Positions 1 through 64,000 of a DNA stretch of 64,000 nucleotides are shown one piece after another. Position 1 is the stretch's first letter. Each line of letters begins with the position of its first letter. The position numbers were made by a program, and so were the translations under genes. The DNA comes from Cliona cf. orientalis (lineage: Eukaryota; Porifera; Demospongiae; Clionaida; Clionaidae), in the NCBI GenBank assembly GCA_963930775.1, contig OZ005689.1, positions 5,580,001 to 5,644,000 of the forward strand, in the 5' to 3' direction. The notes beneath the pieces are model-generated. The model saw only the letters and a program-made list of their open reading frames with translations. It did not search any database and was not told the DNA's origin.

Positions 1-583
1 GTCTGTGTTTACATAACACCCACTTCATGATTTCAAGTACAAGATGTGATAGCGCATGGCAGCCTTGATTACAATTTGTGTATGTCATCCTACTGGAACG
101 CTGTTATACGTTACTACATTTGTACTGTAGTTCAACACTCCTATCTAATCTACTCCTGGTAGTACAATATCACAGAAGGACCTAACTAAGTGATTAGCAG
201 CACTTAGCGCTGTTAAATTTTCAAATATTTTATAAAAATATAGGTTCGACTGTATTACATACATAAGAAATGTTGGCAAATAATACGATTTTCCACAATA
301 ATATTATTATTGCCAATTAGCAAAATTTATCAAAGTTTCTTGCTATGTGCACGTGCATAGAAATTTTGCCAGGAGAAAATTTTTCACCAATTTCACCACC
401 TGCTCTCATTGGCGAAAATAAACTATCCTTTGCATAGAGCATGTGGCCACCTCTACCACATTAATTGGCAAAGTTTTTTTTTCCATCCATTTCTTCAAAG
501 GTAGCAGGGCTTAATAGTGAATTTTTTATCCAGAGAATATTTTCATGTATACGGTACACCATAGACTAGTATTATATACTTAC
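1..583. other. AT-rich region 3' of receptor J, no gene seen
   Basis: No open frame with protein-like features is visible. The sequence is AT-rich with scattered ATTATTATT runs and short imperfect inverted repeats around 300-370. It probably holds the 3' UTR of the minus-strand receptor J, whose stop codon is at 586-584, followed by intergenic DNA. Confidence 0.4.
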
Positions 584-886
584 TTATTCACTTGACTCTG
601 CGACGGGATCCCTGTGATCTGTTAGTGGTTCTGGTTTATAGTCATAATTCACTGGACAGTCTGAAATTTGAAGACTAGAATATTATAACAAGCATAAATT
701 ATTATACTATAGTCCATGCAGCTTGGCATCATACTTGGTAAGTTTTCGGATGCTGACTTTTGACGTTTCATCTTGATGATTACAGTAACTATGATACCGG
801 TAATAGTCAAGGAGACCAGAATTACTACCACAATAATGATAATAATTGTATGTACATGTAGATTAGATGACTGACGAGGAACTTCT

Positions 887-917
<31 letters not shown>

Positions 918-3900
918 ATTATACACCATGATGTAATGCAACAAAGAACAACCATAATAATTATTATAATAGTACCATAGTGTCCCAAGTAGGCGTCCAT
1001 GGGCGCTTATACGCCTGTCAATGACACCCCCCACTACCCCACCCATGTGCTATAGAGGGGAGTTGACGGGGAATTGACAGGAGTTTCCCCCCGAGGGTAC
1101 GGGATATTGACACAGCAGGCTTTAGCAATCCCCTATAGCAATGTCGGGACCTATAGGTGTATTGACATTGGGCAGTGCCCCAGGGGTGGGGTTTTCTACA
1201 CAGCACTTGGTCAAATCCCCACTATTCCCCCACCCAACCTGGGGGTGGGAGGGGGGGGGTGGCGGAGTGGGGATTGTCATTGATAGGTGCATTATTAAAC
1301 ATACATGGCAATTTTGGCCCGCATGGGTGCTTACCCAGGACATAATTTCCATACATTTATACAGAAGCTGCTACATTAATCCCTTGAGATGAAGTATACA
1401 TGTAATACCGGTATGGGCGCTTACCCGGAAATGGGCGCTTGCCCAGGACACTATAGTAGTGTAATCCCTATGGGGGTGTGCAACAACTCTTGTATGTTTA
1501 TTGGCCTATCACCCCACCTCATCATTGGTACACCCTATGACTATCTACACCCCTATGGTAGCTGGCAATAATATTTACCTTAAAAATGCTGGTTGTTAGC
1601 TATAGGCAATGACCAACAATGTGCGCTACAGTTGCCACAGTATAAGTGGATCAGATAATGTAGTGTACACTTTCGATGCATGGGAATAGGCTAAGCGTTA
1701 TCTAGTGTGTTAGGCATAATAATTACACTAGACTCTTTTACTAAATTTTTTGGCAAACTAGTCACACAGCTGAAATGTTGTACATATTATGTGCCTCTAA
1801 ATATTGTGTGAGGCTTAAGCATCAAGTTCGAATTCAACATGATGTTTGTGCCAGGAAGTACCGTATAGTACTACGAACCTAATAGCATACACTTCGGTAC
1901 GCTTCCACTCCAACTTCCATTAATGAGGCAAGTTAGATTCAAATCATCTCCACGTGCACTATAGCCTTCATCACACTTGTAGGAGACCACTGAGCCAACT
2001 GTTGTATTCTCAAAGCAGCCCACACCATTGAGAATGGTGACTCTTTTAGCATAGCTGGAATCAGTTGTGTTTTCTACATCACCGAGAATATTTGATGGAC
2101 AGGCTGCGTTAGGAGACAGAGATAATTATTATTGTGTACCATAGATAATAACAAATACAATAATTATTAATGATCAACATAGCTAGGATCCTTCACTGAG
2201 AACATTAATTATCGTGGAATCCCTTCATAAGGACACCCCTGCATTGAGGATGTCTCTCTTATCAGGACACTTCCCGTGGTTCCAGCTACATAGAGACATG
2301 TATAAAGTACCCTTTGAAAATTTAATGATGACACCTCCTTTAATCAGGACTCTTCAAACTGTCCCAAGACGGGCATCTAGCAGAGGAGATTGGATGTGAT
2401 CACATGCATGCAAAAAAGTGGGCGTCCCAATATAATATTATAGCACATATAAAAAAGTGGGCGTGTTGCCCAGGCCTAATATAATTTATAGCACACACAA
2501 ACAAGTGGGCGTGTTACCCAATAATAATATTGTAACACTGTACAAAAAGTAAGTCAGCCTCATCCACAGGGCTGGCACCTTCTGTCAGTTTTTCATGTTG
2601 CATATTATGCACGTAGCCACCAATGGGCCAGAGGACAAGCCAATTAAAATTAATAAGCTCAATTAAGCAAGCATATCAGGAAGTTTCTGTACAATTTGGG
2701 ACATCTTAGTAGCTAGCGTTAGCTGGTGTTAAATATCAGCACACTTTGAGGGCGCTAGGTGTTGATGAAGTCTCTTGAGCTAGCTGACACTGCGGTCTAT
2801 ACAAAGCTATGGAGTATTATGCCCAAAACTTCTTGGCAAATTGGCGAGTAGACTACTCTACAGCTATGTCTGAAAGTTGTTCAGACTTAATCTACACTCC
2901 TAATAGAACAGTGCTCTGGGGTGCAAAATCGCTGTATGTGCACGCATTCTAATATAAATGGCATAGAATGACCACGCCTCCTCATTCCCCTATACTTGGT
3001 AATACAAATCTGGCGCCGTGCATTATGCAAAATGGCACGTAAGGCAGGGAAGATATCCTGCTTTATTTAGTATCTACTTTGAGCAGACAAGCTCACCAAG
3101 ACTGCTCTGGGGTGCAAAAAGCCCTCAAGTTGTTTTGAAAGAAGATATTGAACTAAATAGATCTTTCCAATACATTTTTCCTATACCTACATTTAGTGTG
3201 AAAGGGTGCTACCTTGTACGATAAACAAAAAAATGTCCCCCAACTTCTTCATATGCCTATTATTGCCTTGGACAGTCCAGGGGGAACCACTTTGGCCTTT
3301 TAGGGGGACAACTTATACATGTTGTAGGACAGTACTACCAAGACAACATTAATAGCTTATGTACTTGCGATCATATTATAACCTACATGAAGCGACAGTC
3401 ACTTCCACAGCTTCCCCTCGTTGAGTCCCACAGTTAATGGCCGAAATGTTGACAATTATCCTCTCTCTCAAACGCAGTCCAGTGCATTGACAGGGAGCAT
3501 CTAGAGAGCATGATAGTGGGCAGTCAATAGCTACATCTCGCCCCTCGATGGTGCTAGTAGGAGGAGTAACAATGTAGGAAGTGATGGCATTGATACTAGT
3601 AAAGGAGGAGTTCCATGAGATCATGAATTTGAAGGTGGAGTTATTGTCCTCTTCAGAAGATATCAAAAAGTCAGTACTGATAACTGGGGCAGGTGGTGGA
3701 CCTGTATATAGGATATGGTAGAAAATAACCACATACAATGATAGCTGTATGTGACAAGCAGAGATTGTGTACGGACACAATAAACTCACTGGCAGATTAT
3801 CAGATTCAGATCATCTACAAAGGGGACTTCTCAAACAAGATAACCATTACGTTAATGATAGACCTTTAAGGCCTCAGTCTACTGCTGAGATATAATATTA

Positions 3901-4956
3901 TTGTAAGTGGTGACGTCATAGGCTCTGTACGCTGGTGGGAATCCCTGCCAGTGCTCTCCACCCTCTAATTTATATCAATTCCTGCCTAGTCCTCAGTGAC
4001 GCAAATATCAGTAAGCTTTCATAGGGGAGAGCACCAGTACTGTTAAAGCACTCTTAGACTAGATCGTTCTATACTGAGAGCTTCCCAACCATGTTCCCGT
4101 ACATATAGTGGCACTTAGCAGCTTGTACCCAGGCTTTCATCGTAATTTATTCCGGGATCTTAATGTAAAGTTCCTATACACTTGTGTGATGCATGCAGGT
4201 GTATAATAATTGTACCTGGGCTCTTAATGTATTGTGTATTATAATAACGTCAACAGTCTAGTATATTATATATAGCAGCTCAGTGTATGTACCTCTTAAC
4301 GTATAGTTAAGCATTGTAGAAGAGTTTCTTCCAAGTGTTGCACACGTGATTTTATCAGTGCTCATCAATGACGAGATATTAGTTCTCAATCGAACAGTCA
4401 TATTGGAAACTCGTCGTGCTTGGTCGACATCAATGGATACCAACTCCAGTGTGTACGGACCAGAACTCGAATTCCGCTCTCCCGGAACGTCACCAATGTT
4501 GAAGTTAGGCTCTATCTCCATACCATTTATTTGGAATTCTAGAAAGGACAAATCAGTTCCTTTGCATTCGAACATCAGAGAGAGCCCAGGACACACCTCT
4601 CGTCCAGAAGTCACATCAGTATTAAGTGATTGGAGAGATACATCCTGAGCTCCTGAAGTGAAACAAAGTTTCATTGACAAGGCTAAGTGATTATCAATAC
4701 TTTAATATAGCTAGCTACTAAATTTTGAGCTTGCAAACAAGAAATCCTTACATGATGTAGCTAGTGCTCATAGGTACTAGCCACTGAGGTCCGAGTCTAT
4801 GGCCTGCACATGTGGCCTGGCCGAGTTAGCCTTCTGGCGCCTCGCGACGGGTACAAACTTATTGAATATCGTGCCACACTTACCAACGATGATCCACTGC
4901 AAGCGAACCACAACCACAATTATCAGTGACCAAAAGAATTTCTGTGTAACCGCCAT
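584..4956 (-). CDS. Receptor J: signal peptide-Ig-FN3-sushi-TM type I membrane protein
   Basis: Six exons (minus): 4956-4884, 4652-4293, 3701-3387, 2103-1879, 884-735, 660-584. The phases join to 399 aa. Exon 1 encodes a hydrophobic signal peptide (MAVTQKFFW...). Exon 2 (about aa 25-144) is an Ig-like domain with paired Cys and many NxT/S sites. Exon 3 (about 145-249) is FN3-like, starting PPPAPV and ending in an NCGTQ..G..VEVTV strand, with an extra CPLSC..CQC insertion. Exon 4 (about 250-324) is a sushi/CCP domain (YKCDEGY, TCL, GSWSG, PKC). Exon 5 carries a TM helix (about 337-361) followed by KMKRQK. Exon 6 gives a short tail with NYDYKP. All internal introns are phase 1, as is usual for shuffled extracellular modules. 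The donor after the sushi exon (GTTCGT) is weak. It is a paralogue of K, transcribed away from it. The ligand is unknown; adhesion or recognition is inference. Confidence 0.8.
887..916. repeat. 30-bp poly-G run (poly-C on the coding strand of J)
   Basis: An uninterrupted run of G on the plus strand lies directly next to the CAG acceptor of J exon 5. On the minus strand it is a run of C serving as the polypyrimidine tract. Such a run is unstable in replication and hard to sequence, so its true length is uncertain. Confidence 0.9.
1010..1470. repeat. GC-rich repeat with GGGCGCTTACCC units in J intron 4
   Basis: Copies and variants of GGGCGCTTACCC and of CAGGACA occur at about 998, 1325, 1407 and 1433, with C/G-rich runs near 1025 and 1225-1275. 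Apparent open frames here are low-complexity translations without protein features. It looks like the remains of a repetitive element inside the intron; its ends cannot be defined. Confidence 0.35.
2405..2530. repeat. Tandem repeat, about 50-55 bp unit, three copies, in J intron 3
   Basis: Three degenerate units each contain AAGTGGGCGT followed by a CCCA/CCCAG step and an AATATAAT..TATAGCACA stretch. It lies between the FN3 and sushi exons of J and has no coding content. Confidence 0.6.
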
Positions 4957-5139
4957 ACATAAAACAGTCGGATAGGCCTACGGGTGAAAGTACATGTAGT
5001 ACACTAGTACTGTGACAATAAAAACAAAGGCGGGTCTCTGATGTCACGACGGTGGTTTCGATCCACACCCTATCCTCAACCACAAAATTTTAGCGTTTCA
5101 CGCAGTCAGCTAATACTAATAGTCGGTGCGCAGAATGCA
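4957..5139. promoter_or_regulatory. Short shared promoter region between divergent receptors J and K
   Basis: The predicted start codons of J (4956, minus) and K (5140, plus) are 183 bp apart, with no room for separate distant promoters unless upstream non-coding exons exist. No clear TATA box or NRF1-like palindrome is visible. Co-regulation of the two receptors is inferred from spacing only. Confidence 0.45.
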
Positions 5140-8100
5140 ATGATGCGTGCAGCGCTGAACTTATTCCTAGTGCTTGGTTTAATTAAAAGCTTGTTGGTTG
5201 AAAAGGGTATAACCAGTAAAAATTAATATTACAGTGCAGTCATTGCTACAAATAGATTCTAATTACAACAGCTACTATAGTGCCCTACTAATTATCATAA
5301 TAAAATTGATTATGTATTCAGGATCAGGAGCTTCTTTGGTAGCTCTAACAAGTTCAGTGGACATCACATCTGGAGAGATTCTTTGTCCCAACACGCACCC
5401 AGTAGTATTCACATGCATCGCAGTGGAAGCAAGCTTCTTGAGTTGGCAGAGGAACAGAAATGAAATTGAACCGAATTTCAACATTGGTGATACACCAAGG
5501 TCTGTGATGACTGGACCCTATAATCTATCACTGGATGAAATCCACCGGCATGAGGGTCAGGTGGCAAATATGACCTCCAGACTGGTGGTCAGCCTAAATG
5601 ATCTGGTGAACGGTGACCGGGTGACTTGCAAGGAACTGGTGGCACAAGACTCGATAACTTTGCACTACAAGTTACAAGGTGATTGTATATCATTTAGAAA
5701 CGGTGTGAAACGTTAGCTACACCATCATGCGCTCCTGGTTACAATCATACTGTAGCTACAAAACCTAGTCTGAGTATAGCTACTGCACGATGATTGCATG
5801 ATGACTAATGACAAATTATCTACTGAAATAATATCAATACTCTTTTCTCCCTCCCCTCCATACATACAGTGTACATGTACACTGTCACACATATTTGTAC
5901 ATGTAGCTATAACAAGACATACACATGCACACTCGATCTTACACACTTACACACACTCACGTATACGTACTCCCACACAATGTTATGCAGTTGCTCCACC
6001 TGCTCCAAAAGAGTACAACATACTGCTCGATCGATACCAGGCTTTTCCACCAATGACTGCTTCCGCTACTACTGTTGCCTTCAACTTCACTTCAAATCCA
6101 ACATTCGACCACAACTATGCCATTACTGCTTACAAGATCAGACCTCTATACGCCCATAGCAATAAAGAAATAGCACAGTCCAATAATAATTTGTCAAGAT
6201 CACTCAATAATGACATAAAGTGTCCACCAATTTGCTCCATTGATGAGCCTTGCCGGTGTACTGGATTGGAGATTGGTGAGCGTGTCACTATTGCTATCTC
6301 TGCAATCAACTGTGGAAATCAAGAAGGACCGGCTGTGGAGGTCACTGTCACTACATGTAAGCCCATGCAGTAACAAATAAACAGTGACTCAGTGAAACCA
6401 TAAGTTGAACTCTGTTAGTGGTGATGATTATTCCATGGGGATTATTGAATCCCTCTATAGCGATGACCATTGGGGAATGGAGTTTGACCATCATAATGTA
6501 CATGTATAGGGGGTGCCCCTTTAATTTCTTAGAATTGGTTTTTATTATGGTGATATAAGGTTGGGATCAAGGTGAGTGGCCATATAGACATGTATAGGGT
6601 GGCCATTTAGTGTAAGGGGGTTCCACTGTACACTGGACCAAACTATAAGGTTTCCTTATGTTGTGCTTACCAAAACATGAGCTTTCCTGCACGTATTTGG
6701 CAGAAGTTTTGTAAAAATACAGTGTATTTCATCTAATTCAAATTCTTTCAGATTCAATTTCCTACATAATATAGAGCTAATACATAAAATTTAATTTGAA
6801 TTGGTCTTTATGCTTAATTATAGCCAGCTTTGGCATACTTAAGTACACATAATAAATACAGAACATAGATCATACCGGTATTATTATTATGCAGATCACT
6901 ACAATCCTGCCTGAGATAATAATATTATGAAACTACGAGTATCAAGCTAAACCACTCAGAGTAATTCTAAGCTTCATATATAGTTGAATGTTCACAAAGA
7001 AGCATCACATGCAGAGTCTCAATACGTACTACTCTCTTTCAGTGGATCACTGTAATTCAATTCAAATAATAATACTATGTTTCATGGATTTCGAGATTTG
7101 ATTTATGTGGACTACACTGTAAATGAAATGTGTAGAAACTATTGCACTATTCTACACATTTCTCACATGCATGAGATCCATAATATTAGTGTAGCAAATG
7201 CATTAATTCTGTGATCATGATTGAATTTTAAATTTTAGCATGCCTAATTGAAGAGCTTCAGACTCCTCGTGGCTTATTGGTGGACTGCAATTGCCAGTCG
7301 GAGGGAAACAGCACCAGTGGCAGTGTTTCAATTACCAATGGGCAAGCGTGGCATGATACAGGCACATTCATTGGATCCACGGCGACCTACGAGTGTGACA
7401 ATGGCTACACGCTAATGGGAAACCCTCAAAGAGTGTGTCAGTTTGATGGCCACTGGAGTGGATATCTACCCTACTGTGTAAAACACCACTCAGGTAGCTA
7501 CTACTAGTTAAGTGAATATAATGCTCTAGCTAGTTCTCAAGCTGGCTATAGGCATCTAATTTAATTTACCGGGGTATTAGTGACTCCTAAGTGACTCGAT
7601 TAGCTAGGTTTGCCTGAGCAGGCAACAGGATGGGTTACCCTTAGGTTTGGGATTGGTTGTAAAAGATAGACCTACTGAACTTTCATATTAGCTATTATTG
7701 GTATATCAGCCAGTTAATTATATATTATTAGTATTACTAACCAATTCACAGGTTTATCTACATCTACATCTGTGATAATCGCTGTGCTTAGCACTTCAGT
7801 TTTATCCTTCACTGTCGGTGTAGTGGCAACTATACTTGTGCTGTACTGCTACATACGTACTATGGCTGGGCAGCGCCAGCCTCCTACATCTTTAATTTCT
7901 AGAAAATTACAACGAGCCACAAGTGAGTCAGACTCTGCAGCTGTTCAGGCCTCAGAGTATCAACATGCACCTCGTCCAGTGTATCAAGAGGTCAAAGTGC
8001 CACCCACATGTCCTCAGGGATCAGCCAGCTTGGAAAGTGATGTCCCCCTTAAGCAAAACTCAGCTTACGGTCACATCCACGAACTAAAAGTGTTCACACT

Positions 8101-8164
8101 GGGAAATAAAACTAACAAAAACAATGATTGTGTTATTTTCAATCCGATTTATAGTAGGCGGTGA
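5140..8164 (+). CDS. Receptor K: signal peptide-Ig-FN3-sushi-TM protein with ITIM-like tail
   Basis: Five exons: 5140-5206, 5322-5678, 5991-6356, 7239-7493, 7752-8164; 485 aa, all phase 1 joins. Exon 1 is a signal peptide (MMRAALNLFLVLGL). Exon 2 (about aa 23-141) is Ig-like (VVFTCIA...RVTCKEL) and shares EIEPNFNIGD with J. Exon 3 (about 142-263) is FN3-like (VAPPAP start, AINCGNQEG end) with the same extra Cys pairs as J. Exon 4 (about 264-348) is a sushi domain (ATYECDNGYTL, RVCQFDGHWSG, PYC). Exon 5 encodes a TM helix (about 356-381) and a tail of about 100 residues. The tail contains VYQEV and, further on, SAYGHI, which fits the ITIM consensus [SIVL]xYxx[ILV]. The same two motifs occur in the unrelated array receptors from 17.7 kb on. 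Signalling through SH2 proteins is inference. An alternative exon 2 acceptor 6 nt downstream is in phase. Confidence 0.82.
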
Positions 8165-8817
8165 TCTTGTTGATTGGGGAACACTTTGAAGGTGAAGCCT
8201 TACATTATAAGATAGTGTACAGGTATAAACTGTGATAAACGTAGATGTTATCATGTTAAGGGGTAGCACTATAACATTAATTTTTATAGTACAGTGATTT
8301 ACCATGTATGGTTGTGAAACAGTCTTGTTGGTAAACTGTATTATCATCAATATGGTATCTATTATGTATATAGTCTTGGGACTGTATAGATTATTCGTGA
8401 GAGTCGTTTACAGATCAAGGATGCATAGTTAACGTTAGCAATAGCTGATGTATAATATAATGACTACTTGTTAAAAAATACAATTTTAACTAATGCTGCT
8501 TGTCCCATAAGATTTGTCACTGCGCATTCCCGGACCAAAGGAGCTCCATGCACACAAAAGATATATCTTCATTGATATTATTATAATTAATGTCAACTAT
8601 AAGAAACAAAATTAATATGAACAATTTTTAGCTCAGTAACTCTCAAAGGCTATCTCACACAAAGAGCATCGTGTAGCTATACAGTCTACTACAAATTTGA
8701 AGAACATAATAATATATAGTGCATACTATACTGTGATAATAAATCAAACTAGCTACTAGTAGGTTCTGCAAAACTTAAAGTTTCTGCATAATATTATTAT
8801 ACTACACAAACTCTTAT
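8165..8817. other. Convergent intergenic region between K and the 810-aa gene
   Basis: This holds the presumed 3' UTRs of K (plus) and of the 8818-11250 gene (minus). It is AT-rich with no further protein-like frame and no clear repeat. Confidence 0.5.
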
Positions 8818-11250
8818 CTATACACCAAAAGCTCTATGTAGTCTGTTAGGTGTCGGTGCACGTCGACACTCCATACAATCATCAACTATTGTGCATAACT
8901 CACAGAGGACACACAGAACATAGAGTAGTAGGAGGAGGACCACAATGATTATGAAAAAAAGCCAAAAGTATGCGATAATGAATACGTATGCGTTTGCCAG
9001 TGCCCCCATTGTTGCAGCTATGAAAAAGAATACAGCCCATCCCGTTCCGTCATTAAGAATCACCGTGATTTGCTCAGATCCAAAGGTATCAGAAGCGGCA
9101 GCACCCGAAAATCCTGCACATACAACAAACGCAAGCTGGAAAGCGGCATAGATAAGACAGAGAACTATAACTAGCGGATTTCTGAAAGGAAAGAACAGTT
9201 TTTGCATGAAACTGACTTTGTAGATCTTCTCAAAATCCCTCCAAAGTGAGTTGTGGTAATGCTTGAGTATGCCCTTACTCTTGTGGATTTTTTCTTTGTT
9301 ACTTTTAATTGGAGATAGAAAACTATCACAGCTCCCAGCCTCAAGAATCCGTAGAAAGTCTAGACATACCGTCAAAGGTAGCTCAGTAATCCAATAATAG
9401 CAAACAATGTAGAAAGTGAGGATTCCGCACAGAGGCATCATGTAAGCTGCTATGAGCATGTACCAGAGACGGGAGCTGGCATGGGTCGAACAAAACATGT
9501 CTGGGGGATTTTCGCCTTCACATACTCGAAGGTCTGGATTATAGAACCTATTTTCGTAGCTTATTTTTGCTGCTATAGCAACAATCATGAAAATTTGAGC
9601 AATCATTTGCAAGAAGACGTGAGCAGCAAAATAGACTTGGACGTACAGTCCGGTTGGATCTTCTTTATTCTTTCGCATTGTCTGTCGTTTCTTATGGACA
9701 TTTACTACCATGCTACAAAGCACCATGATTCTGGCCAGATACACATACAAGAAGATTCCCAAGCAAGATAAAAGAAAGAGTACAAGGCTAAGGCGGTCAC
9801 TGGCATTGCTAACCTCATATCCTCTTCCCGTGATAAACTCGAACAGGTCACAGATCAGCAGTGGATAAAAGATCGCTTCAGAAACAAGAGTTCGTACAAT
9901 ATCCATTCTATCCTTGAACTTTTCGATACGTGCTTGACATTTTGTTGTACTGCCATCCGATTCTATATTATTGTTGTCTGTTCCTTCATCATTTTGACTT
10001 GAAGCTTCACTATCACTCTCGTGTTTAGCTTTCCTGCCGTCGTTGTCTTCGGTGTGATCAACCTCGTAATCGGCTTCTTTTGACTTCTTCACTTTCTTGT
10101 GGTAGTCTACTGCAGCTTTGCAAGATGTGCACTCTTTTAACTGAAGGATGGCATCGATAAGGGCAAATATTGAGGCAATAATTGTGAGGATAAGATGGAA
10201 AATGTTGAATCCTTTCCTGTTGTTTTCATCAAGTGCAAAGAAAACCAGTGATACGAGAAATGATAGTACCAGAAGGCATAGCTCTCCAATGACCCAAAAA
10301 TCTCGAACAATATCACTAACAAGCGGAAAAGCAAACTTGCCATAAAAAGACCATCCTTGCTTCCGTGCCCGCTGCATCGTTGGTGTCATGAACTCCTCGA
10401 CTTCTAAAGCTTTAGCAATTGGCTCTTCAGTTTTTGGTTCCTCGTCTTCTGTTGCTGATTCCTGCTCCTCCGGTGCTGGTTTTATTGATACTTGCTGTTC
10501 AACAACTATGGTAGGATTTGTGGCTGAGATATTGGTCGACTGTGCCTGTTGTGTTGCGACAGCGCTAGCTCGTTGGCGACGACGTCGACGACCACAGATA
10601 CAAAATTTTGACATAATGACTTTTTTGTTGCATTGTATTCCTCGTAAAAGTGTATCACAGTCACAATGACACTGCCTACGTTGTTTCCCCCCTTCCTCAT
10701 CCTCTTGCTGTTCTTCTTGTCTCTCTTTTTCCTCTTCTTCTTGTGCTCCCTTGAATAGGTCTTCATAGATATCCTGCAGCTTTTCCTGGTCTTCTTCTGT
10801 CAATTTAATATCATTGTTCTGATCGTCACCAGATGTTTCTTCAATCTCTATATTCGTCTGTGAAGGCTGCTCTTCAATAACCGTGATCTCTGCTGACTCA
10901 GAAACTCCTTCTTGAACCATTTCACTTGAGCCGTTTTCAGTTGATAGCTGTTTGATTTTCACCTCCACCTCAATGTTCGCTGATTCATCTATTGCATTCG
11001 TAGACTCTTTTTCAACCGTGACCGTGATAGTTGAACTCGGGGCATTTTCACCACTTTCGATTGTGACCGTTTCTTTCATCAGGTGACCATTTTGGTGCAT
11101 CACTGTATCAGGTTCATCAGTCCATGTCATCTCAGCCCCTCCGTTTCCTTTAGTGTGCTCCAGATCTATTGCATCGTTTTCAGGAGCTGTAGCCGCAATC
11201 GCACCATTTGATGGAACAATTTCATCCTCATTCATTGATGAATCAGACAT
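8818..11250 (-). CDS. Uncharacterised multi-pass membrane protein, 810 aa, intronless coding region
   Basis: One uninterrupted frame in a neighbourhood of intron-rich genes. Residues 1-290 are hydrophilic, rich in Glu/Ser/Thr/Gln, with a Cys-rich patch (CHCDCD...CNKK...CICG) at about 194-219 followed by a run of Arg. Hydrophobic segments lie near 318-340, 349-370, 452-472, 486-508, 538-561, 594-618, 692-714, 737-760 and 761-787, giving about nine membrane passes. A charged acidic loop occupies about 372-450. There is no signal peptide, so the N-terminus is probably cytosolic. I do not recognise the family and see no channel pore, transporter or enzyme signature. The start is the first Met of the frame (MSDSSMNEDE). 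A retrocopied or ancestrally intronless gene would both fit; introns in the 5' UTR cannot be excluded. Confidence 0.8.
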   Translation of the reverse strand: MSDSSMNEDEIVPSNGAIAATAPENDAIDLEHTKGNGGAEMTWTDEPDTVMHQNGHLMKETVTIESGENAPSSTITVTVEKESTNAIDESANIEVEVKIKQLSTENGSSEMVQEGVSESAEITVIEEQPSQTNIEIEETSGDDQNNDIKLTEEDQEKLQDIYEDLFKGAQEEEEKERQEEQQEDEEGGKQRRQCHCDCDTLLRGIQCNKKVIMSKFCICGRRRRRQRASAVATQQAQSTNISATNPTIVVEQQVSIKPAPEEQESATEDEEPKTEEPIAKALEVEEFMTPTMQRARKQGWSFYGKFAFPLVSDIVRDFWVIGELCLLVLSFLVSLVFFALDENNRKGFNIFHLILTIIASIFALIDAILQLKECTSCKAAVDYHKKVKKSKEADYEVDHTEDNDGRKAKHESDSEASSQNDEGTDNNNIESDGSTTKCQARIEKFKDRMDIVRTLVSEAIFYPLLICDLFEFITGRGYEVSNASDRLSLVLFLLSCLGIFLYVYLARIMVLCSMVVNVHKKRQTMRKNKEDPTGLYVQVYFAAHVFLQMIAQIFMIVAIAAKISYENRFYNPDLRVCEGENPPDMFCSTHASSRLWYMLIAAYMMPLCGILTFYIVCYYWITELPLTVCLDFLRILEAGSCDSFLSPIKSNKEKIHKSKGILKHYHNSLWRDFEKIYKVSFMQKLFFPFRNPLVIVLCLIYAAFQLAFVVCAGFSGAAASDTFGSEQITVILNDGTGWAVFFFIAATMGALANAYVFIIAYFWLFFIIIVVLLLLLYVLCVLCELCTIVDDCMECRRAPTPNRLHRAFGV

Positions 11251-11630
11251 CGCACTTGAGGCTTAGGACAACTATTTCTGGTACTATAATGAGCTCAAGT
11301 ATGCTTGCTTTTGCAATTAACTGCTTTTGCAACAGTTCATAAAAAATCAAGTTGTAAAAGAATGGGGGGTGGATGAGTTGTGGTAGTAGGATGACATGTT
11401 TCAAATTACAGCCTGATACCACCATTCATGAATATGATATAATTTGATGCACACTCCCCCAAATATCTGCATCATAAACAGGTTACTATGATACCAGATA
11501 CCACAAGCACTGTTCTATCAGATTCTGATAACGAAGAGTACATAACCAAACAATGTCCCCAGCCCTGAATACTGGCTACCTACACACCTAAACAAGACCA
11601 GTGAATCCACAAGGGCCACTCAACACTATA

Positions 11631-11883
11631 GCCCCATTTACACGTAGGCCTTAACTCGGGTCAGGATCCGCGTTAAACTAACTCGCTTATGTGTAAACGC
11701 GCTAATCCACTTGTAAACCGAATTAGTTGACCCGGGTTGTAACCCACATCCTGATGTGGGTTAGAAGTGGGTTACGTGCATAGTAGTGGGCTATGAATAT
11801 CTTAACTCGGGTCAGGCGCGTGCGTGTAAACGCGATTTAATCCGGTTCAGTTTAAACTGGTTTGGTACGTGTAAACGGGGCTT
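11631..11883. mobile_element. MITE-like element with GCCCC(A/G)TTTACACGTA terminal repeats
   Basis: The left end GCCCCATTTACACGTA is mirrored at the right end by TACGTGTAAACGGGGC, both next to a TATA step (TA target duplication possible). The interior repeats TTAACTCGGGTCAGG twice and contains further CGTGTAAACGCG copies. It is about 253 bp, non-coding, and consistent with a non-autonomous DNA transposon. Confidence 0.7.
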
Positions 11884-12599
11884 ATATCTCCAATCTACTG
11901 TGTTATGTGATTATAATAACAATTATGGTATATATGGATTTCTGGACTAGCCAGTTTGTCCAGCTATTCTAGATCTGTGCAGTGGCGTAGCCAGGGATGC
12001 ATGGCAGATTGTGGCTCTCATCACATCAAACTTTAACTACGAGATAAATATTATTTCTTTTGAGCTTGTGTGAACAATACTATATCTTGGCTGCATACAG
12101 ACAATTATCAAGTACCGGTATCCTCTTTCAGTCACCCCTCACTTTTTGATACACTTCAATGCACATGGGCTAGCTATGTACACCTCTGATTCTATGGATG
12201 TCAGTATACGTAGCTACTACTAGGGTAGTACTAGGGTAGTCAGTGCACCCTTTGACTTATGTCTGCACATTGAGTTGTGGTCAATAATTATTATAAGTGA
12301 TATGACATGGACTTATAATGATATATAGCTATGTGCAGTATGCTATAGAATTCAAGGCCATGCTTCACTCAAAACATACATAAATGGTAGATAATATTAA
12401 TAGGGAATCCCACAGCCAGTAATGATATGGAGGAAGGGCCAGGGGAATATCATTTAATAGTGCAAGTGATAATCAACTTTTTATTCTCATCGGAATGATT
12501 TTATTCTTATCAATTTAAATCTACCTGCATTTTTGTGCATACCCATGTACATACCCATATACATATATATCACATACAGTTCTCCTTTGAGGATTTACC

Positions 12600-12840
12600 T
12601 TATTTGGATTTAGAATAGTATAGTTGTAACAATACCGTGATCTGATTGGTCACTCAGAGGTCTCTATTTCTCATAGAGACCTACAAGTATAGCCAAGGGC
12701 AAGAGACCTCATCCAATGGTCTCTACGTATACGCTTTTAAGAGATCCTCATGCAGGCCCTTATAGTAGCACCCTCGCTACACTCGGGATGCTACAGCCTC
12801 GGACCTTTGGGTCTCTTAAAACGTGTAGACACCTTGGACT
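12600..12840. repeat. Hairpin element with GTCTCTA arms
   Basis: A small perfect hairpin (GTCTCTA...TAGAGAC at about 12660) is followed by a larger imperfect one from about 12719 to 12832 whose loop reads CACCCTCGCTACACTCGGG. Its left border (GTAACAATACCGTGATCTG) matches the border of other hairpin elements in this window. Confidence 0.5.
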
Positions 12841-13722
12841 CCGTCTCTAACTATTATATAGGTACATTGCAGGTAACTTGAGGCACTTGAGAGGACTTGA
12901 TTTTGATCTTAAGTTGGTAACCAAAAAAACAAGATTCTCTATGGATAATAATATTATATTATTAATAGTATTACCAAACTGCATGTTTGGCAAACGTATT
13001 GACATTTTAACTAGGTGCTTTAGTCATCCTCACAGTACTCGAATTTAGAGGAACCAGTCATGGTATTAGGTAACCAAGTATAGCTAACTACCAGTATTAT
13101 AATAATTATGCCAAATAATATGACACAATGGAACATTAAATTGTTATCATTAGGCCACTCAGAATTAAACTTTAATGTTTGTTTGAACTAACCCGACCGA
13201 CTGTAAAATTTATAGCATCCAATAGCTGAGTTTACTACAGGGATATAATTATTACATTGACTCAGGCTTTTAATAGGACTGTCTTAAAACTACCACACAC
13301 AGCTGGAATACTACAAGTTTACATACGTAGGAACACTGATACTTGTAATTAAAATTCTTTGGTTAAATTATCATCCACCTGATCGACTGACCCACTTTTT
13401 TTTAATATTTTGTGGCCATAATTTATTACATGTAGTTCAAATAAACAATTTATTCCGTGGGTGGCCTTAGGCAGTGGATGAATATAAGGAACATTATTCA
13501 ACATGTATTACTTTATAAAATTAATTCCAATAGCTAGAGATGGACTTCTAACTGGCTGCTCAGAGTCTGTATATACGTATATATACATAGCAACAGTGTA
13601 TGGTCTCTAGAATTTTCAGATAATGACCCTTTACCAAGTGATTCCAGCCGCCTTGTACATGTACATGTGTTTCAAATGACTCGTATATACAATAAACAAT
13701 GGAATTGCCTATTCTTGTCGAT

Positions 13723-16314
13723 TCACAATTCAGTCTTCTGCTTCTGATGGATGTCACTTTTAAGCTGATCAAGAGCAAAAAATTCCGATGGCTTTCCATT
13801 GACGTCTCTCTCCCTCTTCACAAACGCTGAGAATGATGAGATGCAATTGCCAACAAAGTAGTCTGCCTTGCCCAATAAAATGAGGTCCAGTTCTGGAATA
13901 TCAGAGCTCAAGCGGTACACCAGGATCTGCAAATCAATAGCAGATTTTTCAATGGTTATGACTAATACTTGCTTGGATAAGGGGTACTAGGGTTAGATAA
14001 AGATATCAACAAACTGCTGGCCATGGTGCGGCGACTGTCTCATAATAATAATTATTACCAGTATGGGGTAAGATCTTTGGTGGTGCTCACATTACCATTA
14101 ATATTATGGGATAAGATCTTTGGTGGTGCTCACATTACCATTAATATTATGGGATAAGATCTTTGGTGGTGGAACACTAATAATTTGCTGGATCTTCCAG
14201 CTGATTGGCAAAAGTTATCATGCATGATTCAGCATACCCTGTTTCCAAGCTTTTCCTCTAAGCCATGTACGTCAGGAGACACATCAGACGCCACAAACAC
14301 CGTCCGAGTACCGTGCTTCCTGATCAGTGACATCACATGTTTGGCGACCATGTCCATTGGAGGCAGACAGAGCTCCTTAGTGACTTTTCCTCCAGGGATG
14401 TCTTCCAGACACTGACCAGACTCCATGAAGCTGTCACGACCACCAGCATGTTCACAAGCTCTCACCTGAGCAGACAGATGCACACCAAAAGGAATCAAAG
14501 AGAGGAGGTTGATAAACTCAAAGGTGGATGCTGGTGACAATTTGCATCAGTTTGAATGACATTTTTTAGTTAAACGTACAAGCTCAACATATAAGCATCC
14601 AATTGAATCTGCATACATTACCAGGCTTACGAGATCAATGAATAAAATAGCACACAATCATAATTATGTACCCAGTCTGTTCCCATCCTGAGGTGCACAC
14701 CAATGTATGGTGAATCTCCGAGTGTGTTTTGGATGTAGTCCATAGCCTGTGCTTCCATTTTGTCACTCCATCGGACGTATCGCTGCAACTCTCTATGCTC
14801 CCTCTTCACTGGAAATGATGCAGGAGCTCCTTTGAATGCTAGTACAGGATGCAATGTTGGCGGATACCTATGCATCATAACACATACTGTAAATCTGGAA
14901 ATTTTCATTGTAAAAATATTTCATAGTTGATGGTGGCTACGAAAATTAAATTAGTGTGCACTATTAATGCTAATACGGTAAGGGGTCGTTCCTAAGAAAT
15001 CTTTTTACACGAAAATTTATCATACGAAAGTTTCTTTACACGAAAATTTCCAGATCTACGGCATAATATTATAGAATTTATCTGCAGAGGATACATGAAT
15101 TATGATAATGAACTTGTATTAGCTCTCTACAACTATTCTGCTTTTGAGGCTTGTATATAGACCACATCCTGGCTTTTAAGGTATAAAATTGGTCCAACCT
15201 TGTGAACCGCAATAAAAATAACTATAGCCTACCTTTCTGTCCACGCTTTATAGACTGATTCCACCTCCAGTGAATAAGTGAGACGTGTAAACTCTGATTC
15301 ATCAAACTCGACGTTGAATTCATCCCAGAATGGTCCAAACGGATTCCCATACTTCATCTCACAACTTTCACGATTTGCCTCCTTGTTGAAGTCTGACGGT
15401 TTGTAACAGTACCCGGTTCTCTTTCCAGGAAGCCATTTCTCTGGAGCTAGCTGTTCCATGAAGTCCTCCAGGGGCAGAGACTTGTGGTAGCTCTGCACCG
15501 GCTCCAACTGAAACCACTCAGTGAATGGAACATTGTGCTGCAGCAGATGTGTAGATATGAAATGAAACATTATAAAAAAGTGAAATTTAGAGATGCAGAC
15601 AGTTCAATGACATAGGCCGGCCCATTCCCAGGCTCCAGGGGCGGATCTAGGGGGGGGGTTGCTGGGGTTGCAACCCCCCCCCCCCAAACGATTTTGAGCA
15701 GCCCCTCCCACTTAGATACAAGGCTTACTATAAGCTTGGCACAGTAGCTGCCACTGTATGGTTAGCAGCAGACTAGCTGTGTAGTACATAATTGGTCTCA
15801 AACCAACAGGTGGTGTACGGTGGTTAGTGGTACACCCTGAACATGGCTTCAGCTATGAATAATCTACTGTAGACCACAAGAGTCAGCTGTGGTTCTAGGC
15901 GTGGTAAAGCTCAAAACCTACAGTGTTATAGTACCTTTCTAGGTCACTATCTATGGTCACAGTCACTCTCTGGGGCGCAAGAGGACGATTAAAAGTGGGC
16001 GTGGCTCATTAAAAAGTGGGCGTGGTCGCAAAAATTTCGCGCACTTCGCGCGCAATTATACCTACAACCCCACCATAATAAAAATCCTAGATCCGCCCCT
16101 GGGCTCCCTCATATTTTCAATGTTACACGCACGTTCGTATTCTCCAGTCTATATAAGAGAGTGCTTTGGGTATGAGGTAGCTGCGAAGAATCTATGAGAA
16201 TATTCAATCTAGTAGTGCTGTACCTACGGCTAGTTGAACCCATCAATTCACCCGATTCATATCCGACTGAAGAATAAGAACACTAACTTTCATGCAATTA
16301 GATGTCTACTCCCT

Positions 16315-16347
<33 letters not shown>

Positions 16348-17506
16348 AGCCCACTCTCACCGGCCAAGAATCTACTCTCATAGTCAAAAGAAACCATAAA
16401 ATCAAATTGTACCCAAAAAAAATCTATGCAGCACGAAATGCTTTATGAAATATACTTACGTTATAGTTGTAGGATCTCCAAGGTGGAATGGCAAGCGTTC
16501 GGTTCAGCTTCTTTGCAAAGGCCAGAGCCCCAAGAAAGTGGGCAGCTTGATTCCCAAAACGACCTACATGCATGGAATGTCAGAAAATAATAAATTATTG
16601 ATGATCACTGTGAATCATAGTACATATGATCAGAGCGGTAAAAATATTACACTTAGTTCCGGGTTAGCTAAAATCATAGGAGCTAATTTAAGAGTGGAAA
16701 GTTGGGCATGAGTGGTCAGATAATAACCATAATATTATTATTATTATGAGTCAACGACTTAAGAATATAATCATAGGTCCCTTTCTCCCTCTCCTTCCCA
16801 TCTAATATTGTGCTTCATGCTTGCTAGCTCCATTTGTAGCGATTCCGGACGCCTAATTTTTCGGCTCAATATCGCAAAGTGGCGGCAATAGCAATTCATA
16901 CAGTTAAGGTGTCGATAGCTTCCTCTTGACGAGGCCTATTCAGCGCTGAGTGTTTCCTGTTGAAAGAACAAAGCTAGTTCGAGTTACGCACTAAAATAGA
17001 TTTTGCATACAAATTTCAAAAAAAATCAAAATCGCAAAGCGTGTGGTTAACCGATTCGGTTGATTCGAGGTTCAGGAGAAAGGCCATTCACTCAGATATA
17101 ACTCATGGTTTGTGTTTCCTGTTCATAGCTGCCAAGTTATAGCTGCTTTTATTGCCCAGATCGATCGTCCGGAATCGCTACCATTTGTGGATTCAGCATG
17201 CAGATTCCACAGTCATCTGATCATCTTCCAGTCATAACGTCAGTGCACACAACCATTCAATTTTATTATACCATAGCTACCATAAAAAGTAGTTCAAGAT
17301 CCCCAATGCTAATGTCCATATTAATTTATGTTAACCACAATAATATACTCACCCATGCATGGACAGTAGAGGATATATCCATATTCATCCCACTGATACT
17401 GTTGCTTGGCAGCAGCCGCAATGCTTTCATCAGCTATGGTACTAGAACAGAGGAGAAAGATGGCTGCTACTAGCAACACTGTTGGCACAATCAAGACCTC
17501 CATCAT
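13723..17506 (-). CDS. POFUT1: GDP-fucose protein O-fucosyltransferase 1
   Basis: Six exons (minus): 17506-17353, 16563-16460, 15537-15233, 14867-14672, 14465-14238, 13926-13723; 396 aa, close to the usual length. The enzyme transfers fucose from GDP-fucose to Ser/Thr of EGF repeats in the ER (Notch and related proteins). Visible family features: an N-terminal signal peptide; [14 protein letters not shown] and [13 protein letters not shown] near aa 45-80; [10 protein letters not shown] and [11 protein letters not shown] in exon 3; HLRMGTDW at about 246-253, containing the conserved Arg of the GDP-fucose site; Cys-containing exon 5; [23 protein letters not shown] in exon 6; and a C-terminal KTEL, an ER-retrieval-like tetrapeptide. 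The frame and splice phases are intact throughout. Its start codon lies 194 bp from that of receptor A, divergently. Introns 1, 2 and 5 hold repeats or MITEs. Identification is firm. Confidence 0.96.
14065..14177. repeat. 52-bp tandem repeat, about 2.2 copies, in POFUT1 intron 5
   Basis: Two nearly identical units beginning GGGATAAGATCTTTGG and running through GCTCACATTACC, plus a partial third. It lies between the last two POFUT1 exons. Confidence 0.8.
15636..16101. mobile_element. MITE-like element with CAGGGGCGGATCTAG terminal repeats
   Basis: The left terminus CAGGGGCGGATCTAGG is mirrored by CCTAGATCCGCCCCTG at the right end (466 bp). GGCTC flanks both sides and may be the target duplication, although 5 bp is shorter than the 8 bp expected for hAT elements with this kind of terminus. 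The interior has a G run, a C run and AAAAGTGGGCGTGG twice. It sits in POFUT1 intron 2 and carries no transposase. Confidence 0.8.
16317..16347. repeat. (CA)n microsatellite
   Basis: A run of CA dinucleotides inside POFUT1 intron 2, about 30 bp, with CACAC remnants before it. Confidence 0.85.
16837..17180. mobile_element. MITE with 15-bp perfect TIRs and 7-bp target duplication
   Basis: TAGCGATTCCGGACG at 16837-16851 is matched exactly by its reverse complement at 17166-17180. CCATTTG flanks both ends (16830-16836 and 17181-17187) as a target-site duplication. The element is 344 bp, non-coding, in POFUT1 intron 1. The clean duplication suggests a fairly young insertion. Confidence 0.88.
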
Positions 17507-17700
17507 CTCTCAAAACAGTGACTAGGAACTGAATATAGTCAGTAGCGACTTGGAGGAGATGGTGGCTGCTCTCTCGTGTCTCCTGAAGAGGCGGAACTGC
17601 ATCTGATTGTGCATCAATTAGAAAACTTACCAGCCCCACCCCACCCACATGCGCATGCGCACAATGACCTTTAGGTTGTTGAGCCCATCAAGCTGCCAAC
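17507..17700. promoter_or_regulatory. Divergent promoter POFUT1 / receptor A with NRF1-like palindrome
   Basis: Only 194 bp separate the two start codons. TGCGCATGCGCA at 17650-17661, preceded by CCACCCACA, is a perfect palindrome resembling the NRF1 consensus. The same box precedes genes B, C and D. Confidence 0.6.
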
Positions 17701-19371
17701 ATGAACGCTGTCTGGCTATTGTGCTTGTGCATTTTTGCTGCTAAGCCAATTGAATCCGCTCATTTCATGGGAGGACTTGTTTACTGGAGACCACTGAATC
17801 CAGCAGCATTTGATGGAAGGGTAAGTCATTTAGGATGCCAAGAGTTAGCTAATAATTATGCCTTGGATACTCACCTATAATGATGTTAAAGTCACTATGT
17901 CAGATTTTTTTTATAATCCTTGGCCAGCCAAAACGTATTGCCTCAGAACTTGCAAAGTGGTTACCCTTGTTCTCATAGAACATTTACAGTCTGAATATTT
18001 AGAGGGCTTGTCCAAAGTCCTTGTGGAAAAATGAGCATCCGATAATGATTATGATGTTAACATTCCCCCCCCCCCCCAACAACTTTCTTAACATCACAGT
18101 GTTTCAACATAGATTCAACATTGAAACTCTGATTCTGTTCCATTTAGCCAGGCTATAGCTACACATTCAATATTCACTTGTATTCTATATACAGTGCTAG
18201 CTATGTCTTCATGGATTCATTGTATACTTGTGCTTCTTTGACAATTTCTAGCTACGTAGTGCTCGACACAGCTGTCACTAAAATGCAAATTTTGACCCTG
18301 CTGGAGGCATATCTAGACCAATTCAACCACAAGAATGCATAATCACAACTATTAAAGGCTAAAGTCTGCTGACAATGCAGTTGTAAAACGTCATGGACCA
18401 AGACCCCTGGTTCCCCCCTAATGTCACAATGACGTTAATTTTTCCGCAAGGACTTTGGATAAGCCCTCTATACACTGCGTTTTTCATATTCCATTCAAAG
18501 CTTGCATTAATTTTTTATGACAGTAGCTACATAGATGGCTACTCCTGTGCATGGTTAGTTATTTTTGTACAGGTGCAAATAATGCAACGTGTTGTTTGGA
18601 GGAGCAATAGGTGCAACTCAACAACCATAGGAACAGCAGTTGTCCAGGAAGCTCCACTACAACGTGAAAGTGGCTGTGTAGTCATTCGTAATGGTTATGG
18701 AATGGCCAACTGTACTGATATCAGTGTGGCTGACCATTGGAATGCTGGAGAGATAGCATACACCCACGTCTTTAGGAGCTATTCAACAGATTCCTACTTT
18801 GAAGCAGTGTAAGTAGCTACTACAAATATTTTACATGGCAGTGTATATAATAATTATACAGTGGTGATCGTGAAAATGTCTCTTAATTTGTAATCAACAT
18901 AGCCATAGGCACCATCTGAGGGGAAAGTGATATTATAGCTAAATAGGCACCATCTGTGGTGGGAGAGTGGGCCTAGAGGAAGGGAACAACTTTCCGAACA
19001 CTAATCATCCTCAATCACATTTCTATTGTTCACAGTTTTTGAAGAATTACACCAATTTAAATTACGCTTAATGTTATAGGTTTGCAAATACTGCTTGGAT
19101 AACATTCTACAATGGTCAAGCACCGAGTCAAAGGTCACCTCACCTATAGACAGGACACTGGCTTAGTCAACAGCCCACCAGTGGTGAACGTACCGCCACT
19201 GATTCGAATACAGTATGGATGCAGCCACACCATCAAAATACCAGGTACTAGCCCGGAGCTGTCAAACTATGTAATTAAGTATAATAGGTTCACAAGGTCT
19301 CTGATTCTGACTATAATGATAATGATATTATATGTGAGTGGATCGCAGCTGGTAGAATAATGATATTGGTG

Positions 19372-19626
19372 GCTGCATGCATAATAAAGTCCTTGGTTTA
19401 GGATTGGTTGTGAATGGCAAACATTTATGATCAATTGCTACTTCTACATAGTGTTTAATTCTAAATTTGAAAGTGAGATTGACATAATTTAGGCTTTCAC
19501 AAGCATGGTCAATCATTATTAGCTAATTTTTTTGTTATTTCAGCTAGCATTGATTTAAGCAGTAACTGTTACAATGTTTGCCATTCACAACCAATCCTAA
19601 ACCAAGGACTTTATTATGCATGCAGC
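19372..19626. mobile_element. Foldback MITE with 54-bp arms in A intron 3
   Basis: The left arm (19372-19425) begins GCTGCATGCATAATAAAGTC and includes CCTTGGTTTAGGATTGG; the right arm (19573-19626) is its reverse complement with no mismatch seen. The 147-bp interior is AT-rich and non-coding. Confidence 0.85.
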
Positions 19627-20076
19627 ATACCCAGTGGATTTATCAACCCTGATACAATTAAAATAGTTAGTGCATGCATTAATATCGATACTGAAAATAT
19701 ACAAACCAACTTATTTTGCTATACGCTCATTACATGCAGTGCTTAAACTTAATTTTGCAATTGCATGTATTGAGTAGAGCTAAATGGTTTATCTTTCAAT
19801 ATGCATGCAGTTGAGGATGCTGATGGTGATCCTATACGTTGCAGATGGGCTGAGAGTTACCTTAACGAGTGTGGAGGGGTCTGTAGGAACATCCCGGCAG
19901 ATCTTAATGGAAGAGATGTACGTTTTAGATTCTAGTTATCACAAATACTGTGATTTGATTGGTTGGAAACAAGGATTCTAAGTTACCTAGAACCCCTCTA
20001 CTTAGAAAGTTAGATCTTTATAGGCAACAACATAGCTACAAGAAGTTACTAAGCAACAGCATGCTAGAGTCTAAAC

Positions 20077-20217
20077 AAGTTAGATACTTCAGTCAATGGG
20101 ATCTACAGTCTTTAGAATACTTCAGACACTTATAGAACCCTCAGGCTTCGCCTTCGTGATTTTATATCAGTGTCTTTCTAAATCCTGTAGATCCCTTGGC
20201 TTCAGTATCTAACTTAT
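20077..20217. repeat. Long imperfect hairpin in A intron 4
   Basis: Arms AAGTTAGATACTTCAG...GGGATCTACAG and CTGTAGATCCC...CTTCAGTATCTAACTT pair over about 45 bp. The loop contains CTCAGGCTTCGCCTTCG. The left flank (ACAAATACTGTGATTTGATT) resembles the border of the hairpin elements at 29.1 and 48.7 kb. Confidence 0.6.
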
Positions 20218-22145
20218 AATAATATGTATAGCTAATATATCGAGCAATTTCTAACCTCGTTCCCCATTGCGCGTGCACAGCTTTTAAACTTAACTGCATG
20301 TTGACAATAACATTGAAAATACTAGAAAGCCTGGGGACAAGGCTAGCAGTCTAGATATTATCTCTTTATCCCTCTAATAGTGTGAAATACAGTACGTGGC
20401 CTCTAATCTCACTGGTGACTATGCAGTGGCAATACAGATTGAAGATTTCATGTCTCCAACGGACATTGATGCTTTAAGTAGCGTACCGCTTCAATTCATT
20501 GTGCGTGTTCAGGATATTTTCTCTAATCCACCTTGCAACAGTCAACCAGAGTTCGTTGGTACTACTCCACAGGATGGGGCCTGTATTGGTGTACCATTTA
20601 ATACGTCTTGGAATGCTAGAATCATTGCAAGGGTGTCGAACACTTCCAGAGCCATTGCCATCACTGATTTTGTCACAGGTTCTCCATTCGGGTTAATGAA
20701 AAGTAATTTGGTTTCTGTAAATCCAGGGGAGTGGCAGGTGAATGTCACATGGACACCAAACGAGTCTCAATATGGACTCAATATCTTCTGTTATGCCGCA
20801 CTTGACAACTTAGGGTATGATGTAGCTATTGAAGTAGTCCTAAGTGTATCTTGTGAAGTTAGAACTCCAATAGTAATGTCATAATTATAACTCTACTATC
20901 ATGTTTGTGTATGTGTGTGTCAAAATAATTTTATCATTCTCTCCAGCTTGCAATCCCCCCATAGATGTGTAACTTTACTGGCCGGTGGTAAGGGAAAATA
21001 CAGAAGCATGTTAACATGCACGATGTAAGTAACACAGCACCCTATTGTACTTACCACTCTCTTTATGCAGTGGAGCCACCAATGGTAGCTAGTTCCTGGT
21101 TTTATGTCACCCCAAGGCAAAACCATTTCAAACGGAGGACTTTGGTCAATGTCAGTTCAATTTGACGAGCAGGTAACAAAGATAATGATCTCTCTAGAGC
21201 TGATACTTGAAATACTAACGATACACAGTTCATAAGGCCAACAAAGGATGCCTTTATCAGGATATTTGGTGAAAAGGGGGAAGAGGTATTTTCAATCAAT
21301 GTTAAGACATCAGCTGCTGTTACCTATCCAAGTGATACGTTGGACCATACACTGAAGTTCAACATAAACGGCTATGAACTTCCTTTAGATCAACCACTTT
21401 ACATACTACTTGATCCAGGTGAGCATTAATTGTGATTGAGGGGTAGCTGTTGACTGACTCCAGTTGGTACGTATACGGTGCATGGTTGCTGATCATAATC
21501 GACAATCCAGGACTAAGACTCCAAGAGTAAAATGGGTACATGACTAGTCACTCCTTTCACTCATTCCTATTCTAGGGAAATACCACAGGTACAGTAACCA
21601 TTGACATTGCCCATAATAAAATTCCTATTATCCACCACCTCTCCTGTCTAGTCACGTGCAGGAGGGGCTGGTGCACAAAACTATCTCCTCCCCTACATGC
21701 GGAGCCACCTGTACATGCATAGATAATATAAAATTAAATAGTGCATATAGTGGGTTCAACAACCAGTATGATCTTTTTTATTTATTTTTCCTGTACAGGA
21801 GTTGCTGTGGGTACTGAATTCTGCCACACCGAGTCACTTCCAATAACAGATCCAACTCTTTGGACATTGATAATTGTCAAGCACAATGTCATTGATCCCC
21901 AGACTGAGTACACTTCCATCGCGATTACCACAAGCTGCACGGTGCTTGCTTTCATCCTTGGGACCACCTGCGGGCTAGTGATTGGGTGCTGTTGCTACCT
22001 TAAAAGGAAAAGGAAGGTAGAGCAACGTGAAACAAGTGCCGTCTATGATGAGGTCATGGATCATGATAGTGGTCAGGTGAAGATGCCCCACTCTCAGATG
22101 GAACTCAGTACTAATAGGAATGTTGCGTACAGCAGACAGACTTAA

Positions 22146-22565
22146 AAGCAGTATAGCTATATTATTATGCCAGGGTGCTTTAATAGTTAGTTATGGGCAA
22201 ACTTAAACATTTTCAGCCTGACAGAGTAACCGTTATTAAAACACAGTTATAGCTTAATACTAACGCAGGGCAGTTTTAATACAATATTCATGTATTATCA
22301 TTATGGTATCAGTGTGTAGCTGTAAATAATAATAATTAATTTTAATAGTGTTGCTCGATACCATTTTGAAAGTGCAAGTGCCAAATTAACCTGTTAATAT
22401 TATCCGTATTCAGCGGTATTATACAATAATATTTATGTAAGACAAAAATTTAATGATTAGACCCTGGCCTGTGGGGAATGACTCCCTTTTTGCGCACTGA
22501 GGCGGCTGCGTATTACTTTAGCCCCACCCACATGCGCATGCGCATAGTCTGCAAAGATAGAGACG
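22146..22565. promoter_or_regulatory. A-B spacer with promoter of receptor B
   Basis: After the AT-rich 3' flank of A, a block from about 22460 (GACCCTGGCCTGTGGGGAAT) to 22545 is repeated upstream of C and D. It ends in GCCCCACCCACATGCGCATGCGCA; the NRF1-like palindrome is at 22533-22544, 22 bp before the B start codon. Confidence 0.6.
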
Positions 22566-25500
22566 ATGGCTATGTGGTTGCCAGTGGTAGCTGTGTGTGT
22601 TTGGTCGCTTGGAAGTTATGTTACGCCGGCTGGTTGCAGTCATTTCATGGGAGGAATCATTCACTGGAGACCACTGGATCCAGCAGCTTTTGATGGAAGA
22701 GTGAGATCAGTCATAAGCTTACCTATACTAGCTAGCTGGCTAAAGTATAGAGCATCTAAAGTCAAGTGCTATATAGCTCCATGTATAAAGCATTGTTTCA
22801 ATTTGACCATAGATTATATTATTTCCCTCCTAATCTATGATTTGACTATTATTAATTTTGTGTCCATTGTATAGGTACAAATAACTCATCACATTACTCA
22901 CAAAAGCACTGCCTGTAATCTGGCAACAATCAATACAGCCACCCTCAGTGTGGGGCGATTACAGTGTCAAAGTGGCTGCAGTGGAAATATTGGAGCCTCT
23001 ACCGTAAACTGCACTGATTTTGGCATGCTTGATGGATGGAGTACTGGAGAGCAAACATTCACTTACAACTTTGATGTCACACAGTCCTACTTTGAACTCT
23101 TGTAAATTATAAGCATGGGTTAATAAAACCATATCGAGTCTACCACTATACAAATATAGTATTATAGTCTCTTGCTAAGTAGCTACTAGCATAATGTTAT
23201 TAATTTTGTTAACATTATTAATCTATTCAGATTTGCAGGTGGTGCCTGGATATCTCTTGTCACTAGTAGTGGTGGCAGATGGGAGCTCCAAGTGAGGGGT
23301 AATCTGACCTATAGAGAGGACACTGGTTCAGTCAACAGCTCACCAGTTGTGAACATACCTCCACTGATTAGAATACAGCAGGGATGCAGCAAGACCATCA
23401 AAGTATCAGGTACACTCATTATCGATGCATGATAATAATAGCCTATAGTCTTACATTAGGGATTTCAATTTGAAGGTGAATGTTTATGATAATAGCACAA
23501 CTAATTCATCGTATCATTCATTATGTACAGAAATTGTTATAGATAAAAAAACATGTTTTTCTTAAAATAACAGTTGGGGATGCTGACGGTGACCATGTAC
23601 GTTGCAGATGGGCTGAGAACTCCCTCGGGGAATGTGGAGGGGTTTGCAGAAGCTTTCCAGTAGCTCTTAAAGGTAGACAGGTAGGTTGTACTACTGTTGC
23701 TATAATAACATTAAGTTCCATATTAAGATAATAATGTAATCTATCCCTCACCACCACAGTGTGAAATACAGTACAATGGCTCAAGTTTAGCACCTGGTGA
23801 CTACGCAGTTGCACTGCAAGTCGAAGATTTTTCCTCTCCGACAGATACTATCGCTTTAAGTAGTGTGCCTGTTCAATTTGTTGTACATGTTGAGGCAATT
23901 CCCTCTAGTCCGTGCGCTGATCAACCACGGTTTATTGGCCCCACTCCATTTGATGGAGCCTGTATTAGTGTGCCCTTTAACACATTTTGGAATGCGACGA
24001 TTATCGCAAGAGTATCAGACAGTGCTACAGCCACATCCATCCGTGAAATTGTTACAGCTTCTCCACTGGGGTTGAGAAAATCTGAAATAGTTCGATCTTC
24101 TTGTTATTACCTAGCTAGGGGGGTGTGGCAAGTGAACATCTTGTGGACACCTCTTGAGTCTCGATTTGGACCCAATATATTTTGCTTTGCTGCACTGGAT
24201 AATAATGGGTACGTGACCTGATTTAAATTATGCATGCATGCACAATTGTGTACCACAGTAATAAGTGATTTATTGTTAGTTTATAATCTGATTAAAGATG
24301 TGTAACTTTATTCGTTGGTGGTAAGCATTAATATTATGATGTTCTAGTTTTGTCATCATAAATATTCTTCATACAGTGAGTGCTGTAGTAGATCTAATGC
24401 CACCGATGATAGTTCCAGATTCAATGTCACCTACGGGTGAAATTCTTACAAATCAAGGTCTTTGGTCTGTTCAATTCAACAAAAAGGTATATATAGGAAA
24501 TGGCTGCACCAGTATCATGTATACAAGATCTTCATAATCTTGAATATTACTAAGTCTTATTGCCATGTTTCTATAGTTCACCAGACCAACAAGGGACTCA
24601 TTTATCAGGATATTTGGTCAAGAAGAAGACGAGATATTTCTTTCAATTAATGCTAAAACATCGTCAGCTGTTACCTACCCCGGACCCAATGACACTTTTG
24701 GCCGTACCCTCACATTCAATATAAACAGCTATCAGCTTCCCTTCAATCAGACATTCTATGTACTATTTGATGCAGGTAATTTGATAGTGAAGTATAATAT
24801 TATTATATATGCACGTATTATAACGTTGTACACGCTTGAAGGTTATGTGCATAACGCTTAGCTAATTTGTTTGTGATAGGCTATAATAACAACAGTTACT
24901 GATGTTTACTTTAGCAATAAGAAATTGTAGGCTATATTGCCAGCATTACCAATAATGTCGGGCATACGGATTAGTATAATAACAAAGGTCACAGATAGAA
25001 GGACAATGTTATAATAGCTACTAGCTATAGGCCATGCACAAACTGAATCTAACCCACATATTCCCACGTGTCCATGTGACACTGTATGTGTATGACGTGT
25101 TGCTTGATTATGCATGTGCATGTATGCAGGTGTTGCTGTTGGTACTCAATCTGACTTATTCTGTCATGCTGAATCACCTCCATTGACAGATCCAAATCTC
25201 TGGACATTTGTGTTTAGAAACACACAAGGGCAGAGTAATGCTGGGAAAAATGAGTTAAATATTTTACTCATTGCCACCGTCTGCACTGCAATACTTACTT
25301 TCATCGTGGGAGTCATCTCTGGTCTGATAGCTTATCACTGTATTTCTGCATTATTTAAGAGGAAAGCTAATCTTGGGCGACAAAGTGCAGCTTCATTGAA
25401 TATCGAACAAAGTGGTAGCTTAAATAGAATTCACTATAAGAAATATGAGAATATCGAGGTGGAAGCAAGTGATGCCATAGTCTATGATGAGGTTACCCCT

Positions 25501-25572
25501 CGGGCTTCTAGGCCTGGAATGCCTGATGTGCAGTTGAAACTCAGTGACAATGTTGCATATGGACAGGTTTGA
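22566..25572 (+). pseudogene. Array receptor B, in-frame stops in micro-exon 6
   Basis: Exons: 22566-22700, 22875-23101, 23231-23409, 23574-23680, 23760-24208, 24280-24320, 24377-24486, 24577-24775, 25130-25572. Exons 1-5 are open and well formed (signal peptide MAMWLPVVAVCVWSLG, then SHFMGG..HWRP; exon 4 EC-type GDADGDHVRCRWAE). The 41-nt exon 6 reads TTA TAA TCT GAT TAA where C has TTA CAA TCT GAT CAA, so two CAA codons have become stops. Exons 7-9 downstream remain open, with TM and a tail carrying VYDEV and NVAYGQV. As written, translation would end at about residue 367, giving a secreted ectodomain without TM. Skipping exon 6 would shift the frame. It may be a recent pseudogene or a gene for a soluble form. 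Confidence 0.75.
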
Positions 25573-25809
25573 TTATACACCACCAGTACCTGCCATGGTA
25601 TAATAATATTATTATACTGGTATAGCCTACTAGTCTTTAATAATCTTATTAGATTCTGTGTGTATAGTAGACAAATCTTTTTATAGTAGCTTAATTATAC
25701 GATACGATTAATCACTTGATTTCTAGCAGCTGCACATGACTTTTGTGTGAGTGATAACTGTTACAGTGAAACTGAAGAAGTACATTACACCTATAATATT
25801 ATAAGTATA

Positions 25810-25910
25810 GGTTACATCACGAGGTGGAGGTCTCTACGGGATTTACACACCGAGGGCCGGAGGCCCGAGGCTGTGTAAATCGCGTAGAGACCGAACCGAG
25901 TGATGTAACC
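25810..25910. repeat. Hairpin element with GGTTACATCAC arms
   Basis: GGTTACATCACGAGG...GGTCTCTACG...GATTTACACA pairs with TGTGTAAATC...CGTAGAGACC...GTGATGTAACC. The centre is CGAGGGCCGGAGGCCCGAGG. Confidence 0.8.
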
Positions 25911-26388
25911 GACTTGTACCATGGGCTACGTGGTCCTGACAACGTATCTACAGCCTAGCAACTACAGCGCCGGCCATAAAAGGCTCGAGCGCGTACCTAG
26001 CAACAGTTCAAACCATCGTCGTCGATCGAGTCGACGCTGGACATCGATGCATAGTGAGCTGACGCCGTTTTCTGTCCAACTCGAGCTTCTTCCTTGACAT
26101 TCAGAACCATAATACTACCGTCGCTGCGTACAAAAGGCCGGCCATGTCATCGCTGTCTTGATTTCAACTCGAGGTAGTCAGAGTGCAGCTCAGTTTTTAC
26201 TTCTGCTGACTTGGCAATCATTCGCTCCACCCATTCAATTAACGCAGTAAGACCTGCCCACTAATCATCTGCATACAGTACTTCTGCATTGCACCAGAGC
26301 TCTGTACTTCATCTCTTTCACTATTAACAAAAGATGCTGTAACTACCCTAGCAGGCATGATCATGTAAAATTTCATAGCCTCAGAGGT

Positions 26389-26450
26389 AGGTGTCTATCT
26401 AGATAGACACCTCCTAGGAGGTGTCTATTTTATTTAGACACCTCCTATAA
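26389..26450. repeat. Small multi-arm hairpin, AGGTGTCTAT units
   Basis: AGGTGTCTATCT/AGATAGACACCT form one hairpin and AGGAGGTGTCTA/TAGACACCTCCT a second. The element is followed by a TGATTGGTCAG..GTTACAA border. Confidence 0.65.
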
Positions 26451-26760
26451 ATCAATCTGATTGGTCAGAATGTTACAACCATGGTACAATAATAATTATT
26501 ATTATGCACAATGTGTTTCTGATACTGATTGGTATCAAGGTTACTTACCATAAGGAATTAATCCAAAATCACATCAGATAATAATATTATAGTCCCAACA
26601 AAGTTCAATGTGATGCTGTGCCGGATGAGGGGTACGTAACTGTTGACTGACTACATGTATACTCCAGTTGGTATAGGGTGCATGGTTGCTGGGACTAAGT
26701 CTCTAAGAGTGAAATGGGTGCATAACCATTTACTCATTCCTATACAGTAACAGTAAATAG

Positions 26761-26839
26761 TAGCCTCGTCCCCAGGCCGCTCCCATGCACGTTTTCAATG
26801 TAACATTGAAAACGTGGGAGTGGCCTGGGGACGAGGCTA
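26761..26839. repeat. Near-perfect 79-bp hairpin
   Basis: TAGCCTCGTCCCCAGGCC...CACGTTTTCAATGT pairs with ACATTGAAAACGTG...GGCCTGGGGACGAGGCTA. It is inserted into a segment paralogous to A intron 8. A decayed relative lies near 20250-20345. Confidence 0.85.
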
Positions 26840-27449
26840 TACTATAGGGAAATGGTTTGTTGTTGTCCAAAATTCTATTATCCACCAGTCCACCCCTCAA
26901 TCAACTACAACCTAGCTGCTGTGATCTGCGAGCAAGGTAATCAGATATCCATCTGTAGAGGTAAGGGTTTAAATCCAGAGATAATACCTTCTCCAACAGT
27001 GGACGGTGTGGGACCGAGTCGAAAGGTTTCATTCGGACAGTCAAAGAAGGTTACATAAATCTCTATTCCTTCCTCTAGCAGTTTCAGCCAGTCATCAACT
27101 AGCTATTGAGAGTAAAGTCGAGACAGTAGAGCGCCCAGATCTAAAACCCCTGATTGCGAGTCAGAAAGTGGAATTGCGGCAAGGTGGCTGGCAATTAGCC
27201 TATATACATGCTTCTCATGCTTCACGGCCTTTTGTAGCTGTGTTAGTTGAATTGAAGGACAAATTATTAAACAGTAAGCCCTGATCATGAGTTGGACAGG
27301 ATTATTGAGCAATAATCAACCATGCAGGTGCTGGTTTGAGGCGAATACAAGATCTATAGTGCTGGCGGTGCCATTGTGATGAACATGTGTGGGCTCGTGA
27401 ACCATTTGAGTTAATGAGAGTAGCTATTGACATTATAGAGTAAAGTTTA

Positions 27450-27740
27450 CTATACAATGGAATCAGAATGTGAACCAGATGTTATGTCGATATTGAAGTC
27501 GCCAATAGCTAACAATGAAATTTTTTAATTGGGCACAATTGATTGATTCAAGATAGGTAGACAGCTCGTCTAACACAGAAGCTTCGGAGTTGGGGGTCGA
27601 TAAACTACAGACACACATAGCTATTAGATCTAGATCTGGTTGGCAAGATGTTGTGTTGCAGGGTTTAATAGTGTGACTCAGTAGTTCCAATCCACAAGTA
27701 GGTGTAGGAAGTAGGCAGTGGCATATACAATATTTATATG
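27450..27740 (-). mobile_element. Non-LTR retrotransposon fragment, endonuclease domain
   Basis: On the minus strand a frame reads ...DLDLIAMCVCSLSTPNSE.. then LDELSTYLES and, after a frame change, IGDFNIDITSGSHSD. The GDFN motif after a short hydrophobic stretch is characteristic of the LINE apurinic-like endonuclease. Frameshifts break it. No reverse transcriptase was found nearby. Confidence 0.65.
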
Positions 27741-27939
27741 ACAAAATGATTAGACCCTGGCCTGTGGGGAATGACTCCCAATATCAATTTTTTTATCACG
27801 CCTTTACTTTTTGCGCCCAGATCCAGGAGATGTGGCTGCGTATTACTTTAGCCCCACCCACATGCGCATGCGCATAGTATGCCAAAACGTATAAACAAGT
27901 AAATTTAGCCTACGGTATCGTGATTAGCTGCGCAAGACG

Positions 27940-30900
27940 ATGGCTATGTGGTTGCCAGTGGTAGCTGTGTGTGTTTGGTCGCTTGGAAGTTATGTTACGC
28001 CGATTGATTGCAGTCATTTCATGGGAGGAATCATTCACTGGAGACCAGTGGATCCAGCAGCTTTTGATGGAAGAGTGAGATCAGGCGAAAATATTATTAG
28101 CTATGTGGCCATAGTGCTAGCTCCACAGTGTACTATCAAATTTGACTCATGATTATTTGTGTCCATTGCTATAGGTACAAATAACTCATCGTGTCACTAT
28201 CAATCATACTGTCTGTAATCCGATGACGATCAATACAGCAGTCCTCAGGCTGGCCCCGGGGCAATTAATACAGTGTGAAAGTGGCTGCAATGGAACTTTT
28301 GGAACCACTACCTTAACTTGCACTGATTTTGGCATGGTTGACGGATGGAGTACTGGAGAGCAAGCATTAATTTACGATTTCGGTGTTGCACAGTCCTACT
28401 TCGAACTTTTGTAAGCCTCAGTCTATAGCTACCATGCATTGGTACATAATACCACATGATAACCACTACTATGCTTTTGCTAGTAGCTACTCTGAGTGTA
28501 CTTATAGGTTTGTAGGTGCATGCTGACTGGATATCACTCTTCATGGAAGTTCAAGATTAGTTAGCGCCAACTGGGAGTTCAGACTAGAGTGAGGGGTAAT
28601 CTGACCTAGCTACATGCATTATGTCTAGCTATACTGTATGCCCACACCCTGCATGGTACTTTTAACGGTAGCCAGTGATAATAGTCAATACTGGCAGTTA
28701 GCTAACAGCATTCTATAGCTAATATTATTATAATACATGTAGATTCGCAAGTAGTGGCTGGATATTACTTGTCACTGGTATAAATCATCCATGGAAATTC
28801 CGAGTGAGGGGTAATCTGACCTACAGGGAGGACACTGGCTTAGTCAACAGCCCACCAGTGGTGAACATACCTCCACTGATTCAAATACAGCAGGGATGCA
28901 ACCACACCATCAAAGTATCAGGTAGCTGCACTCATTATCGCAATATCACTCAATGCACCATCAGCTAAGAGTATCTCACAGTTTACAGCCTATAGTCTTA
29001 TACTAGGGATTTCAATGTGATACCATAATATTATAGCACAACTATCATTCATTACATGGTATTACAGTAGTGTACATGTGTAAGTATCACAACATGCAAT
29101 AATAATTATTAGATCCTACTTGTAACAAATACAGTGATCTGACTGAGCATCTATCCTTCATAAAATATCTTGATTTTGTAAGCCCCATAAAAACTTTGTA
29201 AGCTCCTTAAAAAACCTGGTAAATTTTGTTTGCCTATGGCTATAGTTTGTTGTTAGGCAATTATTTATTTGCAAAGCCTATAGGCATTGTTGCTGGATCT
29301 AAATTAGTTAATAGACACTGTTTAGTAGGTTTCTACGTGATTTAGAAGATCTCAGGGCTCAGTAGAACCCTCACTTTGCTCAGGATTCTACACAGAGCCC
29401 TTAATTCTGTCTCCTAAATCACGTAGAAACCTCCTAAACAGTGTCTAACTATTATTTAGCAAACAATCACATCCCTTAAAAAAATAATATCGACAATGTC
29501 ATGCATGCATGTTTTTCTTAACAGTTGGGGATGCTGACAGTGACCATGTACGTTGCAGATGGGCTGAGAGCTCCCTTGATGAGTGTGGAGGGGTCTGCAG
29601 ACACTTTCCGGCAACTCTTAAAGGTAGAGAGGTAAGCATGCAAGTTATACTAGAGTTGCTATACGTATAATCTACCCCTCACCACAATAGTGTGAAATAC
29701 AATACATTGGCTCAAGTTTAGCACCTGGTGACTACGCAGTTGCACTGCAAGTCGAAGATTTTTCTTCTCCAACAGATACTGTCCCTTTAAGTAGTGTGCC
29801 TGTACAGTTCGTTGTACGTGTACAGGCAATTCCCTCTAGTCCGTGCGCTGATCAACCACAGTTTATTGGCCCCACTCCATTTGATGAAGCCTGTATTAAT
29901 GTGCCCTTGAGCACATCTTGGAATGCGACGATTGTCGCAAGAGTGTCCAACAGTGCTATGGCCACTTCAATCTGTGAAATTGTTACAATTTCTCCACTGG
30001 GGGTGAGAAAATCTGAATCAGAACTATTTCGATCTGACTACTACCCAGGGGGGTGGCAAGTGAACATCACTTGGACACCTCTTGAGTCTCAATTCGGACC
30101 ACATATCTTTTGCTTTGCTGCACTGGATGATGCTGGGTATGTGACCAGATTTAACGTACAATAGATCTATACAGAATGAACTTATATTATTATTTATATA
30201 GTTTACAATCTGATCAAAGATGTGTAACATTATTCGTTGGCAGTAAGCATTACTCTATAGCTAGAATGATTTCGTTGTTATAGCTAAATATTTTTGTGCA
30301 GTGAGTACAGTATTAGAGCCACCAATGATAGTTGCAGATTCAATGTCACCTATGGGTGAAATCCTTTCAAATCAAGGTCTTTGGTCTGTTCAATTCAACA
30401 AAAAGGTATAGTAATAATTGCATTCTTATAATATTATAGTTGCATGGTATATTATGATAAGAGCTGTTCATAATAATATTATTGCCATGCTTTGTATAGT
30501 TCACTAGACCAACAAGGGACTTGTTTATCAAGATATTTGATCAAGAAGAAGATGAGATGTTACTTTCAATCAATGCGAAAACATCGTCAGCTGTTACCTA
30601 CCCCGGACCCAGTGACACTTGCGGCCGTACTTTGATATTCAACATAAATATCTGCCAGCTTCCCTTCAATCAGACATTTTATATATTGTTTGATCCAGGT
30701 AATTTCAATGCATCATAGTGAAGTATAATATTAATTATTATGTGCACATACCTGGTCCAGGCTTTATAATATTTTGTTTGTGATCCTAGGCAATTGTTAG
30801 CTACTATGTATGATTGTGTGTGTATGCATGTATATACATGTATAATTATTACACATGACATTGTGTGCACATTATACTATTTTATGCAGGTGTTGCTGTT

Positions 30901-31293
30901 GGTACTGACTCATTCTGCCATACTGAGTCACCTCCACTGACGGATCCAACTCTATGGACATTTGCATTTGTAGAGCAGAGAGATACGCGAGGGCAGAGTG
31001 ATACTCATAAACAAGAGAGTAATATTATACTCATTACCACGGTCTGCACAGTACTTGCTTTCATCATTGGAGTCATCTCTGGTCTGATAATTTATCACTG
31101 TGTTTCTGTGTTACTCAAGAGGAAAGCTGAACGACAAAGTGCGGCCTCATTGAACATCAAGCAAAGTGATAACTTAAACTATGTGAATACTGAGGCGGAA
31201 GCAAATGAACTCTATGACGAGATTGTCCCTATACCTGGAATGCCCTATGTGCAGATGAGTCTCGATGACAATGTTGCATATGGACAGTATTGA
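27940..31293 (+). CDS. Array receptor C, intact, 616 aa
   Basis: Exons: 27940-28074, 28175-28410, 28743-28921, 29525-29631, 29691-30136, 30202-30242, 30302-30405, 30500-30698, 30890-31293; all phases agree. Signal peptide about 1-26, then SHFMGGIIHWRP. The Cys-rich region (exons 2-5) runs to about 368 and includes VRCRWAE..ECGGVC near 195-210. The 41-nt exon 6 encodes LQSDQRCVTLFVG. Exons 7-9 (about 382-508) form an Ig-like module with MSP.GEILSNQGLWSVQF, RDLFIKIF, FYILFD-type strand and TDPTLWTF, a pattern of SbsA/Big_5-type Ig domains. TM about 528-556, then KRK. The tail has LYDEI (591) and NVAYGQY at the very end. Exon 3 is more like that of G than of B or D, and a decayed exon 3 lies in intron 2. 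Ligand unknown. Confidence 0.85.
28507..28606 (+). pseudogene. Decayed extra exon 3 in intron 2 of receptor C
   Basis: After TATAG the sequence reads GTTTGTAGGTGC..., then GACTGGATATCACT, then TGGGAGTTCAGACTAGAGTG and GGGGTAATCTGACCTA. These are in the order of a normal exon 3 but with stops, insertions and loss of the second half. The functional-looking exon 3 follows at 28743. Confidence 0.75.
29106..29447. mobile_element. Hairpin-ended repeat element, copy 1
   Basis: It begins AGATCCTACTTGTAACAAAT and ends in a 134-bp hairpin (29313-29446) with arms AGACACTGTTTAGTAGG and CCTCCTAAACAGTGTCT. A copy in reverse orientation lies at 48709-49015, so the whole is a dispersed unit. It sits in C intron 3. 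Confidence 0.7.
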
Positions 31294-31560
31294 TTGTAAT
31301 AGCAGAACTCGATGTATAATACATGGTACTATAATATTATTATTGTAGAACTCAATCTGATTCAACCTGCTTGTAGTAGACGTAATAATAAATATGGTAC
31401 ATATTAATAGCTAATTATTAGTATACTTGTACTTTGATGTGTACAAATCTTGTATATCAATTACAAGTATTACAAGTGAAATAGGCACCTGAGTTTGAAA
31501 TACCACTCTGAGTTGAAATACCTATCTGACTTTTTGTATGTATACTATTAGCCTGTGATA

Positions 31561-31711
31561 GTGAGGCTGTATGTTGAATTTGGATAAATAGCACTCTGAA
31601 ATAGGCATTTGGTTCATCAAATTGTACTCGCTATCCCTCGTACAATTTTTGAACCAAAATTAATACCTATTTCAGAGTGCTATTTTACCCAAATTCAACA
31701 TACAACCTCAC
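31561..31711. repeat. Hairpin element with GTGAGGCTGTATGTTG arms
   Basis: The left arm GTGAGGCTGTATGTTGAATT...AGCACTCTGAAATAGG pairs with CCTATTTCAGAGTGCT...AATTCAACATACAACCTCAC. An inner pair (GGTTCA..AATTGTAC / GTACAATT..TGAACC) extends the stem. Confidence 0.8.
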
Positions 31712-32031
31712 TATTACCTATACTTATAGAGCATAGACGCATAGTCTCATAGCATTAACACAACCAGCCTATACGTAGCCCTTACAGTCAATAAGTATAG
31801 TCTGAGTTCACTCCTTTGCATAATCAACAAGTTGAGTTTACTACAACATTCATCAGCTGGTGAGTATAAGGGAGGGAGAGATTTTCCAAATAGCTAGTTG
31901 CCTACTGAGTGCCATGGGTGCACATTGCAGTAATGATTAGTTTATAGTATCTGGTTTGTACATGTACATTGAGTGTGGTGTGTATGATTCTGTGGTAAGG
32001 GTGTCACAGGTGTCATCCCCCAGCCAACAAC

Positions 32032-32163
32032 ATGGGCGGTAGCATGTCACGAGCTTGCTCCAGCGACAAATTAATCGACAGCTCCTCCTCTACTGCCACA
32101 CAGCTTCATGGGGACAATATACTGACTAAGGCAAATATTCTAGCTACTGAGGCAGCAAAATAA
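32032..32163 (+). CDS. Possible 43-aa frame starting MGGS (relic or 5' exon)
   Basis: ATGGGCGGTAGCATG opens a frame reading MGGSMSRACSSDKLIDSSSS and ending in AAK before two TAA codons. MGGSMS fits an N-myristoylation signal. Codon content looks protein-like, and further broken frames follow to about 32440, which suggests a decayed processed gene. No family was recognised. Confidence 0.25.
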   Translation: MGGSMSRACSSDKLIDSSSSTATQLHGDNILTKANILATEAAK

Positions 32164-32585
32164 TAAACTATTTGCTTCACAAATCATCTCCTCGCCATCC
32201 CACCTACCGAGCTTGAGGCTGGAATGCTCCGGTTCAGTTCAGTTACAGTTATATACCCTGCAATGATATCGATGGTGTAATCCATGCCACTGTCACTATA
32301 TCATAATATTATAATACAAGTACAAGCCGCTTGGAGTGTTGACTCAATCTGTGTTCATTCCTGCATGAGATACAGCTGGCCATCACTGCCAACACTGAGG
32401 GCAGTGCTGTCATATGGGAGGATCTCACTCCACCACAGGAAGGTAGCCCCATAATGATGAAAAAATTTACTAACCACAGATGGGAATCACTGTATACAAA
32501 TGTTTTTTTGGCCTAAGTATTGAATTCATTCCTAGGATGTATCTAATCTACTCCTGATACCACCTATGCTACATTCCGCTGCCAT

Positions 32586-32652
32586 CAGGGCTTAGTAGCT
32601 CATTTGGTAAGAGTGTCTGACTAGAATTCAGAAGGTCCTGGTTCCCTTATGG
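32586..32652 (+). other. tRNA-like / SINE-like sequence
   Basis: TAGCTCATTTGG resembles a tRNA A box. It is followed by a 5-bp stem TCTGA/TCAGA around a 7-nt loop and by GGTCCTGGTTC, a partial B box. The acceptor stem is not convincing, so this is more likely a tRNA-derived fragment than a working tRNA. Confidence 0.35.
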
Positions 32653-32789
32653 TAATTAGCCTTTAATTATCATCATTATGATGTCTTTGAGAGTTGAGGA
32701 AACATGAATCTATGAAGAAGAGTCTAGCTATAATACTATTATCAATTTTTATGTGTGCTATGATATAAAGTAGCGTATTCAGGAACATA

Positions 32790-33948
32790 CAGTGGCCCAG
32801 AAGTGCACTCATTTCGGTCCTCAACTCAATCCTGATTCCGATTCTCTGACTTGATTTCTATTTTGATTCTGATTCTCCGATGTGATTCTGATTCTTCAAC
32901 TTGATTTTGATTTATTCTGATTTGAATTCTCTGACTTGATTCTTGTTTTAAAATTAGCTAGATCCCTTGTAAATGGATTCTGATTCTCCAACTTGATTCT
33001 GATTTTTGATTTTGATTCTGATTCTCTGACTTCATTCTTATTTGTAAGCGGATTCTGATTCTCTAACTTGATTCTTATTCTACAAGCTAGTGGTGACTCA
33101 AAATAATAGCTATCTGTCCTTTCAGAATGGCAGCTGGATTAGGGCCACAAGCAGTGTAAGGGTGCATCTCCCCCAGAACTCTCCCCCCCCCCCCCCCCCC
33201 TCCTCAGCCCTCCCCTTCAGTCAGTAGCCAGCTTTGGGTTACTATAGTGGTGATGAAAATCATCTGTGTGGGGCGAGCCTTCATGTAAGTCAAGATTTAT
33301 TCGAGGATTCATCATGCTCATGGTATAGACTACCATCATGATCACATGCATGCCATTGGTGGCACAGGGCTGGTGCAGTGGTGTCTCTAGGTAGTTTCTA
33401 CCTGGGTGCAAGTAAACAAAGAAAGTGAATGCACAAGGATAACAGATATTTACAACAGCATTAACATTTCCTACTGCAGTATAATAGCGTAAGAGGTAGG
33501 TATTCCATGTAGACAGTCTTGTTACTGTCTATGGCAGTGGAGTAAAATCTTACGGAAAAAGAATCATCTACCGTGAGTGGGTTAATATCTTAATTGCATG
33601 TATGTCATTGAAAAACATTAATAGGTGGCTTGCTTTGCTAAAAACCAGTAAATTTGGGCTTTTCCATTTAATAGGCATACACCCCCCATTGAGGATTCCC
33701 GATTGACAATCAGAATCCACTTACAAAATCGAAGTAAAAATCTAAATAAGAATTGAATCAGAGAAATAATCAAGTTAATCAAGTCTGACTCAGAGAATCA
33801 GAATCAAAACTGAGTCAAGTTGGAGAATCAGAATTAAAATCAAAATCAAATTGGAGAATCAGAATCAAGTCAGAGAATCAGAATCAAAATCAAACTCAAG
33901 TCGGAGAATCAGAATCAGGATTGAGCCGAGTGCACTTCTGGGCCACTG
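32790..33948. mobile_element. Inverted-repeat DNA transposon with CAGTGGCCC termini and TA duplication
   Basis: CAGTGGCCCAGAAGTGCACT at the left end is mirrored at the right end, and TA flanks both sides, as in Tc1/mariner-type insertions. Next to each terminus are long arrays of GATTCTGATTCTC-type repeats in inverted orientation (about 32830-33085 and 33700-33920). The centre holds a C run (33182-33200) but no transposase frame. Confidence 0.8.
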
Positions 33949-33998
33949 TATGAAATGCCCGCAGCGAGTGCCTTTGTGGGCGACAGTCCATGCTTTGT

Positions 33999-34440
33999 GG
34001 TAAAGGTCGACATACTCAATGACAACCAGTATGTTAAATGGGCGGTGCCACACTAACGAGAGCATTTCCTGTCCATAGTAAAAAAAACTTAGCATGCAGT
34101 GATAACTGAAAGAAATGGCAGCAACCTTGGCTCATGCTGTGCGGTTCTTGTGTGTGTATTCACTTGAAAATGTATTTCCAGTTGACTGTGCTCATTTCAT
34201 AATAACAATAATAATATTATACTGATATATCCTACGCGTAGCTACTTAATATTATTTGGCAGATTCTGTGTGTATAGTAGACTCTGAAAATCATTTTGTT
34301 ATTATATATTGTAATTTAGTATGGTACGATTATTAATCACTTGATTTCTAGCAGCTACACATAACTTTTGTGTGAGTGATAACAGTGAAACTGATTCAGA
34401 AAAAGTTATACATTACACCTATAATAATATATTATATATC
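33999..34440 (+). pseudogene. Relic: E-type promoter and exon 1 fused to B/D-type 3' flank
   Basis: GGTAAAGGTCGACAT...GGGCGGTGCCACACT (33999-34060) is the promoter block of E-H. ATG at 34115 opens MAATLAHAVRFLCVYSLEN..., a signal peptide matching E-H, which ends abruptly after CATTTCAT at about 34200. What follows (34205-34440) matches the 3' flanks of B and D (ATTCTGTGTGTATAGTAGAC, then TGATTTCTAGCAGCT). All exons between are missing. Confidence 0.75.
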
Positions 34441-34503
34441 ATTCATTCCTATACTACACGTATAGGAAAATAGTTTGCTGTTGTCCATATTATTAGTATA
34501 GGT

Positions 34504-34657
34504 AATCACATGAATTCGAGTGCAATTTGGGAAATAATTGCACGAGTTATGTATTAGAAGGAAAGTAATTGCACGAGGCGAAGCCGAGTGCAATTTATCC
34601 TTCTAATACATAACGAGTGCAATTATTTCCCACAATTGCACGAGAATTCATGTGATT
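34504..34657. repeat. Hairpin element with TGCACTCG/CGTGCAAT arms
   Basis: AATCACATGAATTCGAGTGC...CCTTCTAATACATAAC pair across a loop of GAGGCGAAGCCGAG. Further AATTGCAC repeats lie near 35155-35215, so the inserted unit may extend to there. Confidence 0.75.
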
Positions 34658-35425
34658 GCATATTAATCATATAGTACAGTTAGCAAAGGAGCTGTGGGGC
34701 AGCCATTGTTGTAGCTGAGGCACACTGGCCAACCACAAGAATGTTGCTGTAAGGTCAGTGTTGGTAAGTGGTCGACAAGTTCAATAATCACAAGAAGCTA
34801 TTGTGCTAACTGAAGTCTTGACCACGCCTCACTGTCATAATTATGCATCCACGAGGAATAGTATGAGTCGGTCCGATCGAGGGCGCCGTTTCGCTCGCTT
34901 GTTCTAGAGCTCAGCATTCTGACAGCAGAGCAGACGCATAGATACAAGCGAAAGAGGAAGGGTCTAGCTCGATGACTTCTACAAAGCCTTCTCTGTCGAT
35001 CTCCACAACGCCATGGCAATCATAATGATGGTGGCCAGCTCAGCTATCCGCCATTCAAGGACTCGTTCCGACCGCGCCGTTGCTGGGCTGGTGCTTGTTG
35101 CTATGATCATACGGGCGATCTGATTGGTCCAGCGCGCGCCGCTGTCGGTCAGTAAGTGTGCAATTACTAAGCAAATAAGTGTGCAATTAAGAAAATAATT
35201 GCACACTTAGTCTATGGGACTTTTGTATAGAGACGGAATAACTATATGATTATTCCCAAAATTCCCATAATTATCCATCACCCCTCAATTCCCTATATAC
35301 ATGCAGAGCCACCACCACTGCACCTCAATCCTGCATGGGCCAGAATCTACTGTACATACATAATTATAATAATATTGCATAGTAGGTTCAACAAACCAGT
35401 GTGGTCTTCTTCTGTAGCTACATGA

Positions 35426-35794
35426 GTTGCTGTGGGTACTGAATTTTGCTACGCCGAGTCACTTTAATTCAATAATGGATCCAACTCTGTGGATATTTAC
35501 AATAATTGTCGAACACAGTGTCATAGATCCCCAGTACACTTATTCTATCATAATTATCACAGGCTGAACAGTAGGCCTATATACTTGCTTTCATCCTTGG
35601 GACCATGCACCCGTGAGCTAGTGATTGCCAATGAGTATAAAAGGAAAAGGAACATAGAGCAACATGAAATAAGACTAAGTGCCATCAATGATGAGGTCAT
35701 GGATCATCGCAGTAGTCAGGTGAAGGTGCCCCACTCTCAGATGGAACTCACTACTAGTAGGCTAGGAATGTTATATACAGATACTATAACTTAA
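35426..35794 (+). pseudogene. Decayed exon 9 of an A-type receptor
   Basis: GTTGCTGTGGGTACTGAATT opens a sequence parallel to A exon 9 (FCYAESL, DPTLWIF, VEHSVIDPQ, a broken TM part, NDEVMDH, KVPHSQMEL). Several stops and frameshifts and a changed C-terminus show it is dead. It is preceded by intron-8-like sequence from about 35240. Confidence 0.8.
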
Positions 35795-35934
35795 GAGCAA
35801 TTTATTATACCAAATTCTTTAGTCTGTTACTATCTTAGTCTTAGTCTGAGTGCTTAGTTAGTTGTGGGCAAAATTAAACATTAATTTTTCAACCTGACAG
35901 AGTAAGTAAACTTGATTCAATCACTTATTGAATA

Positions 35935-36386
35935 CCGTATAGCCGGAAATTTTCGTATGGTGCTAATTCTCGTATATTTCGTATGCTCCATCCTTTATAC
36001 GAAAATTTGAACGTGTGAATTTTTTTTTTTTTCCTTTCGTGCGTGACCTTTGACCTGTACGCGCCACACGCTGTCGCTAGTATATAGCAGGTGCTAAATG
36101 CAAGCCTAGCTTACTGAACGGTTCCTTTTTATCGGTTCTTTGCCAAGGCGTCGAAATGGAGTGACCTTTCTGATCCCAGTGGACCACTATCAGCATCGAT
36201 TAGCCCCGCTACGATCAAGGAAGTCAGTGATGCTAGCGTTACCTCATACCGCACATACTACCAGCTGCGCATGCGCGCAATCTCCCACAGCAAGCATACG
36301 AAATTAAAAAATACGAAAATTTATTCTAAGGGTGTTTTGGTCAATCATACGAAAATTAGCACCAACAAAAATTTCCCGCTATACGG
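35935..36386. mobile_element. MITE with CCGTATAGC(C/G)GG termini
   Basis: The left end TACCGTATAGCCGGAAATTT is mirrored by AAATTTCCCGCTATACGGTA at the right end, both ending in TA. GTGCTAATT-type subterminal repeats are also inverted. A possibly related decayed sequence lies at 14966-15062. Confidence 0.75.
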
Positions 36387-36606
36387 TACTAATATCTAGG
36401 GCAGTTTTAATGTACAATATTCACATAATATCATTAATACTTTTAATACTAGTATCTCTTCTTCAGTGATGACTGTGTAGCCACATAATAGTGTTGCACA
36501 ATATCGTAATTACCGGTATTTAATTAAGTACAAAATTTAATGACAAAATCTGTTAATTTATATCACTATCGGTATTCAGCGGCATATACAATATTTATAT
36601 GACAAA

Positions 36607-36726
36607 ATGATTAGACCCTGGCCTGTGGGGAATGACTCCCAATATTTTTATCACGCTTTTACTTTTTGCGCCCTGACGTGGCTGCGTATTACTTTAGCCC
36701 CACCCACATGCGCATGCGCATATATA
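36607..36726 (+). promoter_or_regulatory. Promoter block of receptor D with NRF1-like palindrome
   Basis: The same block as upstream of B and C, GACCCTGGCCTGTGGGGAAT to GCGCATGCGCA (palindrome 36709-36720). A 700-bp MITE separates it from the D start codon. Confidence 0.65.
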
Positions 36727-37426
36727 CAGTGCAACCAAGCAAGAGAGCAAAACTTTTTAAACCATATTTTTGGGCTAAAAACTATATAGACAGACCCACT
36801 TGATATCAAAATGGCCACAACAATCATTTTTATTGTGTTTTACAAAATTGCAAATTTCCCATATATAGCTAGTACAGAAGCCACATATGTGCAGGCCAGT
36901 TTTCATAGATTTTTCACTGATTTTGGATAAAAGTGGCTATATCTTGGAAGTGGTAAGGAGTCAAGACTTCAAATTTGGGATTTAGTAACTTTATTACAAG
37001 TGCTATCAGCCCACCAAGTGGAATTTCTTAACTAGAACTAAATAGGAAAAAATGTGCCTAACATATTTGGCCCTCCGAAAGGGATTTTAGAACAATATCT
37101 AGTTAGCAATGCACTGCACAGCCTCTACACTCATGTCCAATTAACTTCATATGGATGTGCATGACTGGGTAGAGCGCACACCCTTAACTGAAAACAATAC
37201 TCATTTAATGTGCCTAACATATTTTGGAGAGCCATGTTATCTTATGAAGCCATAAAAATGGAAGTAATCATGGTTACATCCCATAATTTAAAATTTATGT
37301 AGAGTTTATGTTGAAGAAGTTTGGCACCAAATTTCAAACTCTTGTCTATAATAGATTTTATTTTATGAGTCAAAAAAGGCTCAAATTCTGAAATAAAAAG
37401 TTTTGCTCTCTTGCTTGGTTGCACCG
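36727..37426. mobile_element. Tc1/mariner-like MITE inserted between D promoter and start codon
   Basis: Termini C(A/G)GTGCAACCAAGCAAGAG are inverted over at least 30 bp (to AAAACTTTTTA) and flanked by TA. The interior holds two direct copies of GTGCCTAACATAT but no transposase. C has no such insertion at the equivalent place. Confidence 0.85.
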
Positions 37427-37469
37427 TATAGTATGCCAAACAAGTGTGGCTAGCCGCGCGCGAGAGAAG

Positions 37470-40347
37470 ATGGCTATGTGGTTGCCAGTGGTAGCTGTGT
37501 GTGTTTGGTCGCTTGGAATTCATGTTACGCCAATTGATTGCAGTCATTTCATGGGAGGAATCATTCACTGGAGACCAGTGGATCCAGCAGCTTTTGATGG
37601 AAGAGTGAGATCATGCAGCCATACCTAGCTAGCTGGCGAAGATATGTAGCTCCATGTATTATCAATTTGACTCATGATTATTTGTGTCCATTGCTATAGG
37701 TACAAATAACTCATCGTGTCACTCTCAAACATACTACCTGTAATCCGATAACAATCAATACAGCAACCCTCAGTGTGGGGCGATTACAGTGTGAAAGTGG
37801 CTGCAATGGAACTATCGGAGCCTCTACCTTAAGTTGCACTGATTTTGCATGCTTGATGGATGGAGCACTGGAGAGAAAATATTTACTTACAACTTTGGTG
37901 TCATACAGTCCTTTGAACTCTTGTAAATTATAAGCATGGGTTAATAAAACCAATAATATTATTATCGAGTCTACCACTATACAATTAACTATAGATATAG
38001 TCTCTTGCTAAGTAGCTACTAGCGTATCAATTTTATTAACATTAATCTATTCAGATTTGCAGGTGGTGCCTGGATATCTCTTGTCACTGGTGGTGGCGGA
38101 TGGGAGTTCCGAGTCAGGAGTAATCTCCTCTACAGAGAGGACACTGGCTCGGTCAACAGCCCACCAGTGGTGAACATACCTCCACTGATTCGAATACAGC
38201 AGGGATGCAGCCACACCATCAAAGTATCAGGTAGCTGCACTCATTATCACAATATCGCTCAATGCATCATCCGCTAAGAGTATCTCACAGTTTACAGCCT
38301 ATAGTCTTACACTAGGGATTTCAAAGTGATATCATAATGTTTGTTATAGCACAACTATCATTCATTGCATGGTATTACAGTTACTGTAGTGTATATACAT
38401 GTACATAATTATGTAAGTGTCACAAAATGCAATAATAATTAATGAACTATAGCAAAACAATCACTCACATTCGTTAAAATAATATCGACATGTTTTTCTT
38501 AAAAACAGTTGGGGATGCTGACGGTGACCATGTACGTTGCAGATGGGCTGAGATCTCCCTTAATGAGTGTGGAGGGATCTGCAGAGACTTTCCAGCAACT
38601 CTTAAAGATAGACAGGTAAGCAAGTTCTATATAGTTGCTATTATGTAAAAATAATAATCATGACGTATAATATTTAATCTATCCCTCACCACCATAGTGT
38701 GAAATAGAATACAATGGCTCAAGTTTAGCACCTGGTGACTATGCAGTTGCACTGCAGATTGAAGATTTCACCTCTCCAACAGATACGACCCCTTTAAGTA
38801 GTGTGCCTGTTCAATTCATTGTACGTATCCAGGAAATTCCCTCTAGTCTGTGCACGTGTGCAGTTCAACCACAGTTTGTTGGCCCCACTCCACTTGATGG
38901 AGCCTGTATTAGTGTGCCCTTTAACACATCTTGGAATGCAACGATTATTGCAAGAGTATCAGACAGTGCTATGGCCACATCCATCTGTGAAATTGTTACA
39001 ACTTCTCCACTGGGGATGAGAAAATCTGAACTATTTCGATCCGATTACTACCCAGGGGGGTGGCAAGTGAAAATCACATGGATACCTCTTGAGTCTCAAT
39101 TTGGTGGACCAAATATCTTTTGCTTTACTGCACTGGATAGTGCTGGGTATGTGACCAGATTCAATGTACATGCATGCACACGATTCACTTGAATGAATTT
39201 ACGTTAATTGCTATTAGTTTGCAGTCTGATCAAAGATGTGTAACATTGTTCATTTGTGGTAAGTAAGCAGTGGTATGTAGTTTTGTTGTTATAATTAAAT
39301 CATATATCCATGAGTGTTGTTACAGTGGCAGAGCCACCAATGATAGTTCCAAATTCAATGTCACCTACGGGTGAAATTCTTACAAATCAAGGGATTTGGT
39401 CTGTTCAATTCAACAAAAAGGTATTAATAGGATATGCACAAACAGCTGCACTTCTTAGTTGCATGGTAATAAGATCTTCATAACAGTATACTGTAACAGT
39501 TCACTAGACCAACAAAAGACTCATTTATCAGGATATTTGGTCAAGAAGAAGATGAGATGTTCCTTTCAATCAATGTGAAAACGTCATCAGCTGTTACCTA
39601 CCCCGGACCCAGTGACACTTTCGGCCGTACTTTGACATTCAAAATAAATAGCTGCCAGCTTCCCTTCAATCAGACATTTTATGTACTGTTTGATGCAGGT
39701 AATAGTCCACATAATTATTACATTGTATGTGGTGGGAGGGTGTGTGTACAGGTTTACTAAATTTGTGATTGTCTACAATAACAATTGATGTTAATTAACA
39801 GTATAATATTATGAGTATGTGTATGCACATGTCCGCATGACATAATATTATATTATTATAATAATAATTAGTGTGTGTTGAGAATACATGCATAATATTA
39901 TTATATCGGTAACTATGTGTGTGATACTGTATGTGACCACATGCACATTATTCAGGCGTTGCCGTTGGTACTGACTTATTCTGTCGAGCTGAGTCACCTC
40001 CATTGACAGATCCAAATCTGTGGACATTTGCGTTTAGAGACTCACAAAATACTGAGACAAACGAGAATATACTCATTACCACGGTCTGCACTGTACTTTC
40101 TTTCATCATGGGAGTCATCTCTGGTCTGATAACTTATCACTGTGTTTCTGCATTACTCAAAAGGAAAGCTAATCTTGAGCGACAAAGGCAAAGTGGTAAC
40201 TTAAAAGGAATTCACTATAAGAAAAATGTGAATATCGAGGCGGAAGCAAGTGATGTCTATGACAAGGTTATCCCTCGGGCTTCTAGGCCTGGAATGCTTG
40301 ATGTGCAGTTGAAACTCAGTGAGAATGTTGCATATGGACAGGTTTGA
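37470..40347 (+). pseudogene. Array receptor D, one-base deletion in exon 2, otherwise intact
   Basis: Exons: 37470-37604, 37700-37922, 38055-38230, 38509-38615, 38698-39146, 39218-39258, 39326-39420, 39500-39698, 39956-40347. The domain order is as in C. In exon 2 the paralogues read GATTTTGGCATG and D reads GATTTTGCATG; the exon is 223 nt instead of 224 modulo the codon lost at SYFEL, which confirms a single-base loss. Everything downstream is open, with TM (ILITTVCTVLSFIMG...) and a tail carrying VYDKV and NVAYGQV (V-A-Y-G-Q-V fits ITIM). The deletion is in a GG pair and could be an assembly error, in which case D is functional. The start codon is supported by identity with B and C exon 1. 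Confidence 0.75.
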
Positions 40348-41506
40348 TTATCAGTGACAGTACCTGATATAATTATTATACGGATATATATAGCCTACTT
40401 ACTCTTATCAGATTCTGTGTGTATAGCTAGTAGACAAATCTTTTACAGTTACTAATTTAATATTAATCACTTGTGTTGAATGATTTCTAGCAGCTGCACA
40501 TGACTTTTATGTGAGTGATAACAGTGAAACTGAAAAAGTCACACCTATGTGCACAACATGTTTCTGATACTGACTAGTATCAAGGTTATTTATAGCTATT
40601 ATATATCATAAGGAATTAATCCAAAGTCACATAGTTATATTTATGCTGTACATGTATTAGATGATAATATTATAAATTATATTCCCACAGGTTCAATATA
40701 ATGCTGTGCCAAAAGCAAAATAATGGATGAGCTATTGACATAGTGAGACCATCACATTTCTAGTCCCAAACTGTGTTTGTGTTAGAATTGTGGACTTGTG
40801 TCAACAATAAATATACATTATTCATAGACCTACCAAGGCTATTATAAAGTTCACCACTGAGCTAGTTTGCTGATTCCATACACTAACTCTATCCAAATAG
40901 ATAATTAGCTACCCAATTGTTATAGTTAATACTGTCCCATAATCTCAGATTTGAGTGCGGTTTGCATGATGGTAAATTTAAGGCCACTCCAAATAAGTTT
41001 GATGCATGCATCACTTTGAATCACCATTAGTTTTCATACTCATAACCCACTTCAAGTTGGAGTCTCCAGGGTATATAAAACGTACCTCTGAAGACTGCAA
41101 AATTTCATGCCAGCAGTGGTGGATCATTGTGTTTATGGTGTATTGCTCACGCTTATCCTGAAATCTCTAAAAATAGCAGCTACTGTGGTTTTCACGTAAT
41201 TTTCAGTTGGTACAGACTAGCTAGCCTAGTGTCACGGATTTATACGTAGTCACTGTGTGATGCAGTTTCTGTTAACACCAGTATAGCTAGTCTGTAGTTA
41301 GCTACCACCATGGTATACATACTGTAATAATCCATACCACAGTACTACGGTCCTCTAATCATTGCCTTATTTTATATAGCATACTGATTATTTAGCTCAT
41401 TATGATGGAGTGATTTGCGGTAAAGGTCGACATGCTCATGGATCACTATTTAGATGGGCGGGGCCACACTGATCAGGGCATTTCCTATCAGTGTCAACTG
41501 AAAGAA
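40348..41506. other. D-E spacer with promoter of receptor E
   Basis: D 3' flank, then a segment (about 40740-41340) repeated upstream of G (49.2-49.7 kb) and H (62.4-63.2 kb), then the E promoter block. No other gene was seen. Confidence 0.55.
41418..41490 (+). promoter_or_regulatory. Conserved promoter block of the E-H subfamily (E copy)
   Basis: GGTAAAGGTCGACATGCTCA, GATGGGCGGGGCCACACT and GCATTT recur in order upstream of E, G (50351-50430), F (54669-54737, most diverged) and H (63232-63300), and upstream of the relic at 34 kb. GGGCGGGGCC resembles an SP/KLF GC box. Conservation amid diverged DNA supports a regulatory role; no transcript start is known. Confidence 0.6.
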
Positions 41507-44500
41507 ATGGCAGCAACCTTGGCTTATGCCGTGTGGTTCTTGTGTGTGTGTTTACTTGGAAATGTGTTACCAGTTGACTCTTCTCATTTTATGGGAGGAA
41601 TTATTCGATGGAGGCCAGTCAATCCAGCAGCATTTGATGGAACAGTGAGAATTGTGAATATTATAGCTAGGTTAATCCATCCCTTGTATAGATCAAACTT
41701 CTATAGATTCTGAACTATATAATTTGATGTCTATCACTGAAAATTTTGCGCATTGTGCTATAAATTATAGGCTATAATAGGCGGTATTCTCCCCATGAAA
41801 CATTTAAGGCATGATAGTAGGGCATAGCTTGGGTGGAGACTGTGGCCACATTAAAGCTTATGGATTAGCACTATTCCCACATCAAAGGGAATTCTGAATT
41901 GAAGGCTTGTTGGGCCGACATGCCTTAGGTATATGCTGGGGAGAACACTGATAGGGAATCTAGGATTCTATCTTGTCTTAGTTTAGATAATATTATCAAC
42001 TATCTCTTATTGCAGGTACAGATAACTCATCGTATCGCTTGGAGAAGGGATACAAATGAAGGGGGTACGTGTACACAGGCAACAATAGATGCTCAGACTC
42101 TCCTGCCGAGTGGTGGAGGTCCGCTGAGATGTCGAAGTGGATGTAGTGGAACCATTGGAAATTTTTCATACTACTGCACTGACTTCAGTATGACTGATAA
42201 CTGGAGTGCTGGAGAACGAACATACATATACAACTTCACTGGACCTTCATTTGAAGCTGTGTAAGTTCAGTCCTGTTCATGTATTGTGCCTAGCTGCATG
42301 CATGCCTACACCCTGCATGGTACTTTTAACGGTAGCCGGTGGTTCAGACTTGAACAGTCCATACTGGCAGTTAACAGCATTTGTTAATAATATTATAATA
42401 CATGCAGATTTGCAAGTGGTGACTGGATATCACTTGTCACTGGTAGAAATCAACAATGGGAATTCCGAGTGAGGGGTAATCTGACAGACAGAGAGGACAC
42501 TGGTTTAATCAATAGCTCACCAGTGGTGAACGTACCTCCTCTAATTCGCTTACAGTATGGATGCAATCGAATCATTAAAATACCAGGTAAGACTACATTT
42601 TGTACAGTCACAATCGTGATGATCTTATTTCATTCTGTGTGTATCACTCATGCAGAAGCATTAATTTAATATTATTATACTCTTGCTCAGTGGCGTCCCC
42701 AGTCGGTTCATTTGCATGCACCCATTCCATACATCAATGTACCCTTACGCTAGTGTTTAGTTACAAGTGGAACAAGGCCCATCATGTGACAGTTCACTGG
42801 CCTATTAGACTGATAGATGATTCAGCTTAAGTTTTTGTGCCCATCCGTATAATACTAGTTTTAATTAAAAAGTTGCGAATAAACTTAGCTAATACACGTT
42901 GTATTATAGTTGCTTCATACTTACTAATAGTTGAGGATGCTGATGGTGACCATGTACGTTGCAGATGGGCTGAGAGCTCCCGCAGTGAGTGTGGAGGGGT
43001 TTGTAGAGCCTTCCCAGCAAGTCTTGATGAGTCAGCCGTACGTATGTCACTGTTTTGTATAATAATATTATAGCAAGACATAGTATCTGATTATCTGATT
43101 ATCTATTCAATTACAGTGTGAATTAGAATATCAAGCCACTGGTCAATTATTGCGAACTGGTAAATACGCAGTGGCACTACAAATTGAAGATTTTGTATCC
43201 CCAGTGGACACTACACCCTTGAGCAGTGTACCTGTTCAATTTGTCATTCATGTATTCACACCCTCATCCAATCAGTCGTGCTCTACCCAACCAGAGCTAA
43301 TTGGTGCAACTCCATTGGATGGGTCGTGCATTGGGGTGCCCTTCTCTTCATCTTGGAGTACAGCTATTACAGCACGGCTACCAGGCAACTCCACAGCTAC
43401 ATCAATCACCGATATTGTCACAACATCTCCACTTGGGATGAGATTATCAGAGCTAGTTCCATCTAATCCAAGAGAGTGGCAAATGATTATCACGTGGATG
43501 CCACAACCATCTCATTCAGGACCCAACATCTTCTGCTACTATGCACTCGATAATACAGGGTACTACACTAAAATTAATATCAATGATGCCATTGCAGTAT
43601 TTTGGTAGAGTAGGAAGAGTATGATAATAATAATAATACATTATACATCTGATTGTTACAGTAGTGGTATGGATTATTATTTTATATACTTCAGCCAATC
43701 GTCTTCTCAAAGCTGCATAACCTTTCTAGGAGGAGGTTAGCACGTAAAATCAATGCAGAAATTTTGGAACATGCTCAATTTTATATCTGCAGTAACACCA
43801 CCAACATTACTGCCCGCGACGATGTCACCTACGGGTAAAATCTTTTCTAATCACTCCACTTGGTCTATTCAAGTTAATAAGCAGGTAGCTAATGTGATTG
43901 TGACTGATATCATGGTCACTACATGTATAGGCAAAAGTCAATGCAAGAGAAAGACTTGGAGAGAGAGAGAGAGAGAGAGAGAAAGGGAAGGATGGAAATA
44001 GTATAGACAGAGTAGGAGGGGAGATGTGGGCTTGTCAATGAGTGAGAGAGAGGGCAGGATTTGAAATATTTATATCTCATTATTCATGCAGTTTATTAGA
44101 CCTCTACGAGACAGATTCATCAGGATATTTGATGAAGGAGGAGAAATGATCATCTCCATCAATGCTGCAACATCTTCAGATATCATTTATCCTAGCAATA
44201 CCACTCTGGGACGAACTCTGATATTCAGTACGAATTATTATTACTTTCCTGAAAAACGAAAATTTTACATATTACTTGATCAAGGTAAGCAGACATTCAA
44301 GCTATAGCTAACTGGAGTACTCAGCATTATTATCATGCATGGCCTGTGTATTATAGGCATTGTTGCTGGGACCGAATTATGCAATGCTGAATCACCAGCT
44401 CTGAAAGACCCAACTATGTGGACTTTTATGATAGGCAAGATTTTAGTATGTAAATCATTACTGTTATTAATATAGTTTCTGTTTTGCTACGTACACGTAG

Positions 44501-47500
44501 CTGATGCGACTCCACCTGAAGTTCAGCTCAGAACACCAGTTATGTCAGATGAAGGTTTATCCATTAGTTGGTATTTCAGTGAAAATGCCTCTGCTATTTG
44601 TGAATTGCATTCTCCTTCAATGCTCAATGTCACGACAGTTCCTTGTTTGAAAAACACCATTTTGCTCTCATATTCCCTGGAAGGCTACAGTTTATCTATT
44701 CAGGGTACAGATGTTGAAGGCAATGTGGCTGAACCTGTCCAACTTACGTGGAGCATAGGTAAAGACAGTCATGCTCTCTAATATTACTGTTTATCATAAT
44801 TTATGCACAGTATTAATCATGCAAGTATATAGCATCTGTATAATAATTGACACACTTATGCATCCATGCATGTGTGCATTAGATAATAGAGTGTACATGT
44901 TCACACACATTATGGATATTTAATTTATTGTTTTGGGACTTATTTTGAACTGTTTGTCTATACTAGTCTAAGGAGATCCATTGACATGACATTGTGTAAA
45001 AGCTGTTTTAGTGCAAATAAAGGCCCCAAATGGGAAGAGGGTATGTAGCTAACAGTGATTTACAGCAATACAGTGATTGTGGTCTACACATATTATTGAG
45101 AAATTTTGTTTCAATTTTAATAGTGCCATGCAGGTTCCTAGTTACTGTAACACATGATTGCCTTCTTCTCCTTTAGCTAGTAAGCCCTTCTGTGGTAGTC
45201 TAAGAAAAGCATTTGTATAGCATTTTTATGATCAGTAGCAGCTCCACTGAGGTGTATTTTGGGGTTCCTGGAAACTGAATTCCCATCAGACTAGCTACAG
45301 GATGATAGTGCACATGCATACTAGTGTGACAATCTTTACCATGGCTATCAATATGACCATAAAAGGAAAATTCATAATGCTTAGCTGCAGAACTGAGAAG
45401 AGCAAATGTTATACGTGACATAATATTATTATGGTAATGTTTTACAATAGTGCCACTGGGAATGAGGAAAACATGTATGCATCTACAGCATATACTATAT
45501 TTAGCTATAGATAGCTAGATGTTAATATTGAAAATCAAACAACTTTGTATCATAACACACTTTATGTTTATGTTTATCTTACCTATGTATCTATTTGCAC
45601 ACACCCCAGATGATATGGCTACACCACAGTGTCATAGATAAACATTAAACTTGTGCAGAATTATAGTAATCAACGTGGAATTATTACACTTTCCATAGCA
45701 GACCTTGAAATTTCAATCTGAAGATTGCCTTCAGTTATTAAACTGACATGTTCTTTTTCAGCTACCATCGCCTGTGGCAACATAAAACTGACGAACATTG
45801 AGTTAGAGCTACACACCTCAGACCACTCCATAATATCATCACTGGTTTATCATTGCGCTGAAAGCATCTCTGCTAACCAAACCATCACCTCAGTGTGTTC
45901 CAGTGGCGGAGATTCACTGTGGAATCCTGATCCTGCAAGTCATGGATGCATAAGCATCAGCAGCACTGGTGCTGCAGGTATGGTGAGATAGACTGAATGA
46001 TGCATAGCTATAGCTCCATCCACACTCAGTCTGTGAGACTTTTATGTACAAGTATAGTAATCACATCCACTATACATCCCTACGCTTGCTTTTTGAGTAG
46101 GTGCAGGAATTAGCTAACTACCCAGGCAGTAATGCGATGATTATCCACCCTCCCCCACCCCCTATAGTATGAGGATAGTGGATAAGATGAATTTCTCCCA
46201 TATGTGAATGCATCAAGTAAAATGATTTTAGGCATTATATACCTGGCATGATTATTAAAATTAATTTGACCAGCTATAATTATATGAGAAAAGGGACTGT
46301 TTGGGATTGTTTTGTTTCTACATGTATAGCATGTAATGTGCTGCCTCTGTGTTTATGGTTTGCTACAAGTACACTCACAACTATATTATAGTATAAAAGT
46401 AGTAGTTTGTAGTATAAATATTATTATGTACCATGCAATGTACTCTATGTGTAGTGGATTTACTGTGTTTGTGGTAATAGCTACTCTGGTACATGTATAT
46501 TCACAACAATTAATTTTGTAGAAAGCACAACAGCTGGATATTGAGGTAATAAATAGAAATGGTCCTTTCTGTTGATTTTCTCAAAATTGAAACTGTGCTT
46601 TTATTGATACATTCACACTGTACATACAATATTCAAATTAGTATAAGGATAGCTCGATCAATGGATCACCATCAAGAAATGCATGTTTAAATGAATCACC
46701 TAATACAATAATATACGACTCAGAACTGGTAACAGTTGATGGGCTAGTTCATGTTAACAACAAGGGTGCTCAGATTTGGAACTGGGGATGCATTCATAAA
46801 GGATATCGAAGTCTTGATGTCATTGTAATAATTCGTTATGGGGTACATAGTTTGCTGGGTAGGCAAAGAATAGGTGAGTGTGATGTGGGGATCGTTGATC
46901 ACTGGGGTGATAATTTGGGGTTGTTCCCCGACATCACTCCCGTGTATTGGTAGGTATGGTAAGGGATCAGGCACCCCATAACTTGGTTGGGAGTGGCAAG
47001 GGGTGGTTGTACCTCCTGGGTGGCAGCAAGGGACTGATATGTCCCTTCTAATTGGTGGTGGCAAGGGACTGTTATGTCCCTTCAATTGGGTGACGGCAAG
47101 GGACTGTTATGTCCCTTCAATTTGGTGGTAGCTAATGTTGGCTGAATAGATTCTGGTATGTCAATAATGGGGTGCTCATTGCCCCACTTGAGTTAACCAG
47201 CAGTCTACCCGGGCACCAGCAGGGTGTAGACTGATGGTCCCTGTCGGAGAAGTTGACTGGTGGGTAGCAAATGGTACGCAGGGTCCAGGTGGTGCCCGGG
47301 TACATTTGTGTAACGGCATGCAGACACAGCCCCGCCATCATTTACCAAATACAACTAACTATCTTTGGTGGTAGTGATTCTCGAGGTGAAGCGAGTTAAC
47401 ATAATATAAAATGTTACGTTATAATTGTGCAGAAAAGAAAGATAATGGGAATATCATAATTGGAATCAGCACTAGTACTGTACTCGTCTTCATCGTGGGA

Positions 47501-47731
47501 ATCTTGTGTGGATTGCTATCCTACCACTGCATTCGTTTACTACTGACAAGGAGGGCTGCCACAAGGCCTTCAGTGCAAGAAACTCAACTTTCAAGGATAC
47601 GTGTGCAAAAGGAAGAAGCTGAACTTTATGAAGAAGTCAATACAGCTGCACGCTACAAGGCACCCCATCCAATACCAAACACCCATGTTGAACTTGAAGA
47701 AAATATAGCATATGGAAACGTACAGTATTAA
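41507..47731 (+). CDS. Array receptor E, intact, 762 aa, with extra Ig-like and sushi domains
   Basis: Twelve exons: 41507-41644, 42016-42260, 42408-42586, 42931-43037, 43117-43559, 43695-43735, 43793-43884, 44092-44284, 44357-44434, 44501-44758, 45762-45977, 47433-47731. Signal peptide (MAATLAYAVWFLCVC), SHFMGGIIRWRP, Cys-rich ectodomain to about 384, SbsA-like Ig module about 384-505 (FIRIFDE, FYILLDQ, DPTMWTF). Exon 10 (about 506-591) starts ATPPEV and ends GTDVEGNVAEPVQLTW, a TPP-type Ig-like domain. Exon 11 (about 592-663) has four Cys with G..LWNP before the last, as in a sushi/CCP domain. TM about 671-695. The tail carries LYEEV and NIAYGNVQY (I-A-Y-G-N-V fits ITIM). The intron after exon 9 starts GC (GCAAGA) rather than GT. 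Paired with F by segmental duplication. Confidence 0.85.
46744..47341 (-). other. Insertion in E intron 11 with Pro/Thr-rich minus-strand frames
   Basis: Minus-strand frames at 47341-47132 and 47085-46744 are rich in Pro, Thr and His. A unit of about 38 bp with GGCAAGGGACTGTTATGTCC is tandemly repeated three times (about 47025-47125). The matching intron of F lacks this sequence. A fragment of a retroelement is possible; no domain was recognised. Confidence 0.4.
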
Positions 47732-47846
47732 ACCAGCAATAATTACACCCTCGATAACTGAAAGTATATACATACATGTCTCGACTCATTGTAGCTAGTA
47801 TTAATATGGAATAGAATTAGTATTAATTTTTGTAGTTCTTAATAAT

Positions 47847-48583
47847 TGTGTGTGCGTTTGTGTTCATTTGGAATGTGTTACTAGTTGACTGTACTCATTT
47901 CATGGGAGGAACTAGCATGCATGGGAGAATTATGGGAATCTAGCTAGTATGATAGATCAGATTGTAGTGCAGTCTATAATGATGCATAAATTTAAATACA
48001 GGGTGTCTATTGTAAATAAATTTCTTTGCTATGCAGTGCAGACTTTGATCTATCTCTCGGTGGATACATTTGCCAATTATTAAGACTTAGTAGTACACTG
48101 CATGGCTACATTAAACTACTAGTTAGACCTAGAGCAACCTCATAAGAAAGTTGGCTGACCTTTTAAAGTACTCTTGAGGACATCAATTAATTTAAAATTG
48201 ATGTCCTCAAGAGTACTTAAAAGGACAGCCAATTTTTTTATCGTGGATGGAGGAAGCTGTATGCAAATGGATGTTGTAGCTTATAGCTACCTTCATTGAA
48301 TGTTTAGACCAACAAAAAACACAATAGCAAGCATCTGATTCAGTGATTTCCTATTCTAGGTCATCATAGCTTGGGTAAGAACCTCAGGTGAAGGTGATGC
48401 TTAGACTCTCCTGTCGAGTGGAGGTCGGCTGACATGTTGAATGGATGAAATGGAACCATTAAATTTTGAAACTTTCATACTACTGCACTGATTTCAGTGT
48501 AACCGATACCTGGAGTGCTAGAGAGCGAACTTAATATTATTATACGTACAACTTCACTGGACCTTCCTTTGAAGCTGTGCAAC
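47847..48583 (+). pseudogene. Receptor relic after E: broken exons 1 and 2
   Basis: 47847-47930 matches exon 1 (TGTGTTCATTTGGAATGTGT, TTGACTGTACTCATTTCATG) without start codon and is cut after GGAGGAAC. 48359-48583 matches exon 2 (ATAGCTTGGGTAAGAACCTC, TACTACTGCACTGATTTC, TGGAGTGCTAGAGAGCGAAC) with deletions and frameshifts; it is closest to exon 2 of F. The same pair follows F at 61581-62135. Confidence 0.8.
48153..48230. repeat. 78-bp hairpin
   Basis: GGCTGACCTTTTAAAGTACT...GAGGACATCAATT pairs with AATTGATGTCCTC...AGTACTTAAAAGGACAGCC. Only the right arm persists in the duplicated block after F (about 61778-61815). Confidence 0.85.
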
Positions 48584-48708
48584 TATTTAAAGTTCAAACA
48601 CAAAAATTACTAGAGCACGTACCCCGCACACATGTACATGTGAATGATATTATGGCAATACATAACTGCAAAGGTAGCATATAAATTAAAAGTTTATAAA
48701 TAATAGTT

Positions 48709-49015
48709 AGACACTGTTCAGGAGGTTTCTATGTGATTTAGAAGACAGGGGCTCTGTGTAGAATCCCGAGCGAAGCGAGGGTTCTACTGAGCCTGAGGTC
48801 TTCTAAATCATGTAGAAACCGACTAAACAGTGTGACAGTCTAACAACTTTAGATCCTAGCAACAATGCCCAATCCTAACCATAGGCAACAATTTTTTACA
48901 GGTTTATATGAAAAATTTACAGGTTTATATGAGCTTTTTACAGGTTTATATGAGAAGTAGATACCTGCTCCTGACCAATCAGATAACAGTATTTGTTACA
49001 ACTAGGATCTAAAAA
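48709..49015. mobile_element. Hairpin-ended repeat element, copy 2 (reverse of copy 1)
   Basis: The hairpin at 48709-48833 (AGACACTGTTCAGGAGG arms, loop with CCCGAGCGAAGCGAGGG) is followed by a body with three ACAGGTTTATATGA repeats and a border GTATTTGTTACAACTAGGATCT. This is the reverse complement of the 29.1-kb border. Confidence 0.7.
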
Positions 49016-49662
49016 TGTCATAAGATCTAGTATTAATTTAATAATTAGTAGCTAGATAGCTAGTTATCCTTCAGCCTATGATTGATTGTGAACTGCATGG
49101 CTGTCGACCCTTTGCCAGTTTCCTATTTTTTGCTCTCTCTATGCATTAATAATTAATATTTTTATTGTGGTGGAAGAAAAGAGGTAGCAGCTACTTTTAC
49201 TTGGCAGTCAGACAATCACATTTCTAGTCCCAAACTGTTTGTATTAAAATTGTGGACTTGTGTCAGCAATAAACATTCATTAGCTATTCATAGACCTACC
49301 AATTGACCACTGAGCTGTATAGCTTGCTGACTCCGTACACTAACTCTATCCAAATAGATAATTAGCTATACCCATTTGGTTGTAGCTAGTTAGCACTGTC
49401 CCATAATCTCACATTTGAGTGTAATTTGCCTGTTCGTAGATTTAAGGCCACTCCAAATTAGTTTGATGCAAGTCTCCATGCATCACTTCACCATTTCATA
49501 CTCATAATGCACCCCACTCCAGGGTAAAACACGCGATCTCTGAAGACTGCATGAGTCTATTAATCTTACCATCTACTGTGTAGCTAGTGCAGTTTGTTCA
49601 GTTCAGTTAATACCAGTATAGCTAGTCTGTAGTTAGCTACCACCATGGTATACATACTGTAA

Positions 49663-50256
49663 CTAGAGCTCTATAGAGCACATACCCCGCGCGCACATTG
49701 CGCAATCTATAGGTCTGCTTTTGTTGTTGCTTGGTTATATCAAGGATTTTAATATAGACCCCATAAGCCCTGGTTGTATAATATAGGGCTCTTGGTGATA
49801 TCAGCCAAAATATCATTGAATCTCTCTCTGCACCAGATCTAGACTAGGTAGATATAGTTATCTTACATTCTGATTCGATGGGGCTTTGCATTCCAGTCCG
49901 CCAAACGTGATCCACTACCATTATTGACGACCTTTACCATCCATAATTATTCAATGCTATGCGCATGAGCAGAAAGCACAAGGCCTGTATGCATAATGCA
50001 TAGAGTGGGCACTGTCGATAGGCGTGGTTACGAAGGCTAACAAAAAGGCACTATTTATGACGCTCGTGGACCATATCCCTCGATTCGAGGCACACTGAAG
50101 CTCGTTTTTCGCCAAATGCGACTGATTCATTGTGCTTATTAGTCGCTCAGGTGCCTAGACCTCGAGATATGGCGATTTTTGTGCTAACGACAACAACAAC
50201 AACGACAACGACACGACCGATTACCACTTTACCCCCTTGCGCATGCGCGCGGGGTA
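49663..50256. mobile_element. Inserted element with TACCCCGCGCGCA inverted ends
   Basis: TACCCCGCGCGCA near the left end is mirrored by TGCGCGCGGGGTA (with a changed base) at the right end. The segment upstream of E reads straight through this point (CATACTGTAATAATCCAT near 41325), giving an empty site. The interior includes an (ACAACGAC)-type run and no recognisable protein. Confidence 0.75.
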
Positions 50257-50471
50257 ATAATCTATGCCACAGTAATAATATGGGCCTCTAATCATTGCCT
50301 TATTTTTGCATAGATAGTGAATACTCATTATGATGGACCAGGTGTGATTTGTGGTAAAGGTCGACATGCTCATGGATCACTATTAATTTTTAGATGGGCG
50401 GGGCCACACTGATCAGGGCATTTCCTGTCATACAATTTCTGCAAACTATAATTCAGTCTCAACTGAAAGAA

Positions 50472-53400
50472 ATGGCAGAAACTTTTGCTTATGCTGTGTG
50501 GTTCTTGTGTGTGTGTTCACTTGGAAGTGTATTTCCAGTTGACTGTGCTCATTTCATGGGAGGAATCATTCGATGGAGGCCAGTCAATCCAGCAGCATTT
50601 GATGGAACAGTGAGAATTGGGCACTCAGAGCAGATCGAATCATATTCACAGTGCACGCTATAAAAGTCCCCTGCTTCTATCCATGGTTATATACCTGCAT
50701 AGCTGGGCTAACCCGGCTTGCTAATAAAAAAGAAACAAATCAAGAGTATAGTTAGCACACTACTAGCTAGCTGATAGCAAATCTAGGACTCCGTCTACTC
50801 TCGGTTTATAGATTATTTATCTCTTGTTGCAGGTGCAGATAACTCATCGTATTGCTTGGAGAAGGGATACAAGTCAAGGTGGTACATGTACACAGACAAC
50901 AATAGATGCTCAGACTCTCCTGCCGAGTGGAGGTCGGCTGACATGTCAGAGTGGATGTAGTGGAACTGTCGGACACTTTTCATACTACTGCACTGACTTC
51001 AGTGTAACTGATAATTGGAGTACTGGAGAACGAACATATATGTACAATTTCACTGGATCTTCATTTGAAGCTGCGTAAATTCAGTCCTGTTCATGCATTA
51101 TGCCTAGTTATACTGCATGTCTATACACTCTGCATGATACTTTTAACGGTAGCAAGCTTAAGTGGTTCATAACATAACAGTCCATACTGGCAGTTAACAG
51201 CATTAGCTATAATAATTATTTTATAATACATGTAGATTTGCAAGTGGTGACTGGATATTACTTGTCACTGGTATAAATCAACAATGGGAATTCCGAGTGA
51301 GGGGTAATCTGACCTACAGGGAGGACACTGGCTTAGTCAACAGCCCACCAGTGGTGAACATACCTCCACTGATTCGAATACAGCAGGGATGCAACCACAC
51401 CATCAAAATACCTGGTAGCTATAATTATTATGTTTATAGTACTCAATAATAATATTAATATTCAGCTGCACTGCATGCAGTCTATAATAATGCTGGTTCT
51501 ATAGTACAATTATACATGGTTACTGATTGATATTCCATATATAAATGCTGTAAAGATAAACCAAGTGTTACAGTTATTGCAATCTTAGCCGTCACAATAT
51601 CCAACCCCAAAATTAATGTCAGGATTCATGATTCAGCTATAGAGTTACTATTTCAAACAATGTTTACTAGCTATAATTAAAATAAACAGTTGAGGATGCT
51701 GATGGTGACCCTATACGGTGCAGATGGGCTGAAACCTCCCTTAATGAGTGTGCAGATGTTTGTAGAGGCTTTCCAGCAAGTCTTAACGGAAGAGATGTGC
51801 GTTGCATTACTATAGTGTATAATCTATCCACTTCACTGAACCCTCTTACTTGATTCGTGCAGTGTGAAATACAATACACTGGTTCCAGTCTATCAACTGG
51901 TGACTATGCAGTAGCACTACAGGTTGAAGATTTCATATGTTCAACTGCCACTACACCATTGAGCAGTGTACCTGTTCAGTTTGTTGTACGTGTCCGATCA
52001 TTTCCCTCTAGTTCATGCTCTAGTAAACCAGAGTTAGTTGGAAACACTCCATTGAATGGATCCTATTTTGAAGTGCTCATCAATACATCTTGGAACACGA
52101 CAATCGTAGCAAGGGTAGCGGGCGGTTCCAATGCTACATCCATCACTGAGTTTGTTACAGCTTCCCCACTTGGGATGAGAAAGTCTAACTTAAGTCAGTG
52201 TGAAAATCCAAGGGAGAGGCAGGTGAACATCACATGGACACCAGCTGAATATCAATTTGGACCCAATATCTTTTGTTTTACTGCAATGGATGATATAGGG
52301 TAAATTGCACTTAAGCTATGATTATTATTGATAATGCATGTGTAACCTTCTATAGATTGCAATCAACTCAAAGATGTATAGTATTGCTAGTGGCTTGCAG
52401 TAAGTACAATCAACATTTTTTATTAGGAGCATGACATAATATTATGAATTTCTTTGCTTCCTGACAGAACCACCAACTATAGTTCCAGGTTCTATGTCAC
52501 CCGTGGGCGAAATCTTTTCCAACCAAAGTCATTGGTCAATGTCAATTGAATTCGATAAGCAGGTAAACTCAGAGCAAGTATATATATAATGTTGAGAGTT
52601 CTGCAAGAGCTCGTGCAATTATTAATACTTAATGTTAGGCAATAATTATTATTATGCTTGCATACACATGCAGTTCACTAGACCTACTAGAAATACGCAC
52701 ATCAGGGTGTTTGGTGAAGGAGGAGATGAGGTGGTTACTATCAATGCTAGAACATCAGCAGCTGTTAGTTATCCCAGCGATGCTTTGGGCTGTACACTGA
52801 TATTTGATGTAAACATCTGCCAGCTTCTGATAAGTCACACATTTTATATACTTCTTGATGCAGGTGAATTATGTGTATATCTATACCTCAATTATTGTGT
52901 TAATAATATTATTATTATGCATGCATGCATGCATGTGTGTGTGTGTCTCTGAGGATATCAGTACATGTTTGCATGGGTAGTGTTGTGCAAATCCTGTTTA
53001 TTTCAAAAAAATAACGTTTATTATTGTTATAGTGAAATGTTATCAAACCTACCCTGCTCAAAGCTGTAAATATAATAATATTATATACTCGCAATTCAGA
53101 ATGCATGACCATGCCGATATACTGTAGCTACTCTGTACGTATGCATTTGTAGAGTATAATAAATATTGTGTGCGTATGCATTTGTATAACTATCATTCTG
53201 CAGGTGTTGCTGTTGGTACTGACTCATTCTGCCATTCTGAGTCACCTCCATTGACAGATCCAACGCTGTGGACATTTACGACAGCTAAGCACATTGACAC
53301 ATATACCACTGATTTCACAACTGTTGAGTACACTACCATGCACACCACTGATACTGAAATGACTGAGCACACTGATCCTGTAAGTACCAAGCACACTGAG

Positions 53401-53799
53401 ACGCTTGAGTTTGAGATTCCTGAGTACACTGATACCAATGGCCAAATGAGTACCACTGCACCCAATATTAACACTGAGCCTAAGATAGAAAAAAGTGAAG
53501 TAACCTCGATGGTGTGCTTAGCAAACTCTATCGTTATCACAGTCTGCACATTACTAAGTCTTACTTTCTTATTCGGAGTCATCTGTGGCCTGATAGCTGA
53601 ATGCTGCGTTTGTGCACTACTCAAAAGGAAAGCTAAGCAACAAAGCAAGGTGTCATTGAGGCAGATATCAGAGAGAAATGACCACACAGATCATTATGAG
53701 ATATCGATGGGTGAAAGTGGGGCTGAGCTCGAGACTAGTGCTGATATCTACGATGAAATCACTCCTGACTGCAAGCCTGGGATAGGCAGCACTCGTTGA
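50472..53799 (+). CDS. Array receptor G, intact, 675 aa, Thr-rich stalk
   Basis: Nine exons: 50472-50609, 50833-51074, 51236-51414, 51690-51796, 51863-52299, 52356-52399, 52468-52562, 52674-52863, 53204-53799. Signal peptide (MAETFAYAVWFLCVC), AHFMGGIIRWRP and the family ectodomain; micro-exon 6 is 44 nt (RCIVLLVAC). The SbsA-like Ig module is about 382-502 (THIRVFGE, FYILLDA, TDPTLWTF). Unlike its neighbours it has a Thr/Glu/His-rich stalk of about 70 residues (505-577), probably O-glycosylated, before the TM (about 582-611, Cys-rich end). The tail is long, with HYEISM and IYDEI but no AYGxV motif. It has an N-terminal half of the E-H type and a C-terminal architecture of the A-D type (no second Ig or sushi). 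Confidence 0.85.
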
Positions 53800-54776
53800 A
53801 TGCATTGAACTCACCGATTAATATAAAGGGAGTTAACCTTTCAACTTGTTAGTTCAATATGTGTGTAAACGAAACTTTGCTATCGTAGTCAGTTTGTAAA
53901 CCAAGTGTAATGTAGGCCACCCATTAGTTAGCTATAATACATTGCAGGTAGCTCTGTAAACAAAATTAATGCAGCTACATGTACTGTATAAGTTCCAGCC
54001 ATATATTATAATTATGCCACATGGTATTACTGAAGTATACCATGCATTAACGTCTCTAAAGGTAGTTGTTTAACTGGGTGCAAGTTATCGAAAGTAGCTA
54101 TAAGTAAACAACAAAACTACACATGCATGGGATGGGTACACAGGTACATGGATTGGGTGGAAATGAACCCACATGCACCCCACTGGCAACACCAGAGACA
54201 CGTCACTTTCACGTACAATATATGTGGATTAATGCATGGCTTGATTTGTTACTATGCACATCTGATAATAATTAAGAAGCTAACTTCCATAGGATAGCAT
54301 CGTACATTATCGTGCGACATCAGGCTTGGTTTGTGTAATTAATTATGATCAATATCTTATTCAAGACTTTGAATCCACTGTAATAAATGCATTTGATACC
54401 ACTTGTAATAGCTTTGTAGATTTTGTATAAAATTTGCTATAATAGCTCAGCCAAGGAAACTGCGCATTTAAAAGTCAATCCAAGACTTTAATAAACTCCA
54501 AATAAACGGTAAAAACGCCCATAACTCAGCTGGATGGTAAAAGTGAAATAATTTCATCACTAAAATTTATCTTACTGGTCTAGATATCTACTCAAGAATG
54601 TCATGGTAAAGGTTGAATATCAGAATATTGTCTCCGAAATGGGAGGGGCTACATAGTCACTAGTAATTATGGTAAAGGTCGACAAAGCTGTTACTACCGG
54701 TACTATTAGATGGGTGGGCCATACTAGCGAGAGTATTAATAACCGGTAATTTTGCGTTCGGTGGCAACTAAAAGAA
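53800..54776. other. G-F spacer with promoter of receptor F
   Basis: AT-rich 3' flank of G with no coding signal, then a diverged copy of the E-H promoter block (54669-54737) upstream of the F start. Confidence 0.5.
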
Positions 54777-57700
54777 ATGGCAGCAACGTTTTTGTGGTTC
54801 TTGTGTGTGTGTTCACTTGGAAATGTGTTACCAGTTGACTCTTCTCATTTCATGGGAGGAATTATTCGATGGAGGCCAGTCAATGCAGAAGCATTTGATG
54901 GAAGAGTGAGAATTGGGCTCTCAGAGCAGATCTGGAACCACACTATATTCATAGTGCACGCTATGAAAGTCCCTTGCTTCTATCCGTGGTCATATACCTG
55001 CATAGCTAGGCTAATCCGGCTTGCTAAAAAAAAACAACAAATCATGCACACTAGCTACTAGCTATAAACTAATAGTGAATCTAGGACTCTATATCTACTC
55101 TTGGTTTAGATTATTTGATAACTATTTCTTGTTGCAGATACAGATAACTCATCGTATTGCTTGGATAAGAACCTCAAGTGAAGGTGGTACATGTACACAG
55201 GCAACAATAGATGCTCAGACTCTCCTGCCGAGTGGAGGTCAGCTGACATGTCAGAGTGGATGTAGTGGAACTGTCGGAAATTTTTCATACTACTGCACTG
55301 ACTTCAGTGTAACTGATAACTGGAGTGCTGGAGAACGAACGTATACATACAACTTCATTGGACAGGCTTCCTTTGAAGCTGTGTAAGTTTTACTAGTACA
55401 ATTATCTAGGGCATCGGCTAGTTTGAGCCAAAATTTAAACTTTTTTAGCATAATATTTTTGAATGTTTTATGCAAAATTCCATTATGATTCTCTATCAGT
55501 GTGAATGATTTTTTTTTTTTTTTTTTCCGTTTGATAAAATTTAGTGCAGAGGCAACTTTTTGGGGGGAGGGAGGGGAGCTTATAGATTAAGGTGCATGTG
55601 TTCATGATCATTCCCACTTTCAGTGGTGAGCTACACTGATTCTTTTTAATTATAACATTACCAATGATTCAAGTTATTCAATAACTAACTGGTGGAATAA
55701 TTTTTATCACTTTTAGACAAGTATGAATAGTATGCTGGCATGTATCTCTAAATCCGTTGGAGGGGTGTGGCTTATAAGGTCCCTATTACAATGTCATACT
55801 AGTACATGTGTTAACCAATAGCTTACAATTACAATGCCATACTCTTGAATTTTCAGATTTACAAGTGATGCTTGGATATCTCTCATCATAGGCAGCAGTT
55901 CATGGGAGTTCCGAGTCAGGGGTAGTCTGAGCTACAGAAGTGACACTGGTTTAGTTAACAGCTCACCAGTGGTGAACGTACCTCCTCTAATTCGCTTACA
56001 GTATGGATGCAATCGAACCATTAAAATACCAAGTAAGACTACATTTTGTACAGTCACAATCGTGATGACCTTAATTTACATTTGATTCTGTGTGTATCAC
56101 TCATGCAGAAGCATTAATTTAATGTACTCTTGCTCAGTGGCATCCCCAGTGGGTTCATTCGCATGCATCCATTCCATACATCAATGTACCCTTAGCTAGT
56201 GTTTAGCTACAAGTGGAACAAGGCCCATCATGTGACAGTTCACTGGCCCATTAGTCTGATAGATGATTCAGCTTAAGTTTGTGTGCCCATCCATGAACTT
56301 AGCTATATAATACACATTGTATTATAGTTGCTTCATACTTACTAACAGTTGAGGATGCTGATGGTGACCATGTACGTTGCAGATGGGCTGAGAGCTCCCG
56401 CAGTGAATGTGGAGGTGTTTGTAGAGGCTTCCCAGCAAGTCTTGATGAAGCTGCTGTATGTCACTGTTTTGTATGATAATATTACAGCAAGACTTAGTAA
56501 CACAGTATCTGATTATCTATTCAATCACAGTGTGAATTAGAATATCAAGCCACTGGTCAATTGCGAACTGGTAAATACGCAGTGGCACTACAAATTGAAG
56601 ATTTTGTATCGCCAACGGGCACTACACCCTTGAGCAGTGTACCTGTTCAATTTGTCATTCATGTATTCACACCCTCATCCAATCAGTTGTGCTCTACCCA
56701 ACCAGAGCTAGTTAGTACAACTCCATTGGATGGGTCGTGCATTGGGGTGCCCTTCTCTTCATCTTGGAGTACAGCTATTACAGCACGGCTACCAGGCAAC
56801 TCCACAGCTACATCAATCGTCGATATTGTCACAACATCTCCACTTGGGATGAGATTATCAGAGCTAGTTCCATCTAATCCAAGAGAGTGGCAAATGATTA
56901 TCACGTGGACGCCACAACCATCTCATTCAGGACCCAACATCTTCTGCTACTATGCACTCGATAATACAGGGTACTACATTAAATATCAATGATGCCATTG
57001 CAGTATTTTGGTAGAGTAGGAAGAGTATGATAATAATAATAATATATTATACATCTGATTGTTACAGTAGTGGTATGGATTATTATTTTATATACTTCAG
57101 CCAATCGTCTTCTCAAAGCTGCATAACCTTTCTAGGAGGCGGTTAGCACATAAAATCAATGCAGAAATTTTGGAACATGTTCAATTTTATATCTGCAGTA
57201 ACACCACCAACATTACTGCCTGCGACAATGTCACCTATGGGTGAAATCTTTTCTAATCACTCCACTTGGTCTGTTCAAGTTAATAAGCAGGTAATGTGAT
57301 TTCGACTGATATCACGGTCACTACATGTATAGGCAAAAGTCAATGCAAGAGAAAGACTTGGAGAGAGAGAGAGAAAGGGAAGGATGGAAATAGTATAGAC
57401 AGAGTAGGAGGGGAGATGTGGGCTTGAGCGAGAGAGAGGGCAGGATTTGAAATATTTATATCTCATGATTCATGCAGTTTATTAGACCACTACGAGACAG
57501 ATTCATCAGGATATTTGATGAAGGAGGAGAAATGATCATCTCCATCAATGCTGCAACATCTTCAGATGTCATTTATCCTAGCAATACCACTCTGGGACGA
57601 ACTCTGATATTCAGTATAAATTATTACTTTCCTGAAAAACGAAAATTTTACATATTACTTGATCAAGGTAAGTGAACATTCAAGCTATAGCTAACTGGAG

Positions 57701-60700
57701 TACTCAGCATTATTATCATGCATGGCCTGTGTATTATAGGCATTATTGCTGGGACCGAATTATGCAATGCTGAATCACCAGCTCTGAAAGACCCAACTGT
57801 GTGGACATTTATAATAGGCAAGATTTTAGTATGTAAATCATTTAATTTACTGTAGTTTCTGTTTTGCTACGTACACGTAGCTGATGTGACTCCACCTGAA
57901 GTTCAGCTCAGAGCACCAGTTATGTCAAATGAAGGTTTATCCATTAGTTGGTATTTCAGTGAAAATGCCTCTGCCATTTGTGAATTGCATTCTCCTTCAA
58001 TGCTCAATGTCACGACAATCCCTTGTTTAAAAAACACCGTTTTGCTCTCATATTCCCTGGAAGGCTACAGTTTATCCATTCAGGGTACAGATATTGAAGG
58101 CAATGTGGCTGAGCCTGTCCAACTTACGTGGAGCATAGGTAAGACAGTCATGCACTCAAATAATATTATTACTATTAATTTTATGCACAATCATGCAAGT
58201 ATATAGCATCTGTATAATAATTGACACACTTATGCATCCATGCATGTACGCATCAGACAATAGAGTATATACACATGCACACACATTGTGGATATTATTA
58301 TTTTGGGACTTATTTTGAACTGTTTATCTATACTAAGGAAATCCATTGACATGCATAAAAGCCCTTTTTAGTACAAATAAAGGCCCCAAATGGGAAGAGG
58401 GTATGTAGCTAACAGTGATTTACAGTAACACTGTGGTCTACACATATTATTGAGAAATTTTGTTTCAATTTTAATAATGGCAGGTTCTTAGTTAGCTATG
58501 ATTGCTCTCTTCTCCTTTAGCTAGTAAGCCCTTCGAATTCTGTGGTAGAAAAGCATTCGTATACCATTTTTATGATCAGTAGCGGCTCTGGATCCACTAA
58601 GGTATATTTTTGGGGTTCCATGCAGGAAACTGGTTAGCCTGAATTCCCATCAGGCTAGCTACAAGATGACAGTGCACATACTATAGTGTGACAACCTTTA
58701 CAATGGCTATCAATATGACCATAAAAGGAAAATTTAATGCTTAGCTACAGAACTGAGAAGAGTAAATGTCGTAACATAATATTATTATTATGGTAATGCT
58801 TTATAACTGTGCCACTGGGAATGAGTATGCATCTACAGCATAGACTAGAATAGCTAGATGTTATTAAAATGCATCATAGCACAATAATAATTAATACAAG
58901 GGACGTGTTGACATTGTGACCCATAGATCTTCGTTGTCCTCTGCACAACTGACTAGTAGACACCTTCGCCAGGGAAGAGCTTGTGCTGGTTCACTAGTAG
59001 TTCAAATGTGTATGAGAAGGCCTCAAAACACTCCTATTATGGTATTGCTCATGGACATACATTATATATAGCTATGCTACTCCGATGTAGACAGTCTCAG
59101 TCACTATAGGCCAGCTAGTGAAGTGCCTGCATGGTAGTCATACGTAGGAACTTGCGCTACATGTACATGTTACTTCCTGTGATTTTAATTTGTAGTAAAC
59201 AGCTACAAGGAATGTATGTATATGTATGTGTATCCATGGATTCATTTGTACCCATTCCAAACATCAGTACAGATTTTTTAACATGATGTTTATCTTATTT
59301 ATGTAGCTATTTGTACATACAGCAGATGGCTATACCACATATATAAACACTAAATTTGTACAGGATTACTGCTAGCTGACTTAGTATTTCAATGTGGAAT
59401 TATTAAACTTGAAATTTCAATCCAAAGATTATCAAACTGACAATATCATGTTCTTTTTCAGCTACCATCACCTGTGGTAACATAAAACTGACCGACATTG
59501 AATTAGAGCTACACATCGTAGATAACTCCATAATATCATCACTGGTTTATCACTGTGCTGAGAGCATTTCTGTACACCAAACCATCACGTCAGTGTGTTC
59601 CAGTGGTGGAGATTCACTGTGGAATCCTGATCCTGCCAGTCATGGATGTGCTAACATCAGCAGCACTGGAGCTGCAGGTATGGTGAGGTAGACTGAACTA
59701 TGCATAGCTATAGCTACATCCGCATACACTGTGAGGCTTTTATATAATATATGTAATATGGGAGGGCCTGGAACATCTGATTCAACAAGGCTATTAATTA
59801 AAGTCATCTGTACCCTCTTCCTCTGTAATAATGTATGCAGTATCATGCTTTGAGCAAGCAGTATGTCATTGATTGATTATTGATGTTGGCATAAGGTTGG
59901 CAAATAGCTGCAATAATAAGTATAATAATATTATATTATCTGAAGGAAAAAAATTTAGTGCCCCCTCCTCCCCCATGCATTGTGTTTTGGGATATCACTG
60001 AGGTGAGGTATTACGTGATTTCATCTAGTGTTCTTAAATAATTATCTTATTACTGATCACTTGCACCACAGCGCAAATGGATGCACTTGAGTGCAGAACC
60101 CTCGCCGCTACATGCATGCATGAGTCATGCGCATGTATAGCGTGGCTCACTGTGTATCACTAGATGAAAATATGGATTTCGTGCAGGTATATAGGAAATG
60201 TGTAGAATAGAGCAAATTTTCTGCTTATTTCATTTAAGTTAGCAAAAGTTCTGCCCTCTCCTCCGACAAGTATATGTAGAAAATGTCATGTTTTGATAAA
60301 TACTACAGAAGGAAATCACAATTTTGGTCTAGTGTATATAGCTATGCTGGTCACGTTTCAGTACCAGGAATATTGAACTACAATGTAACATACCCTGCAC
60401 CTGAAACATGGTTATGGTACTGTTCAAGTCTCTTCAGAGTCAGTGCATATGATGATCTAGGAGTAGGGGAAAGGCACCTGGCTATGTCATTACACAAACG
60501 GAAAGCTCAGTCTGTGATAACCTAAACTCAATTATGCACTTGAGAACCACTGCATTCCTGTTTACACTTTCACTGCACTGACAACTGACCAGAAAGGCAC
60601 GGAATTGTTATCAGTCATGTAGCTGAGGTAAGAGCCATGTAAACATAGACGGGCAACAGCTGCACACTACTACACCATTGGGCAGGACTCACTTTTCCTT

Positions 60701-61461
60701 TGTGTCCGGTATACCTCGAATGCATACTTTCTATCGGACGACCCTTACTATCAGTAATTTTAGCATATATAGGAGGGTTGCAACGGACGGCACGAACAAA
60801 AATCACTAAACGATCGGTGCAGTAATCCATCCACCTATGCTTTGCGGCGAGGGTTAAAAATAACACTCCCCTCTCCCACTAGCTACCTCTTTCTCTATCT
60901 CTCTCTCCTTTCCCTTTTTTTCTTTTTCTCTCTTCCTTTTTTGGGGGGGGGGGGGGGGGGGGGGAACCTGTTGGATGTTTTGGATGGGGAGAACCTTCCC
61001 CCCCCCCCCCTACTGGATGAAATCTTGACACTCCTCTGGACCCATTTTTGCTAATGATTATAAATTATTGCTAAATAGCAGTGTAGTTTCTGGTAAAGAT
61101 CGCTTCCTGAATGGAACAACTCTAGCTAAAGGCTTGTCAATGACATAACAATGTTATTTATTATGCAGAAAAGAAAGATAATGGGGACATCATAATTGGA
61201 ATCAGCACTGTGCTTGTCTTCATCGTGGGAGTTTTCTGTGGATTGCTATCCTACCACTGCATTCGTTGGCTACTGACAAGGAGGGCTAGCACAATCAGGC
61301 AGTTGCAAGAAACTCAACCTTCAAGGATGCATGCACAAAAGGAAGAAGCTGAGCTCTATGAAGAAGTCAACACAGCTGCACGCTACAAGGCACCCTATCC
61401 AACACCAAATACTCACGTTGAACTTGAAGAAAATGTAGCATATGGAAACGTACAGTATTAA
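54777..61461 (+). CDS. Array receptor F, intact, 754 aa, close duplicate of E
   Basis: Twelve exons: 54777-54905, 55138-55382, 55857-56032, 56349-56455, 56531-56970, 57101-57141, 57199-57290, 57478-57667, 57740-57817, 57881-58138, 59462-59677, 61169-61461; phases agree. Domain order as in E: signal peptide, SHFMGG..RWRP, Cys-rich ectodomain, SbsA-like Ig module, TPP-type Ig-like domain (about 500-585), sushi domain (about 586-657), TM (ISTVLVFIVGVFCGLLSYHC), tail with LYEEV and NVAYGNVQY (V-A-Y-G-N-V fits ITIM). From exon 4 on, exons and introns are almost the same as E, including the GC-AG intron after exon 9. Exons 2 and 3 differ more. Introns 10 and 11 have each gained or lost insertions relative to E. 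Confidence 0.85.
60943..61011. repeat. Poly-G and poly-C runs in F intron 11
   Basis: A G run of about 22 bp follows a T/C-rich stretch at 60943-60964. A C run of 11 bp lies near 61000. Confidence 0.8.
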
Positions 61462-61580
61462 ACCAGCAATAATTATACCCTCGATAACTGAAACTGTGCA
61501 TACAAGGTCATGTCATTGTAGCTAGTATTAACATGGAGTAGAATTAGTATTTTTGTACTTCTTAATAATTCATTATAATT

Positions 61581-62135
61581 GCATGTGTGTGTGTTCATTT
61601 GGAATGTGTACTAGTTGACTGTGCTCATTTCATGGGAGGAACTATTCGATGGAGGCCTGTGAATCCAGCAGCATGATGGGAGAATTATGAGAATCTAGCT
61701 AGTTTGATAGATCAGATTGTAGCGCAGTCTATTATAATGATGCATGAAATTAAATACAGGGTGTCTATCAACTAATTTAAAATTGATGTCCTTAAGAGTA
61801 CTTTAAAGGACAGCCAACTTTCAACAATTTTTTGTCGTGGATGGAGGAAGCTGTATGTTGTAGCTTATACCTTCACTGAATGTTTAGACCAACAAAAACA
61901 CAATAGTAAGCATCAGTGATTTCCTCTTCTAGGTCATCATAGCTTGGGTAAGAACCTCAGGTGAAGGGTTTAAACTCTCCTGCCGAGTGGAGGTTAGCTG
62001 ACATGTCGAATGGATGATTTGAAACTTTTCATACTACTGCACTGACTTCGATTCAGTGTAACCGATAACTGGAGTGCTGGAGAGCGAACACATTATTATA
62101 CGTAAAACTTCACTGGACCTTCCTTTGAAGCTGTG
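61581..62135 (+). pseudogene. Receptor relic after F: broken exons 1 and 2
   Basis: 61581-61680 keeps GTGTGTGTTCATTTGG, GACTGTGCTCATTTCATG and CGATGGAGGCCTGTGAATCC of exon 1 but lacks the start and is frameshifted. 61933-62135 keeps exon 2 pieces (ATAGCTTGGGTAAGAACCTC, TACTACTGCACTGACTTC, TGGAGTGCTGGAGAGCGAAC). It matches the relic behind E and shows that the duplicated block included it. Confidence 0.8.
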
Positions 62136-62545
62136 CAACTATTTATTAAAAAAAAAACAAAATTTACTAGAGCACATACCCCACGCACGTGTATATGTGA
62201 ATAATATGTGTCAATACATGGTTACTGCAAGGGTAGTGTAAAAATTAAAAATTTATTAAAATGTCATGAGATCAAGTATTAATTTAGTAGCTAGATAGCT
62301 AGTTATCCTTCAGTGTATGATTGCATGATTGTAAACGGCATGGCTGTCGACCCTTTGCCAGTTTCCTGTTTAATTCTCTTCTATGCATTAATCATAGAAT
62401 GGCCCTTCTGGGCTACCATAATATTCCCAACAAGTTCAATGTGATGCTGTGCCAAAAGCAAATGGATGAGCTATTGACATAGTGAGACCATCACATTTCT
62501 AGTCCCAAACTGTTTGTGTTAAAATTGTGGACTGTGTCAACCATT

Positions 62546-62927
62546 GGGCTATTCCAGATAATAGGCGTACACCCCTATGGAGGAAGAGATTTATGTTCAT
62601 TACCCTAAATACCAATTAAAGTGCAAAAGTAACCATCAAAACTAATCAAGTTGCTCATTTTACCCTATAAAACTAATCAATAATCTCGATTTCACCCTAC
62701 AAAACTAATTGTAATTCCTCCATACCCTGACCAGTTACTCCATCAATACAATTATTCACTGCCATGCCCCCTCAATACTTCATTACTATCTACAATGGTG
62801 CCTACAATACCTCATTAAAATCCTTAAAAATGCCCTCAATACTTCATTAAATCACCATAAATCTTGACCCTACAATACTAATCAACCTTCCTCCATAGGG
62901 GTGTATCCTCATTATCTGGAATAGCCC
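62546..62927. mobile_element. MITE with GGGCTATTCCAGATAAT termini, empty site in paralogues
   Basis: GGGCTATTCCAGATAAT...ACACCCCTATGGAGGAAG is mirrored at the right end. The interior repeats ACTAATCAA and CCCTACAA(A/T)ACT motifs. The equivalent points near 40803 and 49266 read straight from GTGTCAACAATAAA to TTCATAGAC, so this copy was inserted in the H-side spacer only. ATT flanks both ends. Confidence 0.85.
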
Positions 62928-63351
62928 ATTGTTCATAGACTTGCCAAGGCCACTATTTCACCACCGAGCTACGTAGCTTTCTGACTCCATACGCTAACTC
63001 TATCTAAATAGATAATTAGCTGTATACCCAGTCAGTTGTAGCTAGTCTCACATTCAAGTTGAGCATGGTTTGCATGATGGCAAATTTAAGGCCACTCCAG
63101 TTTGATGGGGAAATGGTCGTTAAAACCATGAGTTAAGGTAGCTAGTCACAAATTGAAGCAGTATACTTTTGTATTTGTGTAGCTCAAATTATTATGCAAC
63201 AAGTCTCACTCACCATTTCATACACACTATGATTTGTGGTAAAGGTCGACATGCTCATTGATCATTAGATGGGCGGGGCCACACTTACCATGCCATTGAA
63301 ATTTTCCGGTCATACAATTTTCTGCGAATCATTCAGTGTCAACTGAAAGAA

Positions 63352-64000
63352 ATGGCAGCAACCTTTAGTTATGTTGTGTGGTTCTTGTGTATATGCTCAC
63401 TTGGAAATGTATTCCCAGTTGACTGTGCTCATTTCATGGGAGGAATCATTCGATGGAGGCCAGTGAATCCAGCAGCATTTGATGGAACAGTGAGAATTGG
63501 GCTATGTTTAATACCCTGCAGCTGTCACCAACAAAATTATGATGCTATAATTAAGAATACTTACAGTGCATGCTAAGAAAGTCCCAGGATCAAACTATAT
63601 AACTTCATGCCTATCCATACTGATAACAAATCTTTTTGCAATGCCATGGTAAATAGTCTTATAACTCTTTGCACTTAAGGTTTCAGCAAGTCATGATTTC
63701 AGTGATTGTCTCTTGCCAGTTGCAGGTACAGGTAACTCATCGTGTTGCTTGGAGAAGAAATACAGATGCAGGTGGTAGGTGTACACAGGCAACAATAGAT
63801 GCTCAGACTCTCCTGCAAGGTGAAGGTCAGCTGAGTCGGACATGTCGGAGTGGATGTATAAATGGAACCATTGAAGACTTTTCATACTACTGTACTGACT
63901 TCAGTGTAACTGATAATTGGAGTGCTGGAGAGCGAACATATAAATACAACTTCACTGGGCCTTCACTTGAAGCTGTGTAAGTCTTATAGTCCCATAGAGG
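63352..64000 (+). CDS. Array receptor H, partial, runs off the window
   Basis: Exon 1 (63352-63489) encodes MAATFSYVVWFLCICSLG..., a signal peptide, and AHFMGGIIRWRP. Exon 2 (63726-63976) is open, slightly longer than in E-G, with the family pattern (VTHRVAWRR, CTQATIDAQTLL, CRSGC, YYCTDFSVTDNWSAGE). The promoter block of the E-H class precedes it. Later exons lie beyond the window, so its architecture and integrity are unknown. Confidence 0.8.

Follow-up and report, generated by a model that had tools for sequence, protein, structure and literature searches.

Among invertebrates, clustered genes for membrane receptors whose tails bear tyrosine motifs include the allorecognition complex (Alr) of Hydractinia and the fester co-receptors (FcoR) of Botryllus, for which the passages of PMC12065747 that deal with them propose signalling through ITIM/ITAM-type motifs. 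The Alr ectodomain is described as V/I-set immunoglobulin (Ig) (PMC11999971, in its account of Alr) and that of FcoR as V- and C2-type Ig with sushi domains, and candidate allorecognition proteins are described as not conserved among sponges, cnidarians and ascidians (both from the same passages of PMC12065747). The engulfment receptors MEGF10, Draper and CED-1 have an EMI/EGF ectodomain. Their tails unite an NxxY-type with a YxxPhi-type motif, and the ITIM of Draper-II binds Corkscrew (PMC8092387, in its sections on these receptors). Dictyostelium Sib proteins carry NPXY and GxxxG motifs, and SibA binds talin (PMC9453864, where it treats Sib). An SRCR expansion is reported from a sponge (PMC10855680, abstract). 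Among the titles listed from open-access literature of partial coverage, none dealt with the receptor family described below or with sponge ITIM-type receptor arrays.

The 64,000-nt stretch of demosponge DNA analysed here (the window) contains eight gene starts on the plus strand, in agreement with the initial annotation, which had recognized eight same-strand genes (A–H). The array continues past the window to 13 genes (A–M) over about 130 kb of one assembly, all on a common exon and phase plan. Within the window the following features were delimited:

17701–22145, plus strand: gene A, 9-exon type; the length of exon 3 (19080–19244) breaks the family frame; tail with YDEV and NVAY, no ITIM fit
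22566–25572, plus strand: gene B, 9-exon type; 623 aa given the alternative exon-6 acceptor at 24298; tail with IVYDEV and NVAYGQV
27940–31293, plus strand: gene C, 9-exon type; intact, 616 aa; tail with YDEI and NVAYGQY (no ITIM fit)
34113–35791, plus strand: remnant, pieces of exon 1 and the last exon
37470–40347, plus strand: gene D, 9-exon type; frameshift near 37843 in exon 2 (37700–37922); tail with YDKV and NVAYGQV
41507–47731, plus strand: gene E, 12-exon type; intact, 762 aa; tail with YEEV and NIAYGNVQY
47433–47731, plus strand: transmembrane and tail exon of E, with GILCG (GxxxG) in the transmembrane stretch, then AELYEEV and ENIAYGNVQY
47836–48681, plus strand: remnant downstream of E, exon 1/2 pieces
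50472–53799, plus strand: gene F, 9-exon type; intact, 675 aa; Thr-rich stalk; tail with YDEI only, lacking the distal NxAY
54777–61461, plus strand: gene G, 12-exon type; intact, 754 aa; tail with YEEV and NVAYGNVQY
61569–62201, plus strand: remnant downstream of G, exon 1/2 pieces
63352–64000, plus strand: exons 1–2 of gene H, whose remainder reaches 66688 in extended coordinates (C1:5646688); exon 5 has an in-frame TAG; tail with YEEI only
5213–8164, plus strand: receptor-like neighbour gene whose ectodomain is of another kind (one sushi domain, Pfam), with a transmembrane stretch and a similar tail, VYQEV...NSAYGHI

The shared exon phases that had been noted from the sequence hold: B, C and F follow phases 0,2,1,0,2,1,0,1, and so do E and G over their first eight exons; E and G have three exons beyond those of the other genes. 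Introns of the gene models have GT-AG borders, except for one GC-AG intron in E and one in G. Eight models are intact (C, E, F, G, I, J, K and M), and in five of the 13 copies the frame or the splicing is impaired, by frameshifts (A and D), a stop (H) or splice problems (B and L). Exon 3 of A and exon 2 of D break the family frame also with corrected AG/GT bounds, B is open only through its alternative acceptor, and exon 7 of L has no acceptor within the 30 bases examined by the automatic step. That step set the bounds of H–M, which are less checked than those of A–G, and the first codon of M is uncertain.

Each gene begins with a hydrophobic leader followed by HFMGG...W[RK]P, the N-terminus reported at the outset, and the Cys-rich ectodomain claimed with it is likewise present; 13 Cys columns (one of them in the leader) are invariant across nine models. 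In B, C, E, F and G, the window models for which hydrophobicity was scored, a strongly hydrophobic stretch near the C-terminus agrees with the predicted transmembrane helix; it carries GxxxG in 12 of the 13 array genes. With the leader judged by eye and the topology inferred, leader, transmembrane stretch and cytoplasmic tail match a type I plan. For the Ig-like module of the initial annotation, models C, E and F have no Pfam match to the Ig superfamily (IgSF); the corresponding stretch of the relatives gives sub-threshold matches to bacterial Big_5, which the module resembles, and an IgSF-specific nature of the module is doubtful. The array differs from Alr and FcoR, as these are described, in an ectodomain for which three models give no IgSF match, and from the engulfment receptors in that C, E and F have no EMI/EGF match; no Pfam domain exceeded its cut-off in the ectodomain of these three models. 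Of the extra exons of gene E, one looks Ig-like and another has four Cys (labels given by eye), and the reading of the additional E/G exons as proven Ig plus sushi was dropped, with no Pfam match at E values up to 10. Sequence search for a solved structural homologue gave just three chance-level matches, and, as regards the fold, the VIA rows lay mainly over 279–591.

Relatives of the ectodomain number 12 proteins by sequence search (best E value 2e-103) and 18 with a profile and occur in molluscs, a brittle star and rotifers. Among them, unnamed proteins of Gigantopelta, Ostrea, Amphiura and Rotaria contain a homologous ectodomain unit, and P0001, P0003 and P0015 keep 12 of the 13 Cys columns invariant in the nine array models. 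Their C-terminal parts differ from those of the array, for example HYR-like in Gigantopelta and ZP/CUB in Amphiura, and inspection by eye of those relatives' sequences that were read revealed no array-type tail. Big_13 exceeds its cut-off in P0003 and P0006, but further along, where exon 10 of E/G would align. The ectodomain seems to represent a domain family of animals for which Pfam has no separate entry. In a tree that took in ten of the 13 array genes (A, D and H being left out), these ten group together with support 0.999, and their sister is formed by paralogues C2 and C8. In the dispersed paralogues C6 and C8, the ectodomain unit of the array is followed by SRCR stretches, a feature that recalls the SRCR receptor expansions of sponges; array models C, E and F have no SRCR match in Pfam.

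The tails carry two tyrosine motifs. The proximal, acidic one reads Y[DE][DE][VI] in 11 genes and YDKV in two; the distal one, of the type N[VI]AY, is present in nine and missing from F, H, J and K. Nine tails were aligned, those of A, B, C, D, E, I, L and M and that of the neighbour (F, G, H, J and K left out), and their invariant residues are the proximal Tyr and the L, N, A and Y of LxxNxAY. The initial annotation had read the distal motif as ITIM-like, matching [SIVL]xYxx[ILV], and listed VAYGQV in B and D, IAYGNV in E and VAYGNV in F; the first three assignments are correct, but VAYGNV belongs to gene G and F has no such motif, so that four of the eight window genes fit (B, D, E and G) and A, C, F and H do not. 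Over the whole array, the ITIM pattern, counted with T also allowed at its first position, fits five of 13 tails (B, D, E, G and L), as compared with 2.1 expected from shuffled tails and a count reached in 4.5% of shuffles. N[VI]AY (nine of 13 tails, 0.03 expected) and Y[DE][DE][VI] (11 of 13, 0.09 expected) were not reached in 2000 shuffles, statistics in which the related copies do not count as independent trials. Because the ITIM fit barely exceeds the shuffles, whereas the other two patterns were never reached, tyrosine-motif tails are retained from the original description and the ITIM as their defining motif is not.

The sequences show a tandem array, specific to its lineage, of type I receptors in a demosponge. 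Their most likely role, as judged from the sequences, is in recognition or engulfment, as receptors of modular build whose tails signal through phosphotyrosine, and we consider it an evenly balanced proposition that they work by the following scheme. The ectodomains would bind ligands that sit on other cells, on microbes or on matrix. The acidic tyrosine motif, once phosphorylated by a Src-type kinase, would dock SH2 proteins, and the distal NxAY motif would dock a protein with a PTB or SH2 domain. Similar ectodomains could in this way lead to unlike outputs, depending on whether a copy has the distal motif, an arrangement reminiscent of paired-receptor families. By analogy, the tail logic seems closest to that of engulfment receptors (NPxY plus YxxL or ITAM, and an ITIM in one Draper isoform), although the array has NxAY in place of NPxY, with no NPxY among the NxxY occurrences of its tails, and lacks an ITAM pair. 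Possible partners are encoded in the same genome, where a search for the SHP-type phosphatases implied by the ITIM reading returned SH2, SH2 and PTP matches in this order on C8, with frames read. Two more SH2/PTP groups lie on C4 (frames unread), and PTB domains gave six matches in the genome, none of them identified as a CED-6/GULP-type adaptor. Counted against the engulfment or recognition reading were dN/dS values without diversifying selection, defects in five of 13 copies, NxAY instead of NPxY and the absence of the distal motif from four of 13 genes.

Gene I provides a case of exon exchange: it is 98–100% identical to H in exons 1–4 and 92–94% identical to D in exons 8–9, with the switch point between 73019 and 73095 (extended coordinates), so that by its sequence it joins an H/K-type ectodomain with a D-type tail by exchange between genes. 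Between paralogues of one haplotype, dN/dS was 0.31–0.49 in ectodomain exons, not above 1 (exon 3 of A, exon 2 of D and exon 7 of L left out; transmembrane and tail sets with 12 of 13 genes, B missing), and exceeded 1 in 14 of 546 exon-pair comparisons; it thus gives no sign of diversifying selection.

True inhibitory receptors, as the initial annotation had proposed, with SHP-type phosphatases recruited to the distal motif and a higher threshold for the cellular response, would account for the five fitting tails, for V or I at position −2 in all nine distal motifs and for the SHP-type arrangement in the genome, and Alr and FcoR are described with such motifs (PMC12065747, passages as above). 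Nevertheless, a fit hardly above the shuffled 2.1, the residues at +3 (Y in C and M, A in I, Q in A), invariance at N −3 and A −1 instead and the four genes without a distal motif render this account unlikely. We likewise regard as improbable an array of adhesion receptors like integrin beta or Sib, in which GxxxG and NxxY would connect the binding of a ligand with talin, or with another PTB-like domain, and with the cytoskeleton, and the array would tune adhesion and not recognition. The transmembrane GxxxG (12 of 13) and the NxAY motif (nine of 13) recall Sib, and three of 16 relatives match the Pfam domain Ig_SIBA-E_2nd (PF24908) at E values up to 1, the best being 4.8e-4 (P0005). These matches, however, stay below the curated cut-off and are absent from C, E and F, as is any VWA match, and the tail motif lacks the Pro of NPxY and is itself absent from four copies; membership of the array in the Sib family is doubtful on these grounds. 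A genome scan for the Sib domain had no match, but its control was equally silent, which makes the scan uninformative.

That the array is simply turning over without a coherent recognition role, as duplicates of an SRCR-type ancestor of which several are already broken, finds some agreement in the frameshifts of A and D, the stop in H, the splice problems of B and L, the several remnants and a paralogue dN/dS that is not above 1. Set against eight intact models, dN/dS of about 0.3–0.5 in ectodomain exons, which signifies constraint, and motifs kept far beyond shuffled expectation, it strikes us as very unlikely.

Returning to phosphotyrosine-tailed recognition or engulfment receptors, the array is a good candidate recognition system, on sequence grounds, in an early-branching animal lineage. 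It is a doubtful further step to a sponge recognition locus (allorecognition, microbe or symbiont) with a non-IgSF ectodomain of possibly pre-animal ancestry, whose output would be tuned by recombining near-identical ectodomains with tails that have or lack the distal NxAY/ITIM-like motif; were it true, phosphotyrosine paired-receptor recognition would reach the base of animals. The locus raises the question of whether tyrosine-tail receptor arrays are older than cnidarians, and a single mappable array with exchanged tails, together with SHP-type, SH2 and PTB matches in one genome, makes the candidate directly testable. Beside the array, the 814-aa neighbour protein gave 15 sequence matches.

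Self-comparison and splice modelling recovered, as the initial annotation had described, eight plus-strand genes (A–H) in the window with a common exon plan (phases 0,2,1,0,2,1,0,1). Per-exon profile searches covering the window and 100 kb downstream gave an array of 13 genes (A–M), every one on the plus strand, with remnants besides, spanning 17701–147630 in window numbering continued downstream. The exon count is 12 in E, G, L and M and 9 in the nine others. Searching the genome (216.8 Mb, 149 contigs) with exon 5 of C returned 24 matches: the 13 array genes, ten dispersed matches spread over six loci (contigs C2, C4, C6, C8, C15 and C18) and a weak match on C10. Anatomically, the locus is a modular receptor array. 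Other features of the window, and one dispersed relative, are as follows.

5213–8164, plus strand: receptor-like gene with a sushi domain (Pfam) and the tail VYQEV...NSAYGHI
3376–4701, minus strand: similar Ig/FN3-looking ORFs, read by eye, without Pfam support
8818–11262, minus strand: 814-aa protein in a single frame, multi-TM-looking
15229–15603, minus strand: GDP-fucose protein O-fucosyltransferase exon (PF10250)
20000–20226, intron 4 of gene A: MITE-like repeat of about 220 bases
C15:4581000–4588746: 2222-aa open frame with the array-type ectodomain unit (L023, L053, L054)

Exons 1–4 of gene I are 96–100% identical to H or K, whereas its exons 8–9 are 92–94% identical to D and only 62–73% to H and K; whole-gene BLASTN placed the switch point between 73019 and 73095 (continued numbering). 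Exon 3 of F is closest to C (94%), and seven of the nine F exons are closest to K or J. By these mosaic identities, ectodomains and tails have been swapped among array genes. The gene at 5213–8164 differs from the array genes in its ectodomain, whereas its tail layout is almost identical; a broken copy of this tail lies on C11 (L058).

The transmembrane (TM) stretch, scored computationally in B, C, E, F and G and read by eye in the remaining array genes, contains GxxxG in 12 of 13. The proximal tail motif is Y[DE][DE][VI] in 11 of 13 tails and YDKV in D and I; it would be akin to sites of the Src-family substrate/SH2 kind and to hemITAM-like sites. The distal N[VI]AY occurs in nine tails and is missing from F, H, J and K, the genes with a Thr-rich stalk. 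When each tail was shuffled 2000 times, the ITIM pattern [SIVL]xYxx[ILV], taken with T admitted too as its first residue (observed 5, expected 2.14), was equalled in 4.5% of shuffles, and no shuffle equalled N[VI]AY (9 versus 0.03) or Y[DE][DE][VI] (11 versus 0.09), figures that serve to compare motifs and not as probabilities, since the array copies are related. Alignment of nine tails, one of them from the sushi-bearing neighbour, leaves L..N.AY and the proximal Tyr as the invariant residues. Because of this invariance and the excess of N[VI]AY over shuffled expectation, the distal motif is better described as NxxY-type, a class bound by PTB domains, than as an ITIM, both descriptions being satisfied in some copies.

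The ITIM tails of the initial annotation thus stand as pattern matches in some copies, although N[VI]AY is better kept, and purely ITIM-based inhibition appears unlikely. An adhesive role of the Sib/integrin-like kind seems comparably doubtful. Eight genes give intact models, namely C, E, F, G, I, J, K and M; A and D carry frameshifts, exon 5 of H is interrupted by an in-frame stop, B requires an alternative acceptor, and a search for the exon 7 acceptor of L found none. An array in decay strikes us as very improbable. Our preferred reading, held with roughly even confidence, is that the products are receptors for recognition or engulfment that would signal by phosphotyrosine. Engulfment receptors pair NPxY with YxxL or an ITAM, and the ITIM of Draper-II serves Corkscrew (PMC8092387); ITIM/ITAM-type motifs are reported in allorecognition receptors of Hydractinia and Botryllus (PMC12065747). 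The system is of a known kind, a variant by its ectodomain, host and tail exchange; no description of such a variant was found among the titles listed from a partial coverage of the open-access literature.

The proposed search for an SHP-type phosphatase yielded a candidate: SH2, SH2 and PTP matches lie in that order within 2 kb at C8:9936138–9938107, in reading frames that look like such an enzyme. Two further SH2/PTP match groups lie on C4. PTB (PID) matches number six, none identified as a CED-6/GULP adaptor. PTP matches number at least 186 genome-wide (150 of 373 candidates scored), many of them on C15, where they crowd at about 7.2–8.3 Mb; this density suggests a large PTP expansion. SH2 match clusters at C7 1.89–2.14 Mb and C19 5.40–5.52 Mb suggest tandem expansions of SH2 proteins.

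Diversifying selection, for which a dN/dS check had been proposed, was not supported by paralogue comparisons (NG86): exons 1–8 gave 0.41, 0.45, 0.43, 0.49, 0.35, 0.31, 0.32 and 0.32, the TM stretch 0.63 and the tail 0.51, and values exceeded 1 in 14 of 546 ectodomain exon comparisons. Paralogue dN/dS shows constraint; alleles may still differ.

The 2222-aa frame on C15 has Big_13 above and EGF-like matches below the cut-off, and no TM stretch was scored in it; it may be a very large secreted matrix protein belonging to this family. The 814-aa protein yielded no Pfam family above cut-off and has 15 homologues, the nearest at 95% identity. More likely exons of the O-fucosyltransferase gene were seen by eye down to 14229. 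The intron 4 repeat of gene A recurs in at least 39 other places (241 candidates) on many contigs, mostly at 85–91% identity and also on the opposite strand.
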